DNA from: Fulvivirga imtechensis AK7 | GTDB lineage: Bacteria > Bacteroidota > Bacteroidia > Cytophagales > Cyclobacteriaceae | NCBI RefSeq assembly: GCF_000331535.1 | Contig: NZ_AMZN01000051.1 | Coordinates: 1-64,000 of the forward strand | Length of the DNA: 64,000 nucleotides | Direction: 5' to 3' | Shown here: piece after piece, positions 1 through 64,000 of the stretch | Position numbering within the stretch: the stretch's first letter is position 1 | Layout of the letters: every line of letters begins with the position of its first letter | Made by a program: the position numbers and the translations under genes | Notes under the pieces: generated by a model | Databases searched by the model: none | The model's input: only the letters and a program-made list of their open reading frames with translations | What the model was told of the DNA's origin: nothing

Positions 1-148
1 GGGTGGTTTACAACCTCTGTTTCCTCAGTTTCTGCTATGGTAATAATGGTGTATTGTCATTATCCTCAAAATCAACTGAAAGTTGTTGATTTCCTCGGGA
101 TGACATCCTTAACCTAATAGCATTGGGGAGCCCACACGGAGTATTATC
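1..148. repeat. Intergenic repeat, copy 1 of a family also seen near 17362-17437
   Basis: No gene is visible here. The stretch from about 12 to 111 resembles 17362-17437: both have a Cctctgtttcctc-like start, then ATGGTGTA(A/T)TGTCATTATCC, then TCAAAATCAACT followed by AAAGTTGTTG and CCTCGG. The CCTCTGTGGTTAA-type motif of this family also recurs, inverted, at 35275-35345. It appears to be a dispersed intergenic repeat. Confidence 0.6.
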
Positions 149-2104
149 TCACCTCTGGATCATAACTTTTCTTGTATAGTGCTTTCCCTGAAGACTAACC
201 CTCACCAAATACAAACCAGGGGGGATAGAAGACAAGTCGATATTTGTTTGATCTGCATTTATCTTTTCGGGTAGCTTTAATATAGCCCCACGGGGTGAAA
301 TAATCTCTATTTGATACCTGGTACCCGGAAAGCTTGTTTGAAAATAGAGCCTTTTATTTGCGGGATTTGGATATAGTAGAAAAGGATCAGTTATTTGATC
401 CTGTTCAGATGTTGGGACTGCTGTTCTACGGGCGGAAGTTGTTGCGATGGTGCGGAGCTCGACTTTGAAAGCTGCATCAAAAACGCCATACGCGATATTG
501 CCGTACCAAAAATTACCACCGGCATATACATTGGAGTAGCTGTACTTTAAAGATGAATTGGTGAGCAAAATGGTATACTGTTGCCCATTGCTCAGCGCAG
601 GTCCATTTTGTAAACTGATGGTTTGCCAGCCGGCCGATTTGGATATATTGCTTTGCTCAAAGAATGCCGAACCCGAGACTGTATTCCCTTCATATATTTT
701 AAGGGTTGAATTGGATATGGGATTAACCAAATTGAATAAAACTGAAGTCGGAGTACCATCAACCGGTGAAGTAAAAGACTGTCCCATGTTTTGATTATTG
801 TTGTAGCTTAATATACCATTTCCATGGAGCTGTTCAATAGTTACGACAGAACCTCCGTCACCGGTCGGTAGAGTCGTTGCGGAAATTATATTACCAGTGG
901 CACGTTCTCCTGCTAACCCAATGGCTGTCACCTTATAATGGTATTTTGTGTCGGGTGAAAGCCCCGTGTCATTATAATCTTCAATATTAGCTGCCAAATT
1001 GGCCACGGTGCTGAATCCGTTTTCCGGATCTTCTGACCTCTCCACTTCGTAGGCTGTTTCTGCAGTGGATTTATCACGCCAGGTCAGCCGGATTTCATTG
1101 TCAGAAATGCCTACAGCCTGAATATTGTCAGGAGCCTCCAGTGGTGACATGGATGAGCCTGTAATACCGAAGAACTCCGCAGCGTAGTAGCTGGAGAAAA
1201 AGTTGACATCTGTAGCATAAGATCCGGTAGCGCCTCCCTGGTATTCTCCTGAGCCAGGATCAACTGCTACGGCATGTCCCATGCCGGTAATACTATATGA
1301 GACAACAACGTCTTGTTCGCTGCTATTTCGATAACTCTTTTTAGTCACTGCCGGATTACCAACAAACGGATTAATTTCTTCGTCAGAGGTTTGATCTACA
1401 CCATGAACATCCGTCCACTGCTCCATTAATTCTCTCTGATTCATAAAATATACCGTATAGTCGGATGTGCCATGAAAAGTGGCCAGCCTGGGCCAGGGGC
1501 CGCTATAGGAAGGGTAGGCATTTTTTACCAGGCTTCCCAGTTCCTGCGGAGACTTGTTGACATTCCCAAACATAGCCATAAATGCTGCATTGGAGCCAAT
1601 GGCTACCTTGTAAGGAAGTCCGCTCATTACAGCCCCGGCAGCGAATACATCAGGGTAGGTGGCCATCATTACTGTTGTCATGGCACCGCCTGCGGAAAAG
1701 CCGGTGACAAAAACACTGGTATTATCTAAGGAATAATGGTTTTTCATATAATCGACCATAGATTTTAAAGAAGCTGCCTCTCCCGAGCCACGGGCAATGT
1801 CCTGACTTTCAAACCAGTTGAAGCATTTGGATGAATTGTTGGCGCTGTTCTGTTCCGCGTAAATGACGTGAAAGCCATAACTATCAGCAAGGGAATTCCA
1901 CCCGCTTTCCAGAGCATACGAGGTGGCGCTTTGTGTACAGCCATGAAGTGCCAGTACCAAAGGGGCGTTATCAGGTACAGCGGGCGGAGAATACACATAC
2001 ATAGCCAGATTACCCGGATTGGAGCCAAAGTTGGTTACCCTGGTTTGAGGTAAGGCTATGCTATAAGTGAGAAATAGTGCAAGAAGTAGAGTGAGCCTTT
2101 TCAT
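149..2104 (-). CDS. Secreted PHB-depolymerase-type esterase with T9SS sorting domain
   Basis: A 651-residue secreted serine esterase of the poly(3-hydroxybutyrate) depolymerase / feruloyl-esterase-like alpha/beta hydrolase family. A signal peptide covers residues 1-19. The catalytic part spans about 25-315, with the oxyanion-side motif LALHGCTQ (51-58), nucleophile Ser137 in GFSAGG, likely Asp215 in HGTSDYTVYF and His277 in GMGHAV. A fibronectin type III domain follows (about 328-415), then a beta-rich domain (about 420-555). The last ~80 residues (LLYPNPANKRLYF, ending in KVMIQR) are a type A type IX secretion sorting domain, so the enzyme is probably exported and surface-anchored or released. 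Polyester, acetyl-xylan or feruloyl-polysaccharide substrates are all possible; sequence alone does not decide. Confidence 0.85.
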   Translation of the reverse strand: MKRLTLLLALFLTYSIALPQTRVTNFGSNPGNLAMYVYSPPAVPDNAPLVLALHGCTQSATSYALESGWNSLADSYGFHVIYAEQNSANNSSKCFNWFESQDIARGSGEAASLKSMVDYMKNHYSLDNTSVFVTGFSAGGAMTTVMMATYPDVFAAGAVMSGLPYKVAIGSNAAFMAMFGNVNKSPQELGSLVKNAYPSYSGPWPRLATFHGTSDYTVYFMNQRELMEQWTDVHGVDQTSDEEINPFVGNPAVTKKSYRNSSEQDVVVSYSITGMGHAVAVDPGSGEYQGGATGSYATDVNFFSSYYAAEFFGITGSSMSPLEAPDNIQAVGISDNEIRLTWRDKSTAETAYEVERSEDPENGFSTVANLAANIEDYNDTGLSPDTKYHYKVTAIGLAGERATGNIISATTLPTGDGGSVVTIEQLHGNGILSYNNNQNMGQSFTSPVDGTPTSVLFNLVNPISNSTLKIYEGNTVSGSAFFEQSNISKSAGWQTISLQNGPALSNGQQYTILLTNSSLKYSYSNVYAGGNFWYGNIAYGVFDAAFKVELRTIATTSARRTAVPTSEQDQITDPFLLYPNPANKRLYFQTSFPGTRYQIEIISPRGAILKLPEKINADQTNIDLSSIPPGLYLVRVSLQGKHYTRKVMIQR

Positions 2105-2429
2105 TGTAGTGAGGGTTTAGGTTATTTAAAATGGTTTTGAGATAATAGCCATTTTTGAAGACAATTAAGGTGTATTACCCAAGTGGTTATCTCATATTAC
2201 CACTTACTGATGAAAAGGAGAATGTATGAGCCCAAATAAAACACTATGACTTTACTGGATTATAAATATGCTTTCGTGCTTATTGTATTGATTATCAGTA
2301 GGAAATAGCGTGATGAAAATTGGTGGACTTTTCATCGTTTGCCTGAGGCGTATGTGTTAGAAATGGTTAGAAAAAAGTAGGTTCCAGCATCAACTGAAAC
2401 CTACATTATCTGACAAAACTTACTATTTA
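2105..2429. other. Intergenic, no gene seen
   Basis: Upstream region of the secreted esterase. It holds the receptor gene terminator (2371-2404) and the distal 6-bp target duplication TATTTA (2424-2429) of the mobile repeat. No open frame with coding character was found. Confidence 0.6.
2371..2404 (-). terminator. Intrinsic terminator for the TonB receptor gene
   Basis: Read on the minus strand this is GTAGGTTTCAG, a short loop, CTGGAACCTAC, then TTTTTT. It is a near-perfect 11-bp stem with a T tract in the orientation of the receptor gene ending at 2577. It lies about 170 bp beyond the stop codon; the 144-bp mobile repeat at 2430-2573 sits between them. Without the repeat and its duplication it would be about 20 bp downstream. 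Confidence 0.75.
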
Positions 2430-2573
2430 GTGTCTCTAAGAAAACGCCAATGTCTGCGTTACGTTTGCCCCAAAAATGCTCTCGTACCCCAGTACGCTCC
2501 GCTTTTTGGCACTTCATCCCGCTCTTTGGCGGGAACGTTTTCTTAAAGCCACTTAGAGTTTTCTTACAGCCAC
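2430..2573 (-). mobile_element. 144-bp MITE-like element, copy 1, at a stop codon
   Basis: The element begins GTGTCTCTAAGAAAAC on the plus strand and its other end, read inward on the minus strand, is GTGGCTGTAAGAAAAC, so it has ~16-bp imperfect terminal inverted repeats. It is flanked by perfect 6-bp direct repeats TATTTA (2424-2429 and 2574-2579; TAAATA on the minus strand). The proximal duplication contains the TAA stop (2577-2579) of the TonB receptor gene. Inside are a tandem duplication of GTGGCTnTAAGAAAAC and a hairpin TCCCGC-N6-GCGGGA. It is about 91% identical to the copy at 18687-18830. It has no coding capacity, so any movement would depend on a transposase elsewhere. Confidence 0.85.
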
Positions 2574-2576
2574 TAT

Positions 2577-5048
2577 TTATTTTATAGCAGGAAGGTCGAT
2601 CTTCAACTCTACAGAATAAAGCCTTCCGATGAATGGTGAAGCAGTAAATTCTCTGAATTCTGCATCGAACAGGTTAGTGACCTGACCGGAAACGGTAAAG
2701 ATATCATTGATATGGTACCCCACACCAAGATCAACATTCACAAAGCCTCCTAATGGGCCGTAGTTCCAGGTATCAGCGCTTCTGGCATCTTCCACCACAG
2801 GTACCCCTCTGTAAACAAGATCCTGTGTTTTTGCCGCGATCTGGAAGCTTGAGAAGTAGTCGTACTCCTGTACCCAACGGGTAAATACCGTTCCGAAGAA
2901 TTTATCACTGCTATAGTTCAGGCCTACTCCAAACTTATGGGTAGGTGCATTCACCAGCACATCCAGCTTATTTACCACACCATCTTTGTTGAAATCATTT
3001 TCCTCCAGGTTATCTTCATCTACAGAATAATCGAAGTAAGAGTAGTTAAAATCAAGATTCAGATTAGGGGTGAAACTGTAGTTAAGGCCTATGTCAAATC
3101 CGTAAGTGTTCACTTTCCCGAAGTTGACATAGGTGGCTACCAGACCCTGGTATACCGCATAAGCGTCCTGTACTTCTGATGTAGGCTGGTCACCTCTATG
3201 TGTGGTAACTCCTATTACCGTTACCGGGCTCAGGAAGTCTTCGGAGATATTGTAATATGCATTGGCATCCAGGAATAGCTTCTTAGCTGCTTGTCCTTTA
3301 TAGCCAATTTCAAAAGTCTGGATCTTTTCCACCTTCTGTTTCTCTACTTTTGAGCCATCTGCCAGTGTAAACCCTTCAGCATTGCCCAGGATCAGGCCTG
3401 AGAAAAGGTTGCCATACATGTTAAGAATAGTTGGTGCAGCTATACCCTGTGCGTAGGTCAGCCTGAATGAACCGTTGTTAACAGTTTTTACTATTCCTGC
3501 TTTCGGCACAAAGTTGAAGCCGTAGATCTCATGGTTATCACCTCTGAATGCAGTTGTTACTTTAAATCCTGATCCAAATTCACGCTCTAACTGTCCATAT
3601 ATGCCTGTTTGGTCTACTTGTATGTAGTCTTTTTCATTATTGTCCAACAGGTAGGTGCCGTGGCTGTTGGCGAGGTCGCGCTGCCACTGTGCTCCCAGCA
3701 CTATATTGAATTCGCTGAGTGTAGTATTGTATTGTACTTCGGCATTGTAACGCTGTGAGTCATCGATAAACCTGGCTCCGCTTGAGTAGGAATATTCACC
3801 CCTGGCTTCTGCATCAGGTAAGCCGGTATCTATGCCTATGTAGTATCTTTTTGTTCGCTCATCGATGGCATAGGTATCATCGGTTTTGCTGGTAGTCATA
3901 TAAGCCTGGGCGAACCAATGTGGTGAAGTATATTTCAACGAGTAATAGCTGATCTTCCAGTCTATGATCTGGTTCCGGCCCACGTTGGTGGGCGCCAGGT
4001 AGGTACTATTACTACCACCCCAACTGGCTATAATGTCGGCATCATCCGATACGTTGTAGTATAATGAGGCGCCCCCTCTAAGGAAACTGAAATCATTATC
4101 CAATTCAAGTTCTTCGTATCCTTCTTTGATACCATCCCGGCCGGGGTTGCCACTGGCATTTAGCCTGTCTATGTATACGGAATCGGCAAATTCAAATTCC
4201 TCGCCTTTGGTGTATTCTCCGGTGACCTTAATAGCCCATCTGTCGTTGAGCGCCTGGGCATGTCGCAGGCGCGCGGTGAGCATACTCTGATTACCTGCTC
4301 CGAGTGCGAAAGTGGTCCCTTCCGAGCTTCTGGGGTCTTTCGTGATGGTGTTGACCAATCCGTTGTGCGCATTGGGGCCATAAAGCGCTGCATTAGGGCC
4401 GAGGATAACTTCTATCCGGTCTACATCTTCCTTTATAATAGTCCCCAAAGGGCCGAAGGGCAGGCCTGTGGCTACCAGGGTGGCATAACGTCCATCGTTG
4501 ATCTGCAGGTTCTTGGAGTTAAAGTTGCTGTTAAAACCACGGATATTAATACCTGTACCAACAACACCTGATCTCACAAATTCTACGCCTTTTACACGTG
4601 CCAGTAATTCTCCCGGGTTGAAAGAAGGCAATTCGACAATTTGCCTCGAACTGATCAACTGGATGGTAGCAGGAGTTTCTGTAAGCTTTTCAGCCCTTCG
4701 TGTACCCGATATCACCACCTGATTGGATAAAAACAGGAGGGAGGGACTTAGGCTGATCGTTCCCAAATCGGTGATGTTGCCTGATACGGTAACTGACTTT
4801 TCCACCTCTTCATAGCCAACGAAACTGACTATTAATGCATATGAACCATCATCAACGTTAGATATGGTGAAGTTTCCGCTGAGGTCTGTAGTGGCTCCCT
4901 TTGTTGTTCCCTTTAGGGTTACATTAGCTCCCACGAGAGGCTCGCCACTGACTTCAATTACCTGCCCTTTGATACCTCCATCCTGCGCCTTTAACGAAAA
5001 GGATAACAGAAGCAAGAGCAGTGAACATATTGTAAAAAAATTCTTCAT
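2577..5048 (-). CDS. TonB-dependent receptor with CarboxypepD_reg-like domain
   Basis: An 823-residue outer-membrane receptor. A signal peptide (1-21, ending LKAQ) is followed by a carboxypeptidase-regulatory-like domain (about 24-105, GQVIEVSGEPLVGANVTLKG), a plug domain (about 115-235, with LLARVKGVEFVRSG and VILGPNAALYGPNAHNGLVN) and a 22-strand-type barrel to the C terminus. It is shorter than SusC proteins and has no SusD partner next to it, so it more likely imports a siderophore, cofactor or small ligand than a glycan. The substrate cannot be read from sequence. Its stop codon lies inside the target duplication of the mobile repeat at 2430-2573. Confidence 0.9.
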   Translation of the reverse strand: MKNFFTICSLLLLLLSFSLKAQDGGIKGQVIEVSGEPLVGANVTLKGTTKGATTDLSGNFTISNVDDGSYALIVSFVGYEEVEKSVTVSGNITDLGTISLSPSLLFLSNQVVISGTRRAEKLTETPATIQLISSRQIVELPSFNPGELLARVKGVEFVRSGVVGTGINIRGFNSNFNSKNLQINDGRYATLVATGLPFGPLGTIIKEDVDRIEVILGPNAALYGPNAHNGLVNTITKDPRSSEGTTFALGAGNQSMLTARLRHAQALNDRWAIKVTGEYTKGEEFEFADSVYIDRLNASGNPGRDGIKEGYEELELDNDFSFLRGGASLYYNVSDDADIIASWGGSNSTYLAPTNVGRNQIIDWKISYYSLKYTSPHWFAQAYMTTSKTDDTYAIDERTKRYYIGIDTGLPDAEARGEYSYSSGARFIDDSQRYNAEVQYNTTLSEFNIVLGAQWQRDLANSHGTYLLDNNEKDYIQVDQTGIYGQLEREFGSGFKVTTAFRGDNHEIYGFNFVPKAGIVKTVNNGSFRLTYAQGIAAPTILNMYGNLFSGLILGNAEGFTLADGSKVEKQKVEKIQTFEIGYKGQAAKKLFLDANAYYNISEDFLSPVTVIGVTTHRGDQPTSEVQDAYAVYQGLVATYVNFGKVNTYGFDIGLNYSFTPNLNLDFNYSYFDYSVDEDNLEENDFNKDGVVNKLDVLVNAPTHKFGVGLNYSSDKFFGTVFTRWVQEYDYFSSFQIAAKTQDLVYRGVPVVEDARSADTWNYGPLGGFVNVDLGVGYHINDIFTVSGQVTNLFDAEFREFTASPFIGRLYSVELKIDLPAIK

Positions 5049-5190
5049 AGTAGGATAGGGTTAATTGTTACCTCTAACCTAATCATTGCTGAGAGGGCAT
5101 TAAACCAGCATAAAAATAAGAAAGGGATGACTTTGAAGCTATTTAGCTTGTGTTTTTTATGTAACTATCTGTTTTATAGAAATTTATGTG

Positions 5191-6618
5191 CTAAAAATGT
5201 AGTGATGACTTTATTTCTTTGATGATGTGCGGAACATGTATCTGCAGGTCATCGAGAAGGTCTTGAATAACAGATGATTTGTGGTGGTTGGTCAGGTAAT
5301 CTTTGCCTGAAGTTGTTATAGCTTCAATCAACTTGTCCTCAGCTATTCGTCCTTCCATATACATTGACATTTCATAATACCACCTGATAGTGGGCAGGTA
5401 AATTGGTTTTTTCTGGTCTTCCCGGTCGCGTACAAGCAGTCCGTACCTTTTACAGGTATGTATCACCTTTTCATACTTTTCCTGCAGTAGGAGTGAATTG
5501 AGGTATGCCGTAAAGAAGATATACCATCTTTTGGCCAGTACATGCTCTTTGTTGATCCTCAAAAAGCTCTCAGCGTATCGCTCTCCATCCTGCGGCTGGT
5601 TGTTGAGGTTCAGGCACTTCACATAAAAAGCGACAAAGCCGATCTTATTGTGAAAGTTATGGGAAATTTTCATTTCTGTCATAGACTCCTTTAGCAGACT
5701 TAGGGCCTCGTCAATCTTTCCTCTTCTCAACAGAATAGAACTGAAATTGGTCAGGTATTGCAGATGGTCCGCATTTTTTTGCCGGATGGAGAGGTAGCCA
5801 TATTCTTCGGCCTGTTGAAGCACATCAAATTTTGAATGAAGCATCAGCCTGTTAGCATAATAGTTGTACAAGATCCTCCTGGAGTAGAAGAAGCCTTTGG
5901 CCAGCAGGCCGTCCAGATGGTCATAAAGCGTTTTCAGCTTATCAAATTCTCTATAGTTGAAGTACATGAAAGTAAGCCTGATGATAGCGAAATAGCGGTT
6001 GTTGCCATCCAGTTGTTCATTATAAAAGATGTCGGTGAGCCAGCTTTCCCAATGACGTGATTCCGTGTTGTTAAGAGAGTATTGATCGATGATATCTACG
6101 GTGGCCTGGTGTAGCTTCTGATTTACCTCCCGGGCCTTGTCATACGGATCTTTGTAGGCAGTGATGAACTGGTTAACGATCTTATGGTCATCATACCGGA
6201 GCCTGATCAGGAGAAAATGCCGGAAGTTGAGCATGAGCTCGTAGTATTTCATGAAATTATAGATGGGATGTCTATAGCTTTTGATGGTTTTGAGTAAAAG
6301 CAACTCATCTTCTGGCGTAATGGAGTCGGTCATGACCTTCCTGTCCATTTCATTGATCCATTCAAAGTGTTTGTCGACATTGATGTCGTCCAGCCTGGCA
6401 TCGATCCAGTTTTTGAGGTTGGTATATTTTCTTTTGTCGATGGAGGTGTCGTAGGACTCGGCTCTGTTGAAGTTATTGCTATTGTGGGCAATTTTTTCGA
6501 GGATGCTCTTTTTCTCTGGGTCTTCAAAATTTTCAACGCCCAGCAGATAAGATGCTTCATGAGGGAGTATCTTTTCTGCATATTCGCTAAACTTCTTTAG
6601 TTTCTTTTTAACGGCCAT
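5191..6618 (-). CDS. Uncharacterised cytoplasmic TPR-like helical protein
   Basis: About 475 residues, almost entirely alpha-helical. Repeated helix pairs such as NADHLQYLTNFSSILLRRGK and the following LLKESM segment resemble tetratricopeptide repeats in the C-terminal two thirds. There is no signal peptide and no enzymatic motif. I place the start at the ATG at 6618 (MAVKKKLKKF). The open frame continues to 6729, but that extra 37-residue stretch is encoded by the direct repeat 6638-6818 and reads as repeat-derived. No function is proposed; scaffold or regulatory roles are common for such repeats. Confidence 0.7.
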   Translation of the reverse strand: MAVKKKLKKFSEYAEKILPHEASYLLGVENFEDPEKKSILEKIAHNSNNFNRAESYDTSIDKRKYTNLKNWIDARLDDINVDKHFEWINEMDRKVMTDSITPEDELLLLKTIKSYRHPIYNFMKYYELMLNFRHFLLIRLRYDDHKIVNQFITAYKDPYDKAREVNQKLHQATVDIIDQYSLNNTESRHWESWLTDIFYNEQLDGNNRYFAIIRLTFMYFNYREFDKLKTLYDHLDGLLAKGFFYSRRILYNYYANRLMLHSKFDVLQQAEEYGYLSIRQKNADHLQYLTNFSSILLRRGKIDEALSLLKESMTEMKISHNFHNKIGFVAFYVKCLNLNNQPQDGERYAESFLRINKEHVLAKRWYIFFTAYLNSLLLQEKYEKVIHTCKRYGLLVRDREDQKKPIYLPTIRWYYEMSMYMEGRIAEDKLIEAITTSGKDYLTNHHKSSVIQDLLDDLQIHVPHIIKEIKSSLHF

Positions 6619-6637
6619 AATGGTTTGCTTCGTTTCT

Positions 6638-6818
6638 GATCTGCATAGATCCCTACTTGGGTCGGGATGACCGCCTGGTGGAGAGTAGATTACCTCCATT
6701 ATCTTGTCATCTCTCGTGTTGCTCCTCATGGTCGGGATGACCTGGCTTTGTAAAGCTTGTCCTTCATCGCGCGGTCATCTCGACTGTAAGGAGAGATCTA
6801 TTCATCTCTGAACTTCTA
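6638..6818. repeat. Direct repeat copy A (~180 bp)
   Basis: Starts GATCTGCATAGATCCC and ends with GAGAGATCTATTCATCTCTG plus AACTTCTA. Matches copy B at 6930-7099 with roughly 80% identity and several short indels. Both copies contain (G/T)TCGGGATGA/GGGATAAC-type and GCTCGT/GCTTGTCCTTCATCGC blocks. It sits directly upstream of the TPR-like gene and has no open frame of its own. Confidence 0.75.
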
Positions 6819-6929
6819 CCTTTAAATACATTCCCCCTAACGAAGGTTACTACCTGCCATTTTATTACCATAGCTATCTTCTTACCAAGAGCAAAGGCCA
6901 AAATGCAGTAGCACCTTTGCTGCGATCTT

Positions 6930-7099
6930 GATCTGCATAGACCCCTCCTTGGGTCGGGATAACTGCCTGGTGAAGAGCAAATTCCTCTATTATCGCGTGT
7001 TGTTCCTCATGTTTGGGATGTCCTGGCTTCGTAAAGCTCGTCTTTCATCGCCCGGTCATCTCGACTGCAAGGAGAGATCTATTCATCTCTGTGCTTCTA
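6930..7099. repeat. Direct repeat copy B (~170 bp)
   Basis: Second copy of the repeat at 6638-6818, same orientation, separated from it by about 110 bp. Its 3' part, TCATCTCGACTGCAAGGAGA then GATCTATTCATCTCTG, is the best-conserved block. No transposase, spacer regularity or terminal target duplication was seen. The rest of the 6619-7158 gap holds no gene. Confidence 0.75.
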
Positions 7100-7158
7100 T
7101 GACTGCTCGGTAGTGACACGTTTTCAATCCCATCATTTTCCATGCTATACCCGATTTA

Positions 7159-8103
7159 TTACCTTCCTCCAAGAAAATCAACAATAATCCTATTGAATAT
7201 ATCAGGTTTTTCGAAGGGAACAAAATGTCCGCATTCGCGGATCATTTTTAGCTGACTGTTCGGGAGTTGCTCGTGTCCTTTTTTTGCAATGTCGGCAGTG
7301 GTCACGGCTTTATGTAAGATCGGGTTTGGAATTAGCGCATCATTTTCACCATAAACCACCATAACAGGTTGCTGAAGATCCTTTAATTGTTGAAATACCG
7401 GCTCATCCAGCATTCCCGATACCCCTTTGGATATCGTCTTGCAGTATAGCATGAAATCTTTAGCGGCTGTCATCTTGATGCGATCCTGGATCATGAATTC
7501 TACATCGGCAGTCATTTTATAGAAGTTTAGCCCATAATTAAACCTGATCTGTTCCGGGCTGGCAGCGGCTACTGCCTCCGGTTTAAAAATCGACCTTAGC
7601 CAGATGGCTTCTTTCTCATTAAACGTTTCAAAACCTGCAGGTGCCGCGAGTATCAGCGATTCTACTTTTTCCGGATATTGTAGCGCTACGGTCATGCTTA
7701 CCTGGGCGCCCATGGAATGCCCGACCATAGTTACTTTTTCCAGCTTTAGCTTTTCAATAAGCTGATTGATCGATTGCGCGTAGTAGCTCATCGTGGCATG
7801 GGAAAGGCTTTTCGAAGAACGGCCATAGCCGGGGAGATCAATGGCGATACAGCGGTAGTGCTTTTTTAGTTCGGGTATGTTTTTCTGCCAGGAGGGGAGG
7901 TAGGTGGCCAGGCCATGCACAAAAATCAATGTTTTATCTCCCCTGCCTTCATCTACATAAGCAATGGTAGTGCTGTCGTTGATATCCAGGTAATGGGTTG
8001 TAAATGAATAGGGTTTAATAATGCTGGCGATGGTTCGTTCTTGAGACATAGCTGATAAGGAAATCAGTAATAAGCACAGAGAAAAGAGATATTTAACTTT
8101 CAT
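7159..8103 (-). CDS. Secreted alpha/beta hydrolase
   Basis: A 314-residue alpha/beta-fold hydrolase with a signal peptide (1-20, cut near AMSQ). The oxyanion motif FVHGL (61-65), nucleophile Ser130 in GHSMG, an Asp in VVYGENDALIP and a His in ECGHFVPFEKP give a complete triad. A helical lid lies between about 160 and 240. It is the last gene of a five-gene operon; its start overlaps the end of the acyl-CoA ligase gene by 11 bp, indicating translational coupling. Given the ligase and KAS III-like neighbours, an ester or thioester of an unusual acid is a plausible substrate, acting in the periplasm. That role is inference. Confidence 0.85.
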   Translation of the reverse strand: MKVKYLFSLCLLLISLSAMSQERTIASIIKPYSFTTHYLDINDSTTIAYVDEGRGDKTLIFVHGLATYLPSWQKNIPELKKHYRCIAIDLPGYGRSSKSLSHATMSYYAQSINQLIEKLKLEKVTMVGHSMGAQVSMTVALQYPEKVESLILAAPAGFETFNEKEAIWLRSIFKPEAVAAASPEQIRFNYGLNFYKMTADVEFMIQDRIKMTAAKDFMLYCKTISKGVSGMLDEPVFQQLKDLQQPVMVVYGENDALIPNPILHKAVTTADIAKKGHEQLPNSQLKMIRECGHFVPFEKPDIFNRIIVDFLGGR

Positions 8104-9583
8104 AATGCAATGTTTTTAAAGCTTTCCGATCGATTTTACCGCTATCATTTTTGGGAAGCTCATCGATGGTTACAAAGTATTTTGGTATCTTAAATTTAGC
8201 CAGTTTGTCACAGCAAAAGGATTGAATTCCATCAGTCTTGTATCCTTCCTTTATTACTATGTAAGCCTTGCCTACTTCACCCCATTTATCATCCGGTACA
8301 CCGACAACGGCTACTTCGCTCACCCCTTCAGCAGAGATCAGCACTCGTTCTACTTCAGCAGGGTACACGTTCTCCCCGCCGGAAATAAACATACACTTTT
8401 TCCGGTCGACCACATACAGGTATCCCTCATCGTCTTTTTCCATCAGGTCCCCGGTCCTGAACCAGCCATCACTGATCGCCTCTCTGGTGGCTTCTTCGTT
8501 TTGCCAGTAGCCGGGGGTAACCACCTCACCTCTGAGACAAAATTCACCTATCTCACCAGGCCGCACTTCCTGCATGTTTTCATCGAATAGTGCGGCTTCT
8601 ACATAGAAATTTGGCTTGCCGATCGACCCCAGCTTGCGTTCTGCATCCTCCTGGTGCAACGAAGTCAGGTTCGGGCCTACTTCCGTTAACCCATAGCCCT
8701 GTCTGATGCTGATGCCTTTGTTGTGCCAGCGCTTGATCACGGGGTGGGGCAGGGCTTCGCCACCTACAATGAAGTACCTGAGTTTTTCCAGTTTTACTTT
8801 ATCAAAAGCAGGCGCATCCATCATCATTTTAAGCATAGTTGGAACGCCCATAAAAACAGTGGACTGCTGTTGATCCAGCAGATTTAACAGGTGTTCTGCA
8901 TCAAATTTCTTAACAATGCCTACAGTAGCGCCCCGGTGGAGCATTGGGGTGAGCAGTACGTTCCACCCGCCGGTATGAAAGGCAGGCATGCAGTTGATGG
9001 TGTGGTCATTCGGGGTAAGCGCCAGGCTCATGGTGGTATTCAGGCTATTCCAAAATAGCATCTTGTAAGTATATATTGCCCCTTTCGGGAAACCGGTAGT
9101 GCCGGAAGTGTATAAAATGAATAAGGGATCATCTTCACGCAATGATACAGGCTCGGTTTCTTTGATAGCTATTTTTTCTATGAGTGCGGAAAGGTCCTCG
9201 AGTATTTCAGTATGGATCGACCTGGCGTTTTTTAACAATGCTACCTTTTGAAGAAATTGCCGATCGTGTAGTATGAGGGCAGGGCTACAGTTTTCTATTA
9301 AAAAATCTATCTCGGCAGGTGCCAGCCTGTAGTTGACTGGCACGATAATAATACCACACTTCTGAGCTGCTCCAAACAATGTGACCAATTCCAGGCTATG
9401 TTCTGCGACCACTAGTACCCGATCTCCCTTGGTTACATTCCAGGCCCTGAGCAAAGCCACAAGTTTAATGGCGTTGGTATTTAAATACGAATAAGTGAGG
9501 TTTCGTTCCGTTTCATACTCCTCAATCGCAATCTTGTCAGGATTGTAAATGGCCCACTTGCTTAACCAGTCTTTAGTGTACAT
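8093..9583 (-). CDS. Acyl-CoA ligase (AMP-binding, ANL superfamily)
   Basis: A 496-residue adenylate-forming enzyme that should activate a carboxylic acid to its CoA thioester. Visible ANL motifs are the P-loop LYTSGTTGFPKGA, GYGLTEVGP, GWFRTGDLMEKDDEGYLYVVDR (quoted in part) and the C-terminal catalytic lysine motif PKNDSGKIDRKAL. It has the length of soluble medium/long-chain or aromatic acid ligases. It overlaps both neighbours by 11 bp, following a symporter gene, so a likely task is trapping an imported acid as its CoA ester. Substrate chain length cannot be read from sequence. Confidence 0.9.
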   Translation of the reverse strand: MYTKDWLSKWAIYNPDKIAIEEYETERNLTYSYLNTNAIKLVALLRAWNVTKGDRVLVVAEHSLELVTLFGAAQKCGIIIVPVNYRLAPAEIDFLIENCSPALILHDRQFLQKVALLKNARSIHTEILEDLSALIEKIAIKETEPVSLREDDPLFILYTSGTTGFPKGAIYTYKMLFWNSLNTTMSLALTPNDHTINCMPAFHTGGWNVLLTPMLHRGATVGIVKKFDAEHLLNLLDQQQSTVFMGVPTMLKMMMDAPAFDKVKLEKLRYFIVGGEALPHPVIKRWHNKGISIRQGYGLTEVGPNLTSLHQEDAERKLGSIGKPNFYVEAALFDENMQEVRPGEIGEFCLRGEVVTPGYWQNEEATREAISDGWFRTGDLMEKDDEGYLYVVDRKKCMFISGGENVYPAEVERVLISAEGVSEVAVVGVPDDKWGEVGKAYIVIKEGYKTDGIQSFCCDKLAKFKIPKYFVTIDELPKNDSGKIDRKALKTLHYES

Positions 9584-11102
9584 ATACTTTCTCTTCCCGT
9601 TTGTTTGACGCTAAACTGAAATAATAAATTACTCCACCAACGAGCAGTGAGCTCAATATGGCAAATGTTGAAGCAATGGCGGGGTTGTTTACCGGTTCTT
9701 TCATGTAGGGAGTTATTTGCCCATAATAAACGCCAAAATGCACAATTATAGCCGTAATTGATGCTGAAAATACTGCTGTTAGTGAAGATTTCTTTAAAAA
9801 TGTGCCAAAAAGCACCGGCACAAAGGCAGCGGAAAAGTAGGCATACACGCCATTTTGAGCGAAAATAGCAACACTGAGGTTAGGGTTTTTCAGTTGCTCA
9901 TACGAGAGCCCAAAGCTGACAAATGCCAAAGCCACAATCACCATTTTGTTGATGAATACCTGCTTTTTATGTTCATGAAAGCCCAGGTGTTTCCCCACCA
10001 AAGGATCGAGAAGGTCGGCTGTGATGGTGGTGCTTAACGATTGTACCAGCCCTTCCAATGTAGAGAGCCCTGCTGAGATCAGCCCCAATATCACCATGAT
10101 ACCCACATAAACAGGGAATTTACTTACCACATAAGCAGAAATCAGGCTATCCATAGGCATGGGTTCTCCGTTAACGGTCAGGTCGGGAAAATATAGCCTG
10201 ACATATAACCCGGTGAATACGACAGCGAAAAAAATGATCAAGGTGATAATACTGACAGTAAGGTATTTATTTACATCACTGTCTTTTTTCAATAGCAGGC
10301 TTTTGGTCATAATATGGGGCTGGCATACAATGGCTATTCCTATGATAAACTGGCAAAAGATGATTTCAAAATAATCGCGGAATAAGAAGCTGTCGGGGTT
10401 GACAGGCTTCACCAATTGCTCGTCAATGGCCTGAAGTTGTCCAATGAATCCATCTATTCCCTTTTCAAAATAACTAGTGCCGGATGACAGAAGGATGATA
10501 GCGACTACCAACATAAGTGTGGCCTGGATTGCATTGGTATATACCAGGGAATTGGCGCCACCAAACATCATATAGCCAAATACAAATGCGATGACGGCAG
10601 CCAGCACCCATACGGGTTCGGCATTCAGGGCGCTGGAAAGCACCTGAGTGAGTCCCACACAGATCAAAACGATGAAGGTGATCAATAGGAATGACAGAAA
10701 GGCAAAAAAGATAGAATACCTCTGGCTGTTGTACATTTTTCCTATCCATTGAGCCATGGTTAGCGCCTTTACCGTAGCGCCATATTTTCGAAAACCCTTC
10801 GTCATTACAATAAGAGAGATGTAAATAGCCAGTGGCATAACTACAGCAAAGGAGATGACACCGCTGATCCCATAAAGCGCGATGAACCCCGGGTTGATAA
10901 TAAAGGTGGCGGCACTGGTCATGGAAGCTGCCAGCGCCAACCCAACCGCCACCGGCGAGAAACCAATTGTGCCCAGGGCATAATCACTGATGTTTTGGGT
11001 TCTGCGTGCCCCTCTGATCACAAACAACAGCACCACGGCTATGTAAACAATGATCAGGACCCACGTGGCTATTATTTGTTCATTAGAAGCGAGGTCATTC
11101 AT
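9573..11102 (-). CDS. Sodium/solute symporter (SSS family)
   Basis: A 509-residue inner-membrane transporter with about thirteen hydrophobic segments. The early AASMTSAATFIINPGFIALYG segment and the later GLISAGLSTLEGLVQSLS segment are typical of sodium:solute symporters (PutP/acetate-permease-like). Located between the KAS III-like gene (3-bp gap) and the acyl-CoA ligase gene (11-bp overlap), it most likely imports the carboxylate that the ligase activates. The solute is not identifiable by eye. Confidence 0.9.
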   Translation of the reverse strand: MNDLASNEQIIATWVLIIVYIAVVLLFVIRGARRTQNISDYALGTIGFSPVAVGLALAASMTSAATFIINPGFIALYGISGVISFAVVMPLAIYISLIVMTKGFRKYGATVKALTMAQWIGKMYNSQRYSIFFAFLSFLLITFIVLICVGLTQVLSSALNAEPVWVLAAVIAFVFGYMMFGGANSLVYTNAIQATLMLVVAIILLSSGTSYFEKGIDGFIGQLQAIDEQLVKPVNPDSFLFRDYFEIIFCQFIIGIAIVCQPHIMTKSLLLKKDSDVNKYLTVSIITLIIFFAVVFTGLYVRLYFPDLTVNGEPMPMDSLISAYVVSKFPVYVGIMVILGLISAGLSTLEGLVQSLSTTITADLLDPLVGKHLGFHEHKKQVFINKMVIVALAFVSFGLSYEQLKNPNLSVAIFAQNGVYAYFSAAFVPVLFGTFLKKSSLTAVFSASITAIIVHFGVYYGQITPYMKEPVNNPAIASTFAILSSLLVGGVIYYFSLASNKREEKVYVH

Positions 11103-11105
11103 ATT

Positions 11106-12095
11106 TTAATACTTTATAGCCGCACAGGCGAAAGCCAACCCGCCACCGGAGCCTATCAAAAACAACATATCTCCACGCTGGATCTTGCCATTTTCAATGG
11201 CATCGTTCAAAGCCATGGGAATACAGGCCGATCCGGTATAGCCATAATACTTCATGATCTTATGCGCCTTGCTGCGGTCTACACCCAAACGGTCCATTGT
11301 TTCATCGATAGAGTTGAAATTCAGTTGGGTGATCAGGTATTGGTCAATATCATCGGGTGTGATGCCGAGCCGTTCACACATCTTCAATGTCATCTCCGTC
11401 CACATCACCGGATTGATCTCTTTAGGGAACTTATGTACAAACTTCAACTTATGATCCATCCTGCTGATCACATCGGCATTCACCGGTTCATGTGAGCCAC
11501 CACTGTAGATGCCCATCCACCCGTTGTATTCACCCTTGGTTTTTAGCTCGCTGGTGATAAAACCATTGTCACTGTTGTTCTCGGCTGATAGTATTACTGC
11601 ACCTGCACCGTCTGCAAAGAGCGTGACTGTTTTTTTATCAGACATATTGAGGTGTTTGCTCATGGCGTATCCGCCCAGCACCAATATGTTGTTGTACCGT
11701 TCATCAGCGGTAATATACTTTGCTGCTACATCAAAGGCAGTTACAAAACCGGCACAGGCAGTGTTGAGGTCGAAAGTGCCGGCATTGACAGCGCCAAGCC
11801 GGTCTTGCAGCACGGCAGCGGTGGAGGGGGAGATGTACTCCGGTGTATCCGTAGCTACTATGATCAGGTCGAGGTCACTGGCATTCAGGACGGCCCGCTG
11901 GAGTGCCTGCTCGCTGGCGCGTTGGCACAGGTCAGCTACCGACTCATTTTCTGCACACCATCGCCTTTCATAGATATTTACATTCTCTCTTAACCACCCG
12001 TCTACATCTTCCCGCAGAAGTTCAGAGAAATAGCTGTTAGGGATTACCTTTTCAGGTACATAGGCACCTGTGGATCTTATAATTGCTTTGCGCAT
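11106..12095 (-). CDS. KAS III-like (FabH-like) protein with non-canonical triad
   Basis: A 329-residue thiolase-fold protein from the ATG at 12095 (MRKAIIRSTG); an upstream in-frame start at 12143 would overlap the reductase gene. The active-site Cys114 is present in DLNTACAGF and the C-terminal GSGGGLAFACA loop is recognisable. However, the catalytic His of the usual HQAN motif is Thr256 (ITQLN), and the Asn of the usual GNTS motif is Tyr286 (GYTGSA). Canonical KAS III uses Cys-His-Asn for decarboxylative condensation, so this protein probably does a different reaction, for example acyl transfer, or non-decarboxylative condensation. It is the second gene of the operon. Confidence 0.85.
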   Translation of the reverse strand: MRKAIIRSTGAYVPEKVIPNSYFSELLREDVDGWLRENVNIYERRWCAENESVADLCQRASEQALQRAVLNASDLDLIIVATDTPEYISPSTAAVLQDRLGAVNAGTFDLNTACAGFVTAFDVAAKYITADERYNNILVLGGYAMSKHLNMSDKKTVTLFADGAGAVILSAENNSDNGFITSELKTKGEYNGWMGIYSGGSHEPVNADVISRMDHKLKFVHKFPKEINPVMWTEMTLKMCERLGITPDDIDQYLITQLNFNSIDETMDRLGVDRSKAHKIMKYYGYTGSACIPMALNDAIENGKIQRGDMLFLIGSGGGLAFACAAIKY

Positions 12096-12117
12096 ATATT
12101 CTTTGATTTCAGAATAG

Positions 12118-12858
12118 TTAAATTGAAACAGCCCCGTCCACACTCAACACTGTGCCACTGATAAATGCAGCATCGCTTGAGGCAAGAAAGGCGTAGGCAT
12201 TGGCGATATCTTCAGGCTTTCCGAGCCTGCCCAGCGGTGTTTTGCCTACCATCATATTGATCACCTTCTCTGGGATGGTCTGTATCATGTCTGTGGCAAT
12301 GAAACCGGGGGCCACAGCATTGACGGTGATATTATATTTGCCCAACTCCTTGGCCAGCGTTTTGGTCATGCCTATGAGTCCGGACTTAGTGGCGGCATAA
12401 TTGGCCTGGCCGAAATTGCCGTAAAGCCCCACCACAGAGGAGGTGTTGATGATACAACCAGCGCCTTGTTCAATCATGTGCGGTACTACAGCCTGAGTGC
12501 AGTTGAATACCCCTGTAAGATTGACATCGATCACCTGCTGCCACTCGGCCAAAGTCATTTTTTTGATCGTGGCGTCACGCGTGATACCCGCATTATTGAT
12601 GAGGATATCTATTTTTTTATAGGTATTTATTACCAGTTCTGTAGCACGGACAACTGATTCCGGGCTTGTGGTATCTACTTTTATAAAGCTGATACTGCCA
12701 TTTCCTTTCAGGCTTTCCAGGGCGTGCTGGCCGGCATCATCGCTGATGTCCCATATCACCACCTGAGCCCCTTCTGTTAAAAACTTACTGGCGGAGGCAA
12801 AACCTATTCCTCGTGCACCGCCTGTAATGATGGCTACTTTATCTTTTAATTTTTTCAT
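12118..12858 (-). CDS. fabG: FabG-like 3-oxoacyl reductase (SDR)
   Basis: A 246-residue classical short-chain dehydrogenase. It has the NAD(P) motif TGGARGIG (13-20), NNAG, catalytic Ser in NTSSVVG and YAATK with Tyr and Lys, and the C-terminal SVDGAVSI. Close to 3-oxoacyl-ACP reductase and acetoacetyl-CoA reductase; the two are not separable here. It heads an operon with a KAS III-like protein, symporter, acyl-CoA ligase and hydrolase, so it is probably a pathway-specific paralogue rather than the housekeeping fatty-acid enzyme. The gap to the next gene start is 22 bp. Confidence 0.88.
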   Translation of the reverse strand: MKKLKDKVAIITGGARGIGFASASKFLTEGAQVVIWDISDDAGQHALESLKGNGSISFIKVDTTSPESVVRATELVINTYKKIDILINNAGITRDATIKKMTLAEWQQVIDVNLTGVFNCTQAVVPHMIEQGAGCIINTSSVVGLYGNFGQANYAATKSGLIGMTKTLAKELGKYNITVNAVAPGFIATDMIQTIPEKVINMMVGKTPLGRLGKPEDIANAYAFLASSDAAFISGTVLSVDGAVSI

Positions 12859-13374
12859 GCTTTTCTACTTTGATGATCCAAAATAGGGTATTGAAGACAG
12901 AGCTTCAGTTGGGGATAAAATTGGTGTGTGTTGACTTTTTTGATTATGTTGCTGGAGTTTTATTTTAATTGCTGATTTACAGTGATTTAAAATTGATTTA
13001 TGAGGGGTGGACTTTAAAAGTTCAATTAGACATTTTCCGCTACTAATGAATTTTAATGTATACCTGATCGGGTATATTTTTGATCAGACGTGGTATGTTT
13101 ATACAAGAGCTAAAGTATATATGTATGACCGGTGGGCCGGATTGTACGCTCCGCTTTTTGGCACTTCACAAGCCTGGACCTTTGACTTTGAGTTTCCTTA
13201 TAGACCCTTATTAGTGAATTTTACTCCTTTTTATAGGTAAAATTACCTATGCCTTAATAGTTGAAAACCTTTCTTTTGCTTCAAAAAAGCCGTTTATGAC
13301 ATTTTAGGGGAATAATCCCCGGGCAGAAATTTATTTTTCATTTGTAAGTTGCATTGTCAATAGAAATCAATTTT
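12859..13374. other. Intergenic region with repeat fragment and small hairpin
   Basis: Divergent region between the fabG operon and the small genes to its right. It holds a 25-bp fragment of the mobile element (13144-13168) and a perfect GGGGA-ATAA-TCCCC hairpin (13307-13320), 55 bp before the start at 13375. No convincing TAnnTTTG promoter was found. An open frame at 13007-13240 runs through the repeat fragment and looks non-coding. Confidence 0.5.
13144..13168. repeat. 25-bp fragment of the 144-bp mobile element
   Basis: GTACGCTCCGCTTTTTGGCA plus CTTCA is identical to 2492-2516 inside element copy 1. Neither terminal inverted repeat nor target duplication is present, so this is a decayed relic or a chance-retained core. 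Confidence 0.6.
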
Positions 13375-13644
13375 ATGAAGACTATTCTATTTGTTGTGTT
13401 GGTTGGAACTATGGGTCTTTCACCTATGCCTGATGCAGATGATCACGGGGTGCAAATACAGCACTCCTCAGCGGCTAAACCTTCCAGCTCGTCCTCCTCT
13501 AAGAGGGCAAAGAACATGGAACTTTCTTTAACAAATAAAGAAGATGCTGTAATCAGCAGGCAACAGGAGATTGAAGGGTATAGAACAAGAGGCCGGATCC
13601 ACCTGTTGAATAATGGCTACCCCGGAAGCAAAAGCGTGAACTGA
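13375..13644 (+). CDS. Small secreted protein of unknown function
   Basis: About 89 residues from the ATG at 13375 (an in-frame start exists at 13354). The N terminus MKTILFVVLVGTMGLS resembles a signal peptide. It is followed by a serine-rich stretch (KPSSSSSSKRAK) and a charged region. No family recognised. It begins a run of three short same-strand genes. Confidence 0.5.
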   Translation: MKTILFVVLVGTMGLSPMPDADDHGVQIQHSSAAKPSSSSSSKRAKNMELSLTNKEDAVISRQQEIEGYRTRGRIHLLNNGYPGSKSVN

Positions 13645-13673
13645 AATAATGTAGAACCAAATTTTTTAATGTA

Positions 13674-13907
13674 ATGGAAGAAGCACGAAGCATACTCATT
13701 ACCTACAGAGGCAATATGAAAGGCCAGCGGTATATGGTAGATACTGGTAAAAGAGAGGTTCATGACCTGTTTAACGTCAAAACTAACTGCCAGATCAATG
13801 ATATAATGGAAGATGGTGGAGACAGACCTTTTCCCTCTTTAATTTCTGCCCATAAAGCAGGTTATCGTGACTGCATCTGGTGTATCGGAGGTTCAAGACG
13901 AGATTAG
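13674..13907 (+). CDS. Small unknown protein with CxxC near C terminus
   Basis: 77 residues, soluble, beginning MEEARSILITYRGNMKGQRY. The C terminus ends DCIWCIGGSRRD, with a CxxC pair that could bind metal or be redox-active. It is 29 bp after the preceding small gene and on the same strand. Family not recognised; coding status rests on the open frame, context and non-random composition. Confidence 0.45.
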   Translation: MEEARSILITYRGNMKGQRYMVDTGKREVHDLFNVKTNCQINDIMEDGGDRPFPSLISAHKAGYRDCIWCIGGSRRD

Positions 13908-13984
13908 TTTTGGGTTGGGTGATCCAAGCGAATGGATGGGATGGTTAATATAGCCTCCCGTTCATTTTATTTTATTAAAGGATA

Positions 13985-14053
13985 AAAAGGTCTTTTTATT
14001 TTTATTTATCAAATCCAGTCTGTATTTTTGAATAAATGAATTAAAGACCTTTT
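13985..14053 (+). promoter_or_regulatory. Inverted repeat in the leader of the small membrane protein gene
   Basis: AAAAGGTCTTT (13985-13995) and its exact complement AAAGACCTTTT (14043-14053) are separated by 47 bp of AT-rich sequence, ending 14 bp before the ATG at 14068. It could be an operator pair or an RNA stem. Function is unknown. Confidence 0.35.
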
Positions 14054-14067
14054 AATCTTTTAATGAA

Positions 14068-14358
14068 ATGGGAGCATTAATAAGACGTTATAACAGTTGG
14101 ACAGAGACACTGGAATTTAACAGATTGCTGGTCATGGCAGTCATTATCCTGATACATACATGCGTGGTGGTGCCGCCCACATTACTTCTTATGCTCCATG
14201 CAGATGCCGGGGCCATACCTTACCTGGTCATGACCATTTTTTCATTTATGATCCTGGTTTCTAACCTGGCCGTAATGCCTACACGTGTTACCATTTCAAT
14301 TTTTGTATTGAGCACGATAGCTCATCTGATGATCGTAATTTATTGCCTGGTAGGGTAG
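14068..14358 (+). CDS. Small three-helix membrane protein, unknown function
   Basis: 96 residues with a polar N terminus (MGALIRRYNSWTE) and three hydrophobic segments at about 20-42, 50-68 and 73-95. No known motif. It is followed directly by a strong terminator (14394-14431), which supports it being a transcribed gene. It lies next to the NO/O2-response cluster, but no functional link can be shown. Confidence 0.6.
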   Translation: MGALIRRYNSWTETLEFNRLLVMAVIILIHTCVVVPPTLLLMLHADAGAIPYLVMTIFSFMILVSNLAVMPTRVTISIFVLSTIAHLMIVIYCLVG

Positions 14359-14393
14359 TTGTAAATATTAACTTAATCCTTTTAGTTTTTAAT

Positions 14394-14431
14394 GGCTGTC
14401 ATCTATGCCGTCTGATGGCAGCCGTTTTTTT
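14394..14431 (+). terminator. Intrinsic terminator
   Basis: GGCTGTCAT (14394-14402), a 12-nt loop, ATGGCAGCC (14415-14423), then a T tract. One G-T pair in a 9-bp stem. It ends the gene at 14068-14358; the truncated haemoglobin gene converges from the other side. Confidence 0.8.
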
Positions 14432-14437
14432 AGCCTT

Positions 14438-14827
14438 TCATAATAGAGGTTGACTTCCTGACTGGCGATAGGCGTTGATTTTCTTTTGAAACATTTCAGA
14501 CATCAGATAGGCACGGTTTTTTGCTTCTTCAGCTTTCGGTCCGCTAAAGAATTCATCAATAGTTTGGTTGAAGAGGTGCAGCCATTGTGTAAAATGTTTA
14601 TCAGACACAGGTAAATCATAATGTTTGAGGAAAGGGCTCCCCTTATAGGTTTGACTGGCAAATAGCACCGAGTCCCAGAAGGTGTACATTTTCTGAAGGT
14701 GAGGGTGCCAGTGTCCCCTGATCCTGCTTTCGAAAACCGGACCCAGAAGGTCATCATGCCTGACCTTCAGGTAAAAATGGTCTACCAGGATCTTTATTTC
14801 AGCTAGTCCCTTAATGTCAACAGCCAT
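14438..14827 (-). CDS. Group III truncated haemoglobin
   Basis: 129 residues, the size of a group III (trHbP/Ctb-type) truncated haemoglobin. Recognisable parts are the B helix LVDHFYLKVRHDDLLGPVF, the HWHPHLQKMYTFW region and the proximal haem ligand His78 in DKHFTQWLHLF. Group III globins in other bacteria respond to NO or modulate O2 supply. It is directly downstream of an Rrf2 regulator and a hemerythrin gene on the same strand (2-3 bp gaps), so it is very likely co-transcribed and under that regulator. Confidence 0.88.
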   Translation of the reverse strand: MAVDIKGLAEIKILVDHFYLKVRHDDLLGPVFESRIRGHWHPHLQKMYTFWDSVLFASQTYKGSPFLKHYDLPVSDKHFTQWLHLFNQTIDEFFSGPKAEEAKNRAYLMSEMFQKKINAYRQSGSQPLL

Positions 14828-14829
14828 AA

Positions 14830-15261
14830 TTAAGTTTTTAGAAATACAAGTCCTTTGTCCAGATCCTTGGCAATGTGCTGAATGGAAGTCTTTTCCAGCA
14901 TAATGCGTAATGACTCGCGGATACTTTTAAATTCATTGTGTATCGGGCACGGCTTTTTTTCAGAGCAAACGTCAACCCCCAGTCCGCAGCCTGTAAATAG
15001 CTTATCACCATCAATGGCAGTTACAATATCGATAAGACGAATATCGTGGGCTCCTTCTTCCACATAAAATCCACCATGTGGGCCTTTTGTAGATTTAACA
15101 ATGCCCAACCGGCTCAGGTTCTGAAGTATTTTGGCAGTAAATGGCTCGGGCGCTTTAATGTGTTTGCAGATATCCTTAATACCTGCTTTTTTGCCTGATG
15201 AACTGACCGAAACAATATATATGACGGCCCTTATGCCATATTCACATGCCTTTGAAAACAT
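14830..15261 (-). CDS. Rrf2-family regulator, NsrR/IscR-like with three Cys
   Basis: 143 residues. An N-terminal winged helix (MFSKACEYGIRAVIYI, then DICKHIKAPEPFTAKILQNL) is followed by the Fe-S ligand segment with Cys92, Cys99 and Cys105 (GCGLGVDVC...KPC). Rrf2 proteins with this layout sense NO, O2 or Fe-S status through a [2Fe-2S] or [4Fe-4S] cluster. It sits between the hemerythrin and truncated haemoglobin genes, which favours a nitric-oxide-sensing (NsrR-like) role. Whether it also controls the divergent MFS gene is open. Confidence 0.85.
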   Translation of the reverse strand: MFSKACEYGIRAVIYIVSVSSSGKKAGIKDICKHIKAPEPFTAKILQNLSRLGIVKSTKGPHGGFYVEEGAHDIRLIDIVTAIDGDKLFTGCGLGVDVCSEKKPCPIHNEFKSIRESLRIMLEKTSIQHIAKDLDKGLVFLKT

Positions 15262-15264
15262 TCT

Positions 15265-15753
15265 CTATTTCTTTTTATCCCAAAAAACATCATTCCATTC
15301 ATCTTTAAAAGAGATATGTTCATTATTTATTTCATTCCCGAGCTTGTCAAGTGCTGCTTCCGAACACACCTCTTGTATATGATTGAAGAGTTCACGTTCT
15401 TCAAAACGAATATGATTTTCCAGCAGCTCTTCGATCAATCCCAGGCTCACCTCACACTTTTCAGGTTTTGATTCCAGTTGGTTGTAAAGCTTTCTTAGCT
15501 TTCTATGCTGACTCAGCGCCTTTTTTATTAAAGGATCTTGTTCATCTAAAAGAGTGAATACCATACGTTCTTCCCAGGCAAAGTGATCAAAGAGGTGTTC
15601 TGAAAAATAGTACTGTACATAGTTTTGCATCCTTCCAGGGGAGATACCTCTGTTGAAACCTGTTCTTATTTTCCAGCATAATAACAGACCAAAGTGATGA
15701 TCTTTTGATAAAGCTACCAGTGAGGGATGTCTTCTAATGGGTGTTCTATTCAT
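15265..15753 (-). CDS. Hemerythrin-like (HHE) protein
   Basis: About 162 residues from the ATG at 15753 (MNRTPIRRHPS); a start at 15768 is also possible. A four-helix hemerythrin fold is indicated by SKDHHFG, HFAWEERMVF, QHRKLRKLY and HIRFEERELFNHI, supplying His and Glu ligands for a di-iron site. Such proteins bind O2 or NO, or help repair nitrosatively damaged iron centres (RIC/YtfE family). First gene of the three-gene unit with the Rrf2 regulator and truncated haemoglobin. Confidence 0.82.
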   Translation of the reverse strand: MNRTPIRRHPSLVALSKDHHFGLLLCWKIRTGFNRGISPGRMQNYVQYYFSEHLFDHFAWEERMVFTLLDEQDPLIKKALSQHRKLRKLYNQLESKPEKCEVSLGLIEELLENHIRFEERELFNHIQEVCSEAALDKLGNEINNEHISFKDEWNDVFWDKKK

Positions 15754-15848
15754 ACTTGCACAAATCATTTCCGGGTACGCTCAGCGCAAATATAACGTTA
15801 GTGAATAGAAGATAAAAAAGTCCTGTAAGTTAGTTTGATAAAAACTGT

Positions 15849-15879
15849 GAGATTTGGAAGGAGATCGATGTCAAATCTC
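15849..15879. promoter_or_regulatory. Inverted repeat upstream of the MFS gene
   Basis: GAGATTTG (15849-15856), 15 bp, CAAATCTC (15872-15879): a perfect 8-bp inverted repeat 12 bp before the MFS start, in the region divergent from the hemerythrin operon. It may be an operator or an RNA hairpin covering the start. Confidence 0.4.
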
Positions 15880-15891
15880 TAAATTTAAGCG

Positions 15892-17073
15892 ATGAAGGTA
15901 ATTAGCCGAACGGTTTGGGTACTGTCCCTTGTCAGTTTTTTTACAGACATTTCAAGCGAAATGCTGTATCCGGTGATGCCTTTGTATTTAAAGAGCATCG
16001 GTTTTTCAGTTGTTCTGATCGGAGTGTTAGAAGGCTTTGCAGAAGCCACAGCAGGATTGAGCAAAGGTTATTTTGGTAAATTATCGGATGTACAGGGAAA
16101 GAGGCTGCCTTTTGTGCAGCTTGGATATGCTCTTAGCGCCATATCAAAACCCATGATGGCAGTTTTAACGTGGCCTTGGTGGATATTTTCTGCCAGAACG
16201 ATCGATAGATTAGGTAAGGGAGTCAGAACGGGGGCCAGGGACGCCCTATTGGCAGGAGAGGCGCCAGGCAGATCACGCGGTGAAGTATTTGGTTTTCACC
16301 GGACTATGGATACTTTTGGAGCGGCATTGGGTCCTACGCTAGCGCTTGTTTTTTTGTACTTAAATCCAGGTTCGTACCATATGCTGTTTTACCTGGCGTT
16401 CATTCCGGGTGTAGCAGGTGTGTTGGGTACCCTGGCCATTAAAGAAAAGAAGATCAATATTGTCAGAAAGAAGGCGGTGTCTTTTTTTAGCTTCATTCGC
16501 TATCTCCCCACAAGTAGTGCCGCGTATAAGAAGTTGCTATCAGGCCTTTTGGTATTTACCTTGTTCAATAGTTCTGATGTTTTCCTTCTTCTTATGCTCA
16601 AACATCACGGAATTAGCGATACTATGCTCATAGGTATGTACATTTTTTACAATCTTATTTTTGCTGTATTTGCTTACCCCCTTGGAAAAGTGGCGGACAA
16701 TATCGGTCTTAAAAAAATGTTTATTGCAGGCTTGGCCTTCTTTAGCATAGTCTATTTTGGTATGGCATATTTTAAAGATCAGGAAATGTTTTTTGTTCTG
16801 TTCTTTTTATACGGTGTCTATGCGGCTTGCACAGAGGGTGTTTCCAAGGCATGGATAAGCAATACCTGTAAAAAGGAAGATATGGCAACGGCAATAGGTA
16901 CCTACGAGGCTTTTCGAAGTATTGCCACATTACTGGCCAGCTCGCTTGCAGGACTCATATGGTTTTATGTTAGTCCGAAGGCCACCTTTATTACAACAGC
17001 AGTGGCGGTTTCCCTTTTAATCATTTACTTCATCAACATTGAAGAAGTGCATAGTTCGGCAGATCATACCTAA
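15892..17073 (+). CDS. MFS transporter
   Basis: 393 residues, about twelve transmembrane segments. The segment TWPWWIFSARTIDRLGKGVRTGARDALL and DRLGKGVR/GEVFGFHRTMDTFGA resemble a group of uncharacterised major-facilitator permeases. It is divergent from the hemerythrin/Rrf2/truncated-haemoglobin unit, so it may export or import something connected with NO or oxygen stress; this is inference. Its TAA stop (17071-17073) is the first part of the TAAGTA duplication flanking the mobile element. Confidence 0.82.
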   Translation: MKVISRTVWVLSLVSFFTDISSEMLYPVMPLYLKSIGFSVVLIGVLEGFAEATAGLSKGYFGKLSDVQGKRLPFVQLGYALSAISKPMMAVLTWPWWIFSARTIDRLGKGVRTGARDALLAGEAPGRSRGEVFGFHRTMDTFGAALGPTLALVFLYLNPGSYHMLFYLAFIPGVAGVLGTLAIKEKKINIVRKKAVSFFSFIRYLPTSSAAYKKLLSGLLVFTLFNSSDVFLLLMLKHHGISDTMLIGMYIFYNLIFAVFAYPLGKVADNIGLKKMFIAGLAFFSIVYFGMAYFKDQEMFFVLFFLYGVYAACTEGVSKAWISNTCKKEDMATAIGTYEAFRSIATLLASSLAGLIWFYVSPKATFITTAVAVSLLIIYFINIEEVHSSADHT

Positions 17074-17188
17074 GTAGTGGCTTTAAGAAAACATTCTCGC
17101 CAAAGGGCGGACGAAGTCCCAAAAGCGGAGTTCCGTACAGTTGTACCAATATACTGATAGTCAGATAATTATTCAATTCCCTGCTTCA

Positions 17189-17333
17189 GTCATCCCGTCT
17201 GTCCCGAGCCAGGACTCGGGGGAAGATCCTGGATCTCCTCTCTACTGGCTGTGACTGAACTTCAGCCTCTGCCAACGGATCAGGGGGATCCTGAATATTT
17301 TCTCCGTTGCTCTGCGAAAATTTCAGCATGACG
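17189..17333. repeat. Palindromic GTCATCCC...GCATGAC repeat inside element copy 2
   Basis: Bounded by GTCATCCC (17189) and GCATGAC (17333), with internal hairpin CCCGAG-N6-CTCGGG (17203-17220) and inverted GATCCTG / GGGATCCTGAA blocks. It belongs to the class of palindromic intergenic repeats also represented at 41277-41363. Confidence 0.55.
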
Positions 17334-17361
17334 TGGTGGTTTATGATTGCTGTTGCTCCTC

Positions 17362-17437
17362 TGCTTCCTCTGTGGTTAATGATGGTGTAATGTCATTATC
17401 CTCAAAATCAACTAAAAAAGTTGTTGGATGCCTCGGA
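17362..17437. repeat. Intergenic repeat, copy 2 of the family at 12-111
   Basis: Shares ATGGTGTAATGTCATTATCC and TCAAAATCAACT...AAAGTTGTTGG...CCTCGG with the window start. It lies just before the right part of the split mobile element. Confidence 0.6.
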
Positions 17438-17573
17438 TGAGCATTTTTGGGTTAGCGTAACGCAGACATTGGCGTTTTCTTAGAGACACTAAGTATTCAA
17501 ACATCACAGTGAACAAAATGCCTTTTAGGTGTTTATACTACTGAGCACGAAAATAATAGACGTATATGTTCCT

Positions 17574-18683
17574 ATGAATGAATTTCTTGAAAAGACCTAT
17601 TATAACAATACGGTGCAGGACTACCTGATTGTGATAGGGGGCATATTGGTGGCACTATCCATCATGAGGCTTTTTAAGGGTATTGTCATCACTCGGTTGA
17701 AGAAATGGGCCGCGAGTACAGCCAATCATGTTGATGATTATGTGATCACCACCATCGATAAGTTTATCATACCTGCCGTTTATGCCTGGATAGTGTACTT
17801 TGGGCTGAGTTATCTGACCCTGCATCCCAGGGTTCAGGATATTTTATCTGTTGCAATCACTGTGATGGTAACCTTTTTGGTCATCAGGTTTGTATCATCT
17901 ACCATTTTACAATTACTCCGGCATTACGTCAGAAGACAGGAAAATGGCGAAGAAAAGGTAAAACAGCTTGGCGGTGTTATACTGATCATTAATGTTTTTA
18001 TCTGGGTCATGGGGCTGTTGTTCTTCTTCGATAATATGGGCTACGACATTACAGCCGTTATCGCAGGATTGGGTATCGGTGGTATCGCCATTGCTCTTGC
18101 AGCACAAAATATATTGGGTGATCTGTTCAATTATTTTGTGATCTTCTTCGACCGGCCTTTTGAGGTAGGCGATTTTTTGATCATCGATGATAAACTGGGA
18201 GTAGTTGAATATATCGGGATCAAAACCACCAGAATAAAAAGCCTGTCGGGTGAGCAACTGGTATTTTCCAACAGTGACCTCACCGGATCCAGGATACATA
18301 ACTATAAAAGGATGCAACGGAGGAGGGTGCTTTTTAATATTGGTGTCACTTATCAAACATCATATGAAAATCTAAAAAGGATACCGGGGGTACTCAAGTC
18401 AGCAGTAGAAGACCAGGAAAATGTGGAATTTGATCGGGCTCATTTCAAAGCTTATGGAAATTCCAGCCTGGATTTCGAAATTGTTTATTATGTATTATCC
18501 TCAGATTATAACATATACATGGATATTCAGCAGGCGATAAACTTCCGCATATTCGAAGAATTTAAGAAAATGGATGTTGAGATAGCTTACCCGACAAGAA
18601 CATTGTACTTAATGAATGGGGATGGAGAAAAGATGACAGGTGATGAGGCGATGAATTGGAGCGCACAAAATAGGAATCAATAA
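17574..18683 (+). CDS. MscS-family mechanosensitive channel
   Basis: About 369 residues from the ATG at 17574; a GTG at 17529 is in frame but less likely. Hydrophobic segments near residues 16-32, 55-72, 80-105 and 130-150 lead into the pore-lining helix, visible as AVIAGLGIGGIAIALAAQN, followed by the MscS beta domain (DRPFEVGDFLIIDDKLGVVE). It should release solutes on hypo-osmotic shock from the inner membrane. Its TAA stop lies in the TAATTA target duplication of element copy 3. Confidence 0.9.
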   Translation: MNEFLEKTYYNNTVQDYLIVIGGILVALSIMRLFKGIVITRLKKWAASTANHVDDYVITTIDKFIIPAVYAWIVYFGLSYLTLHPRVQDILSVAITVMVTFLVIRFVSSTILQLLRHYVRRQENGEEKVKQLGGVILIINVFIWVMGLLFFFDNMGYDITAVIAGLGIGGIAIALAAQNILGDLFNYFVIFFDRPFEVGDFLIIDDKLGVVEYIGIKTTRIKSLSGEQLVFSNSDLTGSRIHNYKRMQRRRVLFNIGVTYQTSYENLKRIPGVLKSAVEDQENVEFDRAHFKAYGNSSLDFEIVYYVLSSDYNIYMDIQQAINFRIFEEFKKMDVEIAYPTRTLYLMNGDGEKMTGDEAMNWSAQNRNQ

Positions 18684-18686
18684 TTA

Positions 18687-18830
18687 GTGTTTGTAAGAAA
18701 ACTCTAAGTGGCTTTAAGAAAACGTTCCCGCCAAAGGGCGGGAGGAAGTCCCAAAAAGCGGAGCGTACTGGGGGAAGTGAGCATTTTTGGGGCGAGCGTA
18801 ACGCAGACATTGGCGTTTTCTAAGAGACAC
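18687..18830 (+). mobile_element. 144-bp MITE-like element, copy 3, at a stop codon
   Basis: Begins GTGTTTGTAAGAAAAC and ends GTTTTCTAAGAGACAC, giving imperfect ~16-bp terminal inverted repeats. Flanked by TAATTA at 18681-18686 and 18831-18836; the first includes the stop codon of the MscS gene. Internal hairpin TCCCGCC-AAAG-GGCGGGA. Same length and orientation relative to the upstream gene as copy 1, about 91% identical. Confidence 0.85.
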
Positions 18831-18854
18831 TAATTAGTTCTTTTCTAAACTAAT

Positions 18855-18895
18855 AGCAATCATTGGACCCCGAGGGCTGGTATCCATTGATTGCT
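18855..18895. terminator. Possible hairpin between convergent genes
   Basis: AGCAATCATTGG (18855-18866) and CCATTGATTGCT (18884-18895) form a 12-bp stem with two mismatches, between the MscS gene and the convergent DJ-1/PfpI gene. There is no strong T tract, so termination is only a suggestion. Confidence 0.35.
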
Positions 18896-18900
18896 GGCAT

Positions 18901-19602
18901 TTAGTGGATTTTCGATGGTTGTTTTTCGAGCGTTTCTATAAGCTTCTTTGCTGCCGGCTCCGCTGATGCAGGATTCTCTCCTGTAATTAGCAATCCGTCA
19001 ACCCGTACTTTTGACGTGAAAGGAATGAACGAAGCATCATAATCAGCGCCCAGTTCTTTAAGCCTATCCTGTAATTTGAAAGGTATATTGTCAGCCAAAC
19101 CCACAAGCACTTCTTCCTTATTTGAAAATGCTGTCACTTTTTTGCCTCTGAGTATTTCAGGTTTTAGCTCGGCAGCTCTAACCAATGCTGCCGGACCATG
19201 ACAAACAGCCGCAATGGGTTTCTTCTGACTATAAAAGTCTACAATAAGCTGAGCGCAGCGATCATCAGTAGCCAGGTCCCACATTGGTCCATGACCTCCG
19301 GGAAAAAATAAGGCATCAAAGTCGGCAGCACTAACCTCTGACAGAGAAAATGTACTCTTAAATTTTTGCTGTGCGTCTGCATCGTCATCAAACCTACGAT
19401 TTGATGAAGTAATGTTCTCGGTAAGTTTGCTCCGTGGATCGAGTGGTGGTTCACCTCCCTTTGGGCTCGCCAATACAACTTCATATCCTTTGTCTATAAA
19501 TTCATAATAAGGATCTGTAAATTCGCCCAGCCAAACACCTGTAGTTTTGTCTGTGTTGTTGAGTTCTTTATGCGAGGTAAGTATCATTAATATTCTTCTC
19601 AT
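18901..19602 (-). CDS. DJ-1/PfpI family protein (Hsp31-like)
   Basis: About 233 residues from the ATG at 19602 (MRRILMILTS); the frame stays open to 19656. The nucleophile elbow Cys134-His135 (AAVCHGPA) and conserved Glu27 (WLGEFTDPYYEF) match class I glutamine-amidotransferase-like Hsp31/YDR533C proteins, which act as glyoxalase III or protein deglycase/chaperones. PGGHGPMWDL marks the second loop. The cytoplasmic role is probably protection from reactive carbonyls. Confidence 0.85.
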   Translation of the reverse strand: MRRILMILTSHKELNNTDKTTGVWLGEFTDPYYEFIDKGYEVVLASPKGGEPPLDPRSKLTENITSSNRRFDDDADAQQKFKSTFSLSEVSAADFDALFFPGGHGPMWDLATDDRCAQLIVDFYSQKKPIAAVCHGPAALVRAAELKPEILRGKKVTAFSNKEEVLVGLADNIPFKLQDRLKELGADYDASFIPFTSKVRVDGLLITGENPASAEPAAKKLIETLEKQPSKIH

Positions 19603-19706
19603 AGCTTTGTGTCTTTTGGGTGCTGTGTGCAATTTAAAACACTGGGAGGCATCCAAAGTTTATCGTAAAATGCTAACCCGGTGGTTGTGAACGTGTTTAT
19701 TTTAAA

Positions 19707-20702
19707 ATGGAAGATAGCTCTATGAAAAACGGTGTGCACAAAAGTCGTATTTTGCAGTATGGCATCATTTTGTCCTGGTTGTTGGTCATTGCTAATGGTT
19801 GTATGAAAAAAATAGTTGATTTCGAGCTGGAGTTTATTAAAGAAGGTGATATACCCGGCTTGTCCTCTGCTTCAGGTATTGAAATAGAAGGAGATACCAT
19901 GTATATAGTTGGTGATGATACGCCCTGGTTGTTCCTGTTGAATAACGAAATGGCCATAACAGAGAGAATAAGGATATCTCCTGATGCAGAAACCGTTGAC
20001 GGAAGGATCATTAAGCAAGAAAAAAGAGACTATGAAGCGCTTACTTTTGCTTCCCTGAACGGGAATCGTGAACTGTTTGCTTTTGGCTCAGGATCGTTAC
20101 CGGAGAAGCGTGATTTTATGTACAGATGGCCGGGAGCGGGCGCAGGTAGAGAGTATGACTTACACAATTTATATGAACGCCTCCGGCAGATTTTACATGA
20201 TAAGGGTGCTGAGATGAACCTTGAGGCTGCTGCGTTTTGGAATAATCAACTATTGCTTTTCAATCGGGGAGGTAATATCCTTTTTTTGTTTGACTCTTAT
20301 GAGCTGTACCAATACTTGGAAGACGGTAAAAATATTCCGAATCCTGAAGTTCGCCAATACAAGCTACCCGAAATCAACGGTATTGAAGCAGGATTTTCAG
20401 GCGCTCAATTACTGGCTGGTACTGATCTGGTTGTATTTACCGCTACCATTGAGGATACGGAAGACTGGTATCAGGATGGGGAGATCCTGGGCAGTTTCAT
20501 CGGCATTCTTGATCTGAATGACCAGCAGAGCAAAGAGTTGGTGTGTAAACAGGTTATGAAAGGCGATAAGCCATACCCTGGCAAATTGGAGTCAATTGTG
20601 ATTAAAGAGGAAAAGGGTGATCAATTGACTGCCGTGGTTGTGCGAGATAATGATGATGGCACTTCGTCTTTTGTGGAGATGAGGCTCTTTTTTAAAAGGT
20701 AG
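19707..20702 (+). CDS. Putative lipoprotein with beta-propeller-like fold (DUF6929-like)
   Basis: About 331 residues; the second ATG at 19722 (MKNGVHKSR) is an equal start candidate. A hydrophobic segment ends in a possible lipobox VIANGC. The mature part has repeated short beta motifs (GLSSASGIEIEGDTMYIVGD, RDYEALTF, SIVIKEEKGDQL) typical of propeller or esterase-like phytase-like folds; I tentatively relate it to DUF6929. No catalytic residue can be assigned. A hairpin follows the stop. Confidence 0.6.
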   Translation: MEDSSMKNGVHKSRILQYGIILSWLLVIANGCMKKIVDFELEFIKEGDIPGLSSASGIEIEGDTMYIVGDDTPWLFLLNNEMAITERIRISPDAETVDGRIIKQEKRDYEALTFASLNGNRELFAFGSGSLPEKRDFMYRWPGAGAGREYDLHNLYERLRQILHDKGAEMNLEAAAFWNNQLLLFNRGGNILFLFDSYELYQYLEDGKNIPNPEVRQYKLPEINGIEAGFSGAQLLAGTDLVVFTATIEDTEDWYQDGEILGSFIGILDLNDQQSKELVCKQVMKGDKPYPGKLESIVIKEEKGDQLTAVVVRDNDDGTSSFVEMRLFFKR

Positions 20703-20731
20703 GTGATGTCACTCTCCTTAAGCGACATCAC
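20703..20731. terminator. Hairpin between convergent genes
   Basis: GTGATGTC (20703-20710), 13-nt loop, GACATCAC (20724-20731): a perfect 8-bp stem starting directly at the stop codon of the gene to the left. The T tract is weak on both sides, so it may be a bidirectional terminator. Confidence 0.5.
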
Positions 20732-20743
20732 TTCCTGATGCTG

Positions 20744-21346
20744 TTAACTATACTGCATCAGTCTGTTATCCATACCTCCACTTTTATAGAGTAGTTTTAC
20801 ATTGTCCAGCACTTCGGGTGGCATAATCTCCATGCTTTTAAATATTTCATGGGCAAATTCAACCATAGCTGCACCGTTGGCTGTAATGATACCATTGTCC
20901 GTTGTTGCGGGTTCTTTTTGGTATAGTGAAGCCCCCTGGTATGACGGACAGAACTGCCTGATGTATTCGGAATCGTTGTTTGAAGTATGCTTTGATGCAT
21001 TCAGCAGGCCCATTTCTGCCAATAAGATAGTGGCTCCACAAATCGCAGCAACCTTCCTCTTTTTTTGTTGAAATTCAGTTACTAGTGGAATTATTTCCCT
21101 GTTTTTGCCTTCTTCCCATGCCGCTCCTCCGGGAATGATGAGCAACTCATAATCATCAACATTCACTTCATCAGCATTTAGATCCGGGAGTATCTTAAGG
21201 CCTCCATTTGAAATGATGGGTTCTCTGTTGATACCAAATGAGTTAACCTCAAAACCTCCGTATTGCCTAAGGCCTGCAATGGCAAGGGCGGGTTCCCAGT
21301 CGGCATAGCCGTCAAATAAAAATATGGCACATTTTCGTTTCGTCAT
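20744..21346 (-). CDS. DJ-1/PfpI family protein
   Basis: 200 residues, shorter than the Hsp31-like protein nearby and only distantly similar. Motifs are FLFDGYADWE (Glu18), LLIIPGGAAWEEG and the nucleophile Cys103 in AAICGATILLAE. Resembles type 1 glutamine-amidotransferase-like proteins of the YoaZ/YdeA kind. Substrate unknown. Monocistronic. Confidence 0.82.
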   Translation of the reverse strand: MTKRKCAIFLFDGYADWEPALAIAGLRQYGGFEVNSFGINREPIISNGGLKILPDLNADEVNVDDYELLIIPGGAAWEEGKNREIIPLVTEFQQKKRKVAAICGATILLAEMGLLNASKHTSNNDSEYIRQFCPSYQGASLYQKEPATTDNGIITANGAAMVEFAHEIFKSMEIMPPEVLDNVKLLYKSGGMDNRLMQYS

Positions 21347-21508
21347 GATGTATGCATTAAGTTGATATATTTTCTAACATGATATAAAATTAGATGATGG
21401 GATTGACAACGTTATGTCAGTAGGGTCCGATTATTTTTCTTTTTATCCACTGTCTTTAAAAAAACAGTTTAATCAGCAGGGTGTTATATGCTTATAATGG
21501 GTTGAGCT

Positions 21509-22654
21509 ATGGATGAATTAGATAATCAGTCGATCACAAGGAGTTCAGGAGCTGGAAATACGGATAAGCCGGTGGTGCTTGTCACGGGTAGCAGCGGATT
21601 AATCGGTACAAAAATCATTAAAAAACTGGCCCGAAATTACAGGATCATTGGTTTGGACAGAGTTGGAAACCCTTACCCACCTGTTGAGGCTGAATGTGTT
21701 TCATTTGACATCACCTCCGAAGACAGTATCAGAATGGCTATGGAGCGCGTTCGTTATGGCTATGGTAGTAAAATAGCTTCTGTAATTCACCTTGCTGCGT
21801 ATTACGACTTTAGCGGTAAGCCCAGCCCTATGTACGAAGAAGTAACAGTAAAGGGTACAGAGAAATTTTTACACGAGCTTCAGAATTTTGAAGTAGAGCA
21901 GTTTATCTTTTCAAGCACTAATCTGATATACAAGCCCACTGTTCCCGGTCAGAAGATCAACGAAGATTGCCCGATAGAACCACATTGGGATTATCCTGAG
22001 TCAAAGGTTGATACGGAGAATTTAATCCGTCATAACCGGGGTAAAATTAAAGCCGTCCTGCTTCGGCTGGCGGGTGTCTATGACGACTACTGCCATTCCT
22101 TACCCATTTCACACCAAATACAGAGGATCTATGAGAAGCAGTTTACCAGCCATTTTTATTCTGGTGATGTTACCCACGGCAATGTGTTTTTGCATATGGA
22201 TGACCTGTTGGTCGCATTGGAGAAAACTGTAAAAAAAAGAGCATCACTGCCCGATGAGGTGGCTATAAATATTGGTGAGCCGGAGACCCCTAGCTATGAA
22301 GATCTGCAGATGCAGATCGGATTACTGCTACATGGTGAAGAGTGGGAGACCTACAAGGTGCCCGAATCATTGGCAAAAATAGGATCGTGGGGAATGAATC
22401 TGTTTAAAGATTCATTTATAAAACCGTGGATGATAGACCGTGCTGATGATCATTATGAATTCGATGTTTCCCGTGCAAAGGATTTACTTGGATGGGCGCC
22501 CGAAAGGAGGCTGCCGGACACCATCCCGGTAATGATAGGAAAGCTGAAGAAAGATCCGGTGAAGTGGTACAAAGAAAATAGGCTTGAGCTACCCGCTAGT
22601 CTGGAAAAGCAGGAAAAGAGAAAAAAAACAGATCAAAAGGAACATGCAACTTAA
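21509..22654 (+). CDS. NAD-dependent epimerase/dehydratase family (extended SDR)
   Basis: 381 residues. The cofactor motif TGSSGLIG is at 27-34; the catalytic Ser is in FSSTNLIY and the YPESK motif provides Tyr and Lys. The C-terminal ~50 residues are rich in Lys and Glu. The extended SDR fold acts on nucleotide sugars or similar; the HLAAYYDFSGKP segment is not that of a recognised specificity. The next gene (small membrane protein) begins 9 bp later, suggesting an operon. Confidence 0.8.
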   Translation: MDELDNQSITRSSGAGNTDKPVVLVTGSSGLIGTKIIKKLARNYRIIGLDRVGNPYPPVEAECVSFDITSEDSIRMAMERVRYGYGSKIASVIHLAAYYDFSGKPSPMYEEVTVKGTEKFLHELQNFEVEQFIFSSTNLIYKPTVPGQKINEDCPIEPHWDYPESKVDTENLIRHNRGKIKAVLLRLAGVYDDYCHSLPISHQIQRIYEKQFTSHFYSGDVTHGNVFLHMDDLLVALEKTVKKRASLPDEVAINIGEPETPSYEDLQMQIGLLLHGEEWETYKVPESLAKIGSWGMNLFKDSFIKPWMIDRADDHYEFDVSRAKDLLGWAPERRLPDTIPVMIGKLKKDPVKWYKENRLELPASLEKQEKRKKTDQKEHAT

Positions 22655-22663
22655 AGTAAAAAT

Positions 22664-23176
22664 ATGTCAGGTGTAAGTAACGCAGTTGGAAGAGTTGGTA
22701 GTGCCATAGGTAAGGGGCTGATAGCAGGGATAGCAGGTACGGTTGCAATAACTATTGCCCAAATGATAGAAATGAAAATATCGGGCCGTGAGCCGAGTAA
22801 TGCACCTGTAGAGGTAGGTGGCAAAGTATTGGGCGTTAAGCCCCGGGGAGCAGATAGAAAGAAAAAAGGTGAAAAGAAGTCGGACAAGGAAGCGAACCAG
22901 GAGAGATTTGGCCAGTTGATGCATTGGGGCTATGGCACCGGCTGGGGTGTTTGCAGAGGGTTGCTTTCATTGGTTAATATCAAGGGACCTGCAGCCAGCG
23001 TTATCCATTTTGGTGCTGTTTGGGGCACCGAATTGGTGATGATCCCCAATATGACCAAGTCACCCCCTGCTACGGAATGGGGAGCCAAAGCATTAAGCAA
23101 AGACGCACTTTTGCACCTTGTATATGCGGTAGCTGCCGGAGCAGCATTCGATGCAATTAGCAACGGCAAAGAGTAG
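22664..23176 (+). CDS. Membrane protein, YagU/DUF1440-like
   Basis: 170 residues. A glycine-rich helix (GKGLIAGIAGTVAITIAQMIEMK) is followed by a charged loop (RKKKGEKKSDKE) and further hydrophobic segments (GYGTGWGVCRGLL, HFGAVWGTELVMIP, HLVYAVAAGAAFDAI). This layout resembles the YagU/DUF1440 inner-membrane proteins. Co-directional and 9 bp after the SDR gene. Function unknown. Confidence 0.6.
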   Translation: MSGVSNAVGRVGSAIGKGLIAGIAGTVAITIAQMIEMKISGREPSNAPVEVGGKVLGVKPRGADRKKKGEKKSDKEANQERFGQLMHWGYGTGWGVCRGLLSLVNIKGPAASVIHFGAVWGTELVMIPNMTKSPPATEWGAKALSKDALLHLVYAVAAGAAFDAISNGKE

Positions 23177-23206
23177 GATTGACAAATGGATGAAGGCCAG
23201 GTATAT

Positions 23207-23371
23207 TTAACCTTCATCTCTCCTTTTACTCCTTTGGGCCGCATCCATAGCTACTCCAATACCGATTCCCACGGCTACACCTATGGCTGTGCTGTCGAAA
23301 GCAGCTCCAAGTGCCAGCCCCAAAGCCGCACCTATGGCAATCCAAAAACCTCGTGGCGTTTTCTTCTTCAT
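23207..23371 (-). CDS. 54-residue glycine-zipper membrane protein
   Basis: A short gene on the minus strand, from the ATG at 23371 to the TAA at 23207-23209. The product starts MKKKTPRGFWIAIGAALGLA and continues with small-residue-rich repeats (LGAAFDSTAIG, VAVGIGIGVAMDAA) ending RSKRRDEG. Positive N terminus, alternating Gly/Ala helices and a basic tail mark a glycine-zipper membrane peptide. It converges on the YagU-like gene. Codon pattern and sharp topology argue for a real gene despite its size. Confidence 0.65.
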   Translation of the reverse strand: MKKKTPRGFWIAIGAALGLALGAAFDSTAIGVAVGIGIGVAMDAAQRSKRRDEG

Positions 23372-23515
23372 TTGCTAAGGTCTTGGTTGTATCAAATATC
23401 ACCATTGTATTTCAAAACATCCAGTTCGGGGTAATTTTTTATAGTGATTACAACCGATCAAGCGCTGTTGGTGTCTTAAAGTTACAAGCTAATAACTAAC
23501 CATTTTATAACAAAG

Positions 23516-24466
23516 ATGAAGAGTAAAAGAACAGTGTATCGGCTGCTATACATGATGTTGGCAGTCATGCTTCTTGGCGCCTGTGAACTGGAGAAATCTG
23601 AATTTGAGAAGCGAAGAGAACGTGAAGAGGCTGAGATTAAGGATTATTTAAAGGAGCATAATATAAGCGCCATCAGGGATCCAAGCGGGATTTACTATCT
23701 GCCATTGAAGGAAAATCCTCAAGGCAAATCTGTAAGTACCAATGATGTGATCTCAATATACTATACCATGCGTACGTTGGAAGGTAAACTGGTAGGGCAA
23801 ACTACTGACTCTTTGGCCCCGGTTGTGTTTGGCCATAACTTTAAGAGCCTGATACCTTTAGGGCTGGATTATGGAATACACCTGATGAATAAAGGTGAAA
23901 AATATCGGTTTTTTATCCCCTCTACAATGGCTTATGGCGATTATGGCGACTCCGACTTCTTTGAGCCAGGTTCAATATTCATCATTGATGTGGAACTGGT
24001 TGAAATTCAGACGGAATCGCAGATCAACGAACTTGAAATGGCTGCTATTGAGAATTATATAGACACAGCAGCACTGGAAAATGTGCAGGCCTTTTCGTCC
24101 GGGTTGAGGTATAAGCAATTGGAAGAAGGAGCAGGGGTAAAACCTTTGGAACACAGCAGGGTTACGTTCCACTTCGCTCGCAGGTACCTGAACGGTACGC
24201 TTATTGAGAAAACGAATACAGGAAACCCCGTGAGCGTTCAATTGAGCAGCGGGGTAGTTCCGGGTCTTAAGGAGGGTTTGCTTCAGATGAAGAAGGGAGG
24301 TAAGGCCCTCCTGATCATGCCTTCAAAAATTGCCTTTGGAGAAAGTATTCAGGTACTGCCTACAACCATTAGGGAAGAATTGATCAAAGACCATATTATT
24401 GTTACCAAAGCACAGCCGTACTCTCCGCTGATCTATGAGGTAGCGTTGGTAGATGTGGGAAATTAA
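23516..24466 (+). CDS. Double-FKBP peptidyl-prolyl isomerase lipoprotein
   Basis: 316 residues. Signal peptide with lipobox LLGAC, a charged helix (residues 27-50), then two FKBP-type domains. The first (about 58-160) has GLDYGIHLMNKGEKYRFFIP and STMAYGDYGD. The second (about 195-313) has GVVPGLKEGLLQMKKGGKALLIMPS and KIAFGE. It probably catalyses cis-trans prolyl isomerisation of envelope proteins, like gliding-associated GldI-type lipoproteins of Bacteroidota. A strong terminator follows. Confidence 0.85.
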   Translation: MKSKRTVYRLLYMMLAVMLLGACELEKSEFEKRREREEAEIKDYLKEHNISAIRDPSGIYYLPLKENPQGKSVSTNDVISIYYTMRTLEGKLVGQTTDSLAPVVFGHNFKSLIPLGLDYGIHLMNKGEKYRFFIPSTMAYGDYGDSDFFEPGSIFIIDVELVEIQTESQINELEMAAIENYIDTAALENVQAFSSGLRYKQLEEGAGVKPLEHSRVTFHFARRYLNGTLIEKTNTGNPVSVQLSSGVVPGLKEGLLQMKKGGKALLIMPSKIAFGESIQVLPTTIREELIKDHIIVTKAQPYSPLIYEVALVDVGN

Positions 24467-24490
24467 TACGTGAATAAAATAGGTTTAGGT

Positions 24491-24522
24491 TGCCTGCTGT
24501 TGAAAAACGGCAGGCATTTTTT
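24491..24522 (+). terminator. Intrinsic terminator
   Basis: TGCCTGCTGTT (24491-24501), loop GAAA, AACGGCAGGCA (24506-24516), then TTTTTT. An 11-bp stem with one G-T pair, 25 bp after the FKBP lipoprotein gene. Confidence 0.9.
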
Positions 24523-24602
24523 ATTACATTTTTCCTGATCCGTTGTTAAGAACTTAAGGGAAAGCTTAGTTTTCCATTTTGAACATTAAAGTAAATAAAA
24601 TT

Positions 24603-25094
24603 ATGGCGGAGAAAGGAATAAATAATAAAGTAACAAAATCTGTTACCATTAATATTGACAGAGAGGAGGCTTTTGATATTTTCATTACGCACTTCTCTGT
24701 GTGGTGGCCCTCAGCTTATACCTGGAGCGGGGATGTGCTGAAGGAGATCGTTATAGAGCCGAAAGTGGACGGCCGTTGCTATGAGCGCGGACCTTTTGAC
24801 TTTTCATGTGACTGGGGTAGGGTGCTTAGCTTCGACCCACCGGGATCATTAGCTTTTACATGGCAGATCAGTCCCTCTCGAGAGCCGGTACCTGATCCAT
24901 CAAAAGCCAGTGAGGTGGAGGTATCATTTGTGTCTGATAATGCAGCCAGTACTCAATTGGTTCTGGAACATCGTGCCTTTCACAAACATGGTGAAGGCTG
25001 GGAAAGCTATCTTGAAGCTATGGATTCAAAGCAGGGATGGCAATGGGTACTCGAGCAATATCAGGAATACGTTGTAAACATGCGAAGGAATTGA
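24603..25094 (+). CDS. SRPBCC / AHSA1-like protein
   Basis: About 163 residues from the ATG at 24603 (MAEKGINNKV; an in-frame ATG also occurs at 24579). A START-like helix-grip fold is suggested by TKSVTINIDREEAFDIFITHF, the middle FSCDWGRVLSFDPP and LAFTWQIS, and the C-terminal helix. Members bind hydrophobic ligands or regulate Hsp90-type chaperones. No ligand is predictable. Confidence 0.75.
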   Translation: MAEKGINNKVTKSVTINIDREEAFDIFITHFSVWWPSAYTWSGDVLKEIVIEPKVDGRCYERGPFDFSCDWGRVLSFDPPGSLAFTWQISPSREPVPDPSKASEVEVSFVSDNAASTQLVLEHRAFHKHGEGWESYLEAMDSKQGWQWVLEQYQEYVVNMRRN

Positions 25095-25221
25095 GAATTG
25101 TAACGCTGAGTACATGGTATACACAATCCATTAATGGAATGTTATGATTTTTATATGGCATGTGGTATCTTAGAAAGTTTAGAAAATGAGGCATTTTGTT
25201 ATAAAATTTGGATGGCGTTAA

Positions 25222-25635
25222 TTGAAATCTGATATGGATATGGAATTAATGAATGAACCTTATGCTAAGGTTTTGTATGACAGAGAAAGACAGATAGGGA
25301 AAATAATTTGGTCGGGGAATCCCACAACAGAACAATATAAAAAGCCTTTTGAAATATTGCTCGATTGGGCATCAAAGGGCCATCCCGTGCCTCGTTTCCT
25401 TTCGGATACACGTGATCAGGGAGTGGTGTCACCGGAAAACCGTAAATGGTTCGAGAAGGAGATGGTTCCTGCGGCCATGGCAGCCGGCTTAAGAAGGTCG
25501 GCTGCCATTACAGGCGGCAATGTTTTTAAACGATATTATTTAAATATGATCCTTTCGGCAGTTAATAAATTCAACATGCCCTTTAAGATCTTCCCGGACG
25601 AGGAGAGCGCAGTTAAGTTTTTAATGGATGGATGA
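25222..25635 (+). CDS. Hypothetical protein, STAS/SpoIIAA-like
   Basis: 137 residues, soluble. The opening Y-A-K-V-L-Y-D-R-E-R-Q-I-G-K-I-I-W strand, central FLSDTRDQGVV and C-terminal FKIFPDEESAVKFL have the spacing of STAS-like alpha/beta proteins that sense light, stress or phosphorelays in Bacteroidota. The assignment is by overall pattern only. Separate start methionines exist at 25222, 25231-25237 and later. Confidence 0.5.
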   Translation: MKSDMDMELMNEPYAKVLYDRERQIGKIIWSGNPTTEQYKKPFEILLDWASKGHPVPRFLSDTRDQGVVSPENRKWFEKEMVPAAMAAGLRRSAAITGGNVFKRYYLNMILSAVNKFNMPFKIFPDEESAVKFLMDG

Positions 25636-25666
25636 TATCTGGCGCTGCCGATAGGAATAACCGGGG

Positions 25667-28576
25667 TTAAAACTTCAGGATAAACTCCTGAAGGTTGACG
25701 GACCTTTCCAGTGCGAGCTTCTTGCGAAGCCTGTAGCGGGCTATCTCAACCCCCCGAACAGAGATATTTAGCAGGTGTGCTATTTCTTTGGTTGACAAAT
25801 TCATTCTCAGGTAGGCGCTTAGCTTCATTTCCTGCGGGCTAAGGTCCGGATACTGTGCTTTAAAGCGGTTTGTGAAGTCTCCATGCACCTGGTCGAAGTG
25901 AAAGGCAAAGTGCTCCCAGTCATCATCTTGCGAAATGTTTTTGTCAATAGTATAGATGATCTTTTTGAGCTCTTTCTTCACTTCCTGATTTTTACTGCGT
26001 TTCGAGATACTACCCAGATTTCCTTTGATACTCGATATAAAGCCGTTCTTGTTGATCAGGTGCATAGTAGAGGTGGCCAACTGCTTGTTTTTATTTTCTA
26101 TTTCATTCTGTAACTTTTCAGTTTTTAAGCGTTGTATCTCTTCCTCTGATTTGCGGGTGATGGATTCTATTTCATATTCCTTGGCATTTAACTCCCTTTT
26201 CTGCTTAATGGTTAACAGCTTGCGTTCCTTTTTATGTTTTTTGTCAAACAGGTAAAAAGAAACAAAGAGTGAAACAAATACAAGCGAACCATAACCTGTG
26301 TAGGCCATATTGGTGCGATACCATGGAGCCTGGATCACAAATTCGTAAGACGCCTGCTCACTTACCCTGTCGTAGATGTTTTTTGCCCTTACATGAAAAA
26401 TATATTTGCCTTCAGGCAAGTTGGTGTACTCTTTATCTTTTTTTGGTGACCAGTTGCTCCATCCTTTCTCAGCGTTTTCAAGCCAATATTGATATTCGGT
26501 CTTTTCAAAGCCATCAATAAAAGAAGCACTGAAGGAAAATTGTATGGAATTGTGTTGGTAAGGGATCTCCTTCACATATGATTTTGGTTGACGGCTACTT
26601 ATTTGCCCGTTTTCAATATAAAATCCGCTGAACAACTGTATGGTCGAATCACCCTTGATACTTACCTCTCTGATCAGCGTATGGAAGGTGGGCTCTTCAA
26701 CATCAACTTTATCTGCCTGGTATAAAATAAAGCCTTCTTTGGCTCCATATAGCACCTGATTGGCACTAAGTATCGACACATTTTGCAGGTCGTCATTAAG
26801 CATATCCTTGAGTTTATTGAACATGCTCGATCTCTTTTGAAATTCACCACTGGCATTTTTTTGAAGTACACCAATATCGTTTAACGTTATATAGTAAATG
26901 TTTTGAAATGGGTCCTCCGCCATGGCTATCACCGGGTCATTATCGAAAAAACCCTTAAAGAATTCGTCAAGCACAAAAGTATCGGTGGCATTATTGTAGC
27001 GATATATTTTGTTTTGAGTAGTAAAGATCAGTCTGTTTCTGACCCTGAAGACATTGATCAGCAGGTTGGATGGCAAGCCGGACCCTTCTCCATAGTATCT
27101 GACAGACTTCACGGAATCCAGATCTTCGCTGAGTTCCAGTCGGTAAACACCTTTATAGCCATGGGTCATCCAGATCTGGCCATTTTCATCCTGCTCCATG
27201 ACTCTTGATGACTCACTAAAGCCTTTGATCTTATGCTGGAAAACAATATTACCATCAACTTCCTTATGAAGCAGCAAACCTTTGTAGGTGCCCTCAATAA
27301 GGTATTCTGGATGATCCTTTAACCTGAGGAAAGTCCATGCTCCAAGGATATCAGAAAACTGATGTGCTTCGCTGTGGTTGAGTTGAAAGGCACCATGATG
27401 ATGTCCTAAAAGAAGGTGTTTTTTTATTTTATTAATGGCATAGACCTGTCCTTCGGTATTCTTAACGAACTGGAAATTCTGTGATGTTCTGTCAGTAATA
27501 TCTTTAAAGTACAGGCCATTATTGGTACCCAGGTATAACCTTTCATTATCCAGGAATCCATCGTAGCCGGTACCTGGCAGTCCAACCTGTTCATTAATGT
27601 AGGTAAAAGGCATGCCTAACTCGATAAAACTTAATCCGTTGTTATGCCCAAGCCACAGGTTGTGCTGTGCGTCTTCGAAAAGGCTCAGTACAGTGCGGTT
27701 ATTGAGGCCCCTGGTCTTGTTTAGGTGGAGGAGTATCTCCCCATCGGGTGATAGAATAAACACACCGTTACTTTGGGTGCCAATGGCATAGTTGCCATTC
27801 CTTAGCCGTAAGGCACAATTGATGGAGGAATGAATAAAAGTGTCATGGTTTGCTCTATTCCAAACCAGAAAATCAGTTCCGTTATAAACATATACTCCAT
27901 GGTGAAGCGTACTTATCCATAGTTCGTTGTTGGGCAGATTGATCACTCCCGTTACTGTCTTTCCCTTTAGGAAGGAGCTGTTATTGATCTGCTTTAATTC
28001 ATTGCCGCTGAGATAGGCCAACCCTTCCTCCAATTGGTTGACATATAATTGGTGATTGCTGTAGAAAAAGTTTTCAGGAGCATATTCGGGATCGACCACC
28101 TCTATTTCACCGGATGAATTATATATAAAAATTTGCCTGAAAGTACAAAATAATAATCTGTCACCATCTTTAAAAATACGCCACGTTTCATCAAAATTTC
28201 GGTACTGCCGGGGTAGGCTGTCTGCAAGCGAGGTATATACCAACTTGCCCTGATCGTCTGGGAACAGGTATCCAAAATCACCCTGGCTGGCAACATATAT
28301 TTTGCCGTCTGTGTCTATAAACACATGCCTGACCTTCGTGCCGGTGAGTGGGGTGTGTATCTTCCATGAGGAGCCGTCAAATTCCAGTACGCCAAAATTA
28401 TTGGCAACATATATTAGTCCATATTTATTTTGAGCTATCGACCAGTTCTGTATCCCACCGCCATATTCCCGGGTTGAATAATACCGTACAAAAGGGAGCC
28501 CCAGATTATAATCCTGAGCTAATAAATCTAACCAAAGACTGCATAAAGCAACTACGAGTAGTATAGATCTTTTCAT
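25667..28576 (-). CDS. Hybrid sensor-regulator: propeller, Y_Y_Y, TM, LuxR HTH
   Basis: About 969 residues from the ATG at 28576 (MKRSILLVVALCSLWLDLLA signal peptide). The periplasmic part has two-component-regulator-propeller repeats (for example HNLWLGHNNGLSFIE, NNELWISTLHHGVYVY) and a Y_Y_Y domain (YQYWLENAEKGWSNWSP). A membrane helix (TNMAYTGYGSLVFVSLFVSF) leads to a coiled coil and a cytoplasmic LuxR-type helix-turn-helix (LSPQEMKLSAYL, KEIAHLLNISVRGVEIARYR). There is no histidine kinase domain. Divergent from the SusC gene, so it most likely senses oligosaccharide from this locus and activates it. Confidence 0.9.
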   Translation of the reverse strand: MKRSILLVVALCSLWLDLLAQDYNLGLPFVRYYSTREYGGGIQNWSIAQNKYGLIYVANNFGVLEFDGSSWKIHTPLTGTKVRHVFIDTDGKIYVASQGDFGYLFPDDQGKLVYTSLADSLPRQYRNFDETWRIFKDGDRLLFCTFRQIFIYNSSGEIEVVDPEYAPENFFYSNHQLYVNQLEEGLAYLSGNELKQINNSSFLKGKTVTGVINLPNNELWISTLHHGVYVYNGTDFLVWNRANHDTFIHSSINCALRLRNGNYAIGTQSNGVFILSPDGEILLHLNKTRGLNNRTVLSLFEDAQHNLWLGHNNGLSFIELGMPFTYINEQVGLPGTGYDGFLDNERLYLGTNNGLYFKDITDRTSQNFQFVKNTEGQVYAINKIKKHLLLGHHHGAFQLNHSEAHQFSDILGAWTFLRLKDHPEYLIEGTYKGLLLHKEVDGNIVFQHKIKGFSESSRVMEQDENGQIWMTHGYKGVYRLELSEDLDSVKSVRYYGEGSGLPSNLLINVFRVRNRLIFTTQNKIYRYNNATDTFVLDEFFKGFFDNDPVIAMAEDPFQNIYYITLNDIGVLQKNASGEFQKRSSMFNKLKDMLNDDLQNVSILSANQVLYGAKEGFILYQADKVDVEEPTFHTLIREVSIKGDSTIQLFSGFYIENGQISSRQPKSYVKEIPYQHNSIQFSFSASFIDGFEKTEYQYWLENAEKGWSNWSPKKDKEYTNLPEGKYIFHVRAKNIYDRVSEQASYEFVIQAPWYRTNMAYTGYGSLVFVSLFVSFYLFDKKHKKERKLLTIKQKRELNAKEYEIESITRKSEEEIQRLKTEKLQNEIENKNKQLATSTMHLINKNGFISSIKGNLGSISKRSKNQEVKKELKKIIYTIDKNISQDDDWEHFAFHFDQVHGDFTNRFKAQYPDLSPQEMKLSAYLRMNLSTKEIAHLLNISVRGVEIARYRLRKKLALERSVNLQEFILKF

Positions 28577-28645
28577 TGCATTTAATAGTGGTCTAAAGCT
28601 AAAGATAATTAAATATTGATGTATTGTGAACTCATTGATGAAGTA

Positions 28646-28682
28646 ATTGTACAATCAATTGGTTTAAGTGACAGATGTGTCA
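28646..28682. promoter_or_regulatory. Two short palindromes in the regulator-susC divergent region
   Basis: ATTGTACAAT (28646-28655) is a perfect 10-bp palindrome and TGACA-GATG-TGTCA (28669-28682) a perfect inverted repeat. They lie between the regulator start (28576) and the SusC start (28859) and are candidate binding sites for the LuxR-type domain. Not confirmed. Confidence 0.35.
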
Positions 28683-28814
28683 TTTTAGGCAAATAAGGCA
28701 ATTTTATGTTATTGATGATGTGTTTTTGAATAGTCGTAAAAAGCACGATGATGTATTTATGATGTATTATCTTTTTTGCCATTCCGGCCTATAAGTCCCT
28801 CCTTGATCCACGGT

Positions 28815-28836
28815 TTGGAAACGATTGCATTTCCAA
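28815..28836 (+). promoter_or_regulatory. Inverted repeat in the susC leader
   Basis: TTGGAAA-N8-TTTCCAA, perfect 7-bp arms, ending 22 bp before the SusC start. Could be an operator or a hairpin controlling translation of the SusC message. Confidence 0.4.
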
Positions 28837-28858
28837 TAATTAAACAACCTAATTTCTT

Positions 28859-31800
28859 ATGATGAAAATTTTACTGACCATGCTCACATTACTGCTCTCG
28901 ACCGGGTTGTATGCCCAATCGAAAGTTACAGGTAAAGTGACAGACGAAACCGGAGAACCTTTGCCAGGGGTAAACGTTCTCGTGCGGGGTACTACACAAG
29001 GTACGGTTACTGATATTAATGGTAGCTATAGTATCGAGGTATCCGAAGATGGAATTCTGCTTTTTAGCTTTATTGGCTATGTTACTGAAGAGATCAGGCC
29101 CGGCTCACGCACGGTGGTCGATCTTCAGCTTACCCCTGATGTAACTGCTCTTCAGGAGGTAATTGTTGTGGGATATGGCACCTCAACAAAAAAGGAACTT
29201 ACAGGAGCAGTTTCTGCGGTGTCCAGCGATGACATTCAAGCCCTTAATCCTCAACGGATCGAGCAGGCGCTTCAAGGCCAGGTAGCAGGGGTAAATATTA
29301 CCTCTGCTTCGGGCTCACCGGGTGGGGCATTAAACATCCGCATCCGAGGGCTCTCCACCAATGGAGATAATGCGCCCCTTATCCTTGTTGATGGGGTACC
29401 ATACTCAGCGGATGGACTAAATGCTCTTAATCCGTCTGACATAGAGTCGGTCAATGTGCTGAAGGATGCTACAGCCGGTATTTATGGGGTAAGAGCTGCC
29501 AACGGTGTGATCATGATCACTACCAAAAAAGGAAAGCTTAACAGCCAGCCTACTTTTGAGGTAAGTGGCTACTATGGTATGCAGGAAGCAGCCAATAAAC
29601 TCGACCTGCTCACAGCCAGAGAATATGCGATCCTCAAAAACGAAGCTTATGCAGCAGGAGGAAATACACCTCCCTTTAATAATGTCAATTTAGGTGAAGG
29701 CACAGATTGGCAGGGTGAAGTTTTTGAACGAGCGCCAATTCAGAACTACAGTATGACTGTAAGTGGTGGTAGTGAAAAGACCAGCTATTCCATCGGAGGT
29801 TCTTTCCTCGATCAGGAGGGGATTGTAGGTGGCGACAAAGCGGCTTTCAGAAGGTACAATGGCCGGTTGAACTTTATAACTGAGCTGGCTCCGAAAGTGA
29901 AGCTGGAAAATGTGCTCCTCTATACCAACGAAAACCGTAGTACGCTTCCTGAAAACGTTATTTCCTCAGTGTTATACAACGCCATCAATGCGGCTCCTAC
30001 TGCCTCAGTGATGACTAACGGTAGATTTACCTACCTGGAAGAGGTAAACGACATCATCAACCCGATGGCACAGATGGCTAACTCATTTAACGAAACTGCA
30101 GTGAATAAACTTGTCGGGAAACAGGAATTGACTTATGATATCAACAATGACTTTAAAGTTACAGGCAGAGCGGGTTATAACTATGCTATTGTAGATTTCA
30201 AAGCCTTTTCGCCCTTGGTGTATTATGGCTCGGGGAAGGCCCAAAATACCGCCCTCAATGCAGCCCTTCAGCCCAATACCACAAAAATTGCTGAAGGAGT
30301 AGAAATTCCCATAAACAATAGTGTTACAGAGAGCCGCACTACCTATTTTAACTATAACCTGGAGGCCTTCCTAAACTACAGCCATACCTTCGGAGAGGTA
30401 CATGGGGTGAAAGCGACCTTAGGAGCGTCTTTGTTTGAGGATAGTGGAGAGAACCTGACTGGAGTCGGCTATAATGTGCCCTACAATTCCAACGATTTTG
30501 CAGATATCTCTGCAACGGATGGTACAGACCTGCTCAACAACACCTCTTCTTTTCAGTTTCAGAGCAGACTGCAGTCATACTTTATCCGGGCCGAATATGG
30601 TTTTAATGAAAGGTATCTGCTGTCAGCTATCCTAAGAAGAGATGCCTCTTCACGATTTGGAGAAAACAACAGGGCCGGTTATTTTCCTGCTGTTTCTGCT
30701 GCCTGGGTGGCTTCTGATGAGAGCTTCTTCGACTTTGGGTTCTTCCAGTTTGCCAAAGTACGGGCCAGCTACGGTGTCTCCGGCAACGACCGCATAGGTG
30801 ATTTCCGTTACCGTGGTCTGCTAAACGGAGAAGGCGTATACCCTTTTGATGATCAGTTGGTGACAGGTGTGGCGCTGGGAACTCTCGGAAACCAGGATCT
30901 GAAGTGGGAGACTACGCACCAGGCCAATTTTGGTGTGGATCTGACTGTTCTTGATGGTAAGATAGACATCAGCGCGGATTATTATATCAAAACTACGAAA
31001 GATTTGCTGTTTCAGCCTGATGTATCAGGCGTTGTGGGTGCATATGGAGCAGGCAGCAGCCCTCCGTATATCAATGCCGGTACGGTGCGCAACAAAGGAT
31101 TTGAATTCCTGCTGAGCTACAATACCAAAATAGCCAGGGATGTTGATTTTAATGTTACCTATAACCTTACCACCATTAATAATGAAGTAATAGAACTTCC
31201 TCAGGGTGTAGACTTTTTTGAATTCGGAGCATTTGGAGTCGGTGGCGCTACTGCTACCCGCATGGAAGTGGGCTATCCCATTGGCTATTTCTTTGGCTAC
31301 GAAACCGATGGTGTTTACCAGTCGTCTGAGGAAGTGTCTAACAGAGGGGTAACACAAGATGGAGCTCAGGCGGGTGACCTTCGATATGTGGACCAAAACG
31401 GAGATGACGTCATTAATTTTAGCAATGATACCGATAGAACGATCATAGGTTCACCTATTCCGGACTATATCATGGGCTTAAATCTGGGGTTAAGGTTTAA
31501 AGGAGTTGACTTTTCCGCGAATATCTACTCATCAATAGGAAACGACATCCTCAGAAACTATGAACGTCAGCAACCTTTGGCCAACTTGCTGGCTTACAGG
31601 ATGGATCGCTGGACAGGCCCCGGCTCTACCAATGAGCATCCACGACTTACTACTGCGGCTAATAACAATGCAGTAATTTCCGACTACTATGTGGAGGATG
31701 GATCTTTTGTGAGGCTGAAGAACGTTCAATTGGGCTACACATTGCCACAGCAACTTGTTGAAAAGATCGGAGCCACCCGGTTCAGGATATATGTGGCAGC

Positions 31801-31939
31801 CAATAACCTCTACACGCTTACAAAATACATGGGCTATGATCCTGATTTCTCATCGGGCGACCCTGTAGCTTCCGGTATAGACTATGGCTTCTACCCGCAG
31901 CCAAGGACTTATATGGTTGGTGTAAACTTAACTTTCTAA
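28859..31939 (+). CDS. susC: SusC-like TonB-dependent transporter
   Basis: 1026 residues, the usual size for SusC/RagA proteins. A signal peptide (ending YAQS) precedes a carboxypeptidase-regulatory-like domain (VTGKVTDETGEPLPGVNVLV), the plug with the SusC signature VVGYGTSTKKELTGAVS and IRGLSTNGDNAPLILVDGVP, and a C-terminal barrel ending QPRTYMVGVNLTF. It imports oligosaccharides across the outer membrane with TonB energy. The neighbouring GH16 and GH3 genes indicate beta-1,3-glucan as ligand. SusD follows after 4 bp. Confidence 0.95.
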   Translation: MMKILLTMLTLLLSTGLYAQSKVTGKVTDETGEPLPGVNVLVRGTTQGTVTDINGSYSIEVSEDGILLFSFIGYVTEEIRPGSRTVVDLQLTPDVTALQEVIVVGYGTSTKKELTGAVSAVSSDDIQALNPQRIEQALQGQVAGVNITSASGSPGGALNIRIRGLSTNGDNAPLILVDGVPYSADGLNALNPSDIESVNVLKDATAGIYGVRAANGVIMITTKKGKLNSQPTFEVSGYYGMQEAANKLDLLTAREYAILKNEAYAAGGNTPPFNNVNLGEGTDWQGEVFERAPIQNYSMTVSGGSEKTSYSIGGSFLDQEGIVGGDKAAFRRYNGRLNFITELAPKVKLENVLLYTNENRSTLPENVISSVLYNAINAAPTASVMTNGRFTYLEEVNDIINPMAQMANSFNETAVNKLVGKQELTYDINNDFKVTGRAGYNYAIVDFKAFSPLVYYGSGKAQNTALNAALQPNTTKIAEGVEIPINNSVTESRTTYFNYNLEAFLNYSHTFGEVHGVKATLGASLFEDSGENLTGVGYNVPYNSNDFADISATDGTDLLNNTSSFQFQSRLQSYFIRAEYGFNERYLLSAILRRDASSRFGENNRAGYFPAVSAAWVASDESFFDFGFFQFAKVRASYGVSGNDRIGDFRYRGLLNGEGVYPFDDQLVTGVALGTLGNQDLKWETTHQANFGVDLTVLDGKIDISADYYIKTTKDLLFQPDVSGVVGAYGAGSSPPYINAGTVRNKGFEFLLSYNTKIARDVDFNVTYNLTTINNEVIELPQGVDFFEFGAFGVGGATATRMEVGYPIGYFFGYETDGVYQSSEEVSNRGVTQDGAQAGDLRYVDQNGDDVINFSNDTDRTIIGSPIPDYIMGLNLGLRFKGVDFSANIYSSIGNDILRNYERQQPLANLLAYRMDRWTGPGSTNEHPRLTTAANNNAVISDYYVEDGSFVRLKNVQLGYTLPQQLVEKIGATRFRIYVAANNLYTLTKYMGYDPDFSSGDPVASGIDYGFYPQPRTYMVGVNLTF

Positions 31940-31943
31940 GCAG

Positions 31944-33422
31944 ATGAAAAATTTATTTAAAACAACAATAATGTTACTGATCTGCATGGTGGCTTCATTT
32001 AGCTGTGAAGACTATGTAGATATAGAACCAAAGTACACCCGGGATGCGGATAACTTCTTTAAAGCTCCCGAAGATTATGATAAAGCATTGACAGCAGCAT
32101 ACGACCTGCTTCAGACTTCCTACCTGAGCTTGTGGATTGGCGAAATTGCTTCTGACAATGCCATAGCCGGAGGTGAGAGCGTTACCGACAGCGAAGGTCT
32201 GCATCAAATTGATGCGATGACCCATGGCGGAGTAAATGCCGAGCTGAGAAGCATCTGGAGATGGATGTACGCAGGTATTACCAGAGCCAATTTTATTTTC
32301 GAAAATAAGGATAATATCGATTTCGCAGGTAAAGAAAGAGTACTTGGTGAAGCAGCATTTCTGAGAGCCTATTACTATTTCGAGTTGGTGAAATTTTTCG
32401 GAGATGTGCCGCTGGTGGTAGATAAACGATTAAGTAGTGATGATGTATCTGGCCTTAGCAGGAAACCGGCAGCAGAGGTATACGACCAGATAGAAGCAGA
32501 TCTGACTTATGCCGCCAGTGTGTTGGATTGGACATCTCCAGTAAGAGGGCGGGTTACAAAAGGAGCTGCATTATCCCTTTTAGGTAAGGCCCACCTCTAT
32601 CAGAACGAATTTGTCGAAGCGGCAGGGGCATTGGATCAGGTGATCAATGAGGGTCCATATGGTCTGTTTGATGATTTTGGTACACTGTTCCGGCTAGATA
32701 ATGAGCATAACTCAGAAGTGGTTTTCGATGTACAATATGTAGCACTGGAAGGAGGAAGTTATGGTTGCTTTGTTTGCCTTGAAGGACATGCCGCTGTTGG
32801 CTTCCATGGTATCAGAGGATATAACGGCCCTATCTACGCAGATGGTAATAGTTATAATCTGCCGACACAGGACCTTGTTGATGAATTTGAAGTTGGTGAC
32901 CCCCGATTGGAAGCATCAGTGCTTGATATCGAGGCTTTTATTGCTAATCAGGAGAATCCCGATGAAATCAGCTATGTAAAAGGTGCAGGTGGACACACAG
33001 GATACTACAACAATAAATACCTTAAACGACAGGATGAATTGGGCCTGCCGGATACTGACCTTACCAGTCCTTTGAACTATGTGGCTATTCGCTATGCTGA
33101 TGTACTTTTAATGGCTGCGGAAGCTCATAATAGAAAGGCAGCATCTGATGATGCAACCGCCCGTTTGTATCTCAATGAAGTCAGAGATCGTGTGGATATG
33201 CCAGCCGTAAATGCTACCGGAGCAGCGTTGACAGAAGCCATATACCACGAGCGCAGGGTTGAGCTGTCAGGAGAGGGGCATCGCTTCTTCGACCTGGTAA
33301 GAACCGGTAGAGCTGCCAATGAAATTGAAGGTTTCAAGAGCAATAAAAATGAGCTATTCCCAATACCTCAGGACGAAATAGATCTTGCAGGTGCCGGATG
33401 GGCTCAAAATAAAGGGTATTAA
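31944..33422 (+). CDS. susD: SusD/RagB-like glycan-binding lipoprotein
   Basis: 492 residues. Signal peptide with lipobox ASFSC; N-terminal SusD domain (DYVDIEPKYTRDADNFFKAP) with TPR helices and a C-terminal RagB/SusD domain ending LFPIPQDEIDLAGAGWAQN. It caps the SusC barrel at the cell surface and binds the glycan. Spacing of 4-5 bp to both neighbours shows one transcript. Confidence 0.95.
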   Translation: MKNLFKTTIMLLICMVASFSCEDYVDIEPKYTRDADNFFKAPEDYDKALTAAYDLLQTSYLSLWIGEIASDNAIAGGESVTDSEGLHQIDAMTHGGVNAELRSIWRWMYAGITRANFIFENKDNIDFAGKERVLGEAAFLRAYYYFELVKFFGDVPLVVDKRLSSDDVSGLSRKPAAEVYDQIEADLTYAASVLDWTSPVRGRVTKGAALSLLGKAHLYQNEFVEAAGALDQVINEGPYGLFDDFGTLFRLDNEHNSEVVFDVQYVALEGGSYGCFVCLEGHAAVGFHGIRGYNGPIYADGNSYNLPTQDLVDEFEVGDPRLEASVLDIEAFIANQENPDEISYVKGAGGHTGYYNNKYLKRQDELGLPDTDLTSPLNYVAIRYADVLLMAAEAHNRKAASDDATARLYLNEVRDRVDMPAVNATGAALTEAIYHERRVELSGEGHRFFDLVRTGRAANEIEGFKSNKNELFPIPQDEIDLAGAGWAQNKGY

Positions 33423-33427
33423 AAAAT

Positions 33428-35227
33428 ATGAATATGAAAAATTTAAGTAAATATTTCATGATACTGTTCGCACTTGCGCTTAACGCTTGTGTGGAAGAGT
33501 ATGAGCTGGATGCTCCTCCTGCAGAGGGCGAGGCAGTGTTTACCAGCCAGCCACAAGGAGGTAGCCCCAATTATGTTGATTTCTCCAATAGCTCCTCGGC
33601 CTTTTTAAAGAAGTGGGACTTTGGAAATGGGGCAACTGCAGAAGGTGATAATGTTACGGCATATTACCCTTTTAAGGGCGAGTATACTGTTACACTAACT
33701 ATTTATACCGGTGGGGGTTCTGTGAGTACATCCGAGAGTGTTACCATAAACGAGACCGATCCGGAAATATGTAATGTAGAGCTGTTGCAGTTGCTGACAG
33801 GTGGTTGTGGTTTTCCTGAGGGTAAAACCTGGGTGATCGATGCCGGTAGAGCAGGGCATTTTGGTGTAGGACCGGCAACAGCCGCTGTGGGTGGACCTAC
33901 CTATACCCCCGATTGGTACGCTGCGGCCGCTAACGAAAAAGAAGGTGGGGGGATGTATGATGACGAATTCACCTTTTTTCTGAACCAATCGAAATTTGTG
34001 CAGGAAACAAACGGGAATGTTTACCTGAATGGGGCACAAGCACCCAACTTTGCGGGAGCTACAGAGGCATCAGTGGGAGATTTTACCGCTCCTTATAACG
34101 CTCCTGAGAACATGAATTATGCCATTAGTGAAGACGGTGATGGCAATAAGTTTATCAATATTACCAACGGAGGATTTATCGGTTATGCCACTGGTGTGAG
34201 TCAATATCAGATACTATCCATTACGGAAGATGAGATGTTCATAAGATTCAGAGATGCTGCCAGCGCCAATCTGGCCTGGTATCACCGACTGATCAGGAAG
34301 GGGTATTCTCCTGAGCCACCACTGTCACCTGCCACTTCAAGTTTGCCTATTGATTTCGAAGGTGATGTGCCTCCCTTCAATGGTTTTGGAGGATCAACAT
34401 ATCAGGTAATAGATAATCCTGACGCTTCCGGTATCAACGCCAGTGCTAAAGTAGGAGAGTATGTGAAAGGCCTGGATGGTAACTGGGCAGGTATCGAGAC
34501 TACGTTGGATGGTAAAATCGATTTCTCGACTCATAAGTTTATCAAGTACAAAGTCTACTCTCCGGTGACAGGCAGAGCATTATTTAAACTTGAGTCTGTT
34601 GATGGTACTGCCACTGCCCTAGAGGTATTTGCCGATGTCACAAAAACCAACGAGTGGGAAGAGTTGACTTTTGACTTTTCGGCAGCAGCTTCTGATACCT
34701 ATGATAAAATAGCCATGTTCCTGGATTTTGATAACAACAATGGAGGCACATTTTATATTGACGATATCCGCCAGGCAACACCTCCGGTAGCGCTGCCTGT
34801 TGATTTTGAATCTCAGGAGCCAGTGTTTAGCACATTTGGAGGCAGCTCTTACACCGTGGTGGATAATCCTGATCCTTCAGGTATCAACACCAGTGCCAGG
34901 GTGGCTGAGACTGTTCACGGGGGAGAAACCTGGGCGGGACTTTTTGTAGACCTGGATGAACCATTAGACCTGAGCACGCAGACCACTATATCGATAAAGG
35001 TTTATGCTCCTCAGACAGGTACTTTCCGGTTAAAGTTGGAGAATATATCGGATAATACCGACTTCTATGAGGTGGACGCGGATGTAACTACTGCCGATAC
35101 CTGGGTAGAGGTACAATTCGATGTATCACCTGCGGCTACAGATACCTATGCCCGTGTGGTGGTATTCCCGGGGTGGAATGTTTCCAATGCAGGTACGTTC
35201 TATTTTGATGATATCAGCCAACAGTAA
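33428..35227 (+). CDS. Surface glycan-binding lipoprotein: PKD plus two CBM-like repeats
   Basis: 599 residues with lipobox ALNAC. A PKD-type domain lies at about 33-110 (KKWDFGNGATAEGDNVTAYYPFKGEYTVTL). A central domain with conserved Trp follows. The last ~300 residues hold two tandem copies of one beta-sandwich domain: each starts LP(I/V)DFE(G/S) and contains NPD(A/P)SGIN(A/T)SA(K/R)V and ends GTFY(I/F)DDI. Such domains bind polysaccharide. It occupies the SusE/F-like slot. A 160-bp gap with a repeat follows before the first GH16 gene. Confidence 0.88.
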   Translation: MNMKNLSKYFMILFALALNACVEEYELDAPPAEGEAVFTSQPQGGSPNYVDFSNSSSAFLKKWDFGNGATAEGDNVTAYYPFKGEYTVTLTIYTGGGSVSTSESVTINETDPEICNVELLQLLTGGCGFPEGKTWVIDAGRAGHFGVGPATAAVGGPTYTPDWYAAAANEKEGGGMYDDEFTFFLNQSKFVQETNGNVYLNGAQAPNFAGATEASVGDFTAPYNAPENMNYAISEDGDGNKFINITNGGFIGYATGVSQYQILSITEDEMFIRFRDAASANLAWYHRLIRKGYSPEPPLSPATSSLPIDFEGDVPPFNGFGGSTYQVIDNPDASGINASAKVGEYVKGLDGNWAGIETTLDGKIDFSTHKFIKYKVYSPVTGRALFKLESVDGTATALEVFADVTKTNEWEELTFDFSAAASDTYDKIAMFLDFDNNNGGTFYIDDIRQATPPVALPVDFESQEPVFSTFGGSSYTVVDNPDPSGINTSARVAETVHGGETWAGLFVDLDEPLDLSTQTTISIKVYAPQTGTFRLKLENISDNTDFYEVDADVTTADTWVEVQFDVSPAATDTYARVVVFPGWNVSNAGTFYFDDISQQ

Positions 35228-35274
35228 ATAAAAACAAAAGTTGTTGTCATAAAATATTAAGTGGGTTTAGTTAA

Positions 35275-35345
35275 CCACAGAGGTCTCAGAGATGATCAGA
35301 GTTAACAGAGAAAGTCTCTCCGAAGTCTTTGACTGGCCTCTGTGG
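35275..35345. repeat. Inverted CCACAGAGG / CCTCTGTGG repeat between PUL genes
   Basis: CCACAGAGG (35275-35283) and its exact complement (35337-35345), 53 bp apart, between the glycan-binding protein and GH16 genes. The TTAACCACAGAGG end also occurs, inverted, at 17373-17389, so it belongs to a dispersed repeat family. Confidence 0.55.
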
Positions 35346-35387
35346 CCAACCTTTCAGGCAGTACTTTACTTATAGAAAATCCATAAT

Positions 35388-36494
35388 ATGAAAAAAAGTT
35401 TAATAGCCGTATTACTGTTCCTTTTTGCTTCAGCATGTGGGGAGGACAAACCTACGGAAGAGTTGGTGCCACCTTCCAATCTGGTGGTCACAGTGGAAGC
35501 GAATAATGAGGGGTCAGGTTTAGTGACGTTCCATGCATCGGCAGATAATACCAACTACTACAGCTACTATTTCGGAGAAGGCAACGGTGGCGATGAGCCC
35601 ATAATCTCAAATGATGGAAAGGCTGCCTTCACCTATTCAGTTTCCGGCACCTATGTGGTGACTGTTCAGGCACATGCTACAGCAGAAGTATTTGTGAGTG
35701 TGGAAAAAGAGGTAGTAGTAGAAGTGGAGGAAAAAAGTGACGATATACCCGCCACAGGTTACACCACCCCTGAGAGCTATGAAGGTATGGACCTGGTATG
35801 GCAGGATGAGTTTAATGGCAGTGGCATCAGTTCAGATTGGACATTCGAGATAGGTACCGGTAGTAACGGGTGGGGAAATAATGAACTCCAATACTACAGG
35901 CAGGAAAATACGGAAGTTCGCGATGGCTACCTGATCATTACAGCCAAAAAAGAGTCATTTCAGGGGCAGGAATATACCTCTTCAAGGATCATTACCAAAG
36001 ATAAGCAGACCTTTCAATATGGGAGGATCGATATACGTGCTGCATTACCAAAGGGGAAGGGCATCTGGCCTGCGCTATGGATGTTGGGGTCAGACTTTAG
36101 CACAGTAGGCTGGCCAGCTTGCGGAGAGATAGATATTATGGAGATGATAGGGGGTACAGGAAAGGATAACACCGTTCATGGTACAGTTCACTGGCAAAAT
36201 GCAGGCGAATATGCCAGCTATGGTGGTCACTACACCTTAAGTTCAGGCATTTTGGCGGATGAGTTTCATGTGTTTACTATTATATGGGATGCCTCCAGCA
36301 TCACCTGGTACATAGATGATATTAAGTATCATGAAATAGATATCACTCCCGCTGAACTCAGTGAATTCAGGAATGATTTCTTCTTTATTTTTAACGTGGC
36401 TGTTGGTGGTAACTGGCCTGGAAGCCCTGACGATTCTACTACATTTCCCCAGCGTATGGTGGTAGATTACGTAAGAGTATTTCAGGACCAATAG
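35388..36494 (+). CDS. GH16 endo-beta-glucanase lipoprotein (laminarinase type)
   Basis: 368 residues. Lipobox FASAC, a PKD-like N-terminal domain (27-115) and a GH16 jelly-roll domain (about 130-366). The catalytic motif GEIDIME gives nucleophile Glu247, Asp249 and acid/base Glu252; WGNNELQYY and WPALWML are typical of beta-1,3-glucanases. Probably surface-exposed, cutting laminarin-like glucans into oligosaccharides for SusC/SusD. Subfamily specificity is not decided by eye. Confidence 0.93.
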   Translation: MKKSLIAVLLFLFASACGEDKPTEELVPPSNLVVTVEANNEGSGLVTFHASADNTNYYSYYFGEGNGGDEPIISNDGKAAFTYSVSGTYVVTVQAHATAEVFVSVEKEVVVEVEEKSDDIPATGYTTPESYEGMDLVWQDEFNGSGISSDWTFEIGTGSNGWGNNELQYYRQENTEVRDGYLIITAKKESFQGQEYTSSRIITKDKQTFQYGRIDIRAALPKGKGIWPALWMLGSDFSTVGWPACGEIDIMEMIGGTGKDNTVHGTVHWQNAGEYASYGGHYTLSSGILADEFHVFTIIWDASSITWYIDDIKYHEIDITPAELSEFRNDFFFIFNVAVGGNWPGSPDDSTTFPQRMVVDYVRVFQDQ

Positions 36495-36667
36495 TTTCAA
36501 TGCCGGGGCAGGTGTGCCGAGGCTTTTGTCACTGCCTGCTAAAAAAATAACCTCCAATAATGTTGCGGCATGCCTTCCAGTGAAAGAGTCTGAGGGGTTG
36601 GACTGGTTTCATTGGTTGGCGTGCTGCCAACTGTTTTATTTTCTTAGAACCTTTTAAATTACTTGAT

Positions 36668-38926
36668 GTGAAAAAAATACCACTCTTTTTTATTAGCTTC
36701 ATTTTCTACGGATGTCTGACAGAAGGAAATCGAAATCAACCTCAAACCTATGAAAATCCGAAAATAGAAGCCTTAATCCGGCAAATGACCCTGGAAGAAA
36801 AGGTAGGACAACTGAATTTCTATGTAGGTGACCTTTTCAATACGGGCCCAACAGTGCGAACAACAGAATCTGATAAGTTTGATCAACTGATCCGGGAGGG
36901 AAAATTAACCGGTTTGTTCAATGTCCATGGAGCCGCATACACCGGTCGCCTTCAAAAAATAGCTGTTGAGGAGTCTCGGTTAGGTATACCACTACTTTTT
37001 GGCGCAGATGTGATCCATGGCTTCAAAACGGTATTCCCTATTCCTTTGGCATCAGCCGCCAGTTGGGATTTGGAGGCTATAGAAAAGGCCGAGCGGGTAG
37101 CAGCTATCGAATCAACTGCGGCAGGCATCAACTTTAACTTCGCCCCTATGGTGGATATATCCCGGGATCCGCGATGGGGACGTATTGCAGAAGGTGCAGG
37201 GGAGGACCCTTTTCTGGGGTCAGAAGTAGCCAAAGCCCGTGTGCGAGGTTTTCAGGAACAATCACTCACAGACCCACAAACTATGGCAGCATGTGTGAAG
37301 CACTTTGCTGCTTATGGCGCTCCGGACGGAGGACGCGACTACAATACTGTGGATATGTCAGAACGTCTGTTGCGCGAGATGTACCTGCCACCATACAAGG
37401 CGGGCATAGATGCAGGTGCAGCTACCATCATGACGTCATTTAACGAGTTGAATGGCATTGCGGCTTCGGGAAGCCAGTTTCTGCTCAGAGACATTTTACG
37501 AAAAGAGTGGGGCTTCAAAGGTATGGTGGTTTCCGATTGGCAGTCTGTTAATGAAATGGTGGCCCATGGAAATGCCGCCAACAATGCGGAGGCAGCCATG
37601 ATGGCGTTGAAAGCCGGAGTAGACATGGATATGATGGGCGATGTCTACCTTGAGGAGGTACCCCGGCTGGTTAACGAAGGAAAGCTGGATATTAAGTTTG
37701 TTGATGAGGCAGTCCGAAACGTTCTTAAGCTAAAATATGACCTGGGATTGTTTGATGACCCTTACCGCTACAGTGATACAATACGGGAAAAGAATAATAT
37801 CCGGGCAGTGGAACACCTGGAGGCTGCCCGTGATGTGGCTAAAAAGTCGATTGTATTGCTTAAAAATAAAGAAAAGTTACTTCCATTGAAAAAAAGTATT
37901 GGGACTATTGCAGTTATTGGTCCTCTTGCTGACAATCAGGCCGATATGAATGGTACATGGTCTTTTTTTGGTGAAGCACAACACCCCATAACCTTCCTGC
38001 AGGGTATAAAAGATGCCGTGAGTGGCCAGTCAAGGGTGCTTTATGCTGAAGGCTGCAATTTGTACGATCGCAGCAAAGATAAATTTGCTGAAGCTGTAAA
38101 TATTGCAAAAAAAGCAGATGTGGTAATTCTTGCAGTGGGTGAGAGTGCTGTGATGAATGGCGAAGCAGGATCAAGATCAGATATACGGCTACCAGGGATA
38201 CAGCCTGAACTGGTGATGGAAATTGCAAAAACCGGGAAGCCTGTTGTCGCATTGGTAATGAGTGGCAGACCACTTGACCTGAGCTGGTTGGATGAAAACA
38301 TACCGGCTATTTTAGAAGTCTGGACGCTAGGTTCAGAAGCGGGTAATGCAGCGGCTGACGTGTTGTTTGGTGACTACAATCCATCGGGAAAGCTGCCCGT
38401 AACATTTCCGCGCAACGTAGGGCAGGTACCCATTTACTATAATCATAAGAATACCGGCCGCCCATACGAGGGAGATTATTCCGAACCGCTGAGCGAGCGT
38501 ATCTACAGGTCCAAGTATCGCGATGTACAAAACTCACCGCTCTACCCGTTTGGTTATGGCTTGAGCTATTCTACTTTCGAATATTCTGATATTACACTAA
38601 GTGCTGATACGTTAAATGCAGGTGAAAGCATAACAGCTTCTGTTAGCATAACCAATGAAGGGCCTTATGATGGAGAGGAAGTAGTGCAGCTTTACATCCG
38701 CGATCTTGTGGGTAGCGTTACCAGGCCTGTAAAGGAATTGAAGGGTTTTAAGAAGCTGATGATCAAAAACGGAGAGACCGTGAAAGTTGACTTTACGCTT
38801 TCATCCGATGACCTGTCATTTTACAGGCATGATATGACTTACGGAATTGAGCCGGGTGATTTTCAAATTTTCATCGGATCTGACTCGAAAAATGTAAAAG
38901 AACAGCATTTTGTTTTGAAAAATTAA
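36668..38926 (+). CDS. GH3 beta-glucosidase (BglX-like)
   Basis: 752 residues from a GTG start at 36668. Lipobox FIFYGC, GH3 N-terminal TIM-like domain, nucleophile Asp290 in GMVVSDWQSV, a middle domain (SIVLLKNKEKLLPL to GDYNPSGKLPVTFPRNVGQ) and a C-terminal fibronectin type III-like domain (DGEEVVQLYIRDLVGSVTRPVKELKGF, quoted in part). It should release glucose from beta-oligosaccharides, probably in the periplasm. GH16 follows after 6 bp. Confidence 0.94.
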   Translation: MKKIPLFFISFIFYGCLTEGNRNQPQTYENPKIEALIRQMTLEEKVGQLNFYVGDLFNTGPTVRTTESDKFDQLIREGKLTGLFNVHGAAYTGRLQKIAVEESRLGIPLLFGADVIHGFKTVFPIPLASAASWDLEAIEKAERVAAIESTAAGINFNFAPMVDISRDPRWGRIAEGAGEDPFLGSEVAKARVRGFQEQSLTDPQTMAACVKHFAAYGAPDGGRDYNTVDMSERLLREMYLPPYKAGIDAGAATIMTSFNELNGIAASGSQFLLRDILRKEWGFKGMVVSDWQSVNEMVAHGNAANNAEAAMMALKAGVDMDMMGDVYLEEVPRLVNEGKLDIKFVDEAVRNVLKLKYDLGLFDDPYRYSDTIREKNNIRAVEHLEAARDVAKKSIVLLKNKEKLLPLKKSIGTIAVIGPLADNQADMNGTWSFFGEAQHPITFLQGIKDAVSGQSRVLYAEGCNLYDRSKDKFAEAVNIAKKADVVILAVGESAVMNGEAGSRSDIRLPGIQPELVMEIAKTGKPVVALVMSGRPLDLSWLDENIPAILEVWTLGSEAGNAAADVLFGDYNPSGKLPVTFPRNVGQVPIYYNHKNTGRPYEGDYSEPLSERIYRSKYRDVQNSPLYPFGYGLSYSTFEYSDITLSADTLNAGESITASVSITNEGPYDGEEVVQLYIRDLVGSVTRPVKELKGFKKLMIKNGETVKVDFTLSSDDLSFYRHDMTYGIEPGDFQIFIGSDSKNVKEQHFVLKN

Positions 38927-38932
38927 AATTTT

Positions 38933-39727
38933 ATGAAATCTTTATTTTTTGTTGTGCTCCTAAGCCTTTCTTTTGTGGTGTCGGCTGAGGGACAAACCGG
39001 GCAGTTGATCTGGAGTGACGAATTCAATTACGAAGGAAAGCCCGATACTGCCAGGTGGGGATTTGAAATGGGTGACGGGTGTCCAACGATTTGTGGATGG
39101 GGCAATAATGAGCTCCAATATTATACGGATGATGAGAAGAATGTACGTGTAGAAGATGGTAAGCTGATTATAGAGGCCCATCGGGAGGAAAATATGCCTT
39201 ATGCATATTCATCGTCTAAAGTGGTAAGCACCGGCAAGGGCGATTGGAAGTATGGCTATATTGAAGTAAGGGCAAAGCTACCCTATGGAAAAGGCACATG
39301 GCCGGCAATATGGATGTTGCCAACGCTGGACCGGAAGCTAGACTGGCCAATGGATGGCGAGATCGATATTATGGAGCATGTAGGGTATAATATGGGTACC
39401 GTTTACGGTACTATACATACCGGAAAATATAATCATCGAATTGGTACGCAAAAATCAGACAGTGTGGAGATTGCCAACATCCATAAGGATTTTCATGTGT
39501 ATGCAATAGACTGGGGGCCGGAGCATATTAGCTGGTTTGTAGACGGTGAGAAATTCTATACGGTCTATAAGAATGGTGATAACAGGGACGGCTGGCCATT
39601 TGATAGCAAGTTTCACCTTATACTCAACATAGCAGTTGGCGGTGACTGGGGTGGGAAATATGGAGTGGACAACTCTATATGGCCTCAGAGAATGGAAATT
39701 GATTATATTCGAGTGTATGAAAATTGA
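38933..39727 (+). CDS. GH16 beta-glucanase, secreted
   Basis: 264 residues: signal peptide (1-20, SAEGQ) and a single GH16 domain. Catalytic Glu143, Asp145 and Glu148 (GEIDIMEHVG), WGNNELQYY and WPAIWMLP mark a beta-1,3(4)-glucanase. It lacks a lipobox, so it is probably periplasmic and continues the breakdown started by the surface GH16 enzyme. Tightly linked to the GH3 gene. Confidence 0.94.
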   Translation: MKSLFFVVLLSLSFVVSAEGQTGQLIWSDEFNYEGKPDTARWGFEMGDGCPTICGWGNNELQYYTDDEKNVRVEDGKLIIEAHREENMPYAYSSSKVVSTGKGDWKYGYIEVRAKLPYGKGTWPAIWMLPTLDRKLDWPMDGEIDIMEHVGYNMGTVYGTIHTGKYNHRIGTQKSDSVEIANIHKDFHVYAIDWGPEHISWFVDGEKFYTVYKNGDNRDGWPFDSKFHLILNIAVGGDWGGKYGVDNSIWPQRMEIDYIRVYEN

Positions 39728-39785
39728 ATTTTAATCTCCTCATAATAAGAGGATTACATAACAACTAACCACAAAATTTGAAACT

Positions 39786-41210
39786 ATGAATGAAATTGCA
39801 AAACCGGGAAGCTATAAGCGCTTTATCTTAGGGATAACCGTTGTAGCCACTCTTGGAGGTCTTTTGTTTGGTTATGATACGGGAGTTATCGGAGGTTCTC
39901 AACTGTACTTTACCGAATATTTTAGCTTTTCAAAAGCCGAGCAGGGGTGGGCTGTGAGTAGTGCCCTGTACGGATGTCTCCTTGGTGCTCTTTTTGCCGG
40001 ATATTTAAGCTCCCGGTTTAGTCGAAAGTACTCGCTTATATTATCGGGGTTCCTTTTTGCCATTTCAGCTTGGGGATCAGGGATTCCTGATTCATTAACT
40101 GTGTTAGTGATCTTCAGAATAATAGGAGGTATCGGTGTGGGTATAGCTTCTATGACGGCGCCAATGTACATCGCGGAGGTAGCCCCTCCAAAGGAGCGGG
40201 GAAGGCTGGTGTCTTATTATCAGTTGGCCATTGTTATTGGGTTTTTTGTTGTGTTCCTGGCAACCTATTTCATTGGTGGTGGTGATACTTCTCAACTTGG
40301 TCCGGGCGAAATTGAAGAGCTACATGATTACAATGTTTCCAGGGGATGGAGAGTGATGTTCTGGTCGGAATTAATACCCGCACTGGCGTTCTTCATACTT
40401 CTTTTCTTTGTTCCTCATACCCCACGTTGGCTCATGATGAAAGGACGCGATGAAGAAGCTAAAGTTGTACTTGCCAAAGTTACATCCTCACCGGCAGAAG
40501 CAGAACGTGAATATAAAGAGATCAAAGAGTCACTTTTTAGAGAAACCAAGGTAGAGAAGGTTTCTGTTTTTTCGAAAAGTATGAGACTTGTGCTTTTCAT
40601 TGGTATTACACTTTCAATATTGCAACAGGTGACGGGTATTAATGCTATATTATACTATGGTGCCGAAATTTTCAGTAACGCACTTGGCTACGGCCCTGAG
40701 GACGCACTTAAGCAACAGATATTGTTAGGGGCAGTCAACCTGGTGTTCACCTTTGTAGCTATCTACCAGGTGGATAAATGGGGCAGAAAGCCATTGCTTA
40801 TCCTGGGTACCACCGGTATGTTCGTTGGTATTGGCACATTGGGGGTTTCCATTTACCTCAACCAACTGGGGTTAATATCGCTAATTGGCATGCTTACTTT
40901 TATCGGTTCATTTGCACTGTCAATGGGACCTGTTACCTGGGTGTTGCTTTCTGAAATATTCCCTAATAAGGTAAGAAGCGCGGCCATGTCAATAGCGGTT
41001 GCAGCACAATGGCTGTTTAATGCTATTGTAGCTAACACCTTCCCGATAATTAATGGCAGTGAGGTCAACAGCGATATTTTTAATGGCGCGTTGCCTTATT
41101 TTATTTTTGCCACTTTGTGTATTGTAACAATACTATTTACCTGGAGAATGATACCCGAAACCAAAGGAAAGACCCTGGAAGAAATGGATGGGCTTTGGTT
41201 GAAACATTAA
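39786..41210 (+). CDS. MFS sugar porter
   Basis: 474 residues, twelve transmembrane segments. Sugar-porter signatures visible are GGLLFGYDTGVIGG near the N terminus, the PPKERGR loop, QQVTGINAILYYG and the C-terminal PETKGKTLEEMD. Inner-membrane uptake of glucose or a similar hexose released by the GH3 enzyme. It ends the locus; no classical terminator is seen, only a palindromic repeat. Confidence 0.93.
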   Translation: MNEIAKPGSYKRFILGITVVATLGGLLFGYDTGVIGGSQLYFTEYFSFSKAEQGWAVSSALYGCLLGALFAGYLSSRFSRKYSLILSGFLFAISAWGSGIPDSLTVLVIFRIIGGIGVGIASMTAPMYIAEVAPPKERGRLVSYYQLAIVIGFFVVFLATYFIGGGDTSQLGPGEIEELHDYNVSRGWRVMFWSELIPALAFFILLFFVPHTPRWLMMKGRDEEAKVVLAKVTSSPAEAEREYKEIKESLFRETKVEKVSVFSKSMRLVLFIGITLSILQQVTGINAILYYGAEIFSNALGYGPEDALKQQILLGAVNLVFTFVAIYQVDKWGRKPLLILGTTGMFVGIGTLGVSIYLNQLGLISLIGMLTFIGSFALSMGPVTWVLLSEIFPNKVRSAAMSIAVAAQWLFNAIVANTFPIINGSEVNSDIFNGALPYFIFATLCIVTILFTWRMIPETKGKTLEEMDGLWLKH

Positions 41211-41276
41211 TAAAATTTTTCCCGTTTTCACCTTATTTATGTACGTTTACCGTGCAGGAAGGTGTCCTAAAAAAGA

Positions 41277-41363
41277 AGTCATCCTCAGCTTTGCGAAGGA
41301 TCTTACTAAGAACACAGCGAATGCATCCATCTTAGTGGGATCCTTCCTTACGGCAGGATGATT
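41277..41363. repeat. Imperfect ~30-bp inverted repeat (GTCATCCT...GAAGGATC)
   Basis: Left arm GTCATCCTCAGCTTTGCGAA then GGATCTTACT (41278-41307), right arm the imperfect complement (41334-41362), loop of about 27 bp. Palindromic intergenic repeat following the sugar porter gene; may also act as a terminator. Confidence 0.6.
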
Positions 41364-41404
41364 TTTTTGTTTATTTTGACAGTTTCTCTATAAAAACATC
41401 CATT

Positions 41405-42892
41405 ATGAAAAAATCAATATTAACCGCTGGCTGCTTTTTGATCGGCATTATAGCACTGGCGCAGTCGACAGATATCGAAAAGGTAAAGGCCACTGTGGAT
41501 AAACAGGATATTAAGAACCACATCTATTATCTGGCGTCTGATGAGCTCAAGGGGCGTGAAACAGGTACGCCGGGAATTGAAAAGGCTGCGGATTATATCG
41601 CTGATAAGTTCAAAGCATATGGTGTGCAGCCGGTGAAAGGAGCTGAAGAAGGATATTTTCAACATGTGAAGCTGAAGAATGTCACTGTCCCTACATCTAT
41701 AAAAGCATCTATTGGTAGCACAGACTTTGCTAAGGAGAACCTTGCGCTGTTAAAGGGAGACAACATAGTAACAGCCGGACAAGCAGTATTTCTGAACTAT
41801 GGAACTGCGGAGGATTTTGAAGGAAAGCATGTGGAAGGGAAAGTCGTGGTTACCTATGCAGGTGGACCTGATCAGACAGACCCGGGCAGTTTGTTTAAAC
41901 TGGCACTTCAAAAAAGAGGACTGGCTCAAAAAGCTGGCGCACTGGCCTTGTTAGAGATACACGAATTCAACCCACAGTACTGGAGTTCGGTGAGTGGATA
42001 CCTCAATCATGAAAAAATGACGATCTTTAATGGAAGTGAGGAGGAAGATGGTTTGGCTCATCTATGGGTCAATGATACTTCCAAAATGCTCACAACATTA
42101 AAGGTGGGAGAAAATTTGAAAGTGAAGTTAACAGTGAATGGTATTGATAACAAGACGCTGACTTCACGAAATGTGGTGGGTATGGTTGAAGGTACAGATC
42201 CCAAATTGAAAAAGGAATTCATTATTTATTCTGCACATTACGATCACGTAGGTGTTGGTGCTCCCAATGCGGAAGGCGATTCTATTTTTAACGGTGCCCG
42301 CGATAACGCGGTGGGGACTGTCACTGTCCTTAGCGCAGCAGAGAATATTGCCAGGTATCCCACAAAAAGATCGGCCCTGTTTATACTTTTTACAGCAGAA
42401 GAGAAGGGGCTTTTGGGAAGTAAATGGTATGTTGAGCACCCTTTGATACCCCTGGAGCAATCGGTTTACTGCTTTAACAGCGACAATGCTTCGTATAATG
42501 ATACAACCAAAGCTACAATTGTGGGTTTGGAGAGGACTACAGCTTCCCAGCACATCAAAGATGCTTGTGCAGCTTTCGGTTTGACGGCTATCGATGATCC
42601 TGCGCCGGAGCAAAATCTGTTTGACAGATCTGATAATGTACATTTTGCAGCAAAGGGCATTCCAGCACCTACCTTCAGCCTGGGATTTACTGCTTTTGAC
42701 GCAGAGGTTTTCAAGTACTACCACCAGGTAACTGATAACCCCGAAACACTGGATTACGATTACCTGGAAAAGTTTTTCCGATCATATGTCTTGTCTTGCA
42801 GGAATATTGCCAATGCTGATGCTACTCCGGTTTGGGTAGAAGGGGATAAGTATTACGAGGCAGGGCAGAAACTTTATGGTACTGATCGGTAA
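41405..42892 (+). CDS. M28 family metallopeptidase
   Basis: 495 residues with signal peptide (ending IALAQS). The N-terminal helical segment ASDELKGRETGTPG and a protease-associated-like insertion precede the M28 domain. Di-zinc ligands are visible as His in YSAHYDHVG, Asp in NGARDNAVGT and Glu-Glu in FTAEEKG. Exported aminopeptidase of the family that trims N-terminal residues from peptides. Not clearly part of the glucan locus. Confidence 0.9.
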   Translation: MKKSILTAGCFLIGIIALAQSTDIEKVKATVDKQDIKNHIYYLASDELKGRETGTPGIEKAADYIADKFKAYGVQPVKGAEEGYFQHVKLKNVTVPTSIKASIGSTDFAKENLALLKGDNIVTAGQAVFLNYGTAEDFEGKHVEGKVVVTYAGGPDQTDPGSLFKLALQKRGLAQKAGALALLEIHEFNPQYWSSVSGYLNHEKMTIFNGSEEEDGLAHLWVNDTSKMLTTLKVGENLKVKLTVNGIDNKTLTSRNVVGMVEGTDPKLKKEFIIYSAHYDHVGVGAPNAEGDSIFNGARDNAVGTVTVLSAAENIARYPTKRSALFILFTAEEKGLLGSKWYVEHPLIPLEQSVYCFNSDNASYNDTTKATIVGLERTTASQHIKDACAAFGLTAIDDPAPEQNLFDRSDNVHFAAKGIPAPTFSLGFTAFDAEVFKYYHQVTDNPETLDYDYLEKFFRSYVLSCRNIANADATPVWVEGDKYYEAGQKLYGTDR

Positions 42893-43121
42893 TCTCAGTA
42901 ATCAGTAATCAGTAATCGCATTCAGGAGGGATAATCAAAAATCAACTAATGACCAATGACAAGTGATCAGTGAGCAACAATCGACCAGAAACCCAGCCAC
43001 CAGTAACAAGAAACTACCAGAATACCGCAGCCAGAAGCAAGAACCAGCAGCCAGAAACCCGTTAGCTAGAGAACCAGAAGCCAGCAACCAGAAGCTAGAA
43101 ACCAGAAGCCAGAAGCCAGAA
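42893..43121. repeat. Low-complexity CAGTAATCAGTAATC / CCAGAAG-type repeats
   Basis: TCAGTAATCAGTAATCAGTA is followed by degenerate units of CCAGAAG, CCAGAAAC and CCAGCAACCAGAAGC. Irregular spacing and no spacers, so not CRISPR. Part of it is in frame with the next gene and can be read as a Gln/Glu/Asn-rich N-terminal extension, which I reject. A similar short TCTCA repeat lies at 49580-49612. Confidence 0.7.
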
Positions 43122-44531
43122 ATGAATATAGAAGAATTTAAAAAGTATGGACACGAAATAGTAGAGTGGATAGCCTCGTATTATGAAAATATTCGTGATT
43201 ATCCTGTTAGGTCTCAGGTAAGTCCGGGTGAGATATTTAATAAGCTGGATGGAGCAGCCCCCGAAGAGGGCGAACAGATGTCTCGGATACTGAAGGATTT
43301 TGAGGATATCATTATGCCAGGTATTACCCATTGGCAGAGCCCCGCCTTTCATGCTTATTTCCCATCCAATACCAGTTTTCCTTCACTTCTTGGGGAAATG
43401 CTAACTTCAGCGCTTGGAGCCCAGTGTATGATATGGGATACCTCACCGGCAGCGGCTGAACTGGAAGAAAAGGTGATGATCTGGCTGCGTGACATGATAG
43501 GATTGCCGGAGTCCTTTTCCGGTGTTACTCAGGATACGGCATCTACTGCCACATTGTGTGCTTTAATAACTGCCAGGGAGAAAAAATCGAATTTCGGAGT
43601 GAACAGTAACGGTTTTTTTGATCAAAAACCTATGCGTATTTATTGTTCAGCGGAAACCCATTCTTCTGTAGAGAAAGCAGTAAAGATTATGGGTGCTGGT
43701 AATAATAACCTGGTGAAGGTAGGGGTCGATGATAATCAGGCGGTGGATATCCGTTTACTACGTCAGGCCATAAGAAAGGATATAGAGGCCGGTTTCCAGC
43801 CACTGGCGGTGGTGGCAGCTATTGGCACCACTGGAACTGTTGCCATTGATCCTCTAAAGGAAATAGCCGCCGTGTGCAGGGAGTTTGACCTTTGGCTGCA
43901 CGTAGATGCGGCCTATGCCGGCACAGCGCTTATCCTGGAGGAGTACCGATGGATGATTGAAGGGATAGAAGATGTCGACAGTTTTGTATTCAATCCGCAT
44001 AAATGGATGTTTGTTAATTTTGACTGTTCGGCCTACTTTGTGAAAGACGAAAAAGCCTTGAGCAATACCTTCAGTATATTGCCGGAATACCTCAAGACAA
44101 ATACTACAGGTAAGGTAAAGGACTATCGTGATTGGAGTATACAACTGGGAAGGAGCTTCAGAGCGCTCAAGCTTTGGTTTGTGATCAGGAGTTATGGTGT
44201 AAACCAAATGAAAAAGATCATCAGGGAACATATCAATATGGCAAAAAGCCTTGCCGAAATGATCAGGGAACATTCCGGTTTTGAAGTGTTAACTGTTTCG
44301 CTCAACCTGATCTGCTTCAGGTTAAGACCATATCAGGCAGAAAGCCTGGAAGAGATCAATCAGCGAAATAAAAATCTTATGGATAAACTGAATGCTTCGG
44401 GCAAAATATATCTTACCCACACCAAAATCGGTGATAAACTGGTACTCCGGATGGTTACAGGCCAAACATATTTAACGGAAGCTGATGTAAGGCGGTCATG
44501 GGAGGTTATTAAAGAGGCTGTTGAACGCTAG
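43122..44531 (+). CDS. Group II PLP-dependent decarboxylase (aromatic amino acid type)
   Basis: 469 residues from the ATG at 43122 (MNIEEFKKYG). Decarboxylase motifs: PGITHWQSPAFHAYFPSNTSFPS, WDTSPAAAELE, HVDAAYAGTA and the PLP lysine Lys294 in FNPHKWMF. Closest by pattern to aromatic-L-amino-acid decarboxylases (DOPA/tryptophan). Product would be an amine such as tyramine or tryptamine. Monocistronic. Confidence 0.9.
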   Translation: MNIEEFKKYGHEIVEWIASYYENIRDYPVRSQVSPGEIFNKLDGAAPEEGEQMSRILKDFEDIIMPGITHWQSPAFHAYFPSNTSFPSLLGEMLTSALGAQCMIWDTSPAAAELEEKVMIWLRDMIGLPESFSGVTQDTASTATLCALITAREKKSNFGVNSNGFFDQKPMRIYCSAETHSSVEKAVKIMGAGNNNLVKVGVDDNQAVDIRLLRQAIRKDIEAGFQPLAVVAAIGTTGTVAIDPLKEIAAVCREFDLWLHVDAAYAGTALILEEYRWMIEGIEDVDSFVFNPHKWMFVNFDCSAYFVKDEKALSNTFSILPEYLKTNTTGKVKDYRDWSIQLGRSFRALKLWFVIRSYGVNQMKKIIREHINMAKSLAEMIREHSGFEVLTVSLNLICFRLRPYQAESLEEINQRNKNLMDKLNASGKIYLTHTKIGDKLVLRMVTGQTYLTEADVRRSWEVIKEAVER

Positions 44532-44667
44532 TGTGATGATCGCTATTCACTCCTCTTTTTCTTTTATACTACGTTGAAACTTCAAACCATATCGGTGCTA
44601 TGCGTTCAAATTTTTCTGTCTAAAGGGAAAAATAGCGGCAAATTTTAGTAAACCAATAGTCTGGCCT

Positions 44668-45219
44668 CTATTTCAAATCCACACGTTGATCCGTATAAGA
44701 TTGTAAAGCTATAAGTTCTTTATCTACCCTTTCTTTCCATTCCTGCTGTTTTTTTGTTATTGAACCATGCAGCGTTTCAGCATCATATTGGCGGTCGATC
44801 ATATTGCTCTCATTTAAGATCTTTTGTACCGCTTGATTATATACTTTAAGATCTGTTTCACCTGTCAAGGCTATTTCAATGATCTTTTTTCTGGCCTTTC
44901 TTGCGTAGAGTTCTGCTAAGTCGAAATGTAGCTGTTCGTGGGCTAACAGGGACGGGGATTTGTCGCGATACCATGACTTGTGCTTGTCGAACAGAGCATG
45001 CACGATATAATGTATTTTACTCTTTTCGATATAGGGCTTAGCTTTAATAGCTACAGCAGTACCCGCGTCACCAATGGCTCCGGCACCAGGCTGTCCGGCA
45101 AAATCATTCCAATTTAATTGATAGGAGGGTGTCCATTCAATATACTTCTGGCTGTCAGTTTGAGCCATGGCAAATGTTGTAGATAAGTAGCTGAGAAAGA
45201 TCAACAATTTTGAATGCAT
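44668..45219 (-). CDS. DUF922-like secreted protein
   Basis: 183 residues with signal peptide (to AMAQT). The ITWTPSYQLNWNDFAGQP-like opening (here IEWTPSYQLNWNDF) and HEQLHFDLAELYARKAR motif (possible zinc-binding HExxH-like) match the DUF922 family, proposed zinc-dependent proteases. Length is normal. Role unknown. Confidence 0.75.
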   Translation of the reverse strand: MHSKLLIFLSYLSTTFAMAQTDSQKYIEWTPSYQLNWNDFAGQPGAGAIGDAGTAVAIKAKPYIEKSKIHYIVHALFDKHKSWYRDKSPSLLAHEQLHFDLAELYARKARKKIIEIALTGETDLKVYNQAVQKILNESNMIDRQYDAETLHGSITKKQQEWKERVDKELIALQSYTDQRVDLK

Positions 45220-45340
45220 ACTCTTTGTTTTGTTTTTGAGTACAACCGAAATCTATCCTCGCAAGTTCACTAACAGTAAAATGACGCACAGTACAATCCG
45301 CGACAGTTACCGGGGTTACTGATTATTTCATTTTTATGAT

Positions 45341-45348
45341 TACTTTTG
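45341..45348 (+). promoter_or_regulatory. Possible -7 box TACTTTTG
   Basis: Fits the Bacteroidota TAnnTTTG -7 element, 40 bp before the DUF4920 gene start at 45389. No clear -33 TTG was found at the right distance, so confidence is low. Confidence 0.3.
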
Positions 45349-45388
45349 GAAGTTGTAATAACTCTATCGAACAAACCAATAGTAGAAC

Positions 45389-45922
45389 ATGAAAAATCTA
45401 GTACCAGTAGTTGTATTGAGCCTGATACTTGGCGCATGCAATAACAACCAGAATGTAACAGAAAAAATAAGTGAAACAGAAGAGGTGGCTGTTGAGCAGC
45501 CTGTGGAGGAAGAAATGAGGGTAACGGGCAGCTTTGGAGAAGAAATCACTGAAGAAGGAGTGATCTCAACGGAAGAGATGCTTGCTCAACTGGAAAGGGC
45601 AGATTCTGTGAAAGTGAAAGTGAATAGCGAAATATTGGCTACCTGTAAAATGAAGGGATGCTGGATGAATGTCGATATACCCGGAGAGGATAACATGAGA
45701 GTGACCTTTAAGGATTATGGTTTTTTTGTTCCTAAGGATGGTGCTGAGGGTAAAAATGTAGTAATGGAAGGCTATGCCAAGAAAGTGACTACAGATATAG
45801 AAACATTAAAGCACTTTGCTAAAGATGCAGGAAAGTCTCAGGAAGAAATTGATGCCATTACAGAACCTAAGGACGAGGTAACTTTTGTTGCTACCGGGGT
45901 GATCATTAAAGACAGCGAATAA
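45389..45922 (+). CDS. DUF4920-like lipoprotein
   Basis: 177 residues. Lipobox LILGAC, an acidic Glu-rich linker, then a beta-rich domain with the CKMKGCWMNVDIPGEDNMRV motif and a C-terminal VTFVATGVIIK strand, matching DUF4920. Two Cys in CKMKGC could bind metal or form a disulfide. A perfect bidirectional terminator follows. Confidence 0.78.
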   Translation: MKNLVPVVVLSLILGACNNNQNVTEKISETEEVAVEQPVEEEMRVTGSFGEEITEEGVISTEEMLAQLERADSVKVKVNSEILATCKMKGCWMNVDIPGEDNMRVTFKDYGFFVPKDGAEGKNVVMEGYAKKVTTDIETLKHFAKDAGKSQEEIDAITEPKDEVTFVATGVIIKDSE

Positions 45923-45948
45923 GTCCAACATCTTGTATTTAAAAAGTA

Positions 45949-45989
45949 GATGAAAAGAGAATTCTCCCATAAGAAATTCTCTTTTCATC
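45949..45989. terminator. Bidirectional terminator, 15-bp perfect stem
   Basis: GATGAAAAGAGAATT (45949-45963) and its exact complement (45975-45989), loop 11 nt. It ends the DUF4920 gene and the convergent penicillin-acylase operon from the other side. Confidence 0.85.
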
Positions 45990-46040
45990 TCTTCCTTTCT
46001 AAACACTGCCGCATGGAACCTGTGTGTAGCGGTAATGTGG

Positions 46041-46412
46041 TCATGAGTAGTATTTCTGCTGACGCTTCTTGTTAGTCATCGATACCAATAAAGCTCCACT
46101 GGCTGCTCCAAGCCCGCCAACCAGACCACCAATTACACCTGTAATGATGATCAACGTCATACTCGATATTCCCATAAAAACCTGGGCTACTCTCTCTGTA
46201 AGCAGTGACTGTGTTTCCCGATCAATACTGAACGCTAAGGTGGCCCAAATAACGAATATTGCCAGAAATCCGGAGAGAAAGGAGGATATGCCGTTCGTTC
46301 TGATGATCAGGCTTACAATAAAAGCGACCAACGCCAGCGACCAAAATGGCAGATACAAACCAGCGATATAACCACCAATTGCAATTAATATTGTTTTGAC
46401 TAAAAATCTCAT
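46041..46412 (-). CDS. Four-helix membrane protein, unknown
   Basis: 123 residues with four hydrophobic helices (about 5-22, 24-42, 43-64, 76-108) and a short basic tail. Glycine-rich last helix (GVIGGLVGGLGAASG). The start overlaps the end of the penicillin-acylase-type gene by 4 bp (ATGA), so expression is coupled. No function can be named. Confidence 0.65.
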   Translation of the reverse strand: MRFLVKTILIAIGGYIAGLYLPFWSLALVAFIVSLIIRTNGISSFLSGFLAIFVIWATLAFSIDRETQSLLTERVAQVFMGISSMTLIIITGVIGGLVGGLGAASGALLVSMTNKKRQQKYYS

Positions 46413-48862
46413 TTTTCTGCGGGTTTGAAAGTCTGTGTGAATAATATTTTGTCACTATCCGCCTCTTTGTCAGGCATGAATAGCAGGGGTATATACTTGC
46501 CGTCCCTCCAAAGATCGATCAGGTTGTCATACCAGATGCTACCGGGGTTACCCGATTGCCCCCCCGGATAAATACCCCATGCCCGGGGAGGTGAGCTCAT
46601 TTCCACTATCAGCCGTTGAGAGGGACCATGATTACGCTTGGTGGAGTTGATGGCGTCAGCGACTCCGTTTACCTGTACATTATAATGGCTAAAACCCGCC
46701 AGACTCCCTCCCAGGTCCGCCAGATGCCGGATGAAAGTTCCTTTATAATTACCCCAGGTGTAGTCCATTTTGCGTTCCTCTTTCCATTGTTCGAGCGTTG
46801 CCAAAGCTTGTCTGAAGGAATAATTGATCAGTTCCGTTAACGTCTCCTTCTTTTGTGTGGAATCTACATCAACGAATTCATGATCAGGATAATTTTTCAT
46901 GATGTAGGTTGTTGTGTATTCACCCGGAGCGTCCAGAGCCAGGCTGTCATGATCGAATTCATCCCAAAGCGCAAGGTTGAACTGTCGCCACCAGGCCTGG
47001 AAATATGAAGGAGCCTTAGCTTGCACCAGGTAGTTATAGTCCCATTGCCTCAATTCATTCACTACTTCTTTTTGCTGTTCGGTTAGACTACTGAGGTCCA
47101 GGGAATCCAACATCAATGGTAGCGTTTCTTGTGGCAGCATGCTGTAGCTGTTGTGGTGCATTTCCATAATATCTTTAACAGTCACGCTATCCATTTCTGA
47201 GAGCAGTTTATTGATAGTCCTGTTGCGATAGTATTCATACGAGGCATCATAAACCCAATAAGGATATAATGAATCGACAGAGTGCTGATTTGCAGAGCTA
47301 ACAAAACCTCTTTCCGGATTGTATTGATATGGGTTTTGGTCTTTTGGAATTAATGCCTGCCAGTCATTTTTTGGGTCAGAGCCATCCATTAAAAATTTAC
47401 CCTGCTCTTTCCACTTAGCCGTAAAATTACCCTGTACCCTGAGTGCAATATCTCCGCTTACAGAAGCGAATACAATGTTTTGAGGAGGGGCGTCCCAATA
47501 CTCAATGGCGCTTAGGTAGTCCTGATAGTTGTCAGCGCTGTTTAATCTGAGTAATGCCTTTTGTACCATAGAAGGCTCATGGCCAATCCACCTGAGCGCG
47601 TAGTTTTTGCGACTATCCATGTCACCAAAGCTTTTGTCGTAAACTATCGGACCATGGTGCGTATAGGTGATCGTATCATAGAACGGTTCCTGACCACGCA
47701 GCTCAATTTTTTCTATCTCTTTATATGTATCTTTCCATTGGCCATCATGCCAGTATTGATACCCGTTTTCGTCTTTAAACTGTATTTTATACCAATCTCT
47801 GTGGTCGCGAGGAGCATTGGTAAACCCCCATGCAATGGAATCGTTGAAGCCGATAGTAATGCCGGCTGCACCTGTAAAAGTATAACCATAAACATTCACA
47901 TCGGGTGACTGCAACTGCAGCATGATCCAAAGTGACGGCAGATTAAGGCCAAGGTGGGTGTCATTCGCTAAAATGGCATTTCCACTTGCTGTTTTCGATC
48001 CTGCTATGGCCCAGTTGTTACTACCATTGTCCGGGTCTGGCTTAGGCAAGGCCGTTTGTATGTTATCCTCTGATACGGAAGATACCGGCCTCTCAGTTTT
48101 TACCACCTCAAAATCCCACGGTTGTCCGATATTTGTAGGTATCACGGGGTCTACTCCCGGCAATCTTTCAGGAAACAGGAAGTCAAACATTTCTTTGCCA
48201 AATAATCGCACCGCATTAGTATTTTCAAGGTCATCATCATAACCGGTGAGGTTGTCAATCATGTACTCCAGTATGAGTGCAGACTTCACCGGGGTCCATT
48301 CTTCGGGTTCGTAGCCGAGCAGTTTGTATTCTATAGGTAAATTAGCATAGGGCAGAGAGGAAATATACTGGTTAACTCCGGCAGCATAGGCATCCAGGTA
48401 TTCATTAATTTCCGGCTCTTTTCGCATGGCCTCATAAGTGGCTTTTGCACCCTTTACCATACCTTTTCTTCTTTGCAAACGATCGAAAGACAACCCATTT
48501 TTTCCAATAATTTCAGATACACGACCCGCAGCAGCATGCGTTTGAAATTCCATCTGCCATAGGCGATGCTGAGCTATAATGTAGCCCTGAGTCATGTATA
48601 GATCATGGTTGTTGTTAGCAAAAATGTGAGGGACGCCATTTTTATCATATTTTACTATCACCTCGTTCTTAAGTCCTTGGAGTTCCAGGTTTGTATGATA
48701 TGGAAAGCTATCTACCTCTGCATTTTGCCAAAAGCCATGATTGGGATCCAAAAATTTCCCCAAAGGCGGTATGGGTACATTGGATATAACAAGACGATTA
48801 CTAAAAGCATAGATAACAGATATGGCAATGGCTGAAACGACCAAAAATTTAACGAACCTCAT
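46409..48862 (-). CDS. Penicillin acylase family Ntn hydrolase
   Basis: 817 residues with N-terminal membrane anchor/signal (FLVVSAIAISVIYAF). The precursor would self-cleave before Ser281 (GSNNWAIAG), the N-terminal nucleophile. Typical alpha-chain YDKNGVPHIFA and beta-chain motifs (HGPIV, SSANQHSVD, GGQSGNPGS) are present. Family members hydrolyse penicillins, acyl-homoserine lactones or other N-acyl amides. Substrate unknown; AHL quenching is possible. Coupled to the following membrane protein gene. Confidence 0.9.
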   Translation of the reverse strand: MRFVKFLVVSAIAISVIYAFSNRLVISNVPIPPLGKFLDPNHGFWQNAEVDSFPYHTNLELQGLKNEVIVKYDKNGVPHIFANNNHDLYMTQGYIIAQHRLWQMEFQTHAAAGRVSEIIGKNGLSFDRLQRRKGMVKGAKATYEAMRKEPEINEYLDAYAAGVNQYISSLPYANLPIEYKLLGYEPEEWTPVKSALILEYMIDNLTGYDDDLENTNAVRLFGKEMFDFLFPERLPGVDPVIPTNIGQPWDFEVVKTERPVSSVSEDNIQTALPKPDPDNGSNNWAIAGSKTASGNAILANDTHLGLNLPSLWIMLQLQSPDVNVYGYTFTGAAGITIGFNDSIAWGFTNAPRDHRDWYKIQFKDENGYQYWHDGQWKDTYKEIEKIELRGQEPFYDTITYTHHGPIVYDKSFGDMDSRKNYALRWIGHEPSMVQKALLRLNSADNYQDYLSAIEYWDAPPQNIVFASVSGDIALRVQGNFTAKWKEQGKFLMDGSDPKNDWQALIPKDQNPYQYNPERGFVSSANQHSVDSLYPYWVYDASYEYYRNRTINKLLSEMDSVTVKDIMEMHHNSYSMLPQETLPLMLDSLDLSSLTEQQKEVVNELRQWDYNYLVQAKAPSYFQAWWRQFNLALWDEFDHDSLALDAPGEYTTTYIMKNYPDHEFVDVDSTQKKETLTELINYSFRQALATLEQWKEERKMDYTWGNYKGTFIRHLADLGGSLAGFSHYNVQVNGVADAINSTKRNHGPSQRLIVEMSSPPRAWGIYPGGQSGNPGSIWYDNLIDLWRDGKYIPLLFMPDKEADSDKILFTQTFKPAEK

Positions 48863-48958
48863 GTAGTTTTCAGGATTAGCAAGTGGAATACATCTATACC
48901 GGCAGATGTTGGTTTCTTAATCCATTAAAGTAATTATAAATCACCAAAATATTAAGGA

Positions 48959-48985
48959 TTGCAAAAAATAATACTCCTATATTTG
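48959..48985 (+). promoter_or_regulatory. Candidate promoter for the kds/export locus
   Basis: TTG (48959-48961) and TATATTTG (48978-48985) match the Bacteroidota -33 TTG and -7 TAnnTTTG boxes with 16 bp between, about 20 bp before the kdsC start. Confidence 0.5.
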
Positions 48986-49003
48986 ATGCGTTTTTACTGA
49001 AGA

Positions 49004-49552
49004 ATGGAAATTATCCTTAAAAAATATAGTCAATCCCAGATAGCTCAGGCGAAAAAGATCCGTGCCCTTATATTTGATGTGGATGGTGTGTTAACCAATG
49101 GTGGTATTATTTATACGAATTCCGGAGACGAACTGAAAGTCTTCAATGTGAAGGATGGACAGATCATTAAGCATCTGCGAGATCATAAGATCATCATTGG
49201 AGCAATTACAGGTAGAACATCAGAATTGGTTGACAGGCGCTGTAAGGAGTTAAAACTTGATTTTCATTATCAGAACGTAAAAGATAAATTTGCTGTTTAC
49301 CAGGAGGTGCTAAAAAAGTATCAACTTCGCGATGAGGAAGTAGCTTATATCGGTGACGATATCATTGACCTGAAATTGATTAAGCAAGCCGGATTAGGAA
49401 TTGCGCCAGCCGATGCATTGGAATATGTGAAATCACATGCTGATGTAGTCACTGAAAAGGGTGGTGGAGACGGAGTGGTGCGTGAAGCTGCTGACTTCAT
49501 TCTTGCAGCTCAGAGAGTGCTTGAAGATCTTGTAAATAAATATTTGGAGTAA
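49004..49552 (+). CDS. kdsC: KDO 8-phosphate phosphatase (HAD family)
   Basis: 182 residues. HAD motif I Asp25-x-Asp27 in IFDVDGVLTNGG, AITGRTSELV and YIGDDIIDL fit KdsC, which lacks a cap domain and works as a tetramer. It makes 3-deoxy-D-manno-octulosonate for LPS core or capsule linkage. It precedes kdsA with a 66-bp gap carrying a short TCTCA repeat. Confidence 0.92.
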   Translation: MEIILKKYSQSQIAQAKKIRALIFDVDGVLTNGGIIYTNSGDELKVFNVKDGQIIKHLRDHKIIIGAITGRTSELVDRRCKELKLDFHYQNVKDKFAVYQEVLKKYQLRDEEVAYIGDDIIDLKLIKQAGLGIAPADALEYVKSHADVVTEKGGGDGVVREAADFILAAQRVLEDLVNKYLE

Positions 49553-49618
49553 TTTTTTGAATGAGACCAGGATTGAGGTATCTCATGTCTCATATCTCAA
49601 ATCTCAGATCTAACCTAT

Positions 49619-50455
49619 ATGGAAATCTATAAAGAGAAAACAAAGATAACTGACAATATAACTCTTGGAGGAGATCGGCTGGTGCTATTTGCCGGACCGT
49701 GTGCAGCAGAAAGCTATGAAATATGCATGGAGACAGGCAGTAAAGTAAAGGAAATATGCCAGAAGCTTGAAATAGACTATGTTTTTAAGGCCTCATTTGA
49801 TAAGGCAAACAGAACATCTGCAGGTTCGTATAGGGGGAAAGGGTTAGAAAGCGGACTCAATATTTTATCGAGAGTAAAACAAGATTTGCAAGTACCCATC
49901 GTTACTGACATACACGAGTCACAGCAGGCTAATGAGGTAGCAGAGGTGGCTGATGTATTGCAGATCCCGGCTTTTTTATGCCGGCAAACGGACTTGCTTT
50001 TGGCTGCCGCTGAAACAGGTAAGATGGTGAAGGTAAAACGGGGGCAGTTCATGGCGCCTGAGGATATGAAGTATGCAGTAGACAAAGTGAAAGGCGCAGG
50101 CAACCCAAATGTTTGTCTGACCGAAAGAGGAGTATCGTTCGGGTATCACAACCTGGTGGTCGATATGCGTGCGCTACCCACCATGCGCCAATACGCTCCG
50201 GTAGTTTTTGACGTTACCCACAGCGTACAGCAACCCGGTGGAGCCGGGGGAACTTCCGGAGGCCAAAGACAGTTTGCTCCATATCTGGGGCGGGCAGCAG
50301 CAGCGGTAGGAGTAGATGGCTTTTTTATTGAAACACATCCCAACCCTTCCCAGGCCCTCAGTGATGGCCCTAATATGGTGCCCCTCCATGAGATGGAGGA
50401 TTTTTTAAAGATGTTGAAAGATGTGTGGATGTTGGGGAAAAGTTTTGTAAAATAG
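49619..50455 (+). CDS. kdsA: KDO 8-phosphate synthase
   Basis: 278 residues. FAGPCAAES, FKASFDKANRTS, the KVKRGQFMAPEDM motif and THSVQQPGGAGGTSGGQR identify KdsA, which joins arabinose-5-phosphate and PEP. The Cys in AGPC together with IETHPNP suggests the metal-dependent class. Works with KdsC just upstream. Confidence 0.95.
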   Translation: MEIYKEKTKITDNITLGGDRLVLFAGPCAAESYEICMETGSKVKEICQKLEIDYVFKASFDKANRTSAGSYRGKGLESGLNILSRVKQDLQVPIVTDIHESQQANEVAEVADVLQIPAFLCRQTDLLLAAAETGKMVKVKRGQFMAPEDMKYAVDKVKGAGNPNVCLTERGVSFGYHNLVVDMRALPTMRQYAPVVFDVTHSVQQPGGAGGTSGGQRQFAPYLGRAAAAVGVDGFFIETHPNPSQALSDGPNMVPLHEMEDFLKMLKDVWMLGKSFVK

Positions 50456-50475
50456 CCGAGGCTTTAATTTTTGAC

Positions 50476-51267
50476 ATGAGGAACTATATTTTTTTACTTT
50501 TTATTGTGGTGCTGGGGGCTTCGTGTGTGCCGAATAAGAAAATTGTGTATTTGCAGCATGGGGATGAGTTGAGTAACAGAGATAAAATTCCCCGGGATTC
50601 CATATTAAGGTCTCATAGCATGGAGATTCGTGAATACCGAATTCAACCCCTCGATATATTATCCATTAATTTTGAGAGCCTTACTGCCGAAGAATATGAT
50701 TTTTTTTCAAGGTCCTCTCCACAGACAAGGATAGCAGGTGGTGGTGCGAATAGTGCGGCACTAGGGGGAGTACTTGTTGATGCTTCAGGGTTTATAGAGT
50801 ATCCTGTAGTAGGAAAAGTTGATGTTTCCGGACTTACCATATTTGAAGCGCAAGAGAAACTACAAAAAATAGTCAATCTGTACCTTAAGGATGCAGTTGT
50901 TAGAATACGATTACTGAATTTTAGGTTCACAATTTTAGGTGAGGTAAATGGGGGAAAAGTGATTAATTCGACCAATACGCGAATAACAATGATGGAAGCG
51001 GTTGGTATGGCGGGAGGCTTTTCAGAATTGGCGGATAGAAGCATAGTGAAAGTTATAAGGCAAAAAGGAGATATCTCTGAAGTTTTTTATGTAAACCTAC
51101 TGGAGGAAAAGTATATTGAATCTCCCTATTACTACATACAACAGAATGATATCATAATTGTGCCTCCTTTAAAGCAAAGAACTTTCAGGAAATATTTTGC
51201 TTCAAACCTAGGGCTTGCTGCATCTATAGTTTCCACGGTATTATTCATAATAACATTGGCTAAATAG
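50476..51267 (+). CDS. Polysaccharide export outer-membrane lipoprotein (Wza-like)
   Basis: 263 residues from the ATG at 50476 (MRNYIFLLFIVVLGASC). Lipobox LGASC; a polysaccharide export domain with YRIQPLDILSI and VDASGFIEYPVVGKVDVSGLT, an SLBB-like part and a C-terminal hydrophobic segment. It forms the outer-membrane channel for capsule or exopolysaccharide. The tyrosine kinase follows after 7 bp. Confidence 0.88.
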   Translation: MRNYIFLLFIVVLGASCVPNKKIVYLQHGDELSNRDKIPRDSILRSHSMEIREYRIQPLDILSINFESLTAEEYDFFSRSSPQTRIAGGGANSAALGGVLVDASGFIEYPVVGKVDVSGLTIFEAQEKLQKIVNLYLKDAVVRIRLLNFRFTILGEVNGGKVINSTNTRITMMEAVGMAGGFSELADRSIVKVIRQKGDISEVFYVNLLEEKYIESPYYYIQQNDIIIVPPLKQRTFRKYFASNLGLAASIVSTVLFIITLAK

Positions 51268-51274
51268 GAACAAC

Positions 51275-53692
51275 TTGGATAATCATTTAACTTCAAGTGT
51301 GGATTTTAATGAATTTGAAGGTAATGTTCAGAGAGAACAATCAGTTGTCTCTCTTAACTTCAAAAGGATATTATCGAGAACGTTAAAGTACTGGTATGTT
51401 TTCATATTTACCATAGTAGTAAGTCTTACCATTGCGTATCTTACTAATAGGTATTCTACCCGTATTTTTCCAGTGACCGCTTCAATCTTAATAAAAGAAA
51501 ATGAAGAGAATCCCGGGGCTTCTTTTTTAAATAATAGTTTTGTAAATCCATATCGCAATTTTTATAATGAGCTGTACATTTTAAAGTCATATCCTTTGAT
51601 GCAGCAGGTAGTGGAGGATCTTAATTTCACTGTGGCCTTTTATCGCGAAGGGAATATTAAAACTACCGAAATCTATGAGAATGATTTTCCTGTTGAAATA
51701 AAAGTTCTAGACGGGAAAAGTATGCCATGGGGCCGGTCGATGGGTTTCCAGCTACAAAATAATGGTACTTTTATAATGGAATACCTGAGCGAAGATGCTT
51801 CTGTAAAAGGTGAACAGTTTCAGGATCTTCCTTTAAATGATACTGTGAATATAAATGGCTTTAAGTTTTTAGTTCGTACGAATGGAACATTTATAAAACC
51901 AATATTAGAAAAGTATTATGTTATTAGATTTATTGATCCCTTTGGACTGGCTAAGTTATACTCTCAAAAGCTCTCTGCTTCATGGGCTCAGCAGGGAGCT
52001 TCTGTGGTAAATTTAAATATCAATGGACCCATTCCTGAAAAAGAAATGGATTTCTTAAATAAATTTATTGAGACTTATCAGGAATATGATGTTAATAAGA
52101 AAAGCCAGGCAGCAGCCAAATCAATTGAATTTTTAAATGAACAACTTGTAATAATAGGAGATTCGTTACTGTATTACGAGAACAGAATATTGGATTTTAA
52201 AAAAGATAATGCCATAAATGATTTTGGCAGTGAAACCAGTCGTGCCTATGAGAAGCTTCAAGTGCTTGAAAATCAGTTGGTTCAAATGGGGCTTCAGGAT
52301 ACATATTTTAAATACCTGTTAAATTTTCTTGATCAGGCTGAAATGTCAGAGGAGATAGTGACTCCTTCCAGTGTAGATATATCGGACCCTGTTCTGGTGA
52401 GTCTTATTAATGAACTTATCACATTAAAAAGTGAGATCGCGTTATCAGGAGGGGCTCAGCTTTTGCAGGAAAATCCATTATATAAGGAATTGCAGAGACG
52501 ATATGAACGACTGAAAGTATCCATCAGAGAAGGTATTAATAACTATAAAAAAACAAGGAAAATTAACGAGGATTTCATAAATGATCAGATTCGGGTTCTG
52601 GAACAAAAGCTACGCAAGCTGCCGGGTGTAGAACAGCAACTGATTGATATACAGCGAAATTATGATATCCGGGAAAATCTATATACTTATCTTTTGCAGA
52701 AACAAGCAGAAGCAGGTATCTCAAGAGCCTCAACTACTTCCGACATCGTAGTTGTCAACCCTCCCCATCTGGCAGGAGGGGCGATCACCCCAAAGGTAAC
52801 CAGAAACTATATAACTGCTTTTTTTATAGGTTTGCTTATACCACTTGGCTTTTTTGTAGTTCGCGATCTTCTGGATCAAAAAATTCAGTCAAAGGAAGAT
52901 ATCGAAAAATTTACCACAGTACCGGTAATTGGTGGAATAGGGCACAACAAAGACGACAATAATCTTGTAGCTTATAGCAAACCAAAATCAGCGGTTGCCG
53001 AGTCTTTCAGGGCTTTAAGAAGTAACCTAAATTACTTCACTGAAGGAAAGGATAAAAAGCTGTTTGTTATTACCTCTTCGATTGCCGGTGAGGGAAAAAC
53101 CTTTACTACGATTAATCTCGCAACCATTTTTGCTTTTGCCGAAAAACCAACATTGATCATAGGAGCAGACATGAGGAGGCCCAAGATATTTGATGATCTG
53201 GGATTGACGAACGATAGAGGTTTGAGTCAACATTTATCAGGAATGGCTTCTCTGCAAGATATTATTCAAAAAACATCAATACCTTTTCTCGATATTATTA
53301 GCGCAGGACCTGTTCCTCCGAATCCCAGTGAATTGCTTATGAACCCCAGGTTTGAACAAATGTGTAAAGACCTGTTTGAAAGCTACGATTATATCATAGT
53401 GGATACTCCGCCAATTGCATTGGTGACAGATGGTTTTGTTATAGCAAAGAAAGCACATCATACTCTATTTCTTGTTCGCCAGGACTACACACCGAAAGAA
53501 GCATTGACAAATATTCAGGAGATTTATTCGACAGGAAAATTAAGAAATGTTAGCATAGTCTTTAACGACATACGTAAATCAGGACTCGGTTATGGTTATG
53601 GGTATGGTTATGGTTATGGGTACGGCTATGGTTATGGGTACGGCTATGGCAGGAAGGGCAAAAGCGGTTATGGGTATTATAGTGAAGATTAA
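51275..53692 (+). CDS. Wzc/GumC-type co-polymerase with BY-kinase and Gly-Tyr tail
   Basis: 805 residues, starting with TTG at 51275 (no ATG nearby fits). N-terminal Wzz domain with first TM (WYVFIFTIVVSLTIAYLT), periplasmic coiled coils, second TM (NYITAFFIGLLIPLGFF) and a C-terminal bacterial tyrosine kinase: Walker A around 604 (AGEGKT), A' GADMRRPK and Walker B DTPP. The tail (772-792) is (Gly-Tyr)10-Gly, then three more Tyr, a likely autophosphorylation cluster. Controls chain length and export of polysaccharide. Confidence 0.92.
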   Translation: MDNHLTSSVDFNEFEGNVQREQSVVSLNFKRILSRTLKYWYVFIFTIVVSLTIAYLTNRYSTRIFPVTASILIKENEENPGASFLNNSFVNPYRNFYNELYILKSYPLMQQVVEDLNFTVAFYREGNIKTTEIYENDFPVEIKVLDGKSMPWGRSMGFQLQNNGTFIMEYLSEDASVKGEQFQDLPLNDTVNINGFKFLVRTNGTFIKPILEKYYVIRFIDPFGLAKLYSQKLSASWAQQGASVVNLNINGPIPEKEMDFLNKFIETYQEYDVNKKSQAAAKSIEFLNEQLVIIGDSLLYYENRILDFKKDNAINDFGSETSRAYEKLQVLENQLVQMGLQDTYFKYLLNFLDQAEMSEEIVTPSSVDISDPVLVSLINELITLKSEIALSGGAQLLQENPLYKELQRRYERLKVSIREGINNYKKTRKINEDFINDQIRVLEQKLRKLPGVEQQLIDIQRNYDIRENLYTYLLQKQAEAGISRASTTSDIVVVNPPHLAGGAITPKVTRNYITAFFIGLLIPLGFFVVRDLLDQKIQSKEDIEKFTTVPVIGGIGHNKDDNNLVAYSKPKSAVAESFRALRSNLNYFTEGKDKKLFVITSSIAGEGKTFTTINLATIFAFAEKPTLIIGADMRRPKIFDDLGLTNDRGLSQHLSGMASLQDIIQKTSIPFLDIISAGPVPPNPSELLMNPRFEQMCKDLFESYDYIIVDTPPIALVTDGFVIAKKAHHTLFLVRQDYTPKEALTNIQEIYSTGKLRNVSIVFNDIRKSGLGYGYGYGYGYGYGYGYGYGYGRKGKSGYGYYSED
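53588..53650 (+). repeat. Microsatellite (GGNTAY)10 coding Gly-Tyr tail
   Basis: Ten tandem hexamers GGNTAY plus GGC at the 3' end of the kinase gene. Copy-number change would keep frame and alter the number of phosphorylatable Tyr. Confidence 0.85.
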
Positions 53693-53763
53693 TAAGGAGG
53701 TAATAAGCTAATTTAAATGTTAGTGATACTGATCATTAACTGGCTTAGATATTAATTTTATTT

Positions 53764-54774
53764 ATGCTAAGTAATAAGTCAATATTAATTACGGGTGGAA
53801 CCGGCTCTTTGGGAAAGGCCCTGACTAAGTCAATCCTTGGGCGCTGGCCGGACATCAAACGACTGGTTATCTTTTCAAGAGATGAACAGAAACAATTTGA
53901 AATGGCTCAGGAGTTTCCTGTAGAGAAGTATCCGGGCATCAGGTTTTTTATAGGAGATGTAAGGGATTATTATAGAGTCAGGCGAGCTCTGAAAGGCATT
54001 GAATACGTCATTCATGCAGCGGCAATGAAACACGTACCCATTGCAGAGTACAATCCTATGGAGTGTGTAAAGACCAACATTATTGGAGCAGAAAATATTA
54101 TTAATGCATGCCTTGAGACAGAGGTGAAAAAAGTTGTTGCTCTTTCAACAGACAAAGCTGCTGCCCCGGTTAACTTATATGGAGCTACAAAGCTTGCCTC
54201 AGACAAGCTGTTTGTAGCCGCCAATAACATCAAAGGCTGGAATCCCATAAAGTTCTCTGTAGTGCGTTACGGAAACGTTATGGGCTCAAATGGCTCGGTT
54301 ATACCTTTTTTTATTAAGAAGAGGAAAGAGGGAGTTATACCCATCACCGATGATCGGATGACCCGGTTTAATATTACTTTGGAAGGAGGTGTGGACATGG
54401 TACTTCATGCGCTTGAAAATGCCTGGGGTGGAGAAATATTTGTGCCCAAGATACCATCTTACAAGATAATAGATATGGCGGAAGCGATAGCGCCTGAATG
54501 TAAAAAGGAAGTTGTAGGTATAAGGCCCGGAGAAAAGATTCACGAAGAGATGATTACCTCTTCAGATTCGTTTTATACTTACGATCTTGGAAAATACTAT
54601 GCCATCATACCCTCCACACCAATGTGGAAAGTTGCTGATTTTGTATCGCATTTTAATGCTGAAAAGGTGGAGCAGGGGTTTAAATACAATTCGGGTGAGA
54701 ATGCCGAATGGGTTTCTGTTGAAGAATTACGAACATTGATTAAGGAACATGTTGATCCTACGTTTGAATTATGA
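53764..54774 (+). CDS. pseB: UDP-GlcNAc 4,6-dehydratase (inverting)
   Basis: 336 residues of an extended SDR. TGGTGSLG cofactor loop, FSRDEQKQFEMAQ, HAAAMKHVP, LSTDKAAAPVNLYGATK and YGNVMGSNGSVIPFF fit PseB. Makes UDP-2-acetamido-2,6-dideoxy-beta-L-arabino-hexos-4-ulose, first step to pseudaminic acid. Its TGA overlaps the next start. Confidence 0.95.
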   Translation: MLSNKSILITGGTGSLGKALTKSILGRWPDIKRLVIFSRDEQKQFEMAQEFPVEKYPGIRFFIGDVRDYYRVRRALKGIEYVIHAAAMKHVPIAEYNPMECVKTNIIGAENIINACLETEVKKVVALSTDKAAAPVNLYGATKLASDKLFVAANNIKGWNPIKFSVVRYGNVMGSNGSVIPFFIKKRKEGVIPITDDRMTRFNITLEGGVDMVLHALENAWGGEIFVPKIPSYKIIDMAEAIAPECKKEVVGIRPGEKIHEEMITSSDSFYTYDLGKYYAIIPSTPMWKVADFVSHFNAEKVEQGFKYNSGENAEWVSVEELRTLIKEHVDPTFEL

Positions 54775-55958
54775 TGAACCCAATCCCATATGGACGACAG
54801 TCTGTTACTGATGAGGATATCAAAGCCGTAACCGAAACTTTAAAGTCAGACTATCTCACTCAGGGGCCTAAGATCGCTGAATTTGAGCAGGCATTTGCAC
54901 GCTACATCGGTTCTGAATATGCCGTAGCAGTAAGCAATGGAACAGCCGCGCTGCACCTGAGCGCGCTGGCACTTGGGGTTGAGAAAGGGCAAAAAGTGAT
55001 CACCACACCCATAACATTTGCAGCATCTGCCAATTGCGTACGGTATTGCGGTGGTGAGGTGGTTTTTGCCGATATTGACCCTGATACGTATTTACTGGAC
55101 ATTGCAAGCGTTCAAATGCTGCTGGAAGCAAGTCCAAAGGGCACCTATCACGGTATAATACCTGTTGATTTTGCAGGTCGGGCTGTGGATATGCAGGCCT
55201 TCAAAGCACTGGCGGATGAGTATGGTCTTTGGCTCATCGAGGACGCCTGCCATGCCCCCGGTGGCTTTTTCATCGACAAGCAGAATAATAAATACAACTG
55301 TGGTAACAGTGAATTTGCAGATTTGGGCATTTTCTCTTTTCACCCCGTGAAACATATCGCAGCGGGCGAAGGTGGCATGATAACCACCAATAACCCCACG
55401 CTCTATAAGAAATTGCTGGAGCTGCGCACTCATGGGATCACCCGCGATACAAACCAGTTCGAAAATTCCAGGTCTTTTGCCAATGGAGGGCAGGGCGAGG
55501 ACTGGCCCGGCTGGTACATGGAAATGCAAAGTCTGGGGTACAATTACCGCCTGACCGATTTTCAGGCCGCGTTGGGAATCAGTCAATTGCAACGAGCGGA
55601 TGACGGGCTAAACAGGAGACGACAAATTGCTGCCACTTATGAGGATTCATTTAAGGATAAACCTTTTATAATGGGACAATCAGGTGTGGTTGAGGGACAT
55701 GCTTATCACCTGTACGTTGTTGAGGTAGAAAATCGCTTAGGCCTTTATAATTATTTGAGAGAACATCGGATCTATACACAAATACATTATATTCCGTGTC
55801 ACCTGATGCCGTACTACAAGCAGTTTGGATGGAAGGAAGGTGATTTTCCTTTTGCTGAAAATTACTATAAGCAATGCATCAGCCTGCCTATGTACCCCAC
55901 CTTAACGGAAGAGGAACAGGAGTTTGTGATTTCAAAGATTTTGTCATTTTATAACTAA
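54771..55958 (+). CDS. pseC: PseC-like nucleotide-sugar aminotransferase
   Basis: 395 residues, DegT/DnrJ fold-type I. SNGTAALHLSALALG, IEDACHAPGG and the PLP Lys in FSFHPVKHIAAGEGGM are diagnostic for PseC. Transfers an amino group to C4 of the PseB product. ATG at 54771 or 54774, either way overlapping PseB's stop. Confidence 0.94.
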   Translation: MMNPIPYGRQSVTDEDIKAVTETLKSDYLTQGPKIAEFEQAFARYIGSEYAVAVSNGTAALHLSALALGVEKGQKVITTPITFAASANCVRYCGGEVVFADIDPDTYLLDIASVQMLLEASPKGTYHGIIPVDFAGRAVDMQAFKALADEYGLWLIEDACHAPGGFFIDKQNNKYNCGNSEFADLGIFSFHPVKHIAAGEGGMITTNNPTLYKKLLELRTHGITRDTNQFENSRSFANGGQGEDWPGWYMEMQSLGYNYRLTDFQAALGISQLQRADDGLNRRRQIAATYEDSFKDKPFIMGQSGVVEGHAYHLYVVEVENRLGLYNYLREHRIYTQIHYIPCHLMPYYKQFGWKEGDFPFAENYYKQCISLPMYPTLTEEEQEFVISKILSFYN

Positions 55959-55966
55959 GTCAGTCA

Positions 55967-56506
55967 ATGGAAACGCCAGAAATGGAGACCGGAAGATTGA
56001 AACTTGAACCGCTGAGTTTAAAGTATTGCACAGAACAATATGTTGGCTGGATGAATGATGAGGAAGTAAACAAATACCTGGAGAGCGGAGGTGACTATAC
56101 TATTGAAAAACTCCGTGAGTATTTGAATGACGTTGAAAAAAAGAAAATACTTTTTTGGGCGATTGTAATCAGGGAATCCGGCAAGCACATTGGCAATATT
56201 AAAATTGATCCGGTAAGTATGACACACCTGAGAGGGGAGTACGGTATCATGATGGGAGAGAAAAGTGAGTGGGGAAAAGGGTATGCCAGGGAAGCATCAG
56301 AGAAAGTTATTCAGTTTTGTTTTGAGGTTTTGGGATTAAGGAAAATTACCCTTGGTGTAGTAGAAGATAATCAGGGAGCGGTACAGCTGTATGAAAAATT
56401 AGGCTTTGAAGTTGAAGGGGTGTATAGGAACCATAGCTGTTATAACGGAATTTTTCACAATGTGCTGAGGATGGCGCTGTTTAACACCAAAGAGGAGAAT
56501 CAATGA
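55967..56506 (+). CDS. GNAT N-acetyltransferase (RimJ/PseH-like)
   Basis: 179 residues. GNAT features: ETGRLKLEPLS, KHIGNIKIDPV, acetyl-CoA loop SEWGKGYAREA and YEKLGFEVEG. A second GNAT is fused to PseG at 59396, so either could acetylate the 4-amino group; the other may modify the product. 4-bp overlap with the next gene. Confidence 0.85.
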   Translation: METPEMETGRLKLEPLSLKYCTEQYVGWMNDEEVNKYLESGGDYTIEKLREYLNDVEKKKILFWAIVIRESGKHIGNIKIDPVSMTHLRGEYGIMMGEKSEWGKGYAREASEKVIQFCFEVLGLRKITLGVVEDNQGAVQLYEKLGFEVEGVYRNHSCYNGIFHNVLRMALFNTKEENQ

Positions 56507-57360
56507 TTTCTAAATTGGGTATAGGAACAGTTCAATTCGGGCTGGACTATGGTATAAGTAATATATATGGGAAAACCTCTCTTGAGGAGGTTAAATCAAT
56601 ACTTCAATATGCAAAGGAAGCAGGGGTTGATCTTGTTGATACGGCCAAAGCATATGGAGAAAGTGAGAAGGTGTTAGGACAGTCAGCATTGGCGGGTTCC
56701 TTCAAGATTGTTTCCAAGTGTCTGAAAGTTGACGAAAAAGATAGTTTGCAGGTACAGCTAGCAGGTTCTCTTAAAGCATTAAAAGTGAGTCGTCTCTATG
56801 GATATATGGCTCATGATGCAAATTTTTTGATCGAAAACTCTCACATTTGGGAAGAGTTACTACGATTGAAAAATGAGGGGATGGTGGCCAGGGTAGGAGT
56901 GTCATTGTATACCCTAGAGCAGTTGCATAAGTTGTGGAGTTTAAAAATTACTCCTGATTTAGTTCAGGTTCCTTATAACCTGTTAGATAGAAAATTTGAG
57001 AGTTGTTTTGAAAAGTTGAAAGCTGACGGAACAGAGATCCATTGTAGGTCGATATTTCTACAAGGTTTATTTTTCATGTCTGAGGATCAGTTATCTGGAA
57101 ATCTTCAGTTACTAAAAAAGCCATTAGCGGAATTACGAAGAATTTGTTTTTCATTTGAGATAAGTATGGAGGAACTAGCTTTGAATTTTGTAGTGCACAA
57201 CCCTGCTGTTGACTACGCGATCATCGGAGTTAATACACTTGACCAATTGAAAGCAAATGTACTTTCATTAAAAGGGTTGCTGGACAATGAAATTACCGAA
57301 CGAGTGAAGAAAATTGATATTTTACATAGCAAAATGCTAAATCCTGTCAATTGGAAATGA
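56503..57360 (+). CDS. Aldo/keto reductase
   Basis: 285 residues: GIGTVQFGLDYG, VDTAKAYGESEKVLG with Asp and catalytic Tyr, SKCLKV lysine region and a C-terminal VDYAIIGVNTLDQL. Not one of the six canonical pseudaminic-acid enzymes, yet placed inside the overlapping run, so likely a tailoring reductase. Confidence 0.85.
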   Translation: MISKLGIGTVQFGLDYGISNIYGKTSLEEVKSILQYAKEAGVDLVDTAKAYGESEKVLGQSALAGSFKIVSKCLKVDEKDSLQVQLAGSLKALKVSRLYGYMAHDANFLIENSHIWEELLRLKNEGMVARVGVSLYTLEQLHKLWSLKITPDLVQVPYNLLDRKFESCFEKLKADGTEIHCRSIFLQGLFFMSEDQLSGNLQLLKKPLAELRRICFSFEISMEELALNFVVHNPAVDYAIIGVNTLDQLKANVLSLKGLLDNEITERVKKIDILHSKMLNPVNWK

Positions 57361-58121
57361 GAATTATAGCTATAACACAAGCAAGATATGGCTCAACTCG
57401 TTTGCCGGGGAAAGTTCTTAAGGAGGTTAAGGGCGCCACTCTACTGGAAATACATCTTAAGCGAATATTACGAGCAAAAAAAATAGATGATGTAATTGTC
57501 GCAACAACTAATGAGCCTGAAGCAGACAAGATTTCGAAAATCGCAGCAGCGAACCACGTAGAAGTATATCAGGGCTCTACCGATGATGTTTTGGACCGTT
57601 TTTATAATGCAGCGAGAGTAATGCGGGCAGATTGGGTGGTAAGATTAACTTCAGACTGTCCATTGATTGATCCGGAACTGATTGATCTTGTTATCGAGAA
57701 GACATTAGAGGCTAAAGCCGATTACGGTACCAACACATTTGAAAATTTGTTTCCTGATGGACAAGATATTGAAGTGTTTTCCTTTGAGTCGTTGAAAATG
57801 GCCTGGGAAGATGCAAAGTTACAATCGGAGATGGAACACGTCACCCCTTATATAAGAAAGAATACTAACATTGAAGGAGGAAAGTTATTCAAGGGGTTTA
57901 GTTATAAGTGCGGAACTGACTATAGCAAAGTGCGGATGACTGTAGATGAGCCTGCTGATTTGAGGTTGACTGAAGTTTTAATAGGGCAATTGGGTGTTGA
58001 TCAAACATGGCTTAAATATACCGAGTATATTTTAGAAAATGATTTAGGATCAATTAATGCTAGTATTTTGCGAAATGAGGGGTATATTAAATCATTAAAA
58101 AATGACAAAAAGCAGATATAA
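57357..58121 (+). CDS. pseF: Cytidylyltransferase of the PseF/SpsF kind
   Basis: About 254 residues from 57357. The nucleotide-binding start RIIAITQARYGSTRLPGKVL (quoted in part), VATTNEPEAD, LTSDCPLIDPELID and YGTNTFENLFPDGQDIEVF match glycosyltransferase-like cytidylyltransferases that make CMP-pseudaminate. Start overlaps the AKR stop (ATGA), end overlaps the aminotransferase by 20 bp. Confidence 0.82.
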   Translation: MRIIAITQARYGSTRLPGKVLKEVKGATLLEIHLKRILRAKKIDDVIVATTNEPEADKISKIAAANHVEVYQGSTDDVLDRFYNAARVMRADWVVRLTSDCPLIDPELIDLVIEKTLEAKADYGTNTFENLFPDGQDIEVFSFESLKMAWEDAKLQSEMEHVTPYIRKNTNIEGGKLFKGFSYKCGTDYSKVRMTVDEPADLRLTEVLIGQLGVDQTWLKYTEYILENDLGSINASILRNEGYIKSLKNDKKQI

Positions 58122-59394
58122 AACGTCTCAGGAATATCTGGAGAGAGCCTTAAAGACAGTGCCATTAGGTTCACAGACTTTTAGTAAAAGCAAAACGCAA
58201 CTGCCGTATGGCACATCTCCCTATTTTGCGTCACATGCGGAAGGAGCCTATATGTATGATGTAGATGGCAACCGCTACATTGATTTTGTCAATTCGCTGG
58301 CTTCTGTCACGTTGGGGTACAATGATCCTGATGTTACCCGGGCGGTCAGGCAGCAATTGGAAAAAGGCACAATATTTTCTTTGGCGAATGAGCTGGAGTT
58401 TGTTGTAGCTGAGAAAATTGTAAAGATGGTGCCTTGTGCGGAAATGGTGCGGTTTGGAAAAAACGGATCAGACGCTACCTCAGGTGCAGTGCGTATAGCA
58501 AGAGCATACACCGGGCGTGATCATGTATTGGTATGCGGCTACCATGGCTGGCAGGATTGGTATATCGGAAGCACGGGTAGAAATCTGGGGGTACCGGAAG
58601 CTACCAGAAAACTGACCCATACGTTTCAGTATAATGACATCGACTCCCTGGAGCGATTATTTAATGATCTTAAGGATCAGGTGGCCGCGGTCATTCTGGA
58701 GCCTGTAAATATTTTTGAACCGAAGAATAATTTCCTTCAGCAAGTTAAGGAGCTCACCCATAGGCATGGTGCCGTGTTGGTTTTTGATGAAACAATTACC
58801 GGCTTCAGATATGCCAATGGCGGGGCCCAGGAGTTTTTTGGTGTTACCCCGGATCTCGCATGCTTTGGTAAGGGACTGGCAAACGGCTATCCGGTATCAG
58901 CGCTTGCAGGCAGAGCTGATATAATGAAGCTGATGGAAGAGGTTTTCTTCTCGTTCACATTTGGAGGTGAACTGTTGTCGCTGGCCGCAGCTAACGCAGC
59001 GCTCGATAAGCTCCTCTCTCACGATGTGATCGGGCATCTGAATAGCGTTGGAAAGCAAATCATTGAGGGAGTATCGGCTTTGATTTCTAAACATGGGCTG
59101 CAGGATATTTTTGGTGTCTCCGGGTATCCGGTGTGGTCTTTTTTTACCATTAAGGATACTGAATCCTTCACCTCATGGGAAATCAAGACGCTGTTTCTTC
59201 AGGAAATGTTTAAGAAAGGCATATACATAATCGGTACACATAATATCAGCTACGCGCATAATGACGACCATGTAAGGGTATTGTTAAATGCGTACGACCA
59301 TTTCTTTGCAGTGATGAAAAATTGCCTGGAGAGCGGTAATATAAAAAGTGTTATTGAGGGTAAGGTATTAGAGCCTTTATTTAAAGTCAGGTAG
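58102..59394 (+). CDS. Class III aminotransferase (GSA-aminomutase-like)
   Basis: 430 residues. FGKNGSDATSGAVRIARAYTGR, GYHGWQDW, VFDETITGFR and PLP Lys in PDLACFGKGLANGYP resemble glutamate-1-semialdehyde aminomutase. In this setting it probably aminates a sugar keto group, perhaps one made or removed by the aldo/keto reductase, rather than serving haem synthesis. Confidence 0.85.
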   Translation: MTKSRYKTSQEYLERALKTVPLGSQTFSKSKTQLPYGTSPYFASHAEGAYMYDVDGNRYIDFVNSLASVTLGYNDPDVTRAVRQQLEKGTIFSLANELEFVVAEKIVKMVPCAEMVRFGKNGSDATSGAVRIARAYTGRDHVLVCGYHGWQDWYIGSTGRNLGVPEATRKLTHTFQYNDIDSLERLFNDLKDQVAAVILEPVNIFEPKNNFLQQVKELTHRHGAVLVFDETITGFRYANGGAQEFFGVTPDLACFGKGLANGYPVSALAGRADIMKLMEEVFFSFTFGGELLSLAAANAALDKLLSHDVIGHLNSVGKQIIEGVSALISKHGLQDIFGVSGYPVWSFFTIKDTESFTSWEIKTLFLQEMFKKGIYIIGTHNISYAHNDDHVRVLLNAYDHFFAVMKNCLESGNIKSVIEGKVLEPLFKVR

Positions 59395-59395
59395 T

Positions 59396-60832
59396 TTGGG
59401 GCGTCTGTTGATAAGAGCGGATGGAGGCAAAGAGACCGGGCTGGGGCATTGGTCGCGGTGCTTGTTTCTTGCTACCTGTGTGGAGCCATCCCGCGAAATC
59501 ACATTTTACGTACGGGATAAGACACTGTTCGATACTACGTTTCCTGACGCCAGGGTAGAGGTTGTTCAGATTGAAGATGAAGAAGATTTTTTTTCTACAG
59601 TTAATGCGCGGGACCTGGTGATCCTGGATGGTTATTCATTCGATGCTACGTATGTGGATCGCCTGAATGCACTCGGAGCGTTGATAATCTATATTGATGA
59701 CCTTTTTGCACCGGGGATCAGAGCCGATGTTGTTATCAATCATTGCCCGGGGATTCAACCCGCTCTATTTGAAGATACAGCGCTTCACACCTCCTGGTTC
59801 CTGGGAGGGAAGTACAGTTTGGTCTCCAATACTTTTGCTCCTTCCTCGTACAATTTTGGTGAAAGAATAAATAATATTTTGCTATGTATGGGAGGCGCAG
59901 ACCCGCATAACAAGACGGTGTCAATAGTGCAAAAGTATCGGGATTTCTTTCTGCGATTTGACAGGGTGGACATTATTGTGGGAAGTGCATATCAACATAT
60001 CGAGGGGCTGAAAGCTGAATGCGGTGACCATCAGCGATTTAACATTCATAAAAACCTGGATAAAAGGTCTATTAGCAAACTCATGCAACGGGCAGGAGTG
60101 GCTGTATTACCTTCCAGCACTATGGCGCTGGAGTATGCTCATGTGGGGGGGGTGTTATACGTGGTGCAGACCGCAGAAAATCAGAAATATCTTTATAAGG
60201 GATTGTTGAGTTCAGGAACTGCACTGGACATCAGTGATGTAAATGATTTCGATTGCAGCCCGGGTTTTTATGAGAAGATAAGAAGTAAGCAACTCCGGCA
60301 ATTTGACGGTCATTCACACGAGCGCTATAGCAAATTATTTCGCGAGTGTGCACTGCAGCAGCAAATGACATTGAGAAAAGCAACGATGGACGATGCCCGG
60401 GTCACCTACAAGTGGGCAACAGATAAAAATATACGCTCTCTGTCATTCTCCAGCGATGAAATTACCTGGGAGGGACACTGCAAGTGGTTTGAAAGCAAAG
60501 TCAACTCTGATCAGTGTTTTTATTATCTGGCGAAGATAAAAGAGCGGTTTGTAGGATCTGTAAGATTTGATTTATCTCATGAGAAAGCCGTAATTAACTA
60601 TCTTTTAGATGTGGATTATCAGGGCCAGGGTTTGGGACGCGTTTTGCTGGCAGAAGGGATCAGACAATTGACGAAAGAGCAACGGCAAATTGAGGAGATA
60701 GTTGGATATGTAATGGACACCAATATTCCATCGATCAGAATCTTTGAAAGATTGGGATTTCAGAGAGGAGAGAGCGATATAGAACAACCAGGATCGATTA
60801 AATTCATAAAACACTCTGGAAGGATAAGATGA
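59396..60832 (+). CDS. pseG: PseG hydrolase fused to GNAT acetyltransferase
   Basis: 478 residues from a TTG at 59396, 1 bp after the previous stop. The N-terminal part is PseG, a GT-B-fold UDP-sugar hydrolase (IRADGGKETGLGHWSRC with catalytic His18; CMGGADPHNKT; PSSTMALEYAHVGG). From about residue 324 (MTLRKATMDD) a GNAT domain follows (DYQGQGLGRVLL, FERLGFQRGE), likely PseH. Fusion puts steps 3 and 4 in one protein. Confidence 0.92.
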   Translation: MGRLLIRADGGKETGLGHWSRCLFLATCVEPSREITFYVRDKTLFDTTFPDARVEVVQIEDEEDFFSTVNARDLVILDGYSFDATYVDRLNALGALIIYIDDLFAPGIRADVVINHCPGIQPALFEDTALHTSWFLGGKYSLVSNTFAPSSYNFGERINNILLCMGGADPHNKTVSIVQKYRDFFLRFDRVDIIVGSAYQHIEGLKAECGDHQRFNIHKNLDKRSISKLMQRAGVAVLPSSTMALEYAHVGGVLYVVQTAENQKYLYKGLLSSGTALDISDVNDFDCSPGFYEKIRSKQLRQFDGHSHERYSKLFRECALQQQMTLRKATMDDARVTYKWATDKNIRSLSFSSDEITWEGHCKWFESKVNSDQCFYYLAKIKERFVGSVRFDLSHEKAVINYLLDVDYQGQGLGRVLLAEGIRQLTKEQRQIEEIVGYVMDTNIPSIRIFERLGFQRGESDIEQPGSIKFIKHSGRIR

Positions 60833-61869
60833 AAATAGAGCATGTTGAAATATCTGATAGTAGCCGTGTTTTTATTATTGCCGAGCTTTCGGCCAACCAC
60901 AACGGGAAGTTAGAGAACGCTATCGAAACAATAAAAGCGGCAAAAAGAACGGGAGCGGATGCTATTAAACTGCAGACATACACGCCTGACACCATAACCA
61001 TAGACTCCCGTAATGATGATTTCAGGCTAAAGCAGGGTACGATCTGGGATGGGAAGTATTTATATGATCTTTACCAGGAAGCCTACACCCCGTGGGAGTG
61101 GCATCCGGAGCTTTTCAGGGTGGCAAGAGAGGAAGGCCTCATTTGTTTTTCGTCCCCTTTTGATCCTACAGCAGTAGACCTGCTGGAGTCGTTGCACGCG
61201 CCTGCTTATAAAATAGCCTCTTTTGAGATTACAGATATTCCACTGATAGAGTATGTGGCCTCGAAAGGAAAACCTGTAATAATATCTACAGGTATTGCAG
61301 AAGAGGGGGACATCAACCTGGCTCTTGATGCGTGCAAAAGAAAAGATAATGATCAGATCGTACTGTTGAAATGTACATCAAGCTATCCTGCACCGGTTGA
61401 AGAAGCAAACCTGGCGATGATCCCTGACTTCAGACAACGTTTTGGTGTAATTAGTGGTTTGTCCGATCATACTATGGGTATAACAGTGCCGGTAGTTGCT
61501 ACGGTGTTAGGGGCAAAGGTTATAGAAAAACACTTTATTCTCGACAGGTCCATAGGAGGTCCGGACGCATCTTTTTCCCTTGATGAAGTTGAGTTTAAAG
61601 CCATGGTCAAAGCTGTAAGGGAAGCCGAAGCATCTATAGGACATGTGGATTATACCCTTACGGAAAAGCAAACGAAGGGCCGCGACTTTTCGAGGTCATT
61701 ATATGTAGTGAAAGACCTTAAGGAGGGTGAGGTAATAACGCAGGAGCATGTGAGGTCGATAAGGCCAGGCTTTGGTATGCATCCCAAATATCTGCCTTCC
61801 GTTTTAGGAAAAAAGGCAAAGAAAGATATAGAAAAGGGAACCCGGTTAACACCTGAAATTATTTATTGA
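60829..61869 (+). CDS. pseI: Pseudaminic acid synthase
   Basis: 346 residues of the NeuB family. FIIAELSANHNGKLENAIE, DAIKLQTYTPDT, SSPFDPTAVDLL, GLSDHTMG and EKHFILDRSIGGPDASFSL; C-terminal SAF/antifreeze domain (FSRSLYVVKDLKEGE). Condenses the deacetamido-altrose with PEP. 4-bp ATGA overlap with PseG. Confidence 0.95.
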   Translation: MKIEHVEISDSSRVFIIAELSANHNGKLENAIETIKAAKRTGADAIKLQTYTPDTITIDSRNDDFRLKQGTIWDGKYLYDLYQEAYTPWEWHPELFRVAREEGLICFSSPFDPTAVDLLESLHAPAYKIASFEITDIPLIEYVASKGKPVIISTGIAEEGDINLALDACKRKDNDQIVLLKCTSSYPAPVEEANLAMIPDFRQRFGVISGLSDHTMGITVPVVATVLGAKVIEKHFILDRSIGGPDASFSLDEVEFKAMVKAVREAEASIGHVDYTLTEKQTKGRDFSRSLYVVKDLKEGEVITQEHVRSIRPGFGMHPKYLPSVLGKKAKKDIEKGTRLTPEIIY

Positions 61870-61884
61870 GCGAATATTTTGCTG

Positions 61885-62501
61885 ATGAAGGTATTAATAC
61901 TGACAGATTCCTTATCGCTACCAAGGGCTTACCAGGGGGGCAAAGTGGAGTGGGAAGACACTTACGTAAGTCTGCTTAAAAGGTCGAGGCAGGATATCGA
62001 GTTCATTCAAGTGGGAATAGGTGGAGCTACAATTGCGGAATTATATAGAGCATTAAACTACTATGTTCATGCTAACCCGCAATTGATCATACTACATGCA
62101 GGTATTGTTGATTGCGCCCCGCGGGCGCTTACAAATTTTGAGAAAAAAGTTGTTTCCAGACTGGGGTTGGAAAAAGTGGTAAAAAGACTTTCCAGACGCT
62201 TGCGAAAGGCCAGGAAGCTTACTTATACAAGCAGGGACAATTTTCAAAAAACTATAAGAAGAATAAAGAATAAGTTTCTGGAATTGCCGCTGGTAAGCAT
62301 TGGTATAATTCCTGCCAGGCCGGAATAAATTTATACAATACTATCTTGGAGGAAAATACCATATTTATAGATAATTCTGATTTTCCTGAAGATGGAATAA
62401 CAGAAGACTTTCATCACATGAAAGAGGGTGGGCATAAATTTATTTTTAAAAAGGTAGATCTTTTGCTGAGTAGGCTTATACCACGGGCCGACAACAAGTA
62501 G
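61885..62501 (+). pseudogene. SGNH/GDSL-like hydrolase, frameshifted
   Basis: The gene starts at ATG 61885 with LILTDSLSLPR (GDSL-like Ser) and QVGIGGATI, LIILHAGIVDCAPR. The frame stops at 62326-62328. A one-base loss in the A-run near 62324 explains this: the other frame continues without stop from 62325 (INLYNTILEENTIF) to TAG at 62499-62501 and carries the catalytic DFHHMKEGGH motif. Rejoined, ~206 residues form a complete SGNH fold. Probably an O-acetyl esterase/transferase for the glycan. True mutation or sequencing error cannot be told apart. Confidence 0.8.
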
Positions 62502-62524
62502 TAAGACCTGAATTAGTGGATAGA

Positions 62525-64000
62525 ATGGAACACCAAGAGTATAACCCGGAGAAAATTCTTGAAAAAATTATCGTGATAGAGCGAGATTTTCCAGTGAATG
62601 AATGGAAAATTAATGGAGTTCATTTCTGGCCTTTCCTGCGTACAGCTTTGGCATTTACCCAGCGGCAAAACTTTAATGCTACAGCAACGGGTAAAAAAAG
62701 TAGTGTTAAAAAGAAGCTGATCAAGCGGTACAGCAAGTTGATTTTTTTCCTGCCGTTTCATTTTCTTCGGTTAAAAAAAAGAATCAGAAAAGCCAAGCGA
62801 CTGTTTTTAGGGGCTAAAACTCATCGTGTAAACGCTAATGGTAAGTTATACAATAAGTATTTTGACCTGGCAATAAATGACTTTAAAAGTAATGATCAGC
62901 AGTCAGTCATTCTGGATCGGGGAACTTCCCTGCGTAAGAAGGAATATCCACATAATGAAGCCTGGTTTAGTTTACCCGCCATTTACGTTATTTACGAAAG
63001 CCTGAAGCGTCTTAAGCTGATTAAACGAAATCACTATAACATCGAACTTAGCGGATATGAAGACTTTTATCAGTACGTCCTTGAAAATTTTGATTATACA
63101 CAGAAACTTCTGAAGGGTTTTAGTCCGGCAACCGTAAGAAAAGGTATGACTAATTTTCATGACCGAAAGGAGTTTTTAAAACGCCTGTTCCAAAAGTCAG
63201 ATATTGAAAGTTGTTATGTGCTTTGTTACTATTCATCATTATACTATCCATTGCTGGCTGCATGTAACGAGTTAGGAATCAATACTATCGATTTGCAACA
63301 TGGCGGGATGGGTAGAGGCCATTTTTCTTATGACAGATGGACATCCGTGCCAGAAGATGGGTACAAGCTTTTACCACGATATTTTTGGACATGGGATGAC
63401 AGTAGCTCTGCATTGATCAATAACTGGGCGGGTTCTTCGGGCTTTCACCGTGCGATAACCATGGGAAATCCCTGGCTGGAGGACTCTCTTTGTCTGATGG
63501 AAGGGGAGGCCAGGGATAAAGATTATGTGCTTTACAATATGGCTGATCTTGAGGTAGATGACTATCTGGTGAAAACCATTCTCCATTATGGAACATCAAA
63601 AAAGTGGATTTTTCGACTGCATCCCCGTCAAATTACTAAAAAAAATAAGGTGGAGCGTCAACTCCGGGAGTTGCAGATTGACCAATATGTGGTGGTGGAA
63701 GACTCAACGGAGGTTCCGTTGAGCATATCTTTACGAAATTGTTCAGCTCTTATCTCTCCATCTTCCGGTACCATTATCGAAGCTGTTCAGCTAGGGATTA
63801 AACCCGTTCTTCTTCCGGCCCCGGGTCTGAGTTATTACGATGACTATGTCAAGGAAGAGAAAGTGTTTTTATTGCACGAAAAAAGTAGTCGCGAGCTGAT
63901 CAGGTTAATAGATAGTGTTCCTTCACGCGAAGTAAGAAGCGTGAAAGGCACCAGTATGACTTATAGGAATAGATTTCCGGAATTTGAGAACCTATTGAAG
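62525..64000 (+). CDS. Putative capsule/surface-polysaccharide transferase, partial
   Basis: Open for 492 codons from the ATG at 62525 to the window end, with no stop (a GTG at 62516 is also in frame). Starts MEHQEYNPEKILEKIIVIER. A basic region (KKKLIKRYSK) precedes LQHGGMGRGHF, FRLHPRQITKK and SPSSGTIIEAVQLGIKPVLLP, which resemble the donor-binding half of GT-B proteins such as capsule synthesis or CDP-glycerol-type transferases. A transferase of CMP-pseudaminate or capsule sugar is a fair guess. Confidence 0.65.
   Translation, partial: MEHQEYNPEKILEKIIVIERDFPVNEWKINGVHFWPFLRTALAFTQRQNFNATATGKKSSVKKKLIKRYSKLIFFLPFHFLRLKKRIRKAKRLFLGAKTHRVNANGKLYNKYFDLAINDFKSNDQQSVILDRGTSLRKKEYPHNEAWFSLPAIYVIYESLKRLKLIKRNHYNIELSGYEDFYQYVLENFDYTQKLLKGFSPATVRKGMTNFHDRKEFLKRLFQKSDIESCYVLCYYSSLYYPLLAACNELGINTIDLQHGGMGRGHFSYDRWTSVPEDGYKLLPRYFWTWDDSSSALINNWAGSSGFHRAITMGNPWLEDSLCLMEGEARDKDYVLYNMADLEVDDYLVKTILHYGTSKKWIFRLHPRQITKKNKVERQLRELQIDQYVVVEDSTEVPLSISLRNCSALISPSSGTIIEAVQLGIKPVLLPAPGLSYYDDYVKEEKVFLLHEKSSRELIRLIDSVPSREVRSVKGTSMTYRNRFPEFENLLK

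Follow-up and report, generated by a model that had tools for sequence, protein, structure and literature searches.

A Non-Autonomous MITE Family of Fulvivirga imtechensis AK7 with a TANNTA Target Site and an Excess of Copies At and Just Past Stop Codons

Results

Three Elements Abut Stop Codons in the Window

The window, which is the whole 64,000-nucleotide stretch of Fulvivirga imtechensis AK7 DNA that was analyzed, contains three copies of a short inverted-repeat element, each located at the 3′ end of an open reading frame (ORF). The names of the ORFs (TonB-receptor-like, MFS-like and MscS-like) are taken from an earlier, sequence-only reading of this DNA. The features are listed by copy.

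2577-5048, minus strand: putative TonB-receptor-like ORF upstream of copy 1, TAA stop at 2577-2579
2574..2579, unstranded: copy 1 duplication, gene side, 6 bp, includes the TAA stop at 2577-2579
2430..2573, minus strand: MITE copy 1 (144 bp), running from the L end at 2573 to the R end at 2430
2537..2573, minus strand: doubled L end in copy 1, with its two motifs at 2558-2573 and 2537-2552
2424..2429, unstranded: copy 1 duplication, distal side, 6 bp, TATTTA on the plus strand and TAAATA on the gene strand
15892-17073: putative MFS-like ORF upstream of copy 2, stop at 17071-17073
17071..17076, unstranded: copy 2 duplication TAAGTA, gene side, includes the stop at 17071-17073
17077..17489, plus strand: MITE copy 2 (413 bp), single L end, interrupted by another repeat
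17147..17432, unstranded: foreign repeat within copy 2, borders approximate
17490..17495, unstranded: copy 2 duplication TAAGTA, distal side, 6 bp
17529-18683: putative MscS-like ORF upstream of copy 3, stop at 18681-18683
18681..18686, unstranded: copy 3 duplication TAATTA, gene side, includes the stop at 18681-18683
18687..18830, plus strand: MITE copy 3 (144 bp)
18687..18723, plus strand: doubled L end in copy 3, with its two motifs at 18687-18702 and 18708-18723
18831..18836, unstranded: copy 3 duplication TAATTA, distal side, 6 bp

The earlier description of the window was accurate: the three copies are present, each is bordered by perfect 6-bp repeats that differ between copies, the proximal repeat contains the TAA stop of the upstream ORF in 3/3 cases, and the gene-facing end is the L end each time. 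It had overlooked that copies 1 and 3 have a double L end, made up of two 16-bp end motifs whose starts are 21 bp apart. The terminal arms of copy 2 span 18 nt and are 89% complementary. The foreign repeat in copy 2 (17147-17432) belongs to a second dispersed family with partial matches at 17 further places in a 2.03-Mb sample of the genome.

The Elements Form a Family of Hundreds of Copies

The window repeats are members of a non-autonomous MITE family with hundreds of copies in the F. imtechensis AK7 genome. The MITE is ~120–160 bp long with ends GTGNCTNTAAGAAAAC, one of which usually is doubled, and lacks its own transposase. Alignment of 28 copies across 146 columns revealed a short element with terminal inverted repeats and conserved ends. 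A search of the genome for the end motif plus TAANTA with ≤3 mismatches produced 234 + 236 (470) matches compared to 0 + 1 for the reversed control, and TANNTA-flanked ends with ≤1 mismatch numbered 173 + 193 (366) versus none in the control. Thus, with 470 end-motif/TAANTA matches against a single control match, the family is not a product of chance. Moreover, all 40 of the candidates that were scored, among 351, matched in a DNA search of the genome, and a hidden Markov model (HMM) built from 26 copies gave 205 matches in the 2.03-Mb sample, 114 of them above 40 bits. The proposal that the repeats are a non-autonomous inverted-repeat element was borne out.

The same ends also enclose another interior (TCACAACTTATCGTCAT...) at C14:22781(-), C14:74874(+), C45:24212-24554 and other places in the sample of this genome, as well as at L076; two or more interiors with no relation to each other thus occur between these ends. 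A copy at L061:1376-1516 has an interior that is inverted relative to its own ends.

A DNA similarity search of 37 relatives, including 14 congeners, gave no match (0/37). The end pattern was matched in 8/148 genomes of the bacterial family, with F. imtechensis counted, but three other genomes each contained one match to the control pattern and single end-pattern matches therefore carry little meaning. Relatives of full or nearly full length are present in two other genera (genomes G106 and G159). The relative in G106 (E = 4e-30, 142 bp) has TATTTA at both sides and a double L end; that in G159 matched with E = 8e-27. The double L end occurs with identical 21-bp spacing in two genera (L144:1375-1411 in G106; 18687-18723 in the window).

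Insertion Duplicates a 6-bp TANNTA Target

Flanking 6-mers were identical in 37/129 end pairs, of eight kinds, in a count in which inner-end and cross-copy pairs were included. At loci that were fetched regardless of their flanks (L001-L051), identical flanking 6-mers were found in 17 end pairs, 16 of which were TANNTA. Reconstruction of 42 insertion sites gave TANNTA, mostly TAATTA, with weak neighbor preferences for Y before and R after the site. Transposition with variable 6-bp duplications, as proposed from the three window copies, accordingly was upheld, the duplications differing between copies; the TAANTA consensus was too narrow, the actual target being TANNTA. A larger set of 67 copies was assembled for positional analysis by a rule that accepted flanking 6-mers with ≤1 mismatch and at least three of four TA dinucleotides, and the TANNTA content of this set is therefore partly by construction. 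Perfect flanks were present in 46/67 of these paired copies.

Copies Are Enriched At Stop Codons and in the Next 20 bp

The 2.03-Mb sample comprised contigs picked from those with matches. Genes were called with a hexamer model, which yielded 1612 genes in 2,031,767 bases. The placed set was the 67 copies with paired flanks, decayed copies being left out, and expected counts were derived from hexamer-weighted, unoccupied TANNTA sites. Twenty-four of the 67 copies overlapped stop codons compared to 7.8 expected (p = 2.6e-7), one truncated an ORF, and 42 were elsewhere between genes. The overlap was retained when the window copies were removed (21/64, p = 7e-6). The interval 0–20 bp past the stop held 11 copies versus 3.8 expected, composed of 10 copies at 9–17 bp and the single truncating copy. 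Jointly, 35/67 copies were at a stop or within 20 bp of one compared to 11.6 expected (p = 8e-11). There was no enrichment at 21–60 bp (5 vs 6.2 expected), 10 copies were located at 61–150 bp (9.5 expected), and 17 lay beyond 150 bp where 39.6 were expected (3 against 13.3 at 151–400 bp and 14 against 26.3 in the far-or-none class). The enrichment at stops did not differ from that near stops (p = 0.21). As the stop and 0–20 bp bins are about equally enriched, the bias is toward gene ends. Convergent gaps were over-used (16/67 copies vs 189/1797 sites) and divergent gaps were under-used (9/67 copies vs 478/1797 sites). Copies at stops did not differ from the remainder in age as judged by HMM score (p = 0.46).

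The excess at stops was unevenly distributed between sets. Stop overlap was 18/42 in the first batch and 6/25 in the second (p = 0.064). Nineteen copies comprised 12 flank-unselected copies and seven from loci that were chosen by a TAANTA flank: 1/12 of the former, on other contigs, was at a stop, which is no excess, and 4/7 of the TAANTA-selected loci were at stops. Overall, the stop excess is real in the pooled sample, is uneven between sets, and extends beyond stops. The element does not target stop codons or recognize them. The rule suggested by the three window copies, namely insertion at stop codons with a fixed end toward the gene, fails genome-wide: 42/67 paired copies lie away from stops, one truncates an ORF, and among the 24 copies at stops the L end is toward the gene in 13 and the R end in 11.

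Insertion Over a Stop Codon Retains the Stop in Two Registers

The 24 copies at stops are divided equally between two registers. In register 1 (12 copies), the stop codon occupies bases 1–3 of the duplication. In register 2 (12 copies), the TA of the stop is the last two bases of the duplication and the first G of the element completes the codon as TA|G; the reconstructed original codon was TAA in seven cases and TAG in five. As the target has TA at both ends and the first base of the element is G, insertion over a stop keeps the end of the reading frame. Thus, the earlier view that insertion can keep the stop codon was sound, and it applies in two registers to 12 + 12 of the 67 copies.

Predicted RNA Structure

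The transcript of the element had been suspected to be structured, and RNA from the four strands tested is predicted to fold better than shuffled sequences (z −3.1 to −3.8), in agreement with this suspicion. Copies 1 and 3 include a terminator-like hairpin, TCCCGCC...GGCGGGA, with a T-rich tail. The T tail serves one strand only, which in the window is the strand opposite to the transcript of the abutting gene. The idea that the element is an instant 3′ UTR, read as a terminator for the upstream gene, consequently finds no support in copies 1 and 3, whose hairpin points against that gene. The covariation term was nil (0.1) with two-sided change in only 2/32 pairs, and no Rfam family matched at gathering score in positions 1-20000 of the window.

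A Similar-Ended Insertion Sequence in Persicobacter

An insertion sequence (IS) with ends similar to those of the MITE is present in Persicobacter sp. CCB-QB2 (G172) in four copies of 1884-1885 bp with GTG...CAC ends. Its duplications are TAAATA, TAATTA, TAATTA and TAATTA. The transposase matched NF033593 (ISNCY_1) with 339 bits (cut-off 325) and scored 19.8 with PF01609, just under the cut-off of 23; two of the four copies have an in-frame TAG. The right end of this IS is identical to the MITE L end at 18/21 bases, and its own two ends agree in 11/18 bases only. The ISNCY_1 element shares with the MITE the GTG...CAC ends, a TAAGAAAA-like core and 6-bp TANNTA duplications, but is an autonomous element of 1.9 kb whereas the MITE has no transposase.

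A partner IS in the same genome is usual for a MITE but is not a requirement. In F. imtechensis, an assembly that is a draft of 225 contigs in which an IS may be unassembled, there was no NF033593 transposase, no IS5_1 transposase and no match to the Persicobacter transposase. The single PF01609 match (L142) is unrelated, lacks matching ends and was rejected as the partner. End pairs located 0.9–5 kb apart proved to be clusters of MITEs instead of autonomous ISs, and self-comparison of the genes in the first 1.24 Mb disclosed no repeated IS. Genomes G042 and G157 are rich in the same ends, and no close ISNCY_1/IS5_1 transposase was found in either. NF033593 scored above cut-off in 1/148 genomes. 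As no such transposase was found in F. imtechensis, G042 or G157, the link to ISNCY_1 comes from a single genome. An IS with similar ends was thus found in Persicobacter and none in F. imtechensis itself. Loci in G017 with matching ends contain fragments of other transposase genes, have only 43 bp in common, and were discarded.

Eighteen related loci were scanned for 6-bp duplications with inverted ends. Among seven candidates, three had TANNTA duplications (TAATTA, TACTTA and TATTTA) and were IS5_1 (NF033578) according to NCBIfam. These elements, from the same bacterial family, resemble the MITE system in a related transposase and in 6-bp TANNTA duplications in three examples, in a scan that covered 6-bp duplications only, but differ in their ends (GGGTCTGCTG..., GTCAACCCTG...). 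They are located at L188:1335-2974, L194:1398-2855 and L201:1233-2872.

Related Elements in Other Genomes

The relative in G157, a genome of another genus, has recently spread, with 39 ends at 99–100% identity. The ends listed are at or near contig ends, for example L258 and L259, and the body of the IS to which these ~39 near-identical ends belong is not assembled. TANNTA was outside the end at 20/20 fetched sites, as the search pattern demanded. At up to six of the 20 sites that were read the element appears to break an ORF, and in three of these a Pfam domain is truncated. The junction cuts through a sugar transporter (L260) and a GH92 enzyme (L273), and an asparagine synthase (L263) also is incomplete. 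An FtsX-like ORF (L257) keeps its C-terminal domain and two broken ORFs have no domain. Gene breakage in G157 (6/20) exceeded that in F. imtechensis (1/67) with p = 0.0005, or 0.036 when only the three are counted, in a contrast that involves both a different element and a different genome, with G157 genes called by the model trained on F. imtechensis. TAG was at the junction in 3/20 cases, of which one (L258) is possibly a natural stop. In G042 and G106, 24 loci were read: eight had perfect duplications and two had a stop overlap on the visible side.

Comparison with empty sites had been proposed as a check. Searches with joined flanks returned four junction-spanning matches, among which there was no clear empty site. 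MscS orthologues at 70–71% were present in three congeners, and the one 3′ end that was viewed had neither the element nor TANNTA at the stop.

Discussion

Very probably, the repeats are a MITE of an ISNCY_1/IS5_1-like IS, and selection has filtered the positions of its copies. The family would have been spread by a DDE transposase of this type, making a 6-bp staggered cut at TANNTA that gives rise to the paired 6-bp duplications. The 21-bp spacing of the double L end, shared between two genera, suggests two transposase binding sites. With an element that starts with G and a target that has TA at both ends, a stop is retained in the duplicated TAA/TAG or rebuilt as TAG. Copies that disrupt genes or promoters would then be selected against, and the shortage in divergent gaps and the excess from the stop to 20 bp beyond it may be the outcome. 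As stop copies and other copies do not differ in age, age gives no sign of the selective filter, which on its own also does not readily account for the missing enrichment at 21–60 bp past the stop.

That absence is in line with a preference of insertion itself, besides survival, for gene 3′ ends within ~20 bp, which would act in addition to TANNTA, for example close to terminators or opened DNA. The 35/67 copies that overlap a stop or follow it by no more than 20 bp, compared to 11.6 expected (p = 8e-11), are in keeping with such a preference, and the sequence that follows occupied sites is slightly better folded (−9.5 vs −7.1 kcal/mol, p = 0.046, uncorrected), but this value is the smallest for seven features and fails correction, the best 30-base hairpin is no different (p = 0.24), the preference is not clearly seen at the G157 sites, and a largely similar pattern is expected from selection against damage to genes and promoters. 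This insertion preference is considered unlikely, and attraction to terminator hairpins was set aside on the results for the seven features. It is equally a long shot that the transposase is steered to gene ends, from the stop to 20 bp beyond it, for example by termination-linked DNA opening, with G-first ends that are harmless in two registers; if so, the family would have found a self-made safe harbor without one fixed attachment site. Machinery that recognizes the stop codon, or translation or transcription termination, and places one fixed end toward the gene is very improbable, despite the 3/3 window copies and the stop excess with (24/67 vs 7.8) and without (21/64) these copies: 42/67 copies are elsewhere, orientation is 13:11, the 0–20 bp interval is equally enriched, stops are overlapped at only 1/12 flank-unselected loci and 2/24 loci in G042/G106, and a related element appears to break genes in G157. 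As a rule, stop targeting already is refuted.

The predicted folding, and the terminator-like hairpin that copies 1 and 3 carry, might also denote a structured RNA or terminator that is retained by selection for a 3′-end function, with transposition incidental. This is just as hard to credit as recognition of the stop, given a T tail that serves one strand and runs against the abutting gene in the window, the 13:11 orientation, the nil covariation term with two-sided change in 2/32 pairs, and the lack of an Rfam match in window positions 1-20000. The short, palindromic, intergenic character of the repeats and their hundreds of copies are reminiscent of REP-type sequences, which a Y1 transposase (RAYT) would move with no target duplication, but the paired 6-bp duplications that differ between copies refute this origin, which has next to no chance of being correct; REPs are not known to have such target duplications.

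Short repeats with comparable properties are known in other bacteria. QMITE2 of Coxiella burnetii is 150–190 bp and is located mostly at gene 3′ ends or between genes, like the MITE described here, but has 7–11-nt duplications with no stated motif and includes a GTAG REP (PMC5896051). The preference of MITEs for 3′ ends thus already is known, the functional annotated genes affected by QMITEs having 3′-end insertions according to the authors of that study (PMC5896051). ERIC, RUP, Correia and BrickBuilt likewise are short, inverted-repeat, mainly intergenic elements, some of them with hundreds of copies (up to 711 for ERIC), but neither a TANNTA target nor the ends reported here are described in the available text (PMC10969869). 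IS1272 of the IS1182 family has a form in which the left-end side is tandemly duplicated, resembling the double L end, but it produces no target site duplication (TSD) and replaces inverted repeats (PMC5678879). The IS1202 family is characterized by outer ends 5′-TGT and by TSDs of 3–5, >15 or 0 bp (PMC10132070), and membership is excluded by the 6-bp duplications and GTG ends of the MITE. The end sequences of the MITE were not found in the literature searched, nor was any article that joined MITE, Cytophagales, transposase and inverted repeat.

With the MITE of an ISNCY_1/IS5_1-like IS as the preferred reading, the striking pattern of three copies at three stops becomes a testable rule on how mobile elements become harmless, in which a TA-NN-TA target and a G-first end together leave stop codons intact by geometry. 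The analysis also provides a 6-bp TANNTA duplication signature for ISNCY_1/IS5_1-type elements of one Bacteroidota family, together with one matching autonomous IS, and extends the MITE family, with members of full or nearly full length, to two additional genera.
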